Below, in pieces: positions 1 through 35,687 of a stretch of 35,687 nucleotides of DNA (the first letter of the stretch is position 1; the number at the start of each line of letters is the position of its first letter). Source of the stretch: a virus. A program made the position numbers and the translations under genes. The stretch lies in the IMG/VR virus record IMGVR_UViG_3300021963_000361, positions 1 to 35,687 of that record, one strand, 5' to 3'. The notes under the pieces are model-generated. The model had not been told where the DNA came from. It did no database searches and worked only from the letters and a program-made list of their open reading frames with translations.

Positions 1-279
1 GTTGCACAAACTAACGTCTCTCTCCTGTCGGTGTCATATGCAACGTCTGCCGATAGGATAGAGATTTTATATGTATACATACTTCGTATGCCATCAGCAA
101 TAATCGATCATGGTAACGTTTACGAAATAATCTACGATCTCGAAGAATGAGAAGACGAGAAAATCATAGACAAGCCATACCAAATCAAAGTATTGTTCCC
201 AGGTGAAATAGGAGTGATCCAGAACTCTACTCCAGAACAAGTACAGCGAATATTATCTAGGCTCTATACGAACGAATAG
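1..279 (+). CDS. 3' end of a gene cut by the left window edge
   Basis: The frame is open from base 1 and ends at TAG 277-279, giving 92 codons with one in-frame TGA (Gly). An internal ATG at 88 would give a 63-residue protein (MPSAIIDHG...YTNE), acidic in its middle (LEEGEDEK), ending in a likely helix (PEQVQRILSRLY). Because the frame stays open to the edge, the real start may lie outside the window. I recognise no family. The C-terminal half from about residue 30 looks like ordinary phage coding sequence; the first 29 codons are less certain because the base composition is more GC-rich there. It is the leftmost rightward gene and may be the end of an operon that begins beyond the window. 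Confidence 0.6.
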
Positions 280-285
280 AATCAC

Positions 286-310
286 CTCCCTGCACGAGGA
301 TAACTGACAG
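286..310 (+). repeat. 25-bp repeat, inverted copy near right edge (35602-35626)
   Basis: These 25 bases match the reverse complement of 35602-35626 with one mismatch (G299). A second short similarity (592-619 against 35641-35665 reversed) lies nearby at both edges, so the two ends of the window share related sequence in opposite orientation. The order of the two blocks differs between the edges, so this is not a simple terminal inverted repeat. Function unknown; packaging, origin or RNA-gene remnants are all possible. Confidence 0.6.
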
Positions 311-330
311 CGTGAGTGTCTCCACGATAA

Positions 331-435
331 AAGAAAGGGACACATCGGTCACATTGCATCGCCTCCTCGTGGCGTGACTGGATAACCAACCAAGATGCAA
401 ACAAGTATATGTGTGAGGCATGTATACAAAAATAA
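331..435 (+). other. Possible decayed zinc-finger reading frame
   Basis: A 34-codon stretch ending at TAA 433-435 reads like the C-terminus of a small zinc-binding protein (RDWITNQDANKYMCEACIQK, with a C-x2-C pair and an upstream H-x0-C). It has no start codon and is preceded by an in-frame TAA at 328-330. It could be a remnant, a chance frame, or part of an RNA element. Otherwise I see no gene in 280-456. Confidence 0.2.
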
Positions 436-456
436 GAGCCTTTCCTTTATCGGAAG

Positions 457-620
457 GGTGATGGAGTGGATATAGAATATCCAAAGAACAATCGGAAATC
501 ACTATCCCCGTGAACGGTAACTCGAGTATCCCGTGAACTTGTTAGCCAGACTACTATCCTTTATTCGCCTTTAGGAATTAGTAGACCAACTGCAAGGTCC
601 AAATCCTTGCCTCCATCACC
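457..620 (+). ncRNA. Structured RNA with tRNA-acceptor-like termini
   Basis: Bases 457-466 (GGTGATGGAG) pair perfectly with 611-620 (CTCCATCACC), and pairing can continue outward by a few more A-T and G-T pairs. Just inside the 3' strand sits a T-arm-like hairpin, GCAAGG-TCCAAAT-CCTTGC (592-610), whose 7-nt loop resembles the tRNA TTCRANN loop. Just inside the 5' strand is a small hairpin GGATA-TAGAA-TATCC (468-482) in the D-arm position. Between them are further hairpins, e.g. CTACTATCCT/AGGA..TAGTAG (551-584) and CGAGT/ACTTG (523-541). At about 164 nt it is too long for a plain tRNA and too short for tmRNA. I could not assign an anticodon. It could be a tRNA with an insertion, a tRNA-like RNA, or a degenerate copy. 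Confidence 0.4.
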
Positions 621-636
621 TTTCTTATAAATATAT

Positions 637-771
637 ATGCTTATAGTATTAAATGAGCAGAAGAAAAAAGAATTAATCGAACTCATAGAAAGAGCTTGAT
701 TTGATAGTTCTAAAAAAGAGATTACAGTCCTTTTAAGAGATGATACTGAGACACTTGTATCTCATAATTAA
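637..771 (+). CDS. Small hypothetical protein (44 aa)
   Basis: ATG 637 to TAA 769-771, with one in-frame TGA (Gly). The protein (MLIVLNEQKKKELIELIERAG...) has an amphipathic, lysine/glutamate-rich N-terminal helix and a short acidic tail. It starts directly after the AT-rich TTATAAATATAT stretch that follows the structured RNA. It is the first gene of the rightward run and lies 42 bp before the small-terminase candidate. No family recognised; it may be an early regulator of the packaging genes or simply a filler ORF. Confidence 0.55.
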
Positions 772-813
772 AGTGATATAATAGTCAAAAGAAAACAATC
801 GTAATACAATCGT

Positions 814-1239
814 ATGGCTTGAGAAATAGAACACTTCAAATGAAAGGATTTTGCACACAATCCTCAAAACATAAATCGTAACGGAAGACCGAAAAAAGGC
901 ATTGCTCTAGTAAACCAGCAACTTGCTGAGAAAGGTTACGATCCAGTCAAGAAAAGTGAAATAGAAGACAATTATCTTGCTATGCTCCAGCTTGAAAGGC
1001 ACGAACTAGAAGCACTCAAAGACGACATAACAAAGCCTTACCTCGTAAACATACTCGCAAAGAATATGCTCTGAGAGCGTGGCTATGATATAATCTCCTC
1101 TATGCTTGATAGAGGTATATGAAAACCATCACAAGTAGTGAACTGAGAACAGAAAGTAGACGTATCAGTTACTGACGAACGTATCAAAGAAATGACAGCA
1201 GAAGAGCTAAGCGCTTACTTACAATCTAAAATGAAATAG
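814..1239 (+). CDS. Putative small terminase subunit (DUF5681-like N-terminus)
   Basis: ATG 814 to TAG 1237-1239, 141 aa, with five in-frame TGA codons. The N-terminus carries NPQNINRNGRPKKG (residues 16-29), the N-P-x-N-x-x-GRPKG signature of phage DNA-binding proteins often annotated as small terminase or DUF5681. A central helical region (residues 45-95) and an acidic C-terminal helix (TAEELSAYLQSKMK) follow. Small terminase recognises the packaging site and feeds DNA to the large subunit, which here lies 12.5 kb downstream (13786). The role is inferred from the motif and length. It could also be a general DNA-binding protein. The next gene begins one base after its stop (TAGTATG). Confidence 0.55.
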
Positions 1240-1240
1240 T

Positions 1241-1549
1241 ATGGAAGAACAAACAGTCCAAGAACGTTGTGAAGACTTCAATAAAGCAATCAAAGAAGAA
1301 CTCTATCTCAACGAAGAGAAAGTAGTATACGATGGTATTCATGAAGTCGGTCAAATGCTTTTCGTTAAGCTATGAGACTACCAAGCCTACACAACGAATC
1401 CAATCACTCCAAGCGGTTGGGTAACAATCAAGAAAGATATAAGTGATAAAGAGTTCTTGCGAAATCTAGGACGCTACAAGGAAAAGAAAAGTGTGTTCGA
1501 GATAGTGTACTATTTCGCTATTGATCTCATTAAAAAATACTCATCGTAA
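1241..1549 (+). CDS. Hypothetical protein (102 aa)
   Basis: ATG 1241 to TAA 1547-1549, with one in-frame TGA (LFVKLGDYQAY). The stop-start junction with the upstream gene is TAG-T-ATG, so the two are translationally coupled. The sequence is a mixed alpha/beta small protein with an acidic N-terminal helix and an aromatic, basic C-terminus (EIVYYFAIDLIKKYS). No family recognised. It ends inside the 5' arm of an intrinsic terminator, so it closes this short rightward operon. Confidence 0.75.
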
Positions 1550-1565
1550 TTGGTGAGTGTTTTTC
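1532..1565 (+). terminator. Rho-independent terminator
   Basis: The hairpin TACTCATC (1538-1545) / GGTGAGTG (1552-1559) is flanked by A-rich sequence upstream and TTTTT downstream (1560-1564). It ends the 637-1549 operon, overlapping the last codons of the upstream gene. Confidence 0.75.
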
Positions 1566-1566
1566 T

Positions 1567-1821
1567 ATTTCATACTTGTATGGCTCAAACTGTTGATAGT
1601 ATTCAAACTTACTATTGCAAGCAACTTGTGGCTTGAATATAGGAAACTCTCCCATAGTTCAAACATAGTCACTTATCGTGAGTGCTTGAGTCGCTACTTT
1701 CTTCTTTCAAAAATAAACTTCTCTTATTTCAAATCAATAATCATTCTTTACGGGCTGGGATACTGCTAGCATAGATATGGGGCCTTATATATAGTAAACC
1801 AAAATGAACATAATAAAAAGA
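1567..1821. other. Intergenic region without a supported gene
   Basis: No convincing coding frame on either strand. A frame starting ATGGCTCAAACTGTTG (1579) resembles coding sequence but meets two in-frame TAGs, so it is at best a decayed gene. The stretch holds a short inverted repeat (TATTCAA...TTGAATA, about 1599-1639) and separates the rightward terminator from the 3' end of the leftward gene. Confidence 0.4.
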
Positions 1822-2559
1822 CTATACGTAGAGATTATTATAACACTCTCCATACTCTTCTGGACGTAACCATTCTAACTTTGATTGTATCTTATTACGT
1901 ACCCATTCACTTCTTGAAATATTCATATACGTACATTTGACTCATTTCGTAGCTTGGGCCTTATAATGCGAGTATTTATTGTATATGTATTCAATACCGT
2001 TTGAATAGATGTTTGATAGTCTTGCGAGCTTTCCATTATAAACTGCATAACGTGTAGTCTTCTTTCCTCAAAAAGTATTGAGTGCTGACTTCATACGTCT
2101 ATGAGCTGATTGTTTGCAAGATAATCCGTTCTTCTTTGCAAGTCCATTGAGAGTAATAGATTTGTTATGGCGAAGATACTCCTCTTCATAAGTTATATCT
2201 CTATCAATCTTGTGTGGCCTGCCTGCTTGTAGCCATATCATAAAGTTCTTGAAAGCATTGAGTGAAGTCACTTTTGATAGTTCTTCACTCGTAACGACTG
2301 CAAAAACATTTCCTATCTTATTTAGGCTCGATATAGAACAGAAATCAGTATGAGCGATAGATATGTATTTATTTACATATGCTCATCGTACCCATATTCT
2401 CTCTGCTGTTGATCGACTCATACCTCTGGATAATGCAACACGAACAAAATCCCTCTTGCGTCATTGGCCTCAGAGAAAAGCATACAAGAAAAAGCGTAAT
2501 GCCTGACTGTATACGTATTCTGATTCAATATCGATAATAGGGATTTTGATTGATTGCAT
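1822..2559 (-). CDS. Putative DNA-binding regulator, divergent from the late genes
   Basis: Leftward, ATG 2559 to TAG 1822-1824, 245 aa, five in-frame TGA codons. It is basic and has two stretches that read like helix-turn-helix units: VALSRGMSRSTAERIW (about residues 41-56) and GLAKKNGLSCKQSAHRRMKSAL (about 140-161). The C-terminus is tyrosine- and lysine-rich. I recognise no named family. It is the only leftward gene inside the late region, divergently transcribed from the structural operon at 2792 with promoters back to back, the usual layout of a phage regulator. Its own leader carries a structured element and a terminator before the ATG (2560-2644). A recombination or replication role cannot be excluded. 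Confidence 0.8.
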
Positions 2560-2591
2560 AAAAAAGTGCCTTGTCATTTCTGATTGGCACT
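2560..2591 (-). terminator. Intrinsic terminator immediately before the 2559 start codon (attenuator)
   Basis: On the minus strand the stem AGTGCC (2591-2586) / GGCACT (2570-2565) is followed by six T (2565-2560) and then directly by the ATG at 2559. A terminator between a gene's promoter (2693-2666) and its start codon suggests conditional read-through rather than the end of an upstream transcript, because no leftward gene lies upstream. Confidence 0.65.
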
Positions 2592-2600
2592 CGTTTACGT

Positions 2601-2644
2601 CTCTGGACTACTAGAGGGGTGGTAAACTCTAGTACCACCCAGAG
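2601..2644 (-). promoter_or_regulatory. Structured leader RNA, possible pseudoknot or riboregulator
   Basis: On both strands GGGTGGT (2617-2623) pairs with ACCACCC (2634-2640). The 10-nt loop contains CTCTAGT (2627-2633), complementary to ACTAGAG (2610-2616), which would make a pseudoknot. CTCTGG (2601-2606) can pair with CCAGAG (2639-2644), sharing two bases with the main stem, so alternative folds are possible. It lies between the leftward promoter and the attenuator, in the 5' UTR of the 1822-2559 gene. I do not recognise a known riboswitch class. Confidence 0.5.
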
Positions 2645-2665
2645 CTATGTATGTAACCTGAGATA

Positions 2666-2693
2666 ATAATAATCATAAAAAGAATGAAATCAA
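2666..2693 (-). promoter_or_regulatory. Leftward promoter for the 2559 gene
   Basis: Minus-strand TTGATT (2693-2688), 16-bp spacer, TATTAT (2671-2666). Transcription would start near 2659 and give a leader of about 100 nt. The -35 box lies 49 bp from the -35 box of the divergent rightward promoter, so both could be controlled by the same repeats in between. Confidence 0.5.
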
Positions 2694-2699
2694 GAGTTT

Positions 2700-2769
2700 T
2701 TAACATTTATTAATAGTTTTTAACATTTTTTTGACAAGTTTTTGACAATGAGTTGGTAGAGAGTAAAAT
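2700..2769 (+). promoter_or_regulatory. Late promoter 1 with phased heptamer operator
   Basis: TTGACA (2742-2747), 16-bp spacer, TAAAAT (2764-2769). The -35 box is the second of two TTGACAA heptamers (2731, 2742) exactly 11 bp apart, with a variant TTAACAT 11 bp further upstream (2720) and another at 2700. The 18-bp core TTGACAAGTTTTTGACAA recurs at 17729 and, reversed, at 13556. The predicted transcript starts near 2776, which favours ATG 2792 over the upstream TTG as the start of the next gene. Confidence 0.75.
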
Positions 2770-2791
2770 CAAAGCAATAAAATATCTCTCA

Positions 2792-3733
2792 ATGGCAACT
2801 ACAACAACGCTCGCCACTATTCGTACTGCTTGTTACAATACAATCAAACAGCCTGAGGATTGTGCTGCCTATCCTTATGCTCTTATTGATATATTCATTA
2901 ACAAAGCACACACGAATATCTTCGGTGGTACTGTTACTGATATAGTAAGTGGGCAATCACTCGTTAAGAACAATATAAACTTCGCTGATAAAACAGCGTT
3001 TTTCACGTCTGTAATGCCAACAACTCTCTCTGCTACTGCAACAGTAGGAGCAACAAGCGTAACAGTGTCTAGCACGCTCTGATACCCTACAAGTTGAGCA
3101 CTATGGATTGAATGAGATATTATAACATACACAGGGACAACAAGCACAAGCTTCACAGGTATCCCAACAACGTGAGACGGGTCTCTCAGCTTTGCTTGGA
3201 CCTCTGGTACACGTGTATTCGCTCTCTACTCACTCCCTACTGACTTCCTACAGCTTACAAGCGTAGACTATCAATCCACTCCGTGAGGCTCTCTCATTCG
3301 TATGGTTGGTGTAGACTATCGAGACGTAAAGAATCAAGTGCTTAATCAACAGCTCTATCGTTTCTTCCGTGCTGACTACTCAATAGCAAATAATCAAGAG
3401 AGGTATTTCACACTTGTACACGGTCAATATTTCCTTCCATTCCTGCCTCAATCTGGATACGCTCTGAGATTTGAGTATCAAAAGACTCCAACGAATCTTG
3501 TGCTATCGAGCGACATATCATCTATTCCTGATCAATACGTTCTCAATACTGTGCCTTACCTGGCTACATGAGAGATGCTCTTCAATCGTTGAGAAAGTGA
3601 CGAAGGTATGAAGCTCTTCAAATTCGGATACTTGAACGTTCGTGATATGTATCGATTCTACAACACACAATGAAAGGACTTGATATACAATCAACGTATA
3701 CGTACAGCGTCTGATGGTTACATAAATATATAA
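2792..3733 (+). CDS. Virion structural protein, probable head-tail/tail connector region
   Basis: ATG 2792 to TAA 3731-3733, 313 aa, seven in-frame TGA codons. The N-terminal 70 residues look helical and adaptor-like (TLATIRTACYNTIKQ). Residues about 80-115 follow the phage beta-sandwich pattern in which alternating Thr/Val strands lead to IEGDIITYTG and FTGI, often seen in phage neck and tail proteins. The C-terminal half is aromatic-rich and ends GYINI. It is the first gene of the operon driven by late promoter 1. A neck or tail-completion role is inferred from position and composition; no exact family is named. Confidence 0.7.
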
Positions 3734-3744
3734 TTATAACTTAT

Positions 3745-3978
3745 ATGAAACGAACCCAACAAATCGAGGAAGCTATCACTCTCGTAGAGAAAGCTATCGA
3801 ACAAACTACCGAAATGGCTATCGAACAAGCCATCGACTCACTCCCTGAGTATACTCTCTCTCCTGAGAACTATCAGGCTTACAAAGATCTCTTCAAGTAT
3901 ATCTATCCAAAGGTAGATATTAACATATGGTCTCCAGAAATGAAAGAGCTTATAGCAATAATCGCTAATGACGAATAA
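3745..3978 (+). CDS. Small hypothetical protein (77 aa), helical
   Basis: ATG 3745, preceded by the TATAATTATAACTT leader type seen before other genes here, to TAA 3976-3978. No in-frame TGA. The N-terminal 35 residues form a glutamate-rich amphipathic helix (EEAITLVEKAIEQTTEMAIEQ). The rest is Tyr/Pro-containing (YPKVDINIWSPEMKEL). It abuts the next gene with no gap (TAAATG). It is possibly a chaperone or assembly factor for the neighbouring tail proteins; no family recognised. Confidence 0.75.
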   Translation: MKRTQQIEEAITLVEKAIEQTTEMAIEQAIDSLPEYTLSPENYQAYKDLFKYIYPKVDINIWSPEMKELIAIIANDE

Positions 3979-5556
3979 ATGTCTTTTGCTTCTGCCAAGT
4001 TCATACCGCTCCAAGACAAAATAGGGTCAATCTTTACAGGCTGAGTAGTAGACAACTCACCGCCAAACGTAATCCCTTACTCTAAGACTCCATATTCAAG
4101 AAACTTCCGCGTCAATGCTGGAGGTATTTCTGTTCGTCCTGGCTTCATCGAGCAGGCTTCACTCTGAGCGACTGGAGCTGGAAAAGGAATGGTGAGCTAT
4201 ATACGAGCAACAGCAAGCAATGATTCAATCATTTGTCGCTTCAATACAGATGCTACTCATAAACTAATAGGAGTTAATCCAAGCACGTATGCTACGACTT
4301 CTATCCTTACTGCTGGCAACATTGCTAGTGACAATAGAATGACTTTTGCTACTGCTGGTGATGCTGTCTATTGTATGAATGGATCAGATGGTTATGGTAA
4401 ACTCTCAGGAACGACTTATACAGTACCTGCCACGTGAGTCGTCTGATTCAATCCAAAGTTCTGAGTATGGTTTAACAACGCAATGTGGTGTGCAGGAACG
4501 TCCGCTAATCCAACGCGTCTTTATAAGTCTGTTGAAAACAATGCTGACGACTTTTCTTGAGCTGGCAGTGACTACTTTGACGCTGCCTTTCCTATCGTTG
4601 GGCTTGGTCTTGGTGGACAAACACTCTACATATTCACAGAGCAAACGATTGATATGATAAATACTTCATCTATCAAACAAATTGGCTCTAGTCTTGTCTA
4701 TACTTCTATCCCACTCGAATCAAAAGAGGGAGCGGTCAATCATAAGTCTATCGTGAACGTAGGGAAGAATCTCTATTTCTTGACGAAGTCTAACAAGATA
4801 AACCAAGTAGTACCAAATCCTATCGGATGATATGATGTTCTCGAACTCTCTCACAAAATAAACGATGGAATCAATGTAACAATGGCTACTCTTGATTCGG
4901 ATCAGAGTGATTCATGGGCTTATGCACTCCCTGATAAACAGCTCATTAAATGGCACTTAAAGAGTGCTGGGGCTACGTATCCTGATATATGTATCATCTA
5001 TCACTTTGAATACCAAGAGTGGATGGTGGACACAAACAAATCATTCTACGATGGTTGCTGGTATAAGAACAAATCATATACAATCTCTGCTCTTAATCCG
5101 AGCTTCTACCAAGACGAATACTGATACAGTGACGATGATGAAGCAATACAGTTCGAATATAGGAGTAAAAATCTAGACTACTGAGACCCAACAGTCAACA
5201 AAGAACTCTGGCAATCTAGGCTCTTTCTCAATATGAACTCTGCTACAAGCCTTGAACAAAAGATATATGCTGATGGTGGACTGGTAGACTCAAAGACAAT
5301 AAACTCCTCTCTCATTCCAAATATCGCACAGGGTATAGGAACGAAAGCAATAGGAACGTATGCAATCGGTGAAGACTGACAGCCTGAAGATACTCAGTAC
5401 GACCTCTCAATCGTGAGAGAGAAAGGGAATCTCCAAGTACGTGCTAAGTATTTTCAATTCATCTATCTTTGCTCTACTATCGGTGCGAATTTCCTCATTA
5501 AACGTCTTGATACTCGTATTCAATGACTTGATGAGCTTACTACCTCAACAAACTAA
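3979..5556 (+). CDS. Tail/stabilisation protein, podovirus gp10-like
   Basis: ATG 3979 directly after the upstream stop, to TAA 5554-5556, 525 aa, about 11 in-frame TGA codons. The sequence starts with a variable N-terminus leading to FRVNAGGISVRPGF, then repeated short beta-strand blades with Trp, Tyr and Gly (GLGLGGQTLYIFTEQTID, KNLYFLTKSNKINQVV, DSWAYALPDKQLIKWHL). This is the look of the beta-propeller tail nozzle or packaged-DNA stabilisation proteins of podoviruses such as P22 gp10. The C-terminal 120 residues (AKYFQFIYLCSTIGANFLIKRLDTR) fit that family's closing beta-sandwich. It lies between connector and adhesin genes, consistent with a tail role. Assignment is by pattern, not by search. 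Confidence 0.55.
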
Positions 5557-5559
5557 TAT

Positions 5560-7299
5560 ATGGCACAACAATACGCTTCTGGCGAAACGATGCGTCTCAC
5601 TCTCAAGCTTACTCCTGCTGCCACGTCAATGACGTGAAACAAGGATGTCGGGACTACTTCTGGTCGTTTCTTCTTGTCGAACAATAACCAAGTGGAATGG
5701 ATAAGCTTTACAGGCAAGACAAACAATGGTGACGGTACATATACGTATACTGGTCTCACTCGTGGTCTCTCGCAAACAGCTGACCCAGTAACAGGTGGTA
5801 CAGGTTCAACGTGGCTTGCGAACCAAGAGTGTATTCTCGTAGCAATGCACGACCAACTTGTCGACAAGACACAAGCAACTACCTTTGCTGATACTATAAC
5901 ATTCGCAAAGAATGCTAACTTTACATGAACGAATACTGCGTGATTGACTCTCAAGTCACTTACAACAGCTCAAAGAGATGCTCTCACGCCAAATGTTGGT
6001 GATAAGATCATAAACACAACTACTGGTACTGAACAAACATACTATACTGGTACATGGAACGATGCAGGTACAAGTACCACTCCAAATGCTAGCACGACTG
6101 TAGATGGTAAAGTAGAGATTGCTACACAAGGTGAGGTAGATGCTGGTAAACAGATAGGATGAACAGGTGCTTTCCTTACTGTTTGACCTGATACGTTTCT
6201 TGCATGAGTAACTCCAGCAATAAATATTAACTCTCTAACTGCTAAACCAGACCCAGTAGGAGCTGACTACCTCCTATGAGCGGATAGTGCTGCTTGATTT
6301 GCTAGCAAGAAATTCCTCTTATCAGTTTTAAGTGGTTATATGCTACCGTTCTACTGATACGCTACTGATGGAAATGTAACTATAAGTACAACAATAACTC
6401 TCACGAGAGATATGTACTACAATGACCTAACAATTTCTGCAGGTGCCACATATAACCCAGCTTGATTTAAAGTATTTGTTGCATGAACGCTTACTATATC
6501 TGGTGGAACTATACAAAATAACTGATCAAATGCTTCGACCAGTACGTGAGGTGCTGGATGATCTGGATGAAATACTTGACCTAACGCTACTACGACATCT
6601 CCTGGAAGTAACAGCAGCAATATTACAAACACAGCTATTACTATAACGGATGCATCATGAGCTGCATGAGCATGCGGAAATTTTGCTCGTGCTTGATGAT
6701 CTGCAGGTACAAATACTGCTTATATTGGAATATCTAATTCAATGGTAAATCAAATTTTATCATGAATATTTGTTGGTACAAGTGGACTAAGCGTTAATGT
6801 ATTAAATCCAACTTGTGCTGGGGCTAGTGGTGGTTCTGGAAACTCAGGATGATTAGGTGGTGGCGGCGGATGATCTGGTGGTAAAATTATATTTATTGCA
6901 AAGACAGTAAATATAACATGAGGAACAATCAATCTAAACGGTGGAAATGGTTGAGTATGATCGAATACATCTAACGCTCAGGCTTGAGGTGGAGGTGGTG
7001 GATGATCTGGATGAGTTCTTATGTTCTTAACAGAATCAATTACTCGGTCTTGATGAACCATATCTCTTATCTGAGGGAATGGATGAAACGCTGGTATAGA
7101 TACAACAACTGGATACGGTGGATACGGTGGTAACGGTGGTATGGGCGGTAGAGTGTATGTTATTGCTAAGTCTTGAAGTATTGGTTCATGTACACTTACT
7201 GGTGGTGCGGCTGGTGCGCTTGGTACTGGTGGAGCATGAAACGGTGCGGCTGGATCAGCTTGATCTACATGATCTGTAATCACTGCTACATACTCATAA
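5560..7299 (+). CDS. Glycine-rich tail fibre / adhesin
   Basis: ATG 5560 to TAA 7297-7299, 579 aa, with about 37 in-frame TGA codons. Residues 1-130 are a virion-attachment-like beta domain containing GDGTYTYTGLTRGL, a motif common at the base of phage fibres. Residues about 290-579 are very rich in Gly, Ala, Ser and Asn with long near-poly-Gly tracts, as in polyglycine-II receptor-binding tips (T2/S16 gp38-type adhesins) and other phage adhesins. Many of these glycines are encoded by TGA, including two TGA TGA pairs. It probably binds the host surface. In the standard code this gene is only fragments. Confidence 0.75.
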
Positions 7300-7306
7300 A
7301 ACTAAT

Positions 7307-7522
7307 ATGCAAGCAACTCTTAAAAAGATCGAGTATACATTCTCTGATTGAATACTTGTATCTACCGTACAATTCAATGTACAAGGGATAGGAACGGATA
7401 TAGTGCTACGCTTTAGCTCTGAGCAAGTGTACAAGAAAGCCGAGGAACTCGGGCAAACGTCGTGGGACTTATCGACAATTCGAGCACTTTGCTCTCAGGA
7501 ACTTGGTATAGAAATAATCTAA
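7307..7522 (+). CDS. Small hypothetical protein (71 aa)
   Basis: ATG 7307 to TAA 7520-7522, one in-frame TGA (FSDGILV). The protein begins with beta-strand-like sequence (IEYTFSDGILVSTVQFNV) followed by two amphipathic helices ending ALCSQELGIEII. It is sandwiched between the adhesin and the DUF1353 gene with gaps of 7 and 6 bp. It may be an adhesin assembly factor, the role small genes next to fibres often have, but no family is recognised. Confidence 0.7.
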
Positions 7523-7528
7523 TCAATT

Positions 7529-7936
7529 ATGCTGGAATTTAAAACAGCGTACAAACAAGACGGTACTCTCAGGAAAATTCCAGGGAGTGACCGTTTTGTT
7601 GTTCAAGAACCATTCGTATGGGAAATAGACTATGAACTCAAGAATAAAGGGAAAGTAGTCGTTCCAGCTTGATTCTGAACGAACTTTTGAAGCGTCCCCG
7701 CTCTATGCCGTGCCTTCTTCTCTCCTACCAAATACATATCGTATGTTCTTCACGATTATCTCTATACACAATGAAGTGTAATTGAGTATAATGACGGTAC
7801 TAAACGTAGTGCAACACAAGAAGAAGCTGATGAAATACTCTGATTCGCTCTCCTCGCTGAGGGAATGAACAAAGTATGAGTCGTTATTGTCTATCTCACC
7901 TTGCGTGCTTTCTGAAAATATAATTATAACAAATAA
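7529..7936 (+). CDS. DUF1353 family protein
   Basis: ATG 7529 to TAA 7934-7936, 135 aa, six in-frame TGA codons. It carries the DUF1353 signature: VVVPAGFGTNFGSVP (residues about 48-62) followed by YISYVLHDYLY and a C-terminal helix with ADEILGFALLAEGM. The conserved glycine of VPAGF and two neighbouring Gly are TGA, which supports the recoding. DUF1353 proteins are common in phage genomes near tail and lysis genes. Their exact function is not established, though the HDYLY motif suggests a metal site. The stop overlaps the next start by one base (TAATG). Confidence 0.85.
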
Positions 7937-10900
7937 TGGCAACTCCTATCTCTCCAACTCCTATGCTTCCGAAATGGAACTATGGAACTGCTGACGCTCC
8001 AGTCACAGTACAACAGCCAAGTAACGATCCAATGCTGACAAAGCACGTAATTAACCAAGTGAACAACTTGGGATTTAATGGTTCACAGACTGCAGCAATA
8101 GCATCGAATGCACGTCAAACTGGTGTAGCTCCTACAACGTATAACGCTCAAACAGGTACAGTCATTGCTCCACAAGCAAATAGTGCTTCACAAGCTATAG
8201 CAAGTGGTATTAAACAGACTCCTCTACCTAGTGTTACTCCTATTTCTCCTAGCACTACGAGTGTAAATCCAGTCACTCCTACTGTAACGCCTATAACTCC
8301 TACCGCTGGAACAGGTTTAACAAGTGGAAAAACAGCCATTTCTCCGCTTTGAACTACGCCAAACACACAAACAGGCGTATCCACTACTCCAAACACTACT
8401 ACGGGTCAATGAATGGGTATTAGTGACAGTGATTTCAACACTATCCTCAATTCTATTGATCCAAATAGACTCTATACAAACGAACAGAAGAAAAGTCTTC
8501 GTGATACTCTGAGTAAAAGTACAGCTAACACAGCAAAATCACTCGATCTTCAAACAACTGGTGCAAAGACAGCAATGGATGAGTACAAAGGTATTGCAGA
8601 TGCTTGGAGAATGCAAAGAGATATTGTCGATCAAATGGATACGAACAACATAATGAACCAAAGACAGGTTCAAGACTTGACTCGTCAATATACACAAGCT
8701 ATCGATACACAAAAGCAACGTATGGAAGCGGATGCAAACAATATGAGTGTTATGCAAGGCTCTACTGGTCGTCTTTCGTCACGAAATATGATCAATGCTA
8801 TCCACCAAACACTTGATAACAATACGAAAGTCTACAATGACCTCATAAGTCAACAAGATGTCATGACAAAGCGTCTTGCACAAGACTTAGATATGGCTAC
8901 AAAGACACTCTCGAAAGCTTATAATAATGCAGTTAGTGACGATATGCAACAAGCACTCAAGGGAATCAATGCTCTTGATGCTACTGGTGCTATGAATACA
9001 AAGGCTGGTCTTATACAAGCTCGCTCTGTTATTGATAGCCTCATGCAAAGCAAGGTAACAAATCTCAACTCTTACTATCAAGGTCTGAATGTTCTCAATG
9101 AGAAGTATAAAGCGTATAGTGCAGAGGCAACAGCACAAAAGAAAGTGGATCAAGACCTCACAAAGACAATGAATGATGGCTATCTCTATAATGCAAATGG
9201 TACAAAGATAGTCAATGACTCTGGTGTTCCTCTTACTTACAATCCACAGAAACAAATCGAAGGTACTGTTAAGAATGACGATGGCTCTACTACTATCCTC
9301 TATAAAGATGGTACTTTTGACACAAAACAATTCGGTGGTACTATTGGTACAGAGGCAGTTGCCGGATATGCCCAGCTCGTATCACAAGGTCGACTTTCTC
9401 TCAATGATGTTCCTGCATCTATACGTTCAAACGTAGCAATGCAAACAAGCCAGATGCCACAAGCTGGACAATGGGAGTTCCAGAATATTACCGATGCTGA
9501 TGGAAATACTCGTACTGTTCAATACAACAAGACGACAAATGAAATACGTGATCCTACTACTGGGCAAACAATTCCAATGTGAGCAGGTTGATTAACTGGT
9601 GCTTCTGGACAATCAGGTGGATTTGGAAACATAGCAAAGATGACAGCAATGAGTGAAAGCGGTGCCGACTATGGTCGTGTAAGCTCTGGAAAGTGAGATG
9701 CTGGTGGTGTAAGCTATGGAGCATACCAATTATCAAGTACACGATGATCTGCACAAGCGTTTATCGATACTATGGGATATAGTAATGTATTCTCTGGTAT
9801 GAAGCCGGGTACTCCTGCATTCTCTGCTAAATGGAAACAAATGGCACAGGATAAGAACTTCCAAGATGCACAAGATCAATACGCACAGCAAACATACTAC
9901 GAGCCATTCAAAGAGAAACTTGAAAACAATGGTATATCTGTATGAAATCGCTCAGACGGTGTACAAGCTCTTCTCTTCTCTACGTCTAATCAATACGGAA
10001 AGAATACAAACGTAGTAAATGACTTTGTAAAATCTGTATGAGGTAAGGATGTAGTAAATAATATGAGTGATCAGGAGTTCATTAAGAAATTCAGTCAATA
10101 TAAGATTGATACAGTCAATTCATACTTCAAAAGCTCTTCACAGGATGTTAGAAATGGTGTAGTGAATAGATTCAGACGAGAGCAAAATCAAGCTATCGAA
10201 CAATCGAATCAACCAACAGGACAATACAGTCCAGAAACAGATAAGAATCTGGAAGCAGTATCACAAAATGCAAATGGTGTAAATTATCTAGACAAGACAA
10301 CGAATCAGGTCATTACAGCACAGCAAGCAATGGATAAGTATGGAAAGGTTGCTAGTGAGCTAACTACTGGTGCTAATGGAAGTAACTACAACGATCAACA
10401 AAGGAATTTGATGCAAGCAATGAAAGACCAAAAGATCACGATGAGTAACATGGATGACAAATGAGTAAAAGCAGCAATGAAAGCTGCTAATGTTGGTATA
10501 AATGATTACAGTGCATTCTTGAATACAAAAGAGCTTACAAAAGTACAATGAGCAAAGGAATATACTGATAACGATGTAAGCGTACTCTCTGCGATAGCTG
10601 ATATGACAAATGTAGCAGAACAGAAGAAGTCATTACAAGATAGCGGTCTTGACCTACTGGACTTGGCTAAATTTAAGCAATGAGAGCTACCTGCAACATT
10701 TACACAGAAAAAGAATGCGTCAGGTATTATGAAAGATATACAAGACCTTGCAAAAATGGACTGGAACGATGCTACTGGTATTGGTCTTTGATTTACTACG
10801 CCTGGTACGGATAAGGCTAATGCAATTGCAGCAATAGATTCACTTAAATCTAAACTTACTCTTCCTAATCTTGGTCTTCTAAAGGGTGCTATGTCGGATA

Positions 10901-11202
10901 ATGATATGAAGTTCATTACTTCCGCATCTACTACACTCTCGACTGATCAATCAGATGCACAATTCGAAAAGAATATGGTGAAGTATTACAACATATATGC
11001 AAAAGCATTGTGACAACCAGAGGTAAAGAGTATGTCTGATATACAAAAAGCAAATATCACAGCACCACAACAAATGCAACCAAATCAGCCATCATCTCCT
11101 ATTACTACCTCGTCAGGTTTCAAGTTTAATCCTGGTGCTACTACTCCAAGTAGTTCAATTCTTCATCCAGAGGAAGCTTCTCAATTAGATTCTATATTCT
11201 AA
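7936..11202 (+). CDS. Large internal virion protein with putative murein hydrolase domain
   Basis: ATG 7936 to TAA 11200-11202, 1088 aa, about 14 in-frame TGA codons. Residues 95-130 are a Pro/Thr/Ser linker (SVTPISPSTTSVNPVTPT). Residues 160-400 are a long Gln/Asn/Lys-rich helical region. Residues about 565-745 form a domain starting MTAMSESGADYGRVSSGKGD and continuing GGVSYGAYQLSS, the pattern of virion-associated lysozyme/transglycosylase-like domains, with Glu at about residue 575 as candidate catalytic acid. The last 330 residues are again helical. Such proteins are injected with the DNA and open a path through peptidoglycan. It sits next to another ejection-type protein. Confidence 0.65.
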
Positions 11203-11212
11203 ATTACTACCC

Positions 11213-13540
11213 ATGCTAACAAATGAAGAGCTAGACTTGGCAAAACAAGTCAAAGCACAATGAGGTACTAAGGAAGATGCAATGGAAGTAATTGCACACT
11301 ATAGGAGTAAAGCACAAGCACCTGCAACAGCTCCGTCAAAGCCTATATTTCAAGATACTCGCCCAGATGAGGGTATCTTAGAGCAAGGTGCTAAGTCTAT
11401 TGGACGTGGTATAGCTGATACAGCACAATTCGCTCTCTGAGGTGCTGAACAAACTGCTCGATGAATACTCAACGTCGCTGGTCGTCTTGGTAGCACAGCT
11501 GGTAAAGCAGTACGTAGTTGATTAGAGAGTGCTGGAGTGAACGTACCAACCGTACAATGACTCAAACCGTGGGAACCAATGAAAGAAAATGTATTTTCAA
11601 ATACTATTGGTGCTGCTAAAGAAGCTACTCTTTGAGATCAATCATTCTCTGAAGCCTACAAGGAAGCAAACAAAGCTGATGTAGAACGCTATGGTAATCA
11701 ATGAGTTGGTTGAGACTTACTCGATATAGGAACTGGTATACGAAAGGCGTGAGTATCCGTAGCCGCTCCTTACGCGACTGCTGCATTCTCTACTGCTGCC
11801 AATGCTCCTGGTGTGCAATACATACCACAAGGTATCAATGCAGCTCTTATGGCTCCAGTCAACTACGCTGATAAGACTTTTGACCTATGAATGAATGAAT
11901 GAGCAAAAGAAAATGTAGCGTTCAATCTTGGTATGGGTCTCACAAAACCTTTTGCAAAGACTCAGTTATGAAATACTACAGGACTTGCAAAGTATCATGA
12001 AGCAAATGATGCAGTAATGTCTCCTATTGTTAAGCCTGTACAACAAGTTGGTAAGGTAGCATTAGAGAAAGGTGGACAAGTGGTACAGCAAGCAAAACAA
12101 GGCACAAAGAATATGATTGATGAGTCTCTTATAGGGATTGATAAATCAAAGCGTGCTGCGTATGAATCTAATCCATATCTATGATGAGAAAATGGGTATG
12201 TAAAACAACTTACAAAGGAAATGCAAAGTCCTGAATGAATTGCAGATATAAAGGATACTGTAACTAGGCATGTGTCTAACCTTGCTGATGAAGTTGTAAC
12301 AAAAGCAGAACAAGCACGTACAGCACTTACGGAGGATGCTCCTATATATCAAGCTATCAAGAAAATGCCTGTTCAAGTAGAATCGGCTCCTATAGTTTCA
12401 GCATTTGAATCTGCTATTAGACAAAAAGGTCTTGATATTGTTGATTGAAATGTAGTACGTCCAGAATGAAGTGCTGGTGGTAAGATTACAGCAAGCGATA
12501 TATGAAAGATAAACCAAGTATATAGAGATATGCTTGCTGATAGTAAAAAAGGCTATCTTACAGCTGAAGAGATGCTACAATCTCGTAAGAATGCTGACGG
12601 TAAAGTTAATTGGAATGATCCACTCAGTACAGATGGTGCAAACTTGATAAAACAAATGCGTGCTATTATTGATAGTCATGCAAAAGAGAAAATACCTTGA
12701 CTCAGACAAATAGATAAACTCCATGTAGACCAATTAGATAAATTTGATAAAGCAACGGAATGACTCATACAAAAGTGAGGTGCTAATAAGTGAGAGGTAA
12801 GAGACAATATTGTCAACATACTGAAAAATCTTAATAACTCTGCTAAGTCTAAACTCAGTGAAAGACTATCAGAGATAATGCCTGAGCTATCATCAAAAAT
12901 AGAAGCAATCAATATGCTTCCTGAGATATATAAGAATCTTGCAAAGAGCGAGGTGGAATGATGAAGAGCTGGTAATAAAATAGCAGGTGCTACAGTTGGT
13001 TGAACAATTGCCGCTACATTGTGACCTCTTGCTATACCTATTGGTAGTCTTATTTGATTCTTTGCTGGTAACGCTATAGGAAAATCAATAGCAAACGCAA
13101 AGATTAAAAGAATTATTCAAATAGTAGATAGTCTCACTCCAGAACGTCAAAGCGCTCTCAAAGCTATTATTGAAAAGACTCAACAATGAGAAGCACTTAC
13201 AAAAGAACAAGTACGACTCAAAGAAGAAATAATGAGTAAGGTACAAGAGGAAACTGTTCGTGGAAAAGTATTCCCGAAAGAAAAGAATCTTATGCTTCCA
13301 GCTCCGAAAGAATGAAGTCTTCCTACTCCTATAAACGTACAATGAAAGGTTATTCCAAATGAATGATGAAAAATACTTGCCAAACCGTCAGATAAAGAGA
13401 TAATAACTCAGAGCAAGCAAGAACTTAAACAAAATTCAAATGGATATAATGTCGTGAATAATAGCCGCAACAATAACGTGGTGGCTCCTAAGCGTACTAA
13501 GGTAGTACCAAAGAAAACAAAAGTATCTCCTAATAAGTAA
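11213..13540 (+). CDS. Internal virion / DNA ejection protein with hydrophobic segment
   Basis: ATG 11213 to TAA 13538-13540, 775 aa, more than 30 in-frame TGA codons. The N-terminal half is Ala/Gly-rich with alternating helices. The middle is charged and coiled-coil-like (EVRDNIVNILKNLNNSAKSKLSERL). Residues about 591-625 form a glycine-zipper membrane segment (AGATVGGTIAATLGPLAI, then PIGSLIGFFAGNAIG). The C-terminus is basic and Asn/Lys-rich. Size, amphipathic helices, one membrane-inserting stretch and its place before terminase fit an ejection protein that helps carry DNA across the envelope. Named family not recognised. It is the last gene of the first late operon and ends in the arm of a terminator. 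Confidence 0.65.
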
Positions 13541-13552
13541 GGGGATACTTTT
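13519..13552. terminator. Bidirectional rho-independent terminator
   Basis: A 12-bp stem AAAAGTATCTCC (13519-13530) / GGGGATACTTTT (13541-13552) with one G-T pair and a 10-nt loop that contains the stop codon of the ejection-protein gene. It has A-run and T-run flanks on both sides, so it can work in either direction. It separates the structural operon from the packaging operon. Confidence 0.8.
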
Positions 13553-13555
13553 AAA

Positions 13556-13594
13556 TTGTCAAAAACTTGTCAATAACTTGTCAAAAAGTATAAT
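13556..13594 (+). promoter_or_regulatory. Late promoter 2 with phased heptamer operator
   Basis: TTGTCA (13567-13572), 16-bp spacer, TATAAT (13589-13594). Three TTGTCAA heptamers start at 13556, 13567 and 13578, each 11 bp apart. The 18-bp sequence 13556-13573 is the exact reverse complement of the core at 2731 and 17729. It drives the 13619-17714 packaging genes. Confidence 0.8.
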
Positions 13595-13618
13595 GAGTCC
13601 ACACTAACAATAAACACT

Positions 13619-13786
13619 ATGCGAACAAGTAAAATGGCTATGGAAAAGGCTATGGATAAGAAAGAATCAAAGGCTCACGAGAAATCAGAGTCAAAGTCTT
13701 TTGAAAAGAAAGAAATGGCTGGTAAAGCCACGGACAAATACGATAGTGCTTTCAAATCTGCTATGACTAAAGCTCTCAAAAAATAA
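13619..13786 (+). CDS. Small lysine/glutamate-rich protein (55 aa)
   Basis: ATG 13619 to TAA 13784-13786, overlapping the large-terminase start by one base (TAATG). No TGA. Highly charged (MEKAMDKKESKAHEKSESKSFEKKEM), predicted disordered or coiled coil, ending in a helix (FKSAMTKALKK). First gene of the packaging operon. Its place just before large terminase would suit a packaging accessory or DNA-binding role, but this is inference only. Confidence 0.7.
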   Translation: MRTSKMAMEKAMDKKESKAHEKSESKSFEKKEMAGKATDKYDSAFKSAMTKALKK

Positions 13787-15444
13787 TGGAAGAAGTCAAA
13801 GGGCAATTCGTTGACCTTGTCTATGAAGCAAAGCTCGTTGATAATCTACGTGAACGAGCAATGCTTCTCTGGCACGCTGACAATGACCCTATACTGCGTG
13901 CTTGTATTATCCGAAAGTGTAAGGAAGATCCGAAATACTTCTTTGACACATTTCTCTATACTGTAAAGAACAGTATCTTTTTTAGTGATTTGATGCCTAC
14001 GAATATACCGTTCAAACTCTTTGACTATCAAGAGGAAATGGTAGATACTCTCTGGTATGCTATCACAAGACAAAGAAACGTATTCATAGAGAAGTCTCGT
14101 CAAATGAGTGTTACGTGGGTCGTTCTTGGACTCTATCTCTACGGATTCCTTTTTCATAATCATCGCTACCTTATAATCTCTCGTACTGCAAATGAAGTAG
14201 ACCATAGAGGCGATATGAAGAGTTGTTTTGAGCGTCTCCGCTATATGATAAGCCTCTTGCCAAACTGGATACTCCCAGAATGATTTGATAGAAAGAGTGG
14301 TGGAGAGAACAATAAGTATATGTCTATCAATCGTCCTGATTGAGTCGGCTCTATATCTGGTGAGACTGCCAACAGTGATGCTGGTCGTGGTGGAACGTAT
14401 ACAAGCGTGTTTATGGATGAAATGGCTTTTATGAAAGATGCCAAGACTATCAATAATGCGGTATCTTCTGCTACTCCTTGTAGAATAATGAACTCAACAC
14501 CAAACGGTGAAAAGAATGAGTATTTTGAAATGAGAAAGATGGCGCGTACTTTTGCTAATCTCCCTTTCGACCAACGACCTATCGTATGAGTCAAGCTCTT
14601 ATGGGATTTGCACCCATACTACACAGAAGAATGGTACAAGTGGTACACAGCCAGTAAAACAGACGAACAAATACAACAAGAGCTACTCATAAACTACAAC
14701 GTGTCTCTGGAAGGTCGTGTATATAAAGAGTTCGACCAAGCTCCTATCGGTCGTGTAGATTTCTGAGACTATGACTATGATTACTCTCTACCTTTCTATG
14801 TATCTATAGATAATAGTCACGGTGGTGCTGACCCGCACGCTCTGATATGTGCGCAAACAGATAAATACGGAAAGATACGAATCGTGGATTGTCTCCAGTC
14901 AAACCTGACACCAAGTGATTTCGCTAACTTCCTCGCTGGAAAGCCTACAGTACGACTCAATCAAAACGAATTAGAGTTCATGGAGCGCTTCTCACAGTAT
15001 AAAACTCCTGTATTCATAGCGGACCCGAATGATACTGACGCAAGTATGGACAAAACGTCTATCAGAAAGATATACAAGTGAGTCGGTATACACATAGTCA
15101 CTCCGAAACTTATACAAGCCAAAGGGAAAGGAAGAGTTGAAACACAAGTACAACTCGTGAAGCAGAATATGGATAGATACCAAGTCAATATTCCTCAATG
15201 TGATGAGTTTATCTCTGCTATTCAGAATGCTACCTATCCCAAACGTACTGATGATAGCCAAGCAACCACTGCTAACACTGTACCAGTGCATAACTGGACC
15301 TCTCACTACCGTACAGCTCTCGAATATCTCACTATGTACATAGTAGAAAACGAGTGAAAGATATGAAAGAGAGAAATGGTAGTGGATATAGCAGACCCAG
15401 TTACGTGAGAGCTACGAAAGAAACTTCTACAACTAAGTTCATAA
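13786..15444 (+). CDS. Terminase large subunit
   Basis: ATG 13786 to TAA 15442-15444, 552 aa, about eight in-frame TGA codons. The ATPase domain has the terminase Walker A-like motif KSRQMSVTW (residues 103-111), preceded by the FDYQEEMVDTL adenine-side motif, and Walker B VFMDEMAFM (208-216) with catalytic Glu212. A coupling motif NSTPNGEKNEY follows. The RNase H-like nuclease domain has Asp342 in VSIDNSHGGADPHAL, Asp413 in VFIADPND, and a third acidic cluster near residue 490 (TDDSQ). The enzyme cuts concatemeric DNA and pumps it into the prohead through the portal encoded next. Length fits the family. The Walker A position usually held by Gly before the Val/hydrophobic residue is Ser108. 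Confidence 0.92.
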
Positions 15445-15445
15445 T

Positions 15446-17416
15446 ATGAAAGCACTTGTTCAAACAGACTCTCCATCAACAAAAGAGAAGCTGACACCTA
15501 TCGACCTCAGACTCAACCCAACTGAGAACGGTCAAACAGAAGAGGAACGAAAACTCCTCACTGTTATTATCCAACGCTACGATAGAATGCGGTCCGCTCG
15601 TACTATTATCGATAGATGGTGGTATATGGCACAGCTTCAATTCGAGGCACAGTTCATACCATATGCTGACGGTCGTGCAAGGTCTAATGTACCTCTCGAA
15701 TGGGCTATCACTGAACTCTTCGTAGCCGAGGCAGTCAATCGTGAGAGTAAGCCTATTATCCAAGCTATTGGGGAGGCTGATATTACAAAGGCGGAAGTAA
15801 TGAAACGTGTACTTGATTTCATCGATACACAGAGTGGAATCAAAGAGCAAACCTATAAGAACGAATATATCACTGCTCTCTTCGGTACTGGCTTCTACCT
15901 TACAGCTTTTACAAAGAATGCTCGTGTTATTAACGACATAGACTTTGATGATAATGGTGACGAGGTATACAAGAAGAAGCTTCTTGAAAAGAATCGTGTC
16001 ATTATCAAAGCTCTTGATCCTCGTAATGTCTATCTCGATGATAGAACGACAGATTTCAACGATGATAACGATCAAATCCTTATTGACTACATTACCCCTG
16101 AACAGCTTCAATCGTATAAGTACGATAAGAACTACAAGAACATAGAAAAGGTGTGACTTGGAGGTGGAAAGAACGACCTTGTATTCTTCACGAATGAGGA
16201 GCTCGGAAAGATGAACGACCAAGTAGTCGAAGTAATGCACTACTGGAACAAGCAAGCCGACAAATACGTAGTGATTGCTAATCGTAACACTATTATCCGT
16301 GATACTCCACTTCCTTACTCACATAAGGAACTCCCTATTGTACCAAGACAGTATGGATATAATCCTCTCCAGAAGTATGGACGCTGACTCTGTGAAGCTC
16401 TCGTAAACTTCAAGAGCAATATCAACATACTCAACGAGATGATTATGGACGGCATTAGACGTTCAAACAATTCTATGTTTGTAGTCTCTAATGGTCTCAC
16501 GTTCGATGGTGACAGCTTCTGATTTAACAACACAATTGTAAAGAGTGAAGGTCCAGTCGATGACAGCTCATTTCGAGAGATACGTGGACAACAGCCAAAC
16601 AATGCAATATTCCAATACTCAAACGATATACTTAAGCAAGTTGCTATATATGTTGGTATTGACCCCGCTGCAATCATAGGCTCTGCAAGCTCTACAGCAT
16701 TCGAGACAGCGGTAAAACAAGAGACAGGACTCAAGAGAGTGAATATGGCTCTCATGAATAGAGATATGGCTCTCTCTAAGGTATACAATCGCCATGTATC
16801 AAACGTAATGCAATTCTTTCCTATCAAGACAGCCAAAGGAATGCTCGAAGTAACTGAGACAGGCGTAACAGGTGACAAAGAGTATCCAACTCTGATGCTC
16901 AAGAACGAAAACATTGTGAATGGTGAGTTCGTAGAAATACAAGGTAACTTTCCTTTTGAAGTATCGCCTGAGACAATACGTGGACAGTTCGATATACGTG
17001 TAGAGACAAACTTCACAGCTCCTACCCTCAAGCAACTCAAGATTGCACGCTATGGTGAATTTGCTGATACTATTATGAAACTCGCTCAAATAGAAATGAT
17101 CCCAGAGTTCAAAGAAAAGATTCCTATGGACCAACTCATAGACGAGATTGCCTTTGACTTTGATATAGACGTGAAAGCAATCGGTGGTCTTGAATGAAGT
17201 ATTGCGAGAGAAAAGAAAGACCTTATGGAAAAGATACAGCAAATGGCTGGTGCGACACAACAGCCAGAGCCTGGACAAATGCAATGACAGCCACAGCTTC
17301 CTGCTCCTGGTGGGCAACCTCCTGAAGAGGGCGTGAGAAAGTCTATAGGCGGAATAATGACTCCTGCTACTCCTGATATTGCTGGTACAGCTCCACAACT
17401 TAAACCTATGATGTAG
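15446..17416 (+). CDS. Portal protein
   Basis: ATG 15446, one base after the terminase stop, to TAG 17414-17416, 656 aa, about seven in-frame TGA codons. The sequence runs from a helical N-terminus with IIDRWWYMAQLQFEAQ through the clip/stem-like region FGTGFYLTAFTKNARV, ALDPRNVYLDDRTTDF and EVMHYWNK, to FREIRGQQPNN and GIDPAAIIGSASSTAFETAV, which is the typical portal order. A Pro/Gln/Gly-rich tail follows (PQLPAPGGQPPEEG). Twelve copies form the ring through which DNA passes; terminase docks on it. Position directly after large terminase supports the call. A reverse-strand frame over 15476-16255 is a shadow of this gene. Confidence 0.88.
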
Positions 17417-17417
17417 T

Positions 17418-17714
17418 ATGAATATCGACAAGAAAACATTCGAGAATCTCAAAGAGATATTCGATGCTCATAACGAGCTAACTATCCAAGATATAGAAGC
17501 TATTGATATAGCTCGTGATTCTCTTGTGAAATACTTCAGTGCTTACCGTCTTGCTCTTGTTGTAGAAAAGATACACGATGTGTGAAACGATAGGGAGCTA
17601 TCCGCTCAAATCAATCTCATGTCTTCACTTATTGACGAGACAAAGAGCGGTATTGATAAACTCAGACTCTCCTATCTGAAAAAGAAAGCCGAAGAGGAAG
17701 AGAAGAGTGAGTAG
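17418..17714 (+). CDS. Hypothetical protein following portal (98 aa)
   Basis: ATG 17418, one base after the portal stop, to TAG 17712-17714, one in-frame TGA. All-helical, with a Glu/Lys-rich C-terminus (LRLSYLKKKAEEEEKSE), suggesting an oligomeric or disordered tail. It is the last gene of the packaging operon, just before the terminator and late promoter 3. No family recognised. Confidence 0.75.
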
Positions 17715-17717
17715 TTA

Positions 17718-17767
17718 TTAACAAGTTTTTGACAAGTTTTTGACAATGAAATTGTACGGTGTATTAT
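17718..17767 (+). promoter_or_regulatory. Late promoter 3 with phased heptamer operator
   Basis: TTGACA (17740-17745), 16-bp spacer, TATTAT (17762-17767). TTGACAA heptamers at 17729 and 17740 and a variant TTAACAA at 17718 are all spaced 11 bp. The 18-bp core is identical to that at 2731. It drives the scaffold and capsid genes. The -10 box lies inside the hairpin of the terminator that ends the preceding operon. Confidence 0.78.
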
Positions 17768-17803
17768 AGCTATCGGCTATAGCTAAGCCGTACATATTTT
17801 TTT
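17754..17803 (+). terminator. Rho-independent terminator overlapping late promoter 3
   Basis: Outer stem GTACGG (17754-17759) / CCGTAC (17788-17793) encloses an inner stem TATAGC (17765-17770) / GCTATA (17776-17781), followed by a T-run (17797-17803). A transcript reading through from the portal operon would fold the whole hairpin and stop. One starting at the embedded promoter (near 17774) would lack the 5' arm and so escape. Confidence 0.7.
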
Positions 17804-17818
17804 ACCAAAGACCCCACT

Positions 17819-18604
17819 ATGTTGGACCACTCTGAGGCAACAAACGAGGCTACCGTAGCGGTAAACCCTCAAACTGATTCATCACAGAATGATGAAGCGA
17901 AAGTTGAACGCTATAAACAACAAATGAAAGGAAGAGAGGAAGAAGCCCGACTTGCTAAAGAAGCACAGAAAAATGCTGAAGAGCGAGCCGCACGCCTCAA
18001 ACAATCTCTCCTAAGTCGGGAATACAATCGAGTCTACAATGGCGGTCAGATTGATGTGAATGCACTCAAATCTCTCCAGAAAGAAGACCCTGAACTCGCT
18101 GATGAATTGGCACAACAATTCACACGACAAAGCGGTGATGCTATTAGTGATGCAAATGATTTGCTCAACTATGTATCTGGAAGTATTAGCACAGGAAGCC
18201 TCGACAAGCAATCTCTTATAGAAGAAGCTAAAAAGCAAATCATGGATGAGATTGAACAAAGAGCTACTACTGCAAAAGTAACTTCACGATTCTGAAACCT
18301 ACCCGTTGACAAACGGCAAGAGGCAGAGGCTTATTACAAGAAAATCGCAGGTGGACGTAAACTATCCGCTGAAGAGGCTCAAGAATTTGCTGATATGGCT
18401 TCTATGTACGTTATGAAGTGACAGATTGTTTCTCAAAAACGTGACGATAATCTAGCCTCTATGGCAAGTATGGATTTTTGAGGAATAAGCACAAACGCTG
18501 TGTGAAACAGTGGAATCTCTGATGCTGATATTGCTGAGTATCTTGGCAACTTCGGTATGAATAGAGTCTCATCTGTACACGGTCGAAGTAATAAATTATT
18601 CTAA
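17819..18604 (+). CDS. Putative scaffolding protein
   Basis: ATG 17819 to TAA 18602-18604, 261 aa, four in-frame TGA codons, all in the C-terminal 40%. Residues about 25-70 form a strong Glu/Lys/Arg/Ala coiled coil (KGREEEARLAKEAQKNAEER). The middle is helical and acidic. The C-terminus is Gly/Ser/Asn-rich with a basic end (RVSSVHGRSNKLF). An acidic coiled-coil protein encoded just upstream of decoration and major capsid genes is the classic place and shape of a scaffold, which organises prohead assembly through a basic C-terminal hook. Inferred; no family signature seen. Confidence 0.6.
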
Positions 18605-18615
18605 TCTAATATCAT

Positions 18616-19266
18616 ATGCCAAGAGCTAAAAGTATCGTCATGGACGAAACAAAAGAAACAAACGAGGCAACTACCTCAACTGTTACTATCGAAAAGAGCG
18701 AACTCAATGCAATCTTAAAACGCATCGAAGGTCTCGAAAAGAAGCGAAATGCACCAAGTGTTACAACAGAAAAGAAACTCTATACAGGACCAAGAAACTA
18801 TCACGTTCGTACTATTGATGGAAAAGTCATTACAAAGTTTGAAATGATTAAAAACTCAGTAAGAAAGAACGCTATGGGTGGATGGGATGAGGACCAAAGA
18901 TGTCGACTCACCTACGCTGATGGTACAACAGAAGATATGCTTTTCTTTGATTATACTCAAGAGTACAATCTCGAAGACGCTATTACTCCTCTTGATATTG
19001 TCACAGAAGTGAAAGTCACATTCGTTGACCCTGATACAGTAAGCGACCCACAAAATCGCAAAGCTGACCCATATAGAGAGCCAGAAATGATGAGTGAAGC
19101 TGAATTTAATAAGAAATATAAGAATGCGAAAGTAGAAGGTGTACACGACTACGTAATAAACCACGATGTTGTTCTCAAAGCTGACTACTTTACAAGCTAT
19201 TATTTCCAAGAAGCTAAACTCAACAATGGCGAACAATTTATTGTTGAACAAAGTGCAATTAACTAA
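18616..19266 (+). CDS. Hypothetical virion-region protein (216 aa)
   Basis: ATG 18616 (the ATG at 18640 is an alternative) to TAA 19264-19266. There is no in-frame TGA although the surrounding genes use it. A short acidic N-terminus and a coiled-coil segment (KSELNAILKRIEGLEKKRN, residues 26-44) precede a mixed alpha/beta domain rich in charged and aromatic residues (CRLTYADGTTEDMLFFDYTQEY). It lies in the capsid operon between scaffold and decoration genes, so a head-related role is likely. No family recognised. Confidence 0.75.
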   Translation: MPRAKSIVMDETKETNEATTSTVTIEKSELNAILKRIEGLEKKRNAPSVTTEKKLYTGPRNYHVRTIDGKVITKFEMIKNSVRKNAMGGWDEDQRCRLTYADGTTEDMLFFDYTQEYNLEDAITPLDIVTEVKVTFVDPDTVSDPQNRKADPYREPEMMSEAEFNKKYKNAKVEGVHDYVINHDVVLKADYFTSYYFQEAKLNNGEQFIVEQSAIN

Positions 19267-19273
19267 TTTTCAT

Positions 19274-19762
19274 ATGTTTATCAAAGACCAAGAAGTTGAA
19301 AAGATTGAGTGAGATATAATCACTCTCAAAGATGGTAGCACAATCACTATGGAAGTGGAACGACAATTCTTTCACCTCAGTCCAAAAGTTGTAAGTGAAA
19401 ATGAATACGACCTCAATGAAGAGAAATTCATGCTTCAACAAATATTTGGATTGTTCGACGAAGGTAAGGTTCTACGTTCATTCGATGAAAACGAATCTGT
19501 GCGTGATGCAAACAATGTAGCACTTGTTGCTGAAATCATAAAGGTGTGCCAAAAGTACAACTTCAAAGTAAACAAGATACAAAGTGTTTTCACAGATATT
19601 AAATCCTTTTTCTCTTCTATTGAGAACCTAACAAGGAATAATATCAATGAACTTGAAAATGAAATCCTTGTAAAAGCTCTCAAAATCGAAGAGAAAGGTA
19701 AAACTAATTCGGAATGTCTTCGAAATATTACATTCTCGGATTACGAAACAATCCTTTCTTAA
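19274..19762 (+). CDS. Hypothetical protein in the capsid operon (162 aa)
   Basis: ATG 19274 to TAA 19760-19762, one in-frame TGA near the start (KIEGDIITLKDG). In the standard code the gene would appear to start at 19349 and lose its first 25 residues. An N-terminal beta-hairpin (IITLKDGSTITMEVERQFF) precedes a helical remainder with many Asn/Glu. It lies 7 bp after the preceding gene and 9 bp before the decoration-like gene. No family recognised; it may be a head assembly factor. Confidence 0.75.
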
Positions 19763-19771
19763 TTCAATTCT

Positions 19772-20260
19772 ATGGCAAAAGCTATAACTCCTGTGAATGC
19801 TCCTAATAACACTAGGAACTTCTACCCATCAAACGATTTGTGGAGAATGGATCTTCTCCCTATCGTAGCATCTACTGCACTTATAGAAGGTACTCTTCTC
19901 TCTGTACAGGTATCTGCTTCAAATCCAACTGGTAATCTCCTTGCTTCTGCAACTACGAATACTTCTGGTCAGAATATTGTTGGTATCCTCGCTGAACCAA
20001 TCACTTCTTCTGATTCTGATTACGCAACTGCTGGTAAACTCAAACAAGTTTGGGTACCTATCTCTCAATACTCACAAGCATACTTCGCTGTGTCATCTGG
20101 TACATTTACTGCTGCCGATGTCGGTCGCGTGTGTCAGATTGCTGGTTCTGGTACTGGTCTTGGTGTCGATACAAACGGTCTCGGTGCTGTCATTGATGGA
20201 TTTATTTCATCAACAAATGGTACTTGTAAGTTTACTGTTCCTTACGCTGTAACTGCTTAA
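19772..20260 (+). CDS. Head decoration-like protein
   Basis: ATG 19772 to TAA 20258-20260, 162 aa, no TGA among its many glycines. Beta-rich, Ser/Thr/Gly/Ala-rich sequence (IEGTLLSVQVSAS, NIVGILAEPITSSDSDY) ending in a C-terminal strand (CKFTVPYAVTA). The phrase G-I-L-A-E-P followed by a modification-style domain resembles the beta-tulip decoration and capsid-stabilising proteins encoded just upstream of phage major capsid genes. It lies 10 bp before the capsid gene. Call by composition and position. Confidence 0.6.
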   Translation: MAKAITPVNAPNNTRNFYPSNDLWRMDLLPIVASTALIEGTLLSVQVSASNPTGNLLASATTNTSGQNIVGILAEPITSSDSDYATAGKLKQVWVPISQYSQAYFAVSSGTFTAADVGRVCQIAGSGTGLGVDTNGLGAVIDGFISSTNGTCKFTVPYAVTA

Positions 20261-20270
20261 TCAATAATAT

Positions 20271-21281
20271 ATGGCTATTCAAATCAATACCGCGTCACAA
20301 CCACAATTTACAGACCTTGTGAATCGCGTGTTTCAAAAATCTGTTATGTCATTTCCTTACATTATCCGTGACTCAGGTCTCGTAAATGTTGAAAATATGG
20401 AAATGAATACTGGTCTCTTCCGCCGACTTGCTGAAGCTCCAGTCACTACTCGCTTTGCATCATTCAAGGCAGAAGGACAAGTTGCGAAAGCTGCTGCGTT
20501 CCAGTACGGTTACGAAAAGGACCTCCAAATCAAGCGTTATGGTCTTGACCTCGGTATCACTCGTGAAGAGCGTATTGCTAACAAGAACCAAGAAGTTATT
20601 CAGAAACTCCTCAATGTTTCTACTTCTGTTCCTGAAGCTATCGAGCTTGATCTTTCTCACGTTATTGGTTTTGGTGCTTCTGCTTCATATGTAGATCGTG
20701 ATGGTCTTACTCGTGATATATCTACTGCTGATGGGCAACCTTTGTTCTCTGCTTCACATACACTTTCTGGTTCTGCTACAACATTCTCAAATCGTGTAAC
20801 TGGTGATCCAGCGTTCTCTAAGGGTGCGCTTGAAACTATGGAACGTCTCATATCTGAGCAAACATTCGACAACCTCGGACAAAAGCTTCGTATGAACTTC
20901 GATATTATCTGGTGTACTGATGACTCAGTTACTAACAATCGTATCGATGAAGAACTCGGTGCAACTGCTGATACTACTAGTTCAAATGCTGGTACTATCA
21001 ACGTAAACAACCGTAAATACCGCAAGGTACGTCTTCCATATGTAGCAACTACTGTTACAGGTATCCCAGATACTACTAAGCGTCGTTATTGGGGAATCGC
21101 CTGTTCTGAGTACACAACTCTTAACTTCAAGATGTTGGAAGCTCCGTTCCTTAAAGCTCCTCGTGATGGTAACAATGGTGAAGAGTTCTCTTCTGAAAAC
21201 TGGCAATATGCTGGTCGTGGTTCTTATGGAATTGCGGTCGTTAATGCTCAATGGATTAAGGGTTCACTTCCTACTAACTAG
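20271..21281 (+). CDS. Major capsid protein
   Basis: ATG 20271 to TAG 21279-21281, 336 aa, no in-frame TGA; its glycines are nearly all GGT or GGA, as expected of a very highly expressed gene. The sequence has the HK97-fold look of Mu gpT-like head subunits: an N-terminal helix region, a long E-loop-like stretch with FASFKAEGQVAKAAAFQYGY, a spine helix (EAIELDLSHVIGFGASASY), the DGQPLFSASHTLSG motif common to these capsids, and a C-terminal A-domain (GRGSYGIAVVNAQWIKGSL). About 415 copies per head in T=7 phages of this type. It follows the decoration-like gene. Confidence 0.85.
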   Translation: MAIQINTASQPQFTDLVNRVFQKSVMSFPYIIRDSGLVNVENMEMNTGLFRRLAEAPVTTRFASFKAEGQVAKAAAFQYGYEKDLQIKRYGLDLGITREERIANKNQEVIQKLLNVSTSVPEAIELDLSHVIGFGASASYVDRDGLTRDISTADGQPLFSASHTLSGSATTFSNRVTGDPAFSKGALETMERLISEQTFDNLGQKLRMNFDIIWCTDDSVTNNRIDEELGATADTTSSNAGTINVNNRKYRKVRLPYVATTVTGIPDTTKRRYWGIACSEYTTLNFKMLEAPFLKAPRDGNNGEEFSSENWQYAGRGSYGIAVVNAQWIKGSLPTN

Positions 21282-21356
21282 TACGTAGTGTAAGAGACCT
21301 GATCTTAGTCTATAAATCGAGAACGGAGGCGGGGGAAATTCTAAATTTACACTCAT

Positions 21357-22262
21357 ATGGCTTACAACGCTAATTCGTCCTATGGACAGGCGGTAGCAAT
21401 GAACCTTACTCAACAAACATTCGGTAAAACGTTCATTGTTCAACCAACTACATATCCAAACGTGGATATGATCACTGATATTTTCCAACCTGACTTCAAC
21501 GGTGTAGTTCGTGTCTACAATACTATCTCTGCTGCACTTGCTGCAACTACTGCTGGTAATGGCGACACAATTATTGTTGCTCCTGGATATACTGAAACAA
21601 TCACTACTGCTGGTGGTATCACTATTGCAAACTCTGGTGTATCTATTATTGGTATGGGAAAAGGTAATCTCCGTCCAATCATTACCTTTACAACTGCTGT
21701 TGCTGCATCACTCAGTATCACTGCTTCAAACGTAACACTTCAGAACCTTATCTTTACGTGTGGTATCAACAACCAGACTGCTATGGTAAACGTAACTGCT
21801 GTTACTGACGTAACAATTCGTAATTGTTACTTCAACGTAGCGACTGCTGGTGCTGTTGGTGCTTCTACCGTAATCAAGGCAACTGGTGCTTCAGACCGTC
21901 TTATTGTTGACTCAAACACAATGATTGGTGTTGCTGGTACAACTGGTACTACTTCTATTGGTTACGTTACATACACAACTGGTTCAGAAATCCAGATTAC
22001 TAACAACTATATGTCTGGTAAAGCTACACAGCTTATCAGTAATACTGCTACTGCTCTTCGTGGTTTCATTGATAACAATAAGCTCGTAGTTGGTACTGGT
22101 ACTGTCGCAATCAACCTTTCTGCTGCTTCTACTCAGTTTATTACAAACAATCGTATCAACGTAGCTTCTGGTACTACTCCAGTTACTGCTGCTGCTGGTT
22201 TTGTTGCTGGTAATGCATTCAGTAACGCTGCTGGTGTGACTGCATCTGTTGTTACATGGTAA
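21357..22262 (+). CDS. Right-handed beta-helix virion protein
   Basis: ATG 21357 to TAA 22260-22262, 301 aa, no TGA. After an N-terminal cap and FNGVVRVYNTISAALAAT, residues 70-290 show repeated turns of the pectate-lyase type beta-helix: SGVSIIGMGKGN, ASNVTLQNLIF, VTDVTIRNCYF, ASDRLIVDSNTM, GSEIQITNNYM, STQFITNNRI. Such folds occur in phage tailspikes, head fibres and glycan-binding appendages. I see no clear Asp/Glu catalytic cluster. Its place directly after the major capsid gene and its lack of TGA suggest a high-copy head-associated fibre. A 75-bp gap separates it from the capsid gene. Confidence 0.7.
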   Translation: MAYNANSSYGQAVAMNLTQQTFGKTFIVQPTTYPNVDMITDIFQPDFNGVVRVYNTISAALAATTAGNGDTIIVAPGYTETITTAGGITIANSGVSIIGMGKGNLRPIITFTTAVAASLSITASNVTLQNLIFTCGINNQTAMVNVTAVTDVTIRNCYFNVATAGAVGASTVIKATGASDRLIVDSNTMIGVAGTTGTTSIGYVTYTTGSEIQITNNYMSGKATQLISNTATALRGFIDNNKLVVGTGTVAINLSAASTQFITNNRINVASGTTPVTAAAGFVAGNAFSNAAGVTASVVTW

Positions 22263-22292
22263 TCTATTTGGTTACAATTAACTAAATAAATT

Positions 22293-22733
22293 ATGTCTAC
22301 CTCACAACGCACCTGACTGAAATATCTTGTATTCAATGGTACAACTACTGGTATAGAGAAAGGTTCAAGTGGTGCTTATCTTGCTGATGACTTTAAGAAC
22401 ATTGTTCTTGAGGTTACAGCGAGTGCTGCATCTACGCTTACCATTAAAGTAGTCGGATCAAACTATTCTCCTGAGGATAATACATCTCTTACAGAAGAAT
22501 ATCCAAACTTTGGTGCTGCTGACTCTCTCACAAATCCATGGTCGTATATTTCGATTATTGACCTTGATTCTAGAACAGCTATCCCAGGCTCTACAGGGAC
22601 AACGTATACGGCTCAAGCTGGTACACGTAAATTCAATATCGAAACCAATCAAGTACGATGGATCGGTCTTGAAATCTCTGAATACTCTGCTGGTAGTGTT
22701 CGCGCACTCCTCACTATGGTCGATAACAGATAA
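22293..22733 (+). CDS. Hypothetical structural protein (146 aa)
   Basis: ATG 22293 to TAA 22731-22733, one in-frame TGA (SQRTGLKYLVF). Beta-rich protein with alternating hydrophobic and Thr/Ser residues (NIVLEVTASAASTLTIKVVG) and aromatic loops, ending in two strands (WIGLEISEYSAGSVRALLTM). It resembles small phage virion beta-sandwich proteins. It is the last gene of the capsid group, 31 bp after the beta-helix protein, before the lysis module. It may pair with that appendage. Confidence 0.7.
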
Positions 22734-22741
22734 GTCTTTTA

Positions 22742-22767
22742 CTCTTCCCCTAGCAATAGGGTGAGAG
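22742..22767 (+). other. Stable hairpin between capsid and lysis genes
   Basis: CTCTTCCCCTA (22742-22752) pairs with TAGGGTGAGAG (22757-22767) across a GCAA tetraloop, with one mismatch and one G-T pair. There is no T-run after it, so it is not a clear terminator. It may protect the capsid mRNA from 3' decay, limit transcription into the holin gene, or act as an RNase site. Confidence 0.45.
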
Positions 22768-22793
22768 AATTGAGATTTATAACTCTTCATAAT

Positions 22794-23105
22794 ATGGAAC
22801 ACTTCCTCGCTTTTCTCGACTCAATGAAAGAGAATATAATCATACTTATCATCTCTTGATTTGGTGGTATAGCACATAAGATATACCACCTATCTAAGCC
22901 AAATAGCGTCGAGGTGTTCTCATGGGCATCTCTCTTCGCTAATATGGTACTTGCTTGATTCATAGGCTACATTGTAGCTGGATTTATTGATCACGATAGC
23001 AAGCTCTACTGACCGACTCTCTCTATGGCTTGATTCTGTGCTTATCCTCTTCTTGCTATACTTGAGAAGCAATGTGGTAAATATTTATCTAAGTTTCTTA
23101 AGTAG
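22794..23105 (+). CDS. Holin
   Basis: ATG 22794 to TAG 23103-23105, 103 aa, four in-frame TGA codons, so invisible in the standard code. Three hydrophobic stretches are visible: NIIILIISGFGGIAH (residues 14-28), WASLFANMVLAGFIGYIVAG (about 44-63) and LSMAGFCAYPLLAILE (about 76-91), with a charged C-terminus (KQCGKYLSKFLK). Size, topology and position directly upstream of the endolysin fit a phage holin, which opens the inner membrane at lysis. Several TGA glycines lie inside the membrane helices. Confidence 0.75.
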
Positions 23106-23106
23106 T

Positions 23107-23187
23107 ATGTCAGAAATAATAAGCGGCATCACAACAAGCCTTGTCTGAATCTTCATTGTCTTCATCATAGAAAAGTTTTTGAAATAA
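23107..23187 (+). CDS. 26-residue membrane peptide
   Basis: ATG 23107, one base after the holin stop, to TAA 23185-23187. MSEIISGITTSLV, a TGA glycine, then IFIVFIIEKFLK. Nearly the whole peptide is one hydrophobic helix with a charged C-terminal end. The tight TAG-T-ATG junction with the holin argues that it is translated. It may modulate holin timing or be a second small holin; other phages use similarly tiny antiholins. Its stop codon overlaps the region of the endolysin promoter. Confidence 0.6.
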
Positions 23188-23206
23188 AGCTTTTTTGTTT
23201 TATAAT
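23179..23206 (+). promoter_or_regulatory. Promoter for endolysin and protease
   Basis: TTGAAA (23179-23184), 16-bp spacer, TATAAT (23201-23206), the same spacing as the three late promoters. It carries only one heptamer-like element (GTTTTTGAAA) and no phased array, so its control probably differs or is weaker. Confidence 0.6.
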
Positions 23207-23229
23207 GTTTGTACTTTAACTATAAAAGT

Positions 23230-23907
23230 ATGTTCAAAGAGACTTTTTCAACTGCAAATGTTACTCCATGAAAAAATACTTGTCAATTCATAATTTTGCA
23301 TCATACGGGCACAAAAGACGGTACTATCAAAGGGAATATAACCCAACTAACCGTGTGACCTGTTTCTTGCCATTATATCATTGATACGAATGGTGACGTA
23401 TATAAGATAGGAAAAGATGAGCAAATTATGTGGCACGCATGAACCTCTTCGTGGAAAGGAATGAAAGGAATGAACAACTATTCTATAGGAATAGAAATGA
23501 TTTGACCGACTGACACCATCCCAACTGGCTTCACACAAGCACAAAGGGACTCACTCGGTAAACTCCTCAAGAAGCTTATGGATGATCATGGAATACTCCT
23601 CAAGAATATTCTGCGTCACGCTCATATTGCACCAGGAAGAAAAACAGATATTGCTCCAAGCTTCTATAATGGAAGTAATAGTGATACACTTGAGAAAGAT
23701 TTGGTTAAGTTTCAATCTTATATTGCTACTCTCCTAACTCCTACACTTATGGAAGACAACACAACACAATCTAAATTCAAGTCAATCTACGAAAAAGAAC
23801 GTCCTACAAATTACACTCCTCTCTATTCAGAACACGATGATCCAACTCCTGCTACGATCGGAGATATAAAATACCTCCTCGAAATAGCAAATATTCGTAA
23901 AAAGTAA
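23230..23907 (+). CDS. Endolysin, N-acetylmuramoyl-L-alanine amidase (Amidase_2)
   Basis: ATG 23230 to TAA 23905-23907, 225 aa, four in-frame TGA codons. It has the full Amidase_2/PGRP pattern: FIILHHTGT (zinc ligand among His24/His25), SCHYIIDTNGDVYKI (residues 46-60), MWHAGTSSW, NYSIGIEMIG, and ILRHAHIAPGRKTD (127-140) with the second zinc His130, plus Lys138 and Asp140. It cleaves the amide between MurNAc and the peptide stem. The C-terminal 75 residues (about 150-225) are charged and may bind the wall. It follows the holin genes with its own promoter. The TGA glycines sit at conserved positions (e.g. WHAG). Confidence 0.9.
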
Positions 23908-23909
23908 TT

Positions 23910-24365
23910 ATGCATCTATATATTGAAGAAATAGACCTTGAACATTTGAAAGAGTTTACAGAACAACTCGACAAGGCTACAAAAGAAGAGCCTATCAATA
24001 TATACGTTTGCTCTATTGGTGGAGGCACAGAAGTAGCGGAGCAATATGTAAATATTATCAACGCTATAGAGAATCCTTGTAAGTTGTTTGCCACTCATAT
24101 TAACTCTTGCGCTTTGAGAATGTATATGGATATTACAAAGGAACGGTCATTTGCTACTTCTGCATATTCTATTTGTCACGCTCCAGCATATAGCGTACGA
24201 ATGATGAATAAAAACCAACCACGTTGAGACGATGATAAATTCCTCTACTCTGATATAGTCAATGAACCACTGGAATATCTGACGAAAGAAGAAAATGAAA
24301 GATATCTGAATGGCGACGACGTATATCTAAACCGTGAAAGACTAAGAGAAATATTCTGATTCTAG
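23910..24365 (+). CDS. ClpP-like serine protease
   Basis: ATG 23910 to TAG 24363-24365, 151 aa, two in-frame TGA codons. INIYVCSIGGGTEVAEQYVNI (residues 29-49) matches the ClpP InLYInSpGG oxyanion segment. NSCALRMYMDITKERSFATS (65-84) aligns without gaps to the ClpP region SMGAFLLAAGAKGKRFALP, putting the nucleophile at Ser66. ICHAPA (88-93) matches MIHQP, with His90 as base. The C-terminal DDVYLNRERLREIFG resembles the ClpP tail. The third acid is not clear. ClpP-type proteases in phages usually process capsids, but this one closes the late operon next to the endolysin, 2 bp after it. It may instead act on host or lysis proteins. Confidence 0.75.
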
Positions 24366-24376
24366 TCAAATAAACA

Positions 24377-24406
24377 TAAAAATACCCCTGAAAATGGGGC
24401 TTTTTT
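24377..24406. terminator. Bidirectional terminator between converging operons
   Basis: CCCC (24385-24388) / GGGG (24396-24399), extended by A-T pairs, with TTTTTT to the right (24401-24406) and an A-rich run to the left that becomes a T-run on the minus strand. It stops late rightward and early leftward transcription between the protease gene and the end of the leftward operon. Confidence 0.85.
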
Positions 24407-24493
24407 ATGCATTCGTTAATAATCACTATTTAAACGCTTATTTTGAGGTTTTTACCTCTGTATGGTATACGTCATCGGAAAGAATACGAGAAA

Positions 24494-24517
24494 CGTGTCT
24501 ATCAACACGGTTTTTTT
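24494..24517 (+). terminator. Second rightward terminator
   Basis: CGTGT (24494-24498) / ACACG (24505-24509) followed by seven T (24511-24517), which overlap the stop codon of the leftward gene. It backs up the first terminator and would stop rightward read-through from entering the leftward genes as antisense. The AT-rich stretch 24407-24493 holds only a small GAGG/CCTC hairpin. Confidence 0.7.
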
Positions 24518-24857
24518 ACAGAATAGAGCTATCCATATTGACGTGTCAGTAATTCTTACTTTTATTTATTTTTATAGCCTTTCAAGTAATCAATTCACTG
24601 GCTGTAAACTCTCTGAGTAGTCTTCGCACTTCATCACTTGCGTAATTACTATTCTGAACAACATGTGCAACAGTCATTTCAAACATATCACCGTCATCGA
24701 TACGTATGAAGTCTGATTCTGGTATCTCTTTGTACAAGTAGACACAAGTCACTTCTTGAGGAGTAAATCAAATATCACTTGCTAGTTCATGGAATGGTAT
24801 TCACTTGCTATGCTGTTCGATTATATACTGTCTCTGTTGAATAGTTATTTGTCCCAT
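24516..24857 (-). CDS. Putative helix-turn-helix protein (113 aa)
   Basis: ATG 24857 to TAA 24516-24518, four in-frame TGA codons. Residues 9-41 (RQYIIEQHSKGIPFHELASD then IGFTPQEVTCVYLYK) look like a homeodomain-like or Sigma-70 region 4-like helix-turn-helix with the usual I-x-x-x-x-x-G-x-x-x-x-x-I-A spacing. The remainder is a short acidic, then basic tail. It is the last gene of the leftward operon, 3 bp after the VRR-NUC gene. It could be a transcription factor, perhaps for late genes. DNA binding is inferred from the motif. Confidence 0.65.
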
Positions 24858-24860
24858 AGT

Positions 24861-25265
24861 CTAATCGAATGATTTGATAAATTCAATCGCTTCATATGAT
24901 CCGTGGCAAAACTTTGCACTCACTCACTCTCTCTTGTCTAGATAGTTAATCCATTCAATCTGTTCGTCTCAGTATACTGATCCATTCATCCCACCTCTAG
25001 GCGTGCGCGACTTCTTCAACTCAATGAAGAGTAGTTGCTTCGGGTGACAAATAATAAAATCAGGAACTCACTTATTCACTCACTCTCTCTTGTTCTTTGC
25101 TTTGACTCACCACGACTTTGTGAAAGTCTCAGATGGTACTTTTGAGAACATAATACTTCGCGCTCGTAGATAGTCTGCTACAATGACTGTATGCTGGCTC
25201 TCTGAGAGAGTTGAGTCAAGACTTACTTCCTCACAAGCTCAGAATTGAGTCTTTATTGCTTTCAT
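24861..25265 (-). CDS. VRR-NUC domain nuclease
   Basis: ATG 25265 to TAG 24861-24863, 134 aa, eight in-frame TGA codons. Residues about 68-90 read GVPDFIICHPKQLLFIELKK, the VRR-NUC core: G-x-P-D with Asp, then hydrophobic strand, then E-x-K (PD-(D/E)xK nuclease). Downstream are SVYGDEQIEWINYL, matching the family's S-x-x-Q-x-x-W motif, and a final strand. Stand-alone VRR-NUC proteins are common in phages and are thought to be Holliday-junction or flap nucleases. The first Gly of GVPD is a TGA codon. The start overlaps the preceding gene by 13 bp. Confidence 0.88.
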
Positions 25266-25534
25266 ACGATAGTCATTACAACAAGTAGAAGAGCGACACT
25301 GAATAGCATAGCAAGAAAGAAATAAATCATACCTACTTCAGTATCATACATTCTAGCCTCTCTAATCTCTTGCTCTACCTCTCTCACTTCCTTTGCTCGT
25401 CTGCGTGACTCACGGCAATCAATACGGTGGCAAGCTTTACAATGGCAAGCCTTTCAATCTATCGCTCTGTTATCTGGGGAAAAGTCGAAGAATGATTTAA
25501 CAATTCGACATCGGGTACACATTTTTGAGAACAT
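25253..25534 (-). CDS. Zinc-ribbon protein with C-terminal membrane helix
   Basis: ATG 25534 to TAA 25253-25255, 93 aa, two in-frame TGA codons. Residues 6-36 hold CTRCRIVKSFFDF...GKACHCKAC, the zinc-ribbon seen next to HNH domains and in many small phage proteins (C-x2-C ... C-x1-C-x2-C). A charged helix follows (RESRRRAKEVREVEQEIREA), then one membrane helix (IYFFLAMLFSVALLLVVMTIVG, about 69-90). No HNH catalytic motif is present. The mix of zinc ribbon and membrane anchor is unusual; function unknown. It overlaps the VRR-NUC gene by 13 bp. Confidence 0.75.
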
Positions 25535-25538
25535 ATAA

Positions 25539-25820
25539 TTATTTTCAAAGATATAAATGCCATTTCACCTGGAAAGGCGTAAGAGTTGAGTCATTCGATA
25601 GTATCTCTCTAAACTTTTCCGCATATTTCGCCACCCACTCTTCTGGAGAATACTCGGTATTAGAGTTAATAAGCTCAACTTCTAATCGTAGTATCTCATC
25701 GAGTGACCTACCTATCTTTTCATAGATAGGTCTCAGGCGTGGTGGTGGCATTCAAATATCACCGACACTATTACAGCCGTCTTCGTACGCATCATCGTAT
25801 TCTAAATCAAGTGGAGGCAT
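25539..25820 (-). CDS. Hypothetical protein (93 aa)
   Basis: ATG 25820 to TAA 25539-25541, two in-frame TGA codons. Acidic N-terminus with Asp/Tyr (LDLEYDDAYEDGCNSVGDIG), then three helices (LRPIYEKIGRSLDEILRLEV; SPEEWVAKYAEKFREIL) and a Trp/His C-terminus. In the standard code it appears to begin at 25751. It lies 4 bp before the zinc-ribbon gene. The upstream 45 bp to the next gene contain nothing obvious. No family recognised. Confidence 0.72.
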
Positions 25821-25865
25821 ATCCAAATAGAAAGATGGTAAACAGTCTCATTATCGACGAAAGGA

Positions 25866-26060
25866 CTATGGAGTCAATTCTGATTCTGCGTACCAACTTA
25901 CTATCTCTTTCACTAACTCTCTCGGTGTATCCATAATCATATCCCACTCAACTTGACTCATCTCTGTCCAGATTGACACGCCTCCTATAACAAGGATATG
26001 TTTCTCTGTTATGGATATGTCGTCTCATTGTTTGAGAATTGTTACTGGGATTTCGTTCAT
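25866..26060 (-). CDS. Hypothetical protein (64 aa)
   Basis: ATG 26060 to TAG 25866-25868, one in-frame TGA (KQGDDISI). Beta-rich N-terminal half (IPVTILKQGDDISITEKHIL) followed by a helix (MDTPRELVKEIVSWYAES). It starts one base after the stop of the upstream gene (TAGTATG), a coupling pattern that recurs in this operon. No family recognised. Confidence 0.72.
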
Positions 26061-26061
26061 A

Positions 26062-26505
26062 CTACAAATCATTATCGGATAGAAATTTCTCTGTAGCCTT
26101 TCTCATATATTCCTCTTCTTGTTTCTTGAACTCTGGAGAATTGATACGTTTTTCATTCTCTGCTCGCTCTTTCTTGTGGTCTGCTAGTAGTTGCTCTGGA
26201 GTAGTATAACCGTGGATAGCTACTAAGTGTTTGAAATAACGAATACCAATTATCTCATCTGCTACCATCATATAATCATACCAATCTTTCACGAGCTTTG
26301 GAGCGTATCAACGGTACAATATATCGTACATATCATTCGTGCTTACATACATATCTAAGCATTCAGCTGTATCAGCACCATTCCCAACAAAAGAAATATC
26401 ACTTGGCTCGATGCTTTCATCTTCGTAGATATAGCGAAAGAAAGTTGTAGCGAGTATTTGTGATGCGTCTTTGTAGAGTGCGAGTATATCTTTAGTTGTG
26501 TTCAT
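26062..26505 (-). CDS. Hypothetical protein (147 aa)
   Basis: ATG 26505 to TAG 26062-26064, one in-frame TGA joining two fragments (YDILYR-G-YAPKLVKDW). Helical N-terminus with acidic patches, then a second helical domain (RYFKHLVAIHGYTTPEQLLADH) ending in a highly charged helix (HKKERAENEKRINSPEFKKQ). The last part could be a coiled coil. Neither fragment alone has a sensible length, so the join supports the recoding. No family recognised. Confidence 0.78.
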
Positions 26506-26507
26506 AC

Positions 26508-26633
26508 TTATTTGTTAGGAGTCTTAGTAACCTTGATAAGCTTTCGATAATCAGCGTGCCATTTCTTCCAGTACGCCTTCCTAAACTCTTCAAACTCTGT
26601 TTCAAGTCATTTGAGCTTAATAAACTTTTTCAT
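26508..26633 (-). CDS. Basic mini-protein (41 aa), paralogue of 26643-26786
   Basis: ATG 26633 to TAA 26508-26510, one in-frame TGA at residue 9. The pattern F-I-K-x-x-GL-E-x-E-[FY]-x-E-F (residues 4-17) is shared with the neighbouring 47-residue gene: FIKLKGLETEFEEF against FIKSLGLEKEYREF, both with the Gly as TGA. Lysine-rich helix and tail (YRKLIKVTKTPNK). Likely tandem duplicates of a small nucleic-acid- or protein-binding peptide. Function unknown. Confidence 0.65.
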
Positions 26634-26642
26634 ACACATAGG

Positions 26643-26786
26643 CTATACATTAGTCATTAATGATTTCATAAGTTTAACCTTTCTCTCAATGTAGTATTTC
26701 TGGTGACGTTTTCTTTCTCGTAGCCTTGCGAACTCTCTGTATTCTTTCTCAAGTCAAAGTGACTTTATGAAGGCTTTCGTTGACAT
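26643..26786 (-). CDS. Basic mini-protein (47 aa), paralogue of 26508-26633
   Basis: ATG 26786 to TAG 26643-26645, one in-frame TGA at residue 11. One long basic helix (FARLRERKRHQKYYIERKVK) after the shared FIK-x-x-GLE-x-E motif. It starts one base after the stop of the gene upstream. pI must be very high, suggesting RNA or DNA contact. Function unknown. Confidence 0.65.
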
Positions 26787-26787
26787 A

Positions 26788-26919
26788 CTACAAAGCAAAG
26801 TAATCTGTTAAAAGTTGTCGTATCCGTTGGCGTGTAGCACTCAATACTTCAAGCTCTTCTTCTGTCTCTACTGTAGCTTCGCTATCATCGGGAGCGTTTG
26901 TTTGTTCGTTTGTTTCCAT
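26788..26919 (-). CDS. Acidic mini-protein (43 aa)
   Basis: ATG 26919 to TAG 26788-26790, no TGA. Acidic, Thr/Glu-rich first half (METNEQTNAPDDSEATVETE) and an amphipathic helix (LSATRQRIRQLLTDYFAL). It lies directly before the two basic mini-proteins, with which it could form a charge pair. Inference only; no family recognised. Confidence 0.6.
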   Translation of the reverse strand: METNEQTNAPDDSEATVETEEELEVLSATRQRIRQLLTDYFAL

Positions 26920-26920
26920 A

Positions 26921-27112
26921 CTAGTCTTGATTAGTAGCAAAGTAAATTCAATCCTCTCATAGTTCATACTCTCATCACTTATGTAACTGAGTAAATCACT
27001 CGCTGTCTCTCATTTGAGCAACTGCTCAGTCCATACGGTGGAAAGTAAGTATCTCATCGCCGTGGCGAACCTTGTCTCACTTGGTGAGGTTGTACCATTT
27101 GATTGGTTGCAT
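26921..27112 (-). CDS. UGA-dense small protein (63 aa)
   Basis: ATG 27112 to TAG 26921-26923, seven TGA codons in 63, one a TGA TGA pair. The N-terminal WYNLTKGDKVRHGDEIL looks like an SH3/KOW-like small beta-barrel start (K-G-D-x-V). The rest is Gly-, Asp- and aromatic-rich (DSEGFTQLHKGGEYELGEDG). The N-terminus is shared with the 22-residue frame at 27686-27754. In the standard code only stubs remain. Function unknown. Confidence 0.72.
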
Positions 27113-27115
27113 AGA

Positions 27116-27283
27116 TTATAAATCATTAGAAATATTTTCATCATCCTTTCAGAGTTCCTTAATAGCAAAGTCGAGAGCGTCATCAATGTCGCCAAACTCA
27201 GGCATAGGATAGAGACTATAGTCGTCTCAATGCCTATAATCCTGATATGCTTGGATTATTTGGGAGGCTTGTAATTTATTCAT
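27116..27283 (-). CDS. Hypothetical protein (55 aa)
   Basis: ATG 27283 to TAA 27116-27118, two in-frame TGA codons. Tyr/Asp/Pro-containing small acidic protein (IIQAYQDYRHGDDYSLYPMP) with a helix (FGDIDDALDFAIKELGKD). It starts the segment downstream of the hairpin at 27381-27431. The 190-bp gap upstream (27284-27476) has no gene on either strand. Function unknown. Confidence 0.68.
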
Positions 27284-27380
27284 TTGAATTTTTTATAAAA
27301 ATATGTATATTGATTACTCAATGTGAGTCGGGAGAAATGCAAAATCAGAGCAATCTGTTTTCTTCTATTAGCATATTGAT

Positions 27381-27431
27381 AGATATAGTCTTAGTTGGTT
27401 AGCTCTAACGAATAGGACTATATCTTTTTTT
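27381..27431 (+). terminator. Strong hairpin with T-run on the strand opposite the genes
   Basis: AGATATAGTC (27381-27390) pairs perfectly with GACTATATCT (27416-27425), followed by seven T (27425-27431). The loop has a further GTTAG/CTAAC stem. As a terminator it would act rightward, although all genes here run leftward. On the leftward transcript it is a hairpin with an A-run before it and no U-run after it. It may end an antisense RNA or be an mRNA processing site. Confidence 0.55.
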
Positions 27432-27476
27432 GAGATTAGGAAGGAATGGCAGACCACCCTTGTAAGAGTGTCCTCA

Positions 27477-27674
27477 CTAATCACTAGAAAAAAAATTATC
27501 AATCTCTCGTTCGGTACACATCTTAATTTGTTCTTTAGAGAAACTCATAACAGATGTACCATATACTGCATAATAAGTATCGACTCATCAGAAGGGTACG
27601 CCTATGCAAACTATAGTTGTATAGAATGTAGTATCACCAATCTGTAACTTAACCTTATCTCATACTTTGAACAT
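27477..27674 (-). CDS. Hypothetical small beta-barrel protein (65 aa)
   Basis: ATG 27674 to TAG 27477-27479, three in-frame TGA codons. MFKVGDKVKLQIGDTTFYTT and AVYGTSVMSFSKEQIKMCTE alternate as strands of an SH3- or KOW-like barrel with the common K-V-G-D-K-V start. It belongs to a set of short K-x-G-D-x-V proteins in this operon (26921, 27477, 27686, 30801). Function unknown; such proteins often modulate host factors. Confidence 0.72.
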
Positions 27675-27685
27675 ACTATGATTGT

Positions 27686-27754
27686 TTAATAATTGTTCTT
27701 GCCTCCGTGGCGTACACGGTCTCACTTGGTGAGTTGGTAATATTTTATTGGCAT
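27686..27754 (-). CDS. 22-residue frame sharing LTKGDxVRHG with 26921-27112
   Basis: ATG 27754 to TAA 27686-27688, one in-frame TGA. MPIKYYQLTKGDRVRHGGKN matches the start of the 63-residue protein (PIKWYNLTKGDKVRHGDE). It is either a truncated duplicate that is still translated or a degenerate copy. Its placement without gaps between two genes supports expression. Function unknown. Confidence 0.4.
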
Positions 27755-27755
27755 A

Positions 27756-27878
27756 CTATAGAAATGGATTAGAGAATATATTTCATTTATAGGAAGTATA
27801 AACGATAATTTTTACTTCTTTCTTTGATTCAATCAGTTTTATTTGTTCTTCTAGCGTGAGAGAGTCATAGTCTTGCAT
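27756..27878 (-). CDS. Small hypothetical protein (40 aa)
   Basis: ATG 27878 to TAG 27756-27758, one in-frame TGA. A leucine/glutamate helix (LTLEEQIKLIESKKEV) followed by a strand (KIIVYTSYKGNIFSNPFL). One base separates it from the next start and two bases from the preceding stop, so it is clearly part of the operon. No family recognised. Confidence 0.6.
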
Positions 27879-27880
27879 AT

Positions 27881-28435
27881 CTATCTATGCTTATGAATTA
27901 AAAGCAAATCTTCCTGACAGTCTTCTATAAATTTCTTTGCATTATCTGTAGAGTTAATGTGTCAGTAAGGTGAGTATTGAATATATGTGTCATAAGCTTC
28001 TATCAAAAATCAAGTTCATATCTTATACATTACAGTCGACTTTTTAATACCATCATTCATAATATCTTCACTACTCAACAACATATCTCTCTCAACTAAA
28101 TATCGCTTACACCTCGTGATTGCTTGCATAAGTTTGAATTGCTTTTCAGCTTCCTCTTTTGTTTTGAAGAACAATCAAGCTGAGATAGGTAATTCATCAA
28201 TTGAATAACAATCATTTCTCTGATAGTATCAATCTAGACAAAAGTATGATTCTCACTCCTTTGGCTCCCACCACTTTGACTCTTTGATAGGCTCGAAGAA
28301 GTCATTGTTTGTTCAGAAGCATCGAACAAATAGTTCAATATCAGCTTCCTCTTTTGTCACTGGGTCTTCTGTGGTACTATCATAAATTGTTCCTACCTCT
28401 ATTCAAGGCAACGGTTTCAAAAGCTTGTATTTCAT
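27881..28435 (-). CDS. Hypothetical protein (184 aa)
   Basis: ATG 28435 to TAG 27881-27883, eight in-frame TGA codons. The N-terminal KLLKPLPGIEVGTIYD and the later FFEPIKESKWWEPKEGESYF (about residues 47-66) and YSIDELPISAGLFFKTKEEA follow a layout common in uncharacterised phage proteins: short beta domain, then W-x-P-x-x-G-E-x-Y-[WF], then a helix with x-F-K-T-x-E-E-A. The C-terminal half is helical with charged residues. Function unknown. Confidence 0.78.
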
Positions 28436-28439
28436 AAAA

Positions 28440-28679
28440 TTATTTTTCAGTAAATAAATCGAATATCATTTCTTTTGCTTTCTTTTCTCCATATCTCTGT
28501 GAGAGAAAGGTAACATATTCTAGCATCATCCTCATAATATTATCAGAAATAACGGATTGCTCCAGTGGGTACTTGAATTTTATATTACAGAGTTCACAGG
28601 CATAAATATTATTCATATTGATTGTAATACCAGCTGACTCTCACATAAACCTATGACAACATTCTCTACAATAATGCAT
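28440..28679 (-). CDS. Small zinc-finger-like protein (79 aa)
   Basis: ATG 28679 to TAA 28440-28442, one in-frame TGA (RFMGESAG). Two cysteine pairs, YCRECCHRF (residues 3-11) and ACELCNIKF (28-36), make a four-Cys zinc site, followed by a helical C-terminus (MMLEYVTFLSQRYGEKKAKE). It may bind nucleic acid. It lies 4 bp before the 184-residue gene. Its start overlaps the end of the questionable frame at 28666. Confidence 0.72.
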
Positions 28680-28848
28680 ATATTTTATTTATAAATAGTA
28701 ATAACTCTACACTCTCAATTCTCATAACTCGCTCACGTTCAATGATTGAAGTAGCAAAGTTTTTCTTGGTCTGATACTCAATGTGGTATGATAAAATATC
28801 ATAATAACATTCAGCTTCACATAAGTCAAACAACCCACATAAACACAA
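28666..28848 (-). CDS. Ambiguous small gene (frame uncertain)
   Basis: The frame from TTG 28848 to TAG 28666-28668 gives 60 aa that look like real protein (ECYYDILSYHIEYQTKKNFA, then SIIERERVMRIESVELLLFI), open upstream through KIGGQNGFEIL but without any ATG. A second frame has a normal start, ATG 28873 to TAA 28685-28687 (62 aa, nine TGA, hydrophobic N-terminus GNIVFMWVVGLMGSGMLLGY). Either it is a true gene with a non-ATG start, or the ATG frame is real and the other a shadow, or a frameshift joins them. I favour the charged frame on composition only. Confidence 0.4.
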   Translation of the reverse strand: MCLCGLFDLCEAECYYDILSYHIEYQTKKNFATSIIERERVMRIESVELLLFINKIYALL

Positions 28849-28892
28849 TATTTCAAATCCATTCTGTCATCATATCTTACTTGTTAGTAATA

Positions 28893-29069
28893 TTATTTTA
28901 TAGATATAGCTTTCTCAAGCTGTATTCAAAGTCGCTTGATATAGAGATAGTCGTTACTTGACTCAAAGTCTGCAGAATTTTGTAAGTGTAATACTTCGCC
29001 ATATAGCTCTGCGAGTTTGAGGACAAAATCATTTTGTCGCTCTAGAAATTGTTGGTGTGTAATACGCAT
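28893..29069 (-). CDS. Small hypothetical protein (58 aa)
   Basis: ATG 29069 to TAA 28893-28895, one in-frame TGA near the C-terminus. Helical throughout (HQQFLERQNDFVLKLAELYG; YLYIKRLGIQLEKAISIK). Start chosen at ATG 29069 because the upstream gene ends at 29071, one base away, and an AATAAATAAT leader precedes the ATG. A longer frame reaching 29168 would overlap that gene. No family recognised. Confidence 0.65.
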
Positions 29070-29070
29070 A

Positions 29071-29313
29071 TTATTTATTAGGAAATTCAGGAAGTGGCAT
29101 CCAGTACTTAACCTCTCAACTTCTATATCTTCACCATCATCCAAAGTTCTTATAGTCATAGCAATCAATATCTATGAACTCTGAAAATCAAAGATCGTTC
29201 AGTTCTCGAACAAATACAAGAACAGATGATACATCCATTGGTTGGTACATATAAGCATCATACCATTTAGGTATGGCATTGCGGTACATTTTTTCATAGT
29301 CTATTGCTCACAT
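29071..29313 (-). CDS. DUF551-like small protein (80 aa)
   Basis: ATG 29313 to TAA 29071-29073, six in-frame TGA codons, including TGA at residue 2 and GG-x-G runs. The C-terminus VKYWMPLPEFP (about 68-78) matches the DUF551 ending (typically V-T-H-W-M-P-L-P-E-P-P). The rest is acidic and aromatic (IDIDCYDYKNFGGWGRYRSG). DUF551 proteins are frequent in phages and of unknown function. Similarity rests on this one motif. Confidence 0.65.
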
Positions 29314-29317
29314 ATAC

Positions 29318-29773
29318 TTATTTCATTACAGCAGTATATTCTTTCCCATCAATCGTAACAGTAACTTCTTTTCAAGATAGTGTTGGTTCTTCATCGAATG
29401 CGGGTGAAAGACAATGGTGAGGAAAATAAAACCAATCTGATTGATCATCAGTCCAAACTCTATAGTAGCCATTGTGATAGCTATTAACTTCCATAACTTT
29501 TCAAACCATAGCTTCTTTTTCTTCAATGTTATTATGTGGATTCGACAACACAAGCACTTTATCGCCTTGCTTGTAAGGTGTAGGTATACGTTGGGTTACT
29601 TCTATTGTGCAGTCTTCAAATTCAAGATCATTATGATCTACATATCAATTCTTTATGTATGTAAATATGTCATCATAATATGAAGTTACTGTAATAGATA
29701 ATCAATTATCATAAGTGACCTTAACCCAATGTCCTGCATCGAGTATGCGTTTAACCTTTTCTATGTTTGTCAT
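29318..29773 (-). CDS. Hypothetical protein (151 aa)
   Basis: ATG 29773 to TAA 29318-29320, four in-frame TGA codons. Alternating strands and turns. Residues about 63-125 resemble a small beta-barrel (PYKQGDKVLVLSNPHNN, AMVGKVMEVNSYHNGYYRVW, DWFYFPHHCLSP) similar to phage proteins that begin K-x-G-D-K-V-x-V. The C-terminal GKEVTVTIDGKEYTAVMK is another hairpin. A rightward ORF and a 75-aa leftward ORF over the same bases are shadows. Function unknown. Confidence 0.78.
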
Positions 29774-29778
29774 ACAAA

Positions 29779-30042
29779 TTATTTATTAAGTAAATTAGTA
29801 AGGAATTTCATATGGCTATCTTCACTCGTGTCACCACAAAGAAGATAATCTATTGCGTGCGTATATGCATATGCTTTTTTGAGATAAAAGATTGCCTCAC
29901 GAAATGTTTGGATAGTCTCTTCATTAAAATTATTCGCCCATCATTCTTCATGATGAATACTATTTGTATCGATCTCTTTCTGAATACTATCAATCATATC
30001 TTTTAGATAATGATGTTGATAGTCAAAGTGTCATCAGGACAT
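29779..30042 (-). CDS. Hypothetical protein (87 aa)
   Basis: ATG 30042 to TAA 29779-29781, three in-frame TGA codons. His/Asp/Tyr-rich, mostly helical (DYQHHYLKDMIDSIQKEI; QTFREAIFYLKKAYAYTHAI). Several His residues (HHEEGW, YQHHYL) could bind metal. It overlaps nothing upstream except an adjoining stop (3 bp shared with the membrane protein gene end). No family recognised. Confidence 0.72.
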
Positions 30043-30043
30043 A

Positions 30044-30232
30044 CTACTTTTGATTAAGAATAATAATACACTCACCTCATTGCCAAGTTGTTCACGACTG
30101 TGATAGGCATTGTTGTAGCTCGCTTGAGTTGGCTATCTTATCAGATTGATAATGCCACATTAAATTACAGATAGAAAATCAAAATGAAAATGTAGCAAAA
30201 GCGATAGCAAATACAGCAAATCAATTATCCAT
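30044..30232 (-). CDS. Small membrane protein (62 aa)
   Basis: ATG 30232 to TAG 30044-30046, four in-frame TGA codons. One N-terminal membrane helix (GFAVFAIAFATFSFGFSICNL, residues about 4-24) followed by a polar exported or cytoplasmic tail with two Cys (LQQCLSQSGTTWQGGECIII). The pattern resembles small inner-membrane lysis or exclusion proteins. It may act with the cell-wall hydrolase at 31216. Function unknown. Confidence 0.65.
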
Positions 30233-30250
30233 ATAGTTAATCTTTAATAA

Positions 30251-30796
30251 TTAAAGTAGCCATTCAATTTCTGGATTTCAAGAATATGATTTATCCCAAA
30301 TATACCAAGCGTATGCAATAGTTCAAGAGTTCTTCGGCTCTGGCTCTCCATCTGGATACATAGTAACTCTCTTGCAAATAACATATACTTTTTTCAATGG
30401 GGTATTCTTAAAAAAATCATATCTATCTGCTGACTCTAGGAACTGTAATTTCAAAAGCATTATAACATTATCAGATAATTCTAAACTTTTTAATATAAAA
30501 TCTTTTGCACAAAAGTACGGTGGGTTAGTTATGATGGTATCATATTTATCATTACAGTTGAATATATCAATTCATTTCTCTCAATATACTCGTTCATCAG
30601 TTCTTATATCTTGTGACTTTACAGAATAACCATACTCTTCTAGAACTTTTGATATAGCTCACGAGCCACTTGCTGGCTCTAATATCGTTCACGATAGTGA
30701 AATGCTATCTAGAAGTTTCTTTATTACCCATTGTGGGGTTTGATAAAAATCAATTCAATCAGATTTTTTTCTACCAGAAATTGATATTCAATCCAT
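30251..30796 (-). CDS. SAM-dependent DNA methyltransferase
   Basis: ATG 30796 to TAA 30251-30253, 181 aa, nine in-frame TGA codons. Motif I is LEPASGSGAISKVL (residues 39-52) with the last Gly as TGA. Motif IV is TNPPYFCAKDF (90-100), the NPPY of N6-adenine/N4-cytosine methylases. DFYQTPQWVIKKLL (16-29) is the typical lead-in of phage class I methylases. KLQFLESADRY follows as in compact phage enzymes. It probably modifies phage DNA to resist host restriction. Only the core fold is present, with no recognisable target domain. It lies 5 bp after the gene upstream and 18 bp before the membrane protein gene. Confidence 0.85.
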
Positions 30797-30800
30797 ATAG

Positions 30801-31211
30801 TTATTCTTTAATAATAAGCGAATCCTTCTCTAACCCCAACTTCTCTTCAACCTCTGCGAGAGTGAGTTCTATTTTCTTGTAACGCCACTCATCATATTTG
30901 AGTATCTTCATTCACGTATCTACCAATAGTTTTCATTCATATGAGCATACGAACTTTACTAAAAACCAACTAGAAAGAACACCACGTTCAGTTTTATATC
31001 TAGCTTCGATCATTTCACCCTGCTTCGGCATTCCATCGTTGGCGAGTTGCTTAAGGTCGTCGAGAGTGTAGAATGTATCATTGTCAGTAATATAAGTAGA
31101 GAACTTTCATCAAAAATCAAATGATAGTCAAGGGTAATATGATCCAGTCCTAGTAACCTCCAAGTATATCTTGTCTCATTCTTTCAAGTGCGATAGTTTA
31201 TTTGTTGACAT
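30801..31211 (-). CDS. Hypothetical protein (136 aa)
   Basis: ATG 31211 to TAA 30801-30803, six in-frame TGA codons. The N-terminal half is beta-rich (HLKEGDKIYLEVTRTGSYYP; LSFDFGGKFSTYITDNDTFY). A central L-K-x-L-x-x-D segment follows, then a second strand region and a C-terminal helix (IELTLAEVEEKLGLEK). The start LSHLKEGDKIYLEV is of the E-G-D-K-[IV] type shared by other small proteins in this operon. It lies between the wall hydrolase and the methyltransferase. Function unknown. Confidence 0.78.
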
Positions 31212-31215
31212 AGTA

Positions 31216-32409
31216 TTATTGAAATGAATATTTAGATTTGTTTTTTAACCGTGCGTTGTAACCATGGAATGTACCACCAATTCATCCTGCTCGATCCATT
31301 GCTTCTATGTATCTCTCGTGACACCAATCAATCTTTTCTTTCCAAGTCGGGAGTGATTTGTAATAGGCGATTTTATCTTTATGCCAAAAAGAATTGTATT
31401 GGCAGTAACCGTAAGCATAGTCTCATACCTTTGGATGATTAACGTCTCAGATAGACTCACTATCCCATCGTGACTCTTGATCTATAGTTAGAATGAAGTC
31501 CATATCTTTCCACTTGTTCCAAGCGTAGTTGACACTATCAAGAACTTCTCCATCTCTGAGTAGTACCTCTTTCTTTTTTTCTCAACTAAGAAGCGAAATG
31601 AAATTATCTTTCGATCCATACCAATAAGTTAGACTCTCCTTATCAGACTTCGGTCACCATTCTCTGTGTGCTGATACGCTATCAGTCGGGAGTGAGTATC
31701 TCTTTTGAATATCACGTGTAAGTTCTACCATTGATTTGGTCTGCGCATCTGTTGGTTTATCATTCCCAACAAAAGCGATCTGAATAAGTCGGTGATTGTT
31801 ACTACTCCACTTATCTGCTGCTGCAATACATCGCTCGTCACGAGTGTTTGTTATCTCACCATTCTCCTTGATAACATAGTGATAGCCGATATGGTCGATA
31901 CCAAACTTTCATTCGTGTCATCGTTTGATTGCAGCAAGAGTAGAACCGACTGTATCCGTGTAGTGAAACTCAATACCTTCTACCTTACGATCTCGTACTC
32001 AGAGTTCACACTCTAGCGAAAGACTCCTATCTTCAGCGAGGTTTTGTGTTGTGTGTTCGGCAGCTCCTGAACTGGCAGGAGCAACCGTTCAAACAACTAC
32101 TGACCCGCTACCAAATTCTTTCTCAATCTCACTATCAATATCAATGAGTGGCTTGGTATCTTTCTCAAGACAAGAGAGTTTATAACGAGCTATCTCAATG
32201 GCGCTACCTTTATCAAGTGACTCTGTCTCACATACTGACTCTGCTATCTTATTATTCATTTCAATACGAGCATTCGTCTCTTTGAGTTGCTCGATCTTAT
32301 TCTGTTTCATCTCTTCTCTTGTTGGTGTGCCTGATCAATAAGCCATATATCCAAATGCTCAAATGATTATGAGAGCCATAATTAATAAGCCGATATTTTT
32401 ATGATTCAT
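31216..32409 (-). CDS. Membrane-anchored amidase / lysozyme-like fusion protein
   Basis: ATG 32409 to TAA 31216-31218, 397 aa, 11 in-frame TGA codons. Residues 5-25 are a membrane anchor (IGLLIMALIIIGAFGYMAYG). Residues 30-100 are a coiled coil. Residues 145-260 form an Amidase_2/PGRP domain: IEFHYTDTV (His149), IDHIGYHYVIKENGEI, LIQIAFVGNDKPT, SAHREWGPKSD (His248). Residues 300-397 resemble a lysozyme/lytic transglycosylase: FILTIDQESRWDSES (Glu312), YAYGYCQYNSFWH, then MDRAGGIGGTFHGYN. Two cutting activities on one tethered chain, expressed from the early leftward operon and separate from the late endolysin. Confidence 0.85.
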
Positions 32410-32426
32410 ATATTTATATTTTTGAA

Positions 32427-32876
32427 TTAAACATTTGTAACAAGTTCATCTTGCCTGTGATTCTCATATCACCGCATGAGTCTTAAGTCTGATTTCTTTG
32501 CTTTGAGTAGTGTATCCCTCTTATTTTTTGGATTATCAAGATATACAGTATCTCAATCAATCTTCTTAAGGACGAACTTAGCTCATCTAAACGACCACGA
32601 TAGGTGATAACACCTACCAATAACAGGATTTATTGGAGTTACAAAGTAGTCATCAAGTTGTACAGGTGTATATTTATTCTTTATCTCTCACGTTTGAGTT
32701 TTTCTAAACCACTCCCTTCTTTTATCTTTGATAAGGTTATCAATATATTGCTTTGTTCAAACATTGATTATATCTTCAAGAGAAGCCTGTATTCAAAATG
32801 ATTTAAGAACTCATAGCAAGCTTTCTGGGGTTCTAAACTTACGCATCAATGCTTTTTCTTGGTTATTGGTTATCAT
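32427..32876 (-). CDS. Hypothetical protein (149 aa)
   Basis: ATG 32876 to TAA 32427-32429, seven in-frame TGA codons. A helical first half (FRTPESLLGVLKSFGIQASL; QYIDNLIKDKRREWFRKTQT) and a beta-rich second half (RCYHLSWSFRGAKFVLKKID; TVYLDNPKNKRDTLLKAKKS). Basic overall, so nucleic-acid binding is possible. Not recognised. It lies 5 bp after the preceding gene and 18 bp before the hydrolase gene. Confidence 0.76.
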
Positions 32877-32880
32877 ATAT

Positions 32881-33045
32881 TTATATTAAAATATTAGATA
32901 GCCTATCAGTACACGTAACCCTATTTACTCCCTGTGCATACTCTCTGAATATTGCAAACACTATATCTCAAATCGTAACATTATCAGCGAGCTTTGTATC
33001 AAGACTACCACCGAGAGCGATATAGTTTCTTATAAGTTGTGTCAT
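32881..33045 (-). CDS. Hypothetical protein (54 aa)
   Basis: ATG 33045 to TAA 32881-32883, one in-frame TGA. Short mixed protein (LIRNYIALGGSLDTKLADNV; IVFAIFREYAQGVNRVTC). 36 bp separate it from the gene upstream. A 14-codon frame in the gap (33053-33097) is too short to call. No family recognised. Confidence 0.65.
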
Positions 33046-33081
33046 AAATGTTTTAGTTAATAGTATCTTCCATTTCCTCTA

Positions 33082-33219
33082 TTAGAATATCTGACATATG
33101 TTTGATATTACACGAGGTAGAAGCATAGCCATTGTAACCCAACCTGTAACTGTTAGTGTCTGCATAGCAAGCATCTGATACTGAGCTTGTTTGCGTGCCT
33201 TTAGTCTTTCAGTAATCAT
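33082..33219 (-). CDS. First gene of the main early operon (45 aa)
   Basis: ATG 33219 to TAA 33082-33084, no TGA. Basic helix (ERLKARKQAQYQMLAMQTLT) and hydrophobic C-terminus (VTGWVTMAMLLPRVI), possibly one membrane helix. It is the first ORF after the long structured leader (33220-33397), so its translation may be what that leader controls. It could also act as a leader peptide. No family recognised. Confidence 0.6.
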   Translation of the reverse strand: MITERLKARKQAQYQMLAMQTLTVTGWVTMAMLLPRVISNICQIF

Positions 33220-33397
33220 ATGCGGTGTCTGTAAAGGATATAAGTTGTCTGTAGCAGGTATGCAAGTGATAAGAAGAGAATGGCGGACGACTGCGATTGC
33301 AGGCTCTCCTCTTATCGAGAATGAGAAGATTAGCTACAGAAGCGAACTGATTGCGATAGCAACCCCGTATCTAATCTTTCTCAATTCCTTATCTTGC
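33220..33397 (-). promoter_or_regulatory. Long structured 5' leader of the early operon
   Basis: About 178 nt between the predicted start site and the first ATG hold several strong pairings: GATTAG (about 33379-33374) with CTAATC (about 33341-33336), TCTGTAGC (about 33347-33340) with GCTACAGA (about 33260-33253), and GATAAGAGGAG with CTCTTCTTATC (about 33320-33270). Small hairpins TTGC-TATC-GCAA and CTGC-AATC-GCAG lie inside. The long-range pairs would fold it into a multi-branched RNA. It could be a riboswitch, a regulatory sRNA or a stability element. I do not recognise a known class. Confidence 0.55.
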
Positions 33398-33403
33398 GTA
33401 GCA

Positions 33404-33432
33404 ATTATATTCTATAATATCTATTCTGTCAA
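33404..33432 (-). promoter_or_regulatory. Consensus promoter of the main early operon
   Basis: Minus-strand TTGACA (33432-33427), 17-bp spacer, TATAAT (33409-33404): a perfect sigma-70-type match, the best in the window. It lies just after the terminator that ends the upstream leftward genes. It has no phased heptamers, so it should be read directly by host polymerase. Confidence 0.85.
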
Positions 33433-33471
33433 AAGAAAATACAAAGAAAGAGAAAGAAATAATAAAGTAAA

Positions 33472-33497
33472 TAAAAAATCTAGTCTGGCACTAGATT
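33472..33497 (-). terminator. Rho-independent terminator ending the upstream leftward operon
   Basis: On the minus strand AATCTAG (33497-33491) / CTAGATT (33483-33477) with a 7-nt loop, then a T-run (33478-33473). It overlaps the TAA of the preceding gene. It separates the 35433-33496 gene group from the strong early promoter. Confidence 0.82.
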
Positions 33498-34041
33498 ACT
33501 TTGATTTTTTATCAAGCTTTTTATCTATATAAATTCTCATCATATCGAATAATTGCATACGTGCTTTCCAAGCATTGAGAGTTTTCTTTCACTCAATGGA
33601 ATCGAGCATATTATCTTGTACTTTTGGCTTGTCTAGGTCCTGCAATGGGAGTGGATAGCCACGATAGGAAATACATGGTATTCATCGCTCCGCCCATTCT
33701 TTTCACTTTTTGATAGTAGCCAAATAAATCTTATTCTTTTCATACCATTCTTTCTGATATGCTTTCTGATCGAATCCTGTAGGCTTTGGTCACATCTTCT
33801 CCCATTCGCTCCTAGGCTTGCGTGGCTTATTAGTTGTGTGCCATTTTACTCACGCCTTACGCCTTGTCTCTATACGGTTAGGATCGTTTGCTCGTTTCTT
33901 GTCCCAGCATGAAGTGCAAAGTCACTTTCATTTGTGTTTAAACGATACTCATAAGCACGCTATACAGTGGTCGTACCTGCAAGCCCACTTATACTTGCCT
34001 CATTGAATAAAAAGCGTACCAGTATGTCAAAATGCTTTCAT
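33496..34041 (-). CDS. Zinc-finger protein (181 aa), homing-endonuclease-associated type
   Basis: ATG 34041 to TAA 33496-33498, ten in-frame TGA codons. Residues 21-45 hold a four-Cys site: CRYDHCIACLGVSFKH then GLCTSCWDKK, the short zinc ribbon that precedes HNH or similar nuclease domains in phages. The rest is basic and Trp-rich (RSEWEKMGPKPTGFDQKAYQ, KEWYEKNKIYLATIKKGKEW) and contains YRGYPLPLQDLDKP. The neighbour at 34044 has PNDYPLPLSKNK, so the two may be related. I see no HNH catalytic triad. Likely DNA or RNA binding. Confidence 0.75.
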
Positions 34042-34043
34042 AT

Positions 34044-34241
34044 TTATAATTGTGTATTTTGTTTTGCCCACTTTCTCCACCATTGATAGTCTTTATTCTT
34101 CGATAATGGGAGTGGATAATCGTTTGGATACATTTTGTAATATTCTCGCTTTTCTGCCAAAAATTGTTTGGCTTCATCTGGAGTCATTTTTGGTTTTGCT
34201 CCTATCTTGATCCAAGAATTATGTTCAGAAAAGTAAAACAT
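34044..34241 (-). CDS. Hypothetical protein (65 aa)
   Basis: ATG 34241 to TAA 34044-34046, no TGA. Overlaps the upstream stop by one base (TAATG), which fixes the start (an upstream TTG frame would overlap more). Aromatic and basic (DEAKQFLAEKREYYKMYPND, SKNKDYQWWRKWAKQN). The x-YPLPLSK motif is shared with the zinc-finger protein downstream, suggesting partners or paralogous tails. Confidence 0.72.
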   Translation of the reverse strand: MFYFSEHNSWIKIGAKPKMTPDEAKQFLAEKREYYKMYPNDYPLPLSKNKDYQWWRKWAKQNTQL

Positions 34242-34732
34242 TAGTATTTTCAATAAGTATTTATAAGCGAATCCATATCAAGTTTGTCCTCTGTCGGAAG
34301 TACAAGTTCTCTCTCTGCAAAGAATTGATAAATATCATTAAGGTACTTTGTAAACCCTTTTACAGAAAGCTCTTTTGTGCTTCATTCGATATTCACATAG
34401 TTACGCTTTCAACCTATCTTTACGAGTTTACGCTTTGATAGGAATCTCATCTTCATGAGAGCGTGAATTGCATCTTTATTATTCCCTGTTATTTCTGATA
34501 CCACTTCCATCCATTTCCAATAGAGAGCATTTTGGAATACTGTACGCTTCACTTCTGGCTTTGGAATCAATCATTTCGCTTGGAGTAATGCAATCATTCT
34601 ATTACAAGCTTGTTGTAAGTCTTCTCACTCTGAACTAATGTTGTAAGAGTAGCGAATCAATACTTTGTTCATTCAAATCTGAATATCTGCAAAGTATGTT
34701 TGATTGTCTATTTTTATGAAGTTAGGAATCAT
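34241..34732 (-). CDS. NinB/Orf-like recombination protein
   Basis: ATG 34732 to TAA 34241-34243, 163 aa, eight in-frame TGA codons. Residues 62-82 (VKRTVFQNALYWKWMEVVSE) then ITGNNKDAIHALMKMRFLSK follow the NinB/YbcN pattern (N-Q-x-x-Y-W...G-x-x-x-E-x-x-H-x-x-L-K-x-x-F-L). The STKELSVKGFTKYLNDIYQF (about 127-146) with ELVLPTEDK matches its S-T-x-x-L-[ST]-x-x-x-F-x-x-Y-[IL]-x-x-I...LP tail. NinB (Orf) helps RecA-type recombination by binding SSB-coated DNA. The start at 34732 follows a TAG-T-ATG junction; an in-frame ATG at 34909 is possible but would overlap the upstream gene. Confidence 0.65.
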
Positions 34733-34733
34733 A

Positions 34734-34949
34734 CTAAGATATAGATACAGAATATGGTATTTTTCAGAATCAATATAGTGGATCTCAATTAAAGTTTTCT
34801 GCAACAATTGGAAGTTTTGAAATATTTTTGAGATATGAGTCTTTCTTGTCTTGAATTTCATTCATAGATTCTCATTCAATACATATAACGATTGAATTTC
34901 ATCTATCATTAGGAAACATTTTATATTTCATAAGATATTTTCTATACAT
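34734..34949 (-). CDS. Hypothetical protein (71 aa)
   Basis: ATG 34949 to TAG 34734-34736, five in-frame TGA codons. Basic N-terminus (MYRKYLMKYKMFPNDRG) then beta-rich and acidic region (NSIVICIEGESMNEIQ) and GDPLYGFGKIPYSVS. The junction TAG-T-ATG couples it to the NinB-like gene. A longer reading of that gene through this region is a competing frame; I prefer two genes because the junction matches others here. Family unknown. Confidence 0.65.
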
Positions 34950-34951
34950 AT

Positions 34952-35239
34952 TTATTCAATTACTTCAAATAGCCAAACAGTGATCTGATTCTTTGTTCTC
35001 GTATCGAGGAATGCTTTCTTGTAGTCCATAGCAATCTCTTCCATAGTTGGACGGTCTGGTATCCTGTACCCTCGCGGGTAGCGTGGATCTTTTTGTGAGA
35101 ACTTAATCTGGTTGTATCGGTTGTACTTCGCTATGTTATACTTGCGTACATATCAGCAAAGTATTTTGTATTTTATCGGGTCGTTCAGGATGGTATAGAG
35201 GCGGATCATTGTAGTTTGTTTAACACGGTAAATAGTCAT
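34952..35239 (-). CDS. Hypothetical basic protein (95 aa)
   Basis: ATG 35239 to TAA 34952-34954, one in-frame TGA. Very basic and tyrosine-rich (MTIYRVKQTTMIRLYTILND, YKILCGYVRKYNIAKYNRYN), so probably nucleic-acid binding. The start overlaps the upstream gene by 67 bp if that gene reads through TGA; alternative ATG at 35209. In a standard-code ancestor the start would sit in a classic ATGA overlap. No family recognised. Confidence 0.68.
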
Positions 35240-35433
35240 CTGAGCATTTGCTCTGAGTTGTTGTAGTTTCAATTTATAACCTTTTGTATTGCTTCTTCAA
35301 CCTTTGGAATACGTTCAAGGTCTTTCTTTCTCTCAATTGCCTTTCGGGCTGTCTCTACTTTGAGACGTTGAGCGAGAACAGTATGGTATATTTCACGGTT
35401 TTCTGCAGAAGCGAAAGGGCTTGGATTGAACAT
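35173..35433 (-). CDS. Hypothetical protein (86 aa), first leftward gene
   Basis: ATG 35433 to TAA 35173-35175, four in-frame TGA codons. The N-terminal 55 residues form a long helix (AENREIYHTVLAQRLKVETA, RKAIERKKDLERIPKVEEAI) and look real. The last 31 residues beyond the TGA at the ATGA overlap (LRGLFTVLNKLQGSASIPSG) run in a frame overlapping the next gene. It is the first gene seen at the right edge, so likely the promoter-proximal gene of this leftward group. No family recognised. Confidence 0.6.
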
Positions 35434-35640
35434 ATTTGTATTTGTTAGTTTTTCATTAAAACCACTTTATCCGATAGTGGGAAACGGGCTAAAAAAATAA
35501 CATCCGTCATTTTGGCAATTACTAGTCAAGTAAATATGTATTTATCGCACGTTGACCAAGTGTACGCTACATACCTTTCGGGCGTGTCGTCGGTAGGGAC
35601 ACTGTCAGTTATACTCGTGCAGGGAGTTCTCAATATGAGA
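35434..35640. other. Leader/edge region without a supported gene
   Basis: On the minus strand a weak terminator-like hairpin (AGTGG/CCACT reading 35480-35476 / 35466-35462 with TTTT at 35461-35458) lies 25 bp before the ATG at 35433, again possibly an attenuator. TTGACT at about 35531-35526 lacks a good -10. GTGTC/GACAC (about 35602-35584) forms another hairpin. The region is more GC-rich than its neighbours. On the plus strand a frame from 35526 is open to the edge and, if the molecule is circular, into the gene at 1-279. Confidence 0.35.
35602..35626 (-). repeat. Inverted copy of the 286-310 repeat
   Basis: Read on the minus strand it matches 286-310 over 25 bases with one mismatch. It lies 14 bp from the tRNA-like arm at 35641-35665. 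Confidence 0.6.
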
Positions 35641-35687
35641 GTGATGGAGGCAAGATTTGACTTGCAGGCAATTATCTGCTGAATTTG
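35641..35687 (-). ncRNA. Partial tRNA-like 3' half cut by the right window edge
   Basis: Read on the minus strand it gives GCAAG-TCAAAT-CTTGC then CTCCATCAC, the same arm plus acceptor-like 3' end as the RNA at 457-620, with a 6-nt instead of 7-nt loop. The window ends before any anticodon arm can be read. The bases just upstream on that strand (CAAATTCAGCAG) contain a TCA triplet in a loop-like setting, but I cannot show an anticodon stem. It may be a second copy of the element or a truncated tRNA gene. Confidence 0.35.

Follow-up and report, generated by a model that had tools for sequence, protein, structure and literature searches.

Code-25 phages, in which UGA is read as glycine, have already been published, and such a reading of UGA is not new in itself. 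The code-25 phages of Absconditabacteria and Gracilibacteria are said to have the same code as their hosts in the paper of Liu et al. (2023, PMC10746230), the main text of which contrasts code 25 with code 11 and contains neither CGA nor CGG. These two codons are likewise absent from the main text describing RSA-ATP1, a tailed phage of Strigamonas (Absconditicoccaceae) with a code-25 genome of 39,071 bp (PMC13059738). In Absconditabacteria, CGA and CGG are reported to be read as tryptophan as well (PMC8629427), the same assignment being given for Absconditabacteria/Absconditabacterales elsewhere (PMC13092985), and Gracilibacteria with CGG as tryptophan have also been reported (PMC8629427). Whether an altered genetic code shields cells from viruses is a long-standing question; a stop-codon change is fairly tolerable to a phage, and a sense-codon change corrupts many phage proteins.

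The window analyzed here is the entire IMG/VR record IMGVR_UViG_3300021963_000361 (35,687 bp, linear, possibly incomplete). Taken as a whole, the observations (the meanings of UGA and CGA, a set of phage genes, and neither a tRNA nor a release factor recognized in the record) are best explained if the window represents a tailed phage, in full or for the most part, that is written in the code of its host, which we regard as very likely. The codon decoding of 21 related UGA=Gly records is new in this analysis.

UGA as a glycine codon in a tailed-phage genome

Both features expected of code 25, dense in-frame UGA and a coding density much raised by taking UGA as sense, were found in the window. 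Open reading frames (ORFs) of at least 100 aa covered 0.33 of it under the standard code and 0.84 with TGA as sense; the readings of TAG or TAA as sense were rejected, their gain in coverage (to 0.48 and 0.47, respectively) being far smaller. In 60 first-order Markov shuffles, TGA-sense coverage had a mean of 0.20 and a maximum of 0.29, and the longest ORF did not exceed 454 aa, against 1088 aa in the window. The claim of the initial annotation that nearly all genes contain in-frame TGA was borne out: it is present in 46 of 54 code-25 ORFs chosen by hand (277 TGA in 11,055 codons) and in 30 of the 34 code-25 ORFs with at least 100 codons. Its further remark that no gene ends in TGA is literally correct (TAA 37, TAG 17), but it holds by construction only, because code-25 ORFs stop at TAA or TAG.

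Coverage cannot separate code 25 from code 4, in which UGA is tryptophan, as in Mycoplasma phages, because both codes yield identical ORFs. The choice was made by residue tally, with TGA masked as X, over 40 well-aligned TGA positions and with a local-identity filter (L025, L015 and L020 were left out as duplicates). Glycine accounted for 44 of the 117 aligned residues and tryptophan for none; without the local-identity filter, the tally was weaker (Gly 64/251, Trp 3). The log-likelihoods of TGA in the masked alignments of the window were +16.9 for Gly, +3.5 for Ser and −37.6 for Trp. In the opposite direction, 182 of 388 TGA codons of the relatives stood opposite a glycine of the window and two opposite a tryptophan, and TGA decoded best as Gly in all 22 records (the window and its 21 relatives). 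Alignment of TGA mostly to tryptophan had been named in advance as the outcome that would overturn the glycine reading, and the masked tally went against code 4.

The four glycine motifs listed in the initial annotation were confirmed codon by codon: EPASGS-TGA in the methyltransferase, TGA-VPD in the nuclease, VPA-TGA-F in the DUF1353 protein and WHA-TGA in the first amidase (Table 1). In alignments of the first amidase with solved structures, the residue after WHA was glycine in five of five cases, again contrary to code 4. Single alignments of this kind give mixed residues at TGA: Gly, Leu, Asn, Glu or Tyr at the other positions of the first amidase; Gly, Gly, Glu and Asn in the VgrG3-like domain against PDB 4noo; Ile and Asn, with no Gly, in the large terminase subunit (TerL); and, among the three aligned positions of the second amidase, Tyr or Trp at one, Glu at another and Ala at the third, with no Gly. 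The tryptophan in the last case belongs to T7 lysozyme and is a point in favor of code 4, a reading that is nevertheless practically excluded by the tally. UGA is glycine in the window.

The large terminase, the portal and, by structural modeling, an HK97-fold capsid protein place the window among the tailed phages (Caudoviricetes). The capsid model built from 11 sequences had a pLDDT of 61 and a pTM of 0.61, with TM-scores mostly of 0.3–0.5 against HK97-fold capsids; an earlier fold from seven sequences (pLDDT 35) was discarded. The sole profile match of the possible small terminase subunit was phrog_15125 (function unknown; E 0.0018). Searches of viral contigs turned up no relatives of either the amidase or the lysozyme domain.

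Table 1 Features of the window, with the supporting matches and in-frame TGA
Feature	Position	Strand	Evidence and remarks
Possible small terminase subunit	814..1239	+	guessed from sequence look; 5 in-frame TGA
SU10-type adaptor	2792..3733	+	PF24175, E 1.8e-8; 8 TGA
Virion protein	3979..5556	+	phrog_3287; 11 TGA
Gly-rich, fiber-like protein (fiber role guessed)	5560..7299	+	37 TGA, 78 GGN
DUF1353 protein	7529..7936	+	PF07087, E 3.6e-11; TGA at VPA-G-F
Virion-type protein (1088 aa) with VgrG3-like lysozyme domain	7936..11202	+	PF21277, E 1.5e-48; PDB 4noo alignment
Large protein	11213..13540	+	32 TGA; weak likeness (19–20%) to ORFs of L009, L010, L011
Large terminase subunit (TerL)	13786..15444	+	phrog_2, E 2.3e-25; 3ezk; 8 TGA
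Portal protein / head-tail adaptor	15446..17416	+	phrog_332, E 1.2e-15; phrog_156, E 4.9e-8; 5 TGA
Capsid block, five genes nearly without UGA	18616..22262	+	1 TGA in 81 Gly codons; GGT 65/81
Conserved gene directly before capsid gene	19772..20260	+	0 TGA; 44–54% identity in relatives
Major capsid protein	20271..21281	+	0 TGA; predicted fold resembles HK97-fold capsids
Holin	22761..23105	+	PF16083, E 2.5e-7
N-acetylmuramoyl-L-alanine amidase, AmpD-like (first amidase)	23209..23907	+	PF01510, E 1.5e-26; PDB alignments; TGA at WHA-G
VRR-NUC nuclease	24861..25265	-	PF08774, E 4.2e-6; TGA at G-VPD
DNA methyltransferase	30251..30796	-	phrog_799, E 8.5e-60; TGA at EPASGS-G
Second amidase-domain protein	31216..32379	-	PF01510, E 2.3e-15; 11 TGA
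NinB/Orf recombination mediator	34241..34909	-	phrog_72, E 2.3e-16; 7 TGA

Scarcity of UGA in the capsid block and at invariant glycines

The genes free of TGA are not scattered but clustered in the capsid block. UGA made up 1/81 of the glycine codons there, 145/513 in the other plus-strand genes and 131/216 in the minus-strand genes, the last share being possibly inflated by some doubtful overlapping ORFs in the minus-strand set. Late plus-strand genes do carry UGA, yet less than the minus strand. The capsid UGA share was also below that of the rest of the genome in 17 of the 17 relatives tested (10/10 and 7/7), of which L094 and L096 were represented by the capsid gene alone and G003 and G004 are near-identical.

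Across the aligned families (G004, L006, L091 and L097 left out), UGA was depleted at glycines conserved to at least 95% (OR 0.50, z −4.96). This depletion depends on the threshold, shrinking to OR 0.76 (z −2.3) at 80% and to OR 0.84 (z −1.5) at 50%. Split by family at 95%, the effect was pronounced for the portal (z −4.7) and of medium strength for the gene at 17819–18604 (z −2.2), and it did not reach significance in TerL, in the gene preceding the capsid gene or in the capsid gene; it was not significant for the window by itself either (z −1.6). GGT leaned in the opposite direction, with z 2.2 among GGN codons at the 95% conserved glycines. This twofold avoidance, by capsid genes and by invariant glycine positions, suggests a poorer decoding of UGA than of GGU. 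UGA would then be a permitted yet second-rate glycine codon, which selection for rate or accuracy may exclude from the capsid genes and from invariant glycines.

Probable decoding by the host, and the CGA/CGG dialects

No tRNA gene was found in the window. An RF00005 search of 15 records gave three matches above the cut-off, none of them read as UCA, and an RF-1 domain was recognized in 0 of 15 records. With neither a UGA-reading tRNA nor a release factor recognized, the decoding is probably done by the host. The record is linear, and a tRNA gene may lie past its ends. The phage genes would thus be written in the code of the host (UGA as Gly, TAA and TAG as stops, CGA as Arg), with UGA presumably read by the host's own tRNA-Gly(UCA) and with a host that would lack RF2 termination at UGA. 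That the host natively uses code 25 is highly likely in our estimation. A standard-code host, with the code switched late in infection by a phage suppressor tRNA as proposed for Lak and crAss-like phages, is by comparison very unlikely: the tRNA gene might be missing from a linear record, and some prophages are reported with a code unlike that of the host (PMC10746230), but, beyond the search results above, TGA also occurs in the nuclease, methyltransferase and NinB genes while the capsid block is almost without it, and four relatives show the exact extra changes of Absconditabacteria, which would be unexpected from a phage-made switch.

Those extra changes were seen when codons were decoded in the 22 records, using one ORF per place and decoding the records partly against each other, with near-identical records not compared together. 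The first all-against-all decoding, over every stop-to-stop frame, was replaced as noisy because antisense frames entered it; the best TGA scores were negative there in L003 and L004, and CGG appeared Leu-like in L002 and Trp-like in L027 (6.7, 11 positions). CGA/CGG were firmly decoded in 11 records, as Arg in seven, including the window, and as Trp in four. Weak Arg readings were obtained for L091, L092 and L093 and weak Trp readings for L006 and G006; L005, G003, G004, L094, L096 and L097 were given no dialect label. G001 and G009 had no decodable CGG position. Pooling the seven firm Arg records gave the standard meaning for 61 of 62 codons, TGA=Gly being the sole departure; pooling the four firm Trp records gave 59 of 62, the departures being TGA=Gly, CGA=Trp (71.7, against −30.4 for Arg) and CGG=Trp (30.9, against −12.8). 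CGA and CGG are rare, and the firm Trp set comprises 4 records and 60 aligned positions, so an alignment or sampling artefact might be considered; it is highly improbable, given that the only non-standard codons in this set are the three published for Absconditabacteria and that CGA/CGG of G007 fall at Trp columns in TerL (13/13), the portal (10/10) and the capsid (11/11, 8/8 and 9/10). One phage family therefore contains two code dialects, with CGA/CGG read as Arg or as Trp.

In the window, CGA scored 8.6 as Arg and −19.4 as Trp (21 positions), an Arg reading that is stronger still in L087 and L088, two records closely related to it. CGA and CGG together scored 8.8 and −18.1 (25 positions), with Arg at five of five conserved columns; CGG alone, at only four positions, scored 1.2 as Trp and 0.2 as Arg. 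CTG leaned to Ile (8.3, against 7.2 for Leu). The CGA=Trp of the Absconditabacteria triple code is accordingly absent from the window and present in four relatives.

In a tree that omitted L006, L091 and L097, each nearly a copy of another row, the clade of the window had 100/100 support. Since a single clade of Trp-dialect records was rejected (p-AU 0.009), two or more changes of dialect seem to have taken place. In a TerL-only tree, G007 stood beside G001 and G009, unlike in the four-protein tree, and four dialect changes were needed when the weak labels were included. Since the wider family includes phages with the full Absconditabacteria code, the lineage changed dialect, presumably along with its hosts; quite likely, a single tailed-phage lineage, with UGA as Gly in all decoded members, crossed at least twice between hosts reading CGA/CGG as Arg and as Trp.

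The initial annotation proposed a host among the Absconditabacteria or Gracilibacteria, which fits the code and is narrowed by the CGA reading: with CGA as Arg in the window and as Trp in Absconditabacteria (PMC8629427, PMC13092985), the host, as judged from the code alone, is probably a cell of the Gracilibacteria type and not an Absconditabacterium that reads CGA/CGG as Trp. An Absconditabacterium, perhaps of a lineage without the CGA/CGG reassignment, is an unlikely host in view of these scores and of the stronger ones of L087 and L088, even though Absconditabacteria use UGA=Gly, the phage family includes full triple-code members, and G006, within the larger clade of the window, has a weak Trp reading (one TerL CGG column, 12/12 Trp). 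Alignment of the capsid against genome contigs with two peptide patterns found no relative; that of TerL found code-25 DNA solely in a MAG labelled Dependentiae, probably mis-binned, and neither scan found an Absconditabacteria or Gracilibacteria genome. The MAG of G009 had two rpoB matches, neither with internal TGA, and did not yield a second, UGA-rich rpoB, so contamination by a code-25 cell is not supported.

If these readings are true, the four Trp-dialect relatives would be the first phages demonstrated with the triple code of Absconditabacteria in full, and a host that alters the meaning of a sense codon would not permanently bar a phage lineage. Related phages on both sides of such a change make survival of the crossing open to comparative study. 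The dialect may serve as a host label where spacer matches are lacking, an imperfect one because of the Gracilibacteria with CGG=Trp. Standard gene callers would shred such genomes, and callers confined to code 25 would write Arg for Trp in four of the 11 firmly decoded records.

Comparison with known systems

The reassigned stop codon is shared by the window and the code-switching Lak and crAss-like phages, in which TAG is Gln or TGA is Trp, suppressor tRNAs are frequent, the hosts use the standard code and the reassigned codon is described in late genes (PMC11210395). In the window, which may be a fragment, neither a suppressor tRNA nor a release factor of its own was found, and the reassigned codon is not characteristic of the late structural and lysis genes, UGA being avoided by the capsid genes. 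Borges 2022 is also cited for these code-switching phages.

One of the two phage-collection records matched by the capsid protein (E up to 0.01) was Podoviridae sp. ctMEh928 (MW202647.1, Manatee Spring). Its gene order is similar to that of the window (TerL, a large gene, small genes, capsid), and its annotated MCP matches the window capsid weakly, with 20.7% identity. It is annotated with intact ORFs, apparently in the standard code, whereas the window uses code 25.

The Absconditabacteria and Gracilibacteria phages of Liu et al. (2023, PMC10746230) share with the window dense in-frame TGA=Gly and a coding density far higher with code 25; their host link was provided by CRISPR spacers and that of the window by its code alone. 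By description, RSA-ATP1 also resembles the window in being tailed and in using code 25, with internal UGA in 39 of its 65 ORFs, and differs from it in carrying four tRNAs, including tRNA-Gly(TCA) (PMC13059738).

Glycine at UGA codons

The window is a whole IMG/VR virus record, linear and 35,687 bases long. ORFs of at least 100 aa covered 0.33 of it under the standard code and 0.84 with TGA read as sense; the corresponding values were 0.48 with TAG and 0.47 with TAA as sense, and shuffled windows (60 first-order Markov draws, TGA sense) gave a mean of 0.20 and a maximum of 0.29. The gene set consisted of 54 hand-picked code-25 ORFs. In-frame TGA occurs in 46 of these, and in 30 of the 34 that are 100 codons or longer.

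Since glycine and tryptophan could not be separated by ORF length, TGA was masked as X ahead of alignment, and the window was decoded against its relatives with BLOSUM-based scores. The 40 well-aligned window TGA positions scored +16.9 for Gly, +3.5 for Ser and −37.6 for Trp, and the residue tally by which the initial annotation had proposed to check its glycine reading gave Gly in 44 of 117 cases and Trp in none. Without the local filter, this tally was weaker (Gly 64/251, Trp 3); TGA codons of the relatives faced window Gly in 182 of 388 cases and Trp in two. The same decoding, applied as a control, returned the expected residue for 55 of 57 window codons, TGA = Gly included.

Single alignments to solved structures, which are distant relatives, gave mixed residues at TGA. 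The amidase WHA-X lay opposite WHAG in all five alignments listed, and four TGA of the VgrG3-like domain faced Gly (twice), Glu and Asn. At the same time, Gly was found at none of three TGA in the second amidase (Tyr or Trp, Glu, Ala), and the large terminase (TerL) TGA faced Ile and Asn, with no Gly. It is the pooled decodings that carry the case for UGA = Gly: 240.0 for Gly vs −7.6 for Ser in seven records (417 TGA positions) and 269.9 vs −10.7 in four others (363 positions). The glycine assignment of the initial annotation is borne out: coverage rises with TGA as sense, and masked decoding favours Gly and not Trp; TGA also occupies the glycine site in each of the four family motifs named there.

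Gene content and distribution of UGA

Features of the window and tRNA-like elements of its relatives
Record	Position	Feature	Details
Window	5560-7299	glycine-rich protein	UGA 37/115 Gly codons; highest UGA count among window genes
Window	7936-11202	1088-aa virion-type protein	T6SS VgrG3-like lysozyme domain (E 1.5e-48)
Window	18616-22262	capsid block	five genes
Window	19772-20260	conserved gene before capsid gene
Window	20271-21281	major capsid gene
Window		large terminase	phrog_2, 2.3e-25
Window		portal	phrog_332, 1.2e-15
Window		SU10-type adaptor; holin
Window		AmpD-like amidase; second amidase-domain protein
Window		VRR-NUC nuclease; methyltransferase; NinB	minus strand
G012 (L166)	1501-1575	tRNA-Met(CAT)	RF00005, over cut-off
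G013 (L165)	1499-1573	tRNA-Met(CAT)	RF00005, over cut-off
G004 (L066)	147-233	tRNA-like element	RF00005, over cut-off
G008 (L067)	203-277	sub-threshold tRNA	27.5 bits; loop CCA

The capsid protein had no PHROG or Pfam match; its second model (pLDDT 61) gave 318 PDB matches at E ≤ 0.001, with TM-scores of about 0.3–0.5, and HK97-fold phage capsids and encapsulins made up nearly all of the 50 listed. The VgrG3-like lysozyme domain coexists with two separate amidase genes in one phage. With its nuclease, methyltransferase and NinB genes, the minus strand looks like a DNA-metabolism module.

The share of UGA among Gly codons was 1/81 in the capsid block vs 145/513 in the remaining genes of the plus strand (Fisher p 1e-9); in the minus-strand genes it reached 131/216. 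In the capsid block, GGT makes up 80% of Gly codons, and Arg and Leu codons are skewed as well (CGT 0.56, TTA 0.01). Together with third positions that are not GC-rich, this skew suggests codon adaptation. In 10/10 relatives, the capsid gene and the adjacent gene were UGA-poorer than the rest (each p < 0.03) and in 7/7 later ones (L094 and L096 by the capsid gene only), these being related, not independent, records, with G003 and G004 near-identical. Invariant glycines, moreover, showed a deficit of UGA (at 95% conservation, OR 0.50 with z −5.0), which was weaker at lower thresholds and strongest in the portal.

Relatives and two readings of CGA and CGG

TerL and capsid query scans yielded 21 further UGA-sense records, some near-copies of each other. 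Among 80 TerL loci kept of 319 matching, all those at ≥39% identity were UGA-sense and nearly all those below were standard-code, the exceptions L114, L116 and L159 being called by an ORF-coverage rule. L159 (IMGVR_UViG_3300036718_000112), a distant relative by TerL (27% identical), likewise looks UGA-sense (coverage 0.42 rising to 0.91) and may represent a second, separate UGA-recoded phage lineage of code 4 or 25. L027 (G009:C75), a 43.7-kb UGA=Gly phage contig, is part of a public MAG that bears the name Candidatus Dependentiae AWTP1-30, probably through mis-binning.

TGA, CGA and CGG were all masked before decoding because, according to the accessible text of PMC8629427, CGA and CGG encode Trp in Absconditabacteria in addition to UGA = Gly; CGG = Trp may also hold in some Gracilibacteria (same text). 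TGA decoded as Gly in 22/22 records. CGA and CGG were firmly Arg in seven (the window, Arg 8.8 vs Trp −18.1; G001, L003, G008, G009, L087 and L088) and firmly Trp in four: G007 (Trp 51.0 vs Arg −21.6), G005 (25.8 vs −8.8), G002 (13.9 vs −5.6) and L004 (11.9 vs −7.3). Assignment was weak or missing in the remaining 11, mostly because these codons are scarce. G007 carries CGA/CGG at Trp columns in TerL, portal and capsid. When every codon with at least four positions was decoded, 59/62 were standard in the Trp set, the departures being exactly CGA, CGG and TGA, and 61/62 in the Arg set, with TGA the sole departure; the window alone gave 58/61, departing at TGA, CGG (four positions) and CTG (Ile 8.3 vs Leu 7.2).

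In a tree of TerL, portal, capsid and the conserved pre-capsid protein, built with CGA/CGG masked, the window grouped with L087, L088, L092, L093, G008 and G006 (support 100/100), and Arg and Trp records, defined from codons independently of the tree, were interleaved. At least two dialect changes are needed with firm labels, and three when weak labels are added. Forcing the Trp records together cost 30 log-likelihood units (p-AU 0.0092; 0.0155 with fewer rows). The TerL-only tree placed G007 elsewhere, and gain and loss of the dialect are not separable since there is no trusted root.

Decoding machinery and known recoded phages

No tRNA was found in the window, and an RF00005 search of 15 records gave over-cut-off matches in three, including its two near relatives G012 and G013. 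The G004 element has acceptor, D and T arms; its anticodon region folds into a stem whose loop is very short, the anticodon is not safely readable, and ARAGORN reads Gln(TTG) or, with an intron allowed, Pro(TGG), with UCA in no reading. The G008 element looks from its loop, as read by eye off the alignment, like tRNA-Trp(CCA), which, speculatively, might help to protect UGG from misreading by tRNA-Gly(UCA). An RF-1 domain was found in 0/15 records. Since these searches returned no UCA tRNA or release factor, UGA is most simply decoded by the host itself; the records may be fragments. It is the code alone that would point to the Absconditabacteria or Gracilibacteria named in the initial annotation.

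Code-25 phages have already been published (PMC10746230, PMC13059738, as accessible); the main texts of both mention neither CGA nor CGG, and a literature search turned up no description of phages in which CGA/CGG = Trp. Phages tracking a sense-codon change have a precedent in those predicted with AGG = Met (PMC8629427, accessible text). As far as could be seen, one phage family divided between code dialects is new. Code-switching phages are described, in the accessible parts of PMC11210395 and PMC10746230, with the reassigned codon in late genes, whereas the capsid genes are the part of the window poorest in UGA.

What the first reader, a model, noticed from the sequence alone, without database searches (positions are those of the whole stretch)
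2560..2693. Attenuator-type leader in front of the divergent regulator gene
The minus-strand transcript would begin near 2659, fold a pseudoknot-capable element (2601-2644) and then meet an intrinsic terminator whose T-run touches the ATG at 2559. GTTTAC (2629-2624) can also pair with GTAAAC (2598-2593) just upstream of the terminator stem. This is the architecture of a riboswitch or protein-controlled attenuator, and I know no matching class.
Basis: partly seen in the sequence, partly recalled or inferred. Interest (0 to 1): 0.75.

Follow-up and report, generated by a model that had tools for sequence, protein, structure and literature searches.

The report
RNA switch before a mobile phage gene
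The start of this phage gene's transcript can fold into either a stop signal or a structure that blocks the stop signal, and both folds are kept in two relatives whose letters have changed, so it is very likely a real RNA on/off switch of a kind not in the RNA family library, controlling a gene that sits in different places in related phages.

Summary
The finding holds up. The minus-strand leader 2659-2560 has a plausible sigma-70 promoter, interleaved inverted repeats and a terminator-like hairpin whose T-run touches ATG 2559. A relative of the 245-aa gene (L134; 98% identical protein, inserted elsewhere) and an RNA-model search gave two further leaders (L134, L144). Between window and L134 the leader is 67% identical, yet all 43 counted base pairs are kept. 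Fourteen of these are changed on both sides and none is broken; 300 shuffles gave at most 33 of 43.

The helices exclude one another. One set makes the terminator state, another (X, C, Y) captures the 5' half of the terminator, so this is an attenuator with terminator and antiterminator. GTTTAC lies at 2627-2622, not 2629-2624.

Sequence-specific recognition by the 245-aa protein is unlikely: leader helices differ in front of 98% identical proteins, and one leader stands before an HNH endonuclease ORF instead. The leader belongs to a gene cassette found at different sites. The effector is unknown: RNA in trans or an intrinsic throttle fit best. No Rfam family matches. Three sequences only; no experiment.

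The parts
2666..2693 (-). promoter of the leader, TTGATT-16-TATTAT
   Evidence: TTGACT-16-TATCAT at the corresponding place in L134 and L140
2560..2659 (-). untranslated attenuator leader RNA
   Evidence: fold z -3.1; homologous structured leaders L134:82-174 and L144:7487-7573
2601..2644 (-). helix O: CTCTGG 2644-2639 with CCAGAG 2606-2601 (terminator-permissive state)
   Evidence: 6/6 pairs kept in L134, 1 changed on both sides, 1 on one side
2617..2640 (-). helix A: GGGTGGTA 2640-2633 with TACCACCC 2624-2617 (early hairpin)
   Evidence: 8/8 pairs kept in L134, 5 changed on both sides; one further double change in L144
2609..2634 (-). helix B: TACTAGAG 2634-2627 with CTCTAGTA 2616-2609 (excludes A)
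   Evidence: 8/8 pairs kept in L134, 2 changed on both sides
2593..2627 (-). helix C of the antiterminator: GTTTAC 2627-2622 with GTAAAC 2598-2593
   Evidence: 6/6 pairs kept in L134, 4 changed on both sides
2585..2637 (-). helix X, the antiterminator proper: TGGTACT 2637-2631 with AGTGCCA 2591-2585 (5' arm of the terminator)
   Evidence: 5/5 core pairs kept in L134, one changed on both sides together with the matching terminator pair; folds in nascent RNA; one pair lost in L144
2579..2643 (-). helix Y of the antiterminator: TCTGG 2643-2639 with TCAGA 2583-2579 in the terminator loop
   Evidence: appears in the antiterminator folds of all three leaders
2560..2591 (-). terminator-like hairpin AGTGCC 2591-2586 / GGCACT 2570-2565 and T-run 2565-2560
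   Evidence: double changes in L134 and in L144; only such hairpin before an ORF start in the window; the TCAGAAATGA loop recurs in terminator-like hairpins of related genomes
1822..2559 (-). controlled gene, 245 aa, code 25, function unknown
   Evidence: 98% identical protein in L134, dS 0.25 and dN 0.011; no family match
1530..1772 (-). second gene of the cassette, 80 aa, unknown
   Evidence: 81% identical protein follows the 245-aa gene in L134
1539..1565 (.). hairpin with T-runs on both strands at the cassette's 3' end
   Evidence: sequence; a different hairpin with a T-run stands at the same place in L134 and L140

Best explanation
A cis-acting transcription attenuator. The minus-strand transcript starts near 2659 and folds as it is made: hairpin A first, then B and O displace it. 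When the 5' arm of the terminator emerges, two outcomes compete: either O+B stay and the terminator forms, ending transcription at 2560, or helices X, C and Y capture the 5' arm (antiterminator) and the polymerase enters the gene at 2559. With all sequence made, termination is the most stable outcome, so the gene is off or low by default. The hairpin touching the ATG may also hinder translation in RNAs that escape. The leader belongs to a gene cassette found at different sites in related phages, so it probably limits the output of mobile genes in the middle of the phage's late region. Shown: conserved mutually exclusive helices and their linked changes. Inferred: termination, default off, and that a trans factor shifts the balance. 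The trans factor is not known; RNA pairing or no factor at all (an intrinsic throttle) fit better than a sequence-specific protein.
For: Window against L134: 43/43 pairs in seven helices kept, 14 with both sides changed, 2 with one, none broken; shuffled L134 leaders reach mean 28.1, sd 1.6, maximum 33 in 300 shuffles. One base of the terminator's 5' arm changed (C2587 to T) and both its alternative partners, in the terminator and in X, changed to match. The third leader, found by the covariance model at 87.7 bits, adds double changes in A and in the terminator. Both states can be folded in all three leaders. Promoters TTGAYT-16-TATYAT stand upstream of all three. The terminator loop TCAGAAATGA recurs in strong terminator-like hairpins of the same class of genomes.
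Against: Only three leaders; no experiment. In L134 and L144 the predicted O+B state beats the antiterminator even before the terminator's 3' arm is made (-27.2 vs -23.8; -21.7 vs -16.4), while in the window it is the reverse (-19.3 vs -21.9), so folding energy alone does not settle the switch. L144 has lost one X pair. In L144 the leader's ATG opens only a 3-codon frame; the HNH ORF starts about 200 nt further on and a copy of the promoter-like ATTATTATATTGACT lies just before it. Control (a) of the pair count on two sequences has little power (60/500).
Confidence: 0.8

Rival explanations
1. RNA-in-trans control: the short terminated leader RNA (or an antisense RNA) pairs with nascent leaders and forces termination, so that each leader sequence type responds to its own RNA, as in phage P4 immunity or pT181/pIP501 plasmids. 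(This is one way of filling the effector gap of the best explanation, not a denial of it.)
For: Structure kept while helix sequences differ between leader types: the L134 leader is 60/89 identical to the window's, whereas the promoter region in front of it is 59/69 identical to that of L140; leader type and downstream gene are combined in more than one way. P4 CI RNA works this way (PMC4825925); plasmid attenuators from general knowledge, cited in PMC7430163.
Against: No opposite-strand promoter close to the leader was listed; no complement longer than chance elsewhere in the window; the window is a fragment.
Confidence: 0.25
2. Ligand-binding riboswitch with a new ligand.
For: Interleaved helices followed by a terminator/antiterminator platform.
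Against: A ligand pocket needs conserved unpaired bases; the conserved bases here are mainly those with several alternative pairing partners (CTCT, AGAG, TCAGA); mobile unrelated genes downstream are unusual for a metabolite switch.
Confidence: 0.1
3. Autoregulation by the 245-aa protein binding its leader RNA or DNA.
For: Gene directly downstream; sequence suggestive of helix-turn-helix segments (by eye only).
Against: Protein 98% identical while leader helices differ; leader also precedes an HNH ORF without this gene; structure prediction uninformative (pLDDT 33).
Confidence: 0.1
4. Palindromic DNA operator or recombination site, not an RNA element.
For: Perfect inverted repeats between two divergent promoters; mobile cassette.
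Against: A DNA site is recognised by sequence, which differs; linked changes extend to C, X and the terminator, which are not part of the palindromes; a T-run and the gene's ATG follow directly.
Confidence: 0.05
5. Mainly a translational lock: the hairpin at the ATG blocks ribosomes, as in T4 homing endonuclease genes.
For: T-run touches the ATG; start codons in the window appear to lack Shine-Dalgarno sites (by eye), so an open start region matters; T4 I-TevI, segB and Aeh1 mobE are controlled by hairpins (PMC2988022).
Against: A 6-T run, a loop shared with other terminator-like hairpins and an antiterminator fit termination better; the start codon itself lies just outside the hairpin.
Confidence: 0.15

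Closest known systems
Transcription attenuators with terminator and antiterminator (general kind; review text in PMC7430163)
   Same: two mutually exclusive folds of a leader, one an intrinsic terminator
   Different: no leader peptide, no known ligand or protein; three or more overlapping alternatives; phage cassette of a code-25 host group
Phage P4 CI RNA / seqA, seqC immunity (PMC4825925)
   Same: untranslated phage leader with internal complementarities and premature termination
   Different: no CI-like RNA or separate target sites shown here; no Rfam match
pT181 / pIP501 antisense attenuators (general knowledge; pIP501 cited in PMC7430163)
   Same: overlapping complementary segments upstream of a terminator
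   Different: no opposite-strand promoter close to the leader found
RNA hairpins before T4-type homing endonuclease genes (PMC2988022)
   Same: mobile phage genes kept low by leader RNA structure; one of the three leaders stands before an HNH endonuclease ORF
   Different: those sequester the ribosome binding site; here a terminator and an antiterminator are the main features

Membership tests
Transcription attenuator (terminator/antiterminator) | intrinsic terminator between promoter and gene | tested here: met
   hairpin plus 6 T before ATG in window and L134, with linked changes; by sequence only
Transcription attenuator (terminator/antiterminator) | alternative helix capturing a terminator arm, conserved | tested here: met
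   helix X kept in L134 with a linked change; one of seven pairs lost in L144
Transcription attenuator (terminator/antiterminator) | regulated termination in vitro or in vivo | not testable with these tools
   needs transcription assays
Any Rfam 15 family (riboswitch, leader, attenuator) | score above the family's gathering cut-off | tested here: not met
   no match in the window at gathering; best sub-threshold hit in 2400-2850 is on the other strand, E 9.7; none for L134 and L140 up to E 2
Riboswitch | conserved ligand-binding core of unpaired bases | tested here: inconclusive
   conserved bases mostly take part in alternative pairs; only three sequences
Antisense-RNA attenuator (pT181, pIP501) | promoter on the opposite strand giving an RNA that covers the leader | tested here: inconclusive
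   no plus-strand sigma-70-like site within 2400-2700, but other promoter types are not covered
P4-type immunity RNA | processed leader RNA pairing with separate target sites up- and downstream | tested here: inconclusive
   interleaved self-complementarity present; no separate target longer than chance in the window
T4-type homing endonuclease hairpin | hairpin sequesters a Shine-Dalgarno site of an endonuclease gene | tested here: not met
   no Shine-Dalgarno-like sequence before ATG 2559 (sequence); the 245-aa protein has no endonuclease match

The most novel reading that the evidence does not exclude
A modular phage RNA specificity system: leader types act as self/non-self tags, the terminated leader RNA silencing incoming cassettes of the same type in trans, while the body behind the leader (245-aa gene or HNH endonuclease) is exchanged by recombination.
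Probability: 0.15. Interest if true: 0.85.

Novelty: new variant of a known kind. Interest (0 to 1): 0.6.

Why it matters
It would be a phage attenuator family not held in Rfam, in phages of bacteria that read TGA as glycine; the one paper on such phages found here does not mention attenuators, leaders or terminators (PMC10746230). It sits on small gene cassettes at different sites, including one with an HNH endonuclease ORF, so it suggests how mobile genes may be kept quiet within a phage's late region. The overlapping helices with linked changes give clear predictions for a simple transcription assay.

Tried and rejected
Pseudoknot: rejected because the 3' strands of A and B are 0-1 nt apart in all three leaders. 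ATG 2577 as start: out of frame in L134. Relatives of the 245-aa protein: none in phages, IMG/VR, PHROGs, Pfam, NCBIfam or PDB sequences; only L134 in genome contigs; two weak hits among 380 phylum genomes (L136, L137) were read and judged spurious. Model R1 in 353 genomes of the class gave only G011; two hits near E 0.007 are terminator-like hairpins or partial. Pattern TCAGAAATGA-T-run-ATG in the same genomes found terminator-like hairpins but no other interleaved leader. Relatives of the HNH ORF in the class: one weak, its upstream region not examined. Structure prediction of the 245-aa protein: pLDDT 33, no use. Related phages lack the cassette: the late gene upstream abuts the adaptor gene. 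A leader peptide was considered; the only open frames over the leader start at GTG/TTG and their codons are not kept. A first version of the interleaved-repeat scan missed the window's own element because its overlap rule was one base too strict; one search replaces it.

Full report
Setting. The window is a linear IMG/VR virus record. Under code 25 (TGA = Gly) it is a phage with an SU10-type adaptor gene (2792-3733), terminase and portal genes and a capsid-like gene (conserved next to them in relatives; no family match) in late orientation; the host group is inferred from the code (PMC10746230 describes code-25 phages of Gracilibacteria and Absconditabacteria). The gene in question (2559-1822, minus, 245 aa) and an 80-aa gene (1772-1530) lie against the late direction, between a small late ORF and the adaptor gene. 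In six related phages the late gene upstream abuts the adaptor and no such block is present.

Observation. Interleaved 8-bp repeats like these occur in 7 of 1000 shuffles of the window, and no other hairpin plus T-run directly before an ORF start was found in the window or 13 phage loci; L134 has one.

Relatives. A genome-contig scan with the protein found L134 (a 3.4-kb contig of a metagenome-assembled genome, G011), with a 98% identical protein followed by an 81% identical second protein, but next to a phage holin gene instead of the adaptor gene. So the same two-gene cassette sits at different places in related phages. The 245-aa gene has dS 0.25; the leader is 60/89 identical.

Covariation. 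Mapping seven helices from window to L134 keeps 43 of 43 pairs; 14 changed on both sides, 2 on one, none broken. The helices overlap, so some bases serve several pairs and are counted once per pair. Shuffled L134 leaders, with free sliding of helix arms, reach 28.1 on average and 33 at most in 300. C2587 of the window is T in L134, and its partner in the terminator and its partner in X both changed from G to A. Model R1 then found a third leader in the same genome, G011:C2:7487-7574, at 87.7 bits, with further double changes in A and in the terminator.

Mechanism. Constrained folding shows that the same two sets of helices are possible in all three leaders: O+B followed by the terminator, and an antiterminator made of X (5' arm of the terminator), C, the small CTCT/AGAG hairpin and Y (CTCTGG region with TCAGA of the terminator loop). 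Y may explain why AATCAGAAATGA in the loop is conserved; the same loop also occurs in plain terminator-like hairpins of related genomes, which supports the hairpin being a terminator. The full-length RNA favours termination by 8.5 to 15 kcal/mol. Before the 3' arm is made, the antiterminator is favoured in the window but not in L134 or L144; energies are predictions only. A and B share one or two bases and their 3' strands are 0-1 nt apart, so they most likely exclude each other rather than form a pseudoknot.

What controls it. The third leader stands before an HNH endonuclease ORF (PHROG 119, E 1e-12) about 200 nt downstream, between endolysin-like and holin genes, the locus that carries the 245-aa gene in L134 (downstream flanks 724/744 identical). 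Leader type 1 therefore occurs with two bodies, and the 245-aa body with two leader types. That argues against sequence-specific control by the 245-aa protein and for recombination between leader and body. No opposite-strand promoter and no complementary RNA in the window were found. RNA in trans, or no factor at all, remain the best guesses.

Comparison. No Rfam family matches. It works like known attenuators (PMC7430163), with echoes of P4 immunity RNA (PMC4825925) and of the RNA hairpins that keep T4 homing endonucleases low (PMC2988022). It is filed as a new variant of a known kind. Limits: three leaders, two of them from one metagenome bin (perhaps two phage strains binned together), no experiment.

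Noticed in passing
348-410 (+) and 455-625 (+): Sub-threshold match to an HDV-like ribozyme (RF02682, 17.9 bits, E 0.51) about 45 nt upstream of a tRNA-like fold (z -4.24; ARAGORN finds no tRNA). Recalls the theta ribozymes of phages linked to tRNAs (PMC10879173).
   Followed up: partly
2695-2747 (+), 13557-13589 (-), 17713-17745 (+): Three arrays of AGTTTTTRACA-like repeats, mostly 11 bp apart, at or overlapping promoter-like sites of late genes; possible binding sites of a late regulator. The array at 2695 lies next to the promoter of the attenuator leader.
   Followed up: partly
L140 1447-1461 and 1784-1798: 15-nt direct repeat ATTATTATATTGACT flanks a 337-bp segment that holds promoter and leader and ends before the HNH ORF.
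   Followed up: no
1773-1821: Intergenic stretch between the 245-aa and 80-aa genes is nearly identical in L134 (TTTTTATTATGTTCATTTTGGTTTACTATATATAAGGCCCCATA), although it is non-coding.
   Followed up: no
window, whole: Genes read through in code 25 (TGA = Gly); start codons appear to lack Shine-Dalgarno sites (by eye, not counted).
   Followed up: no
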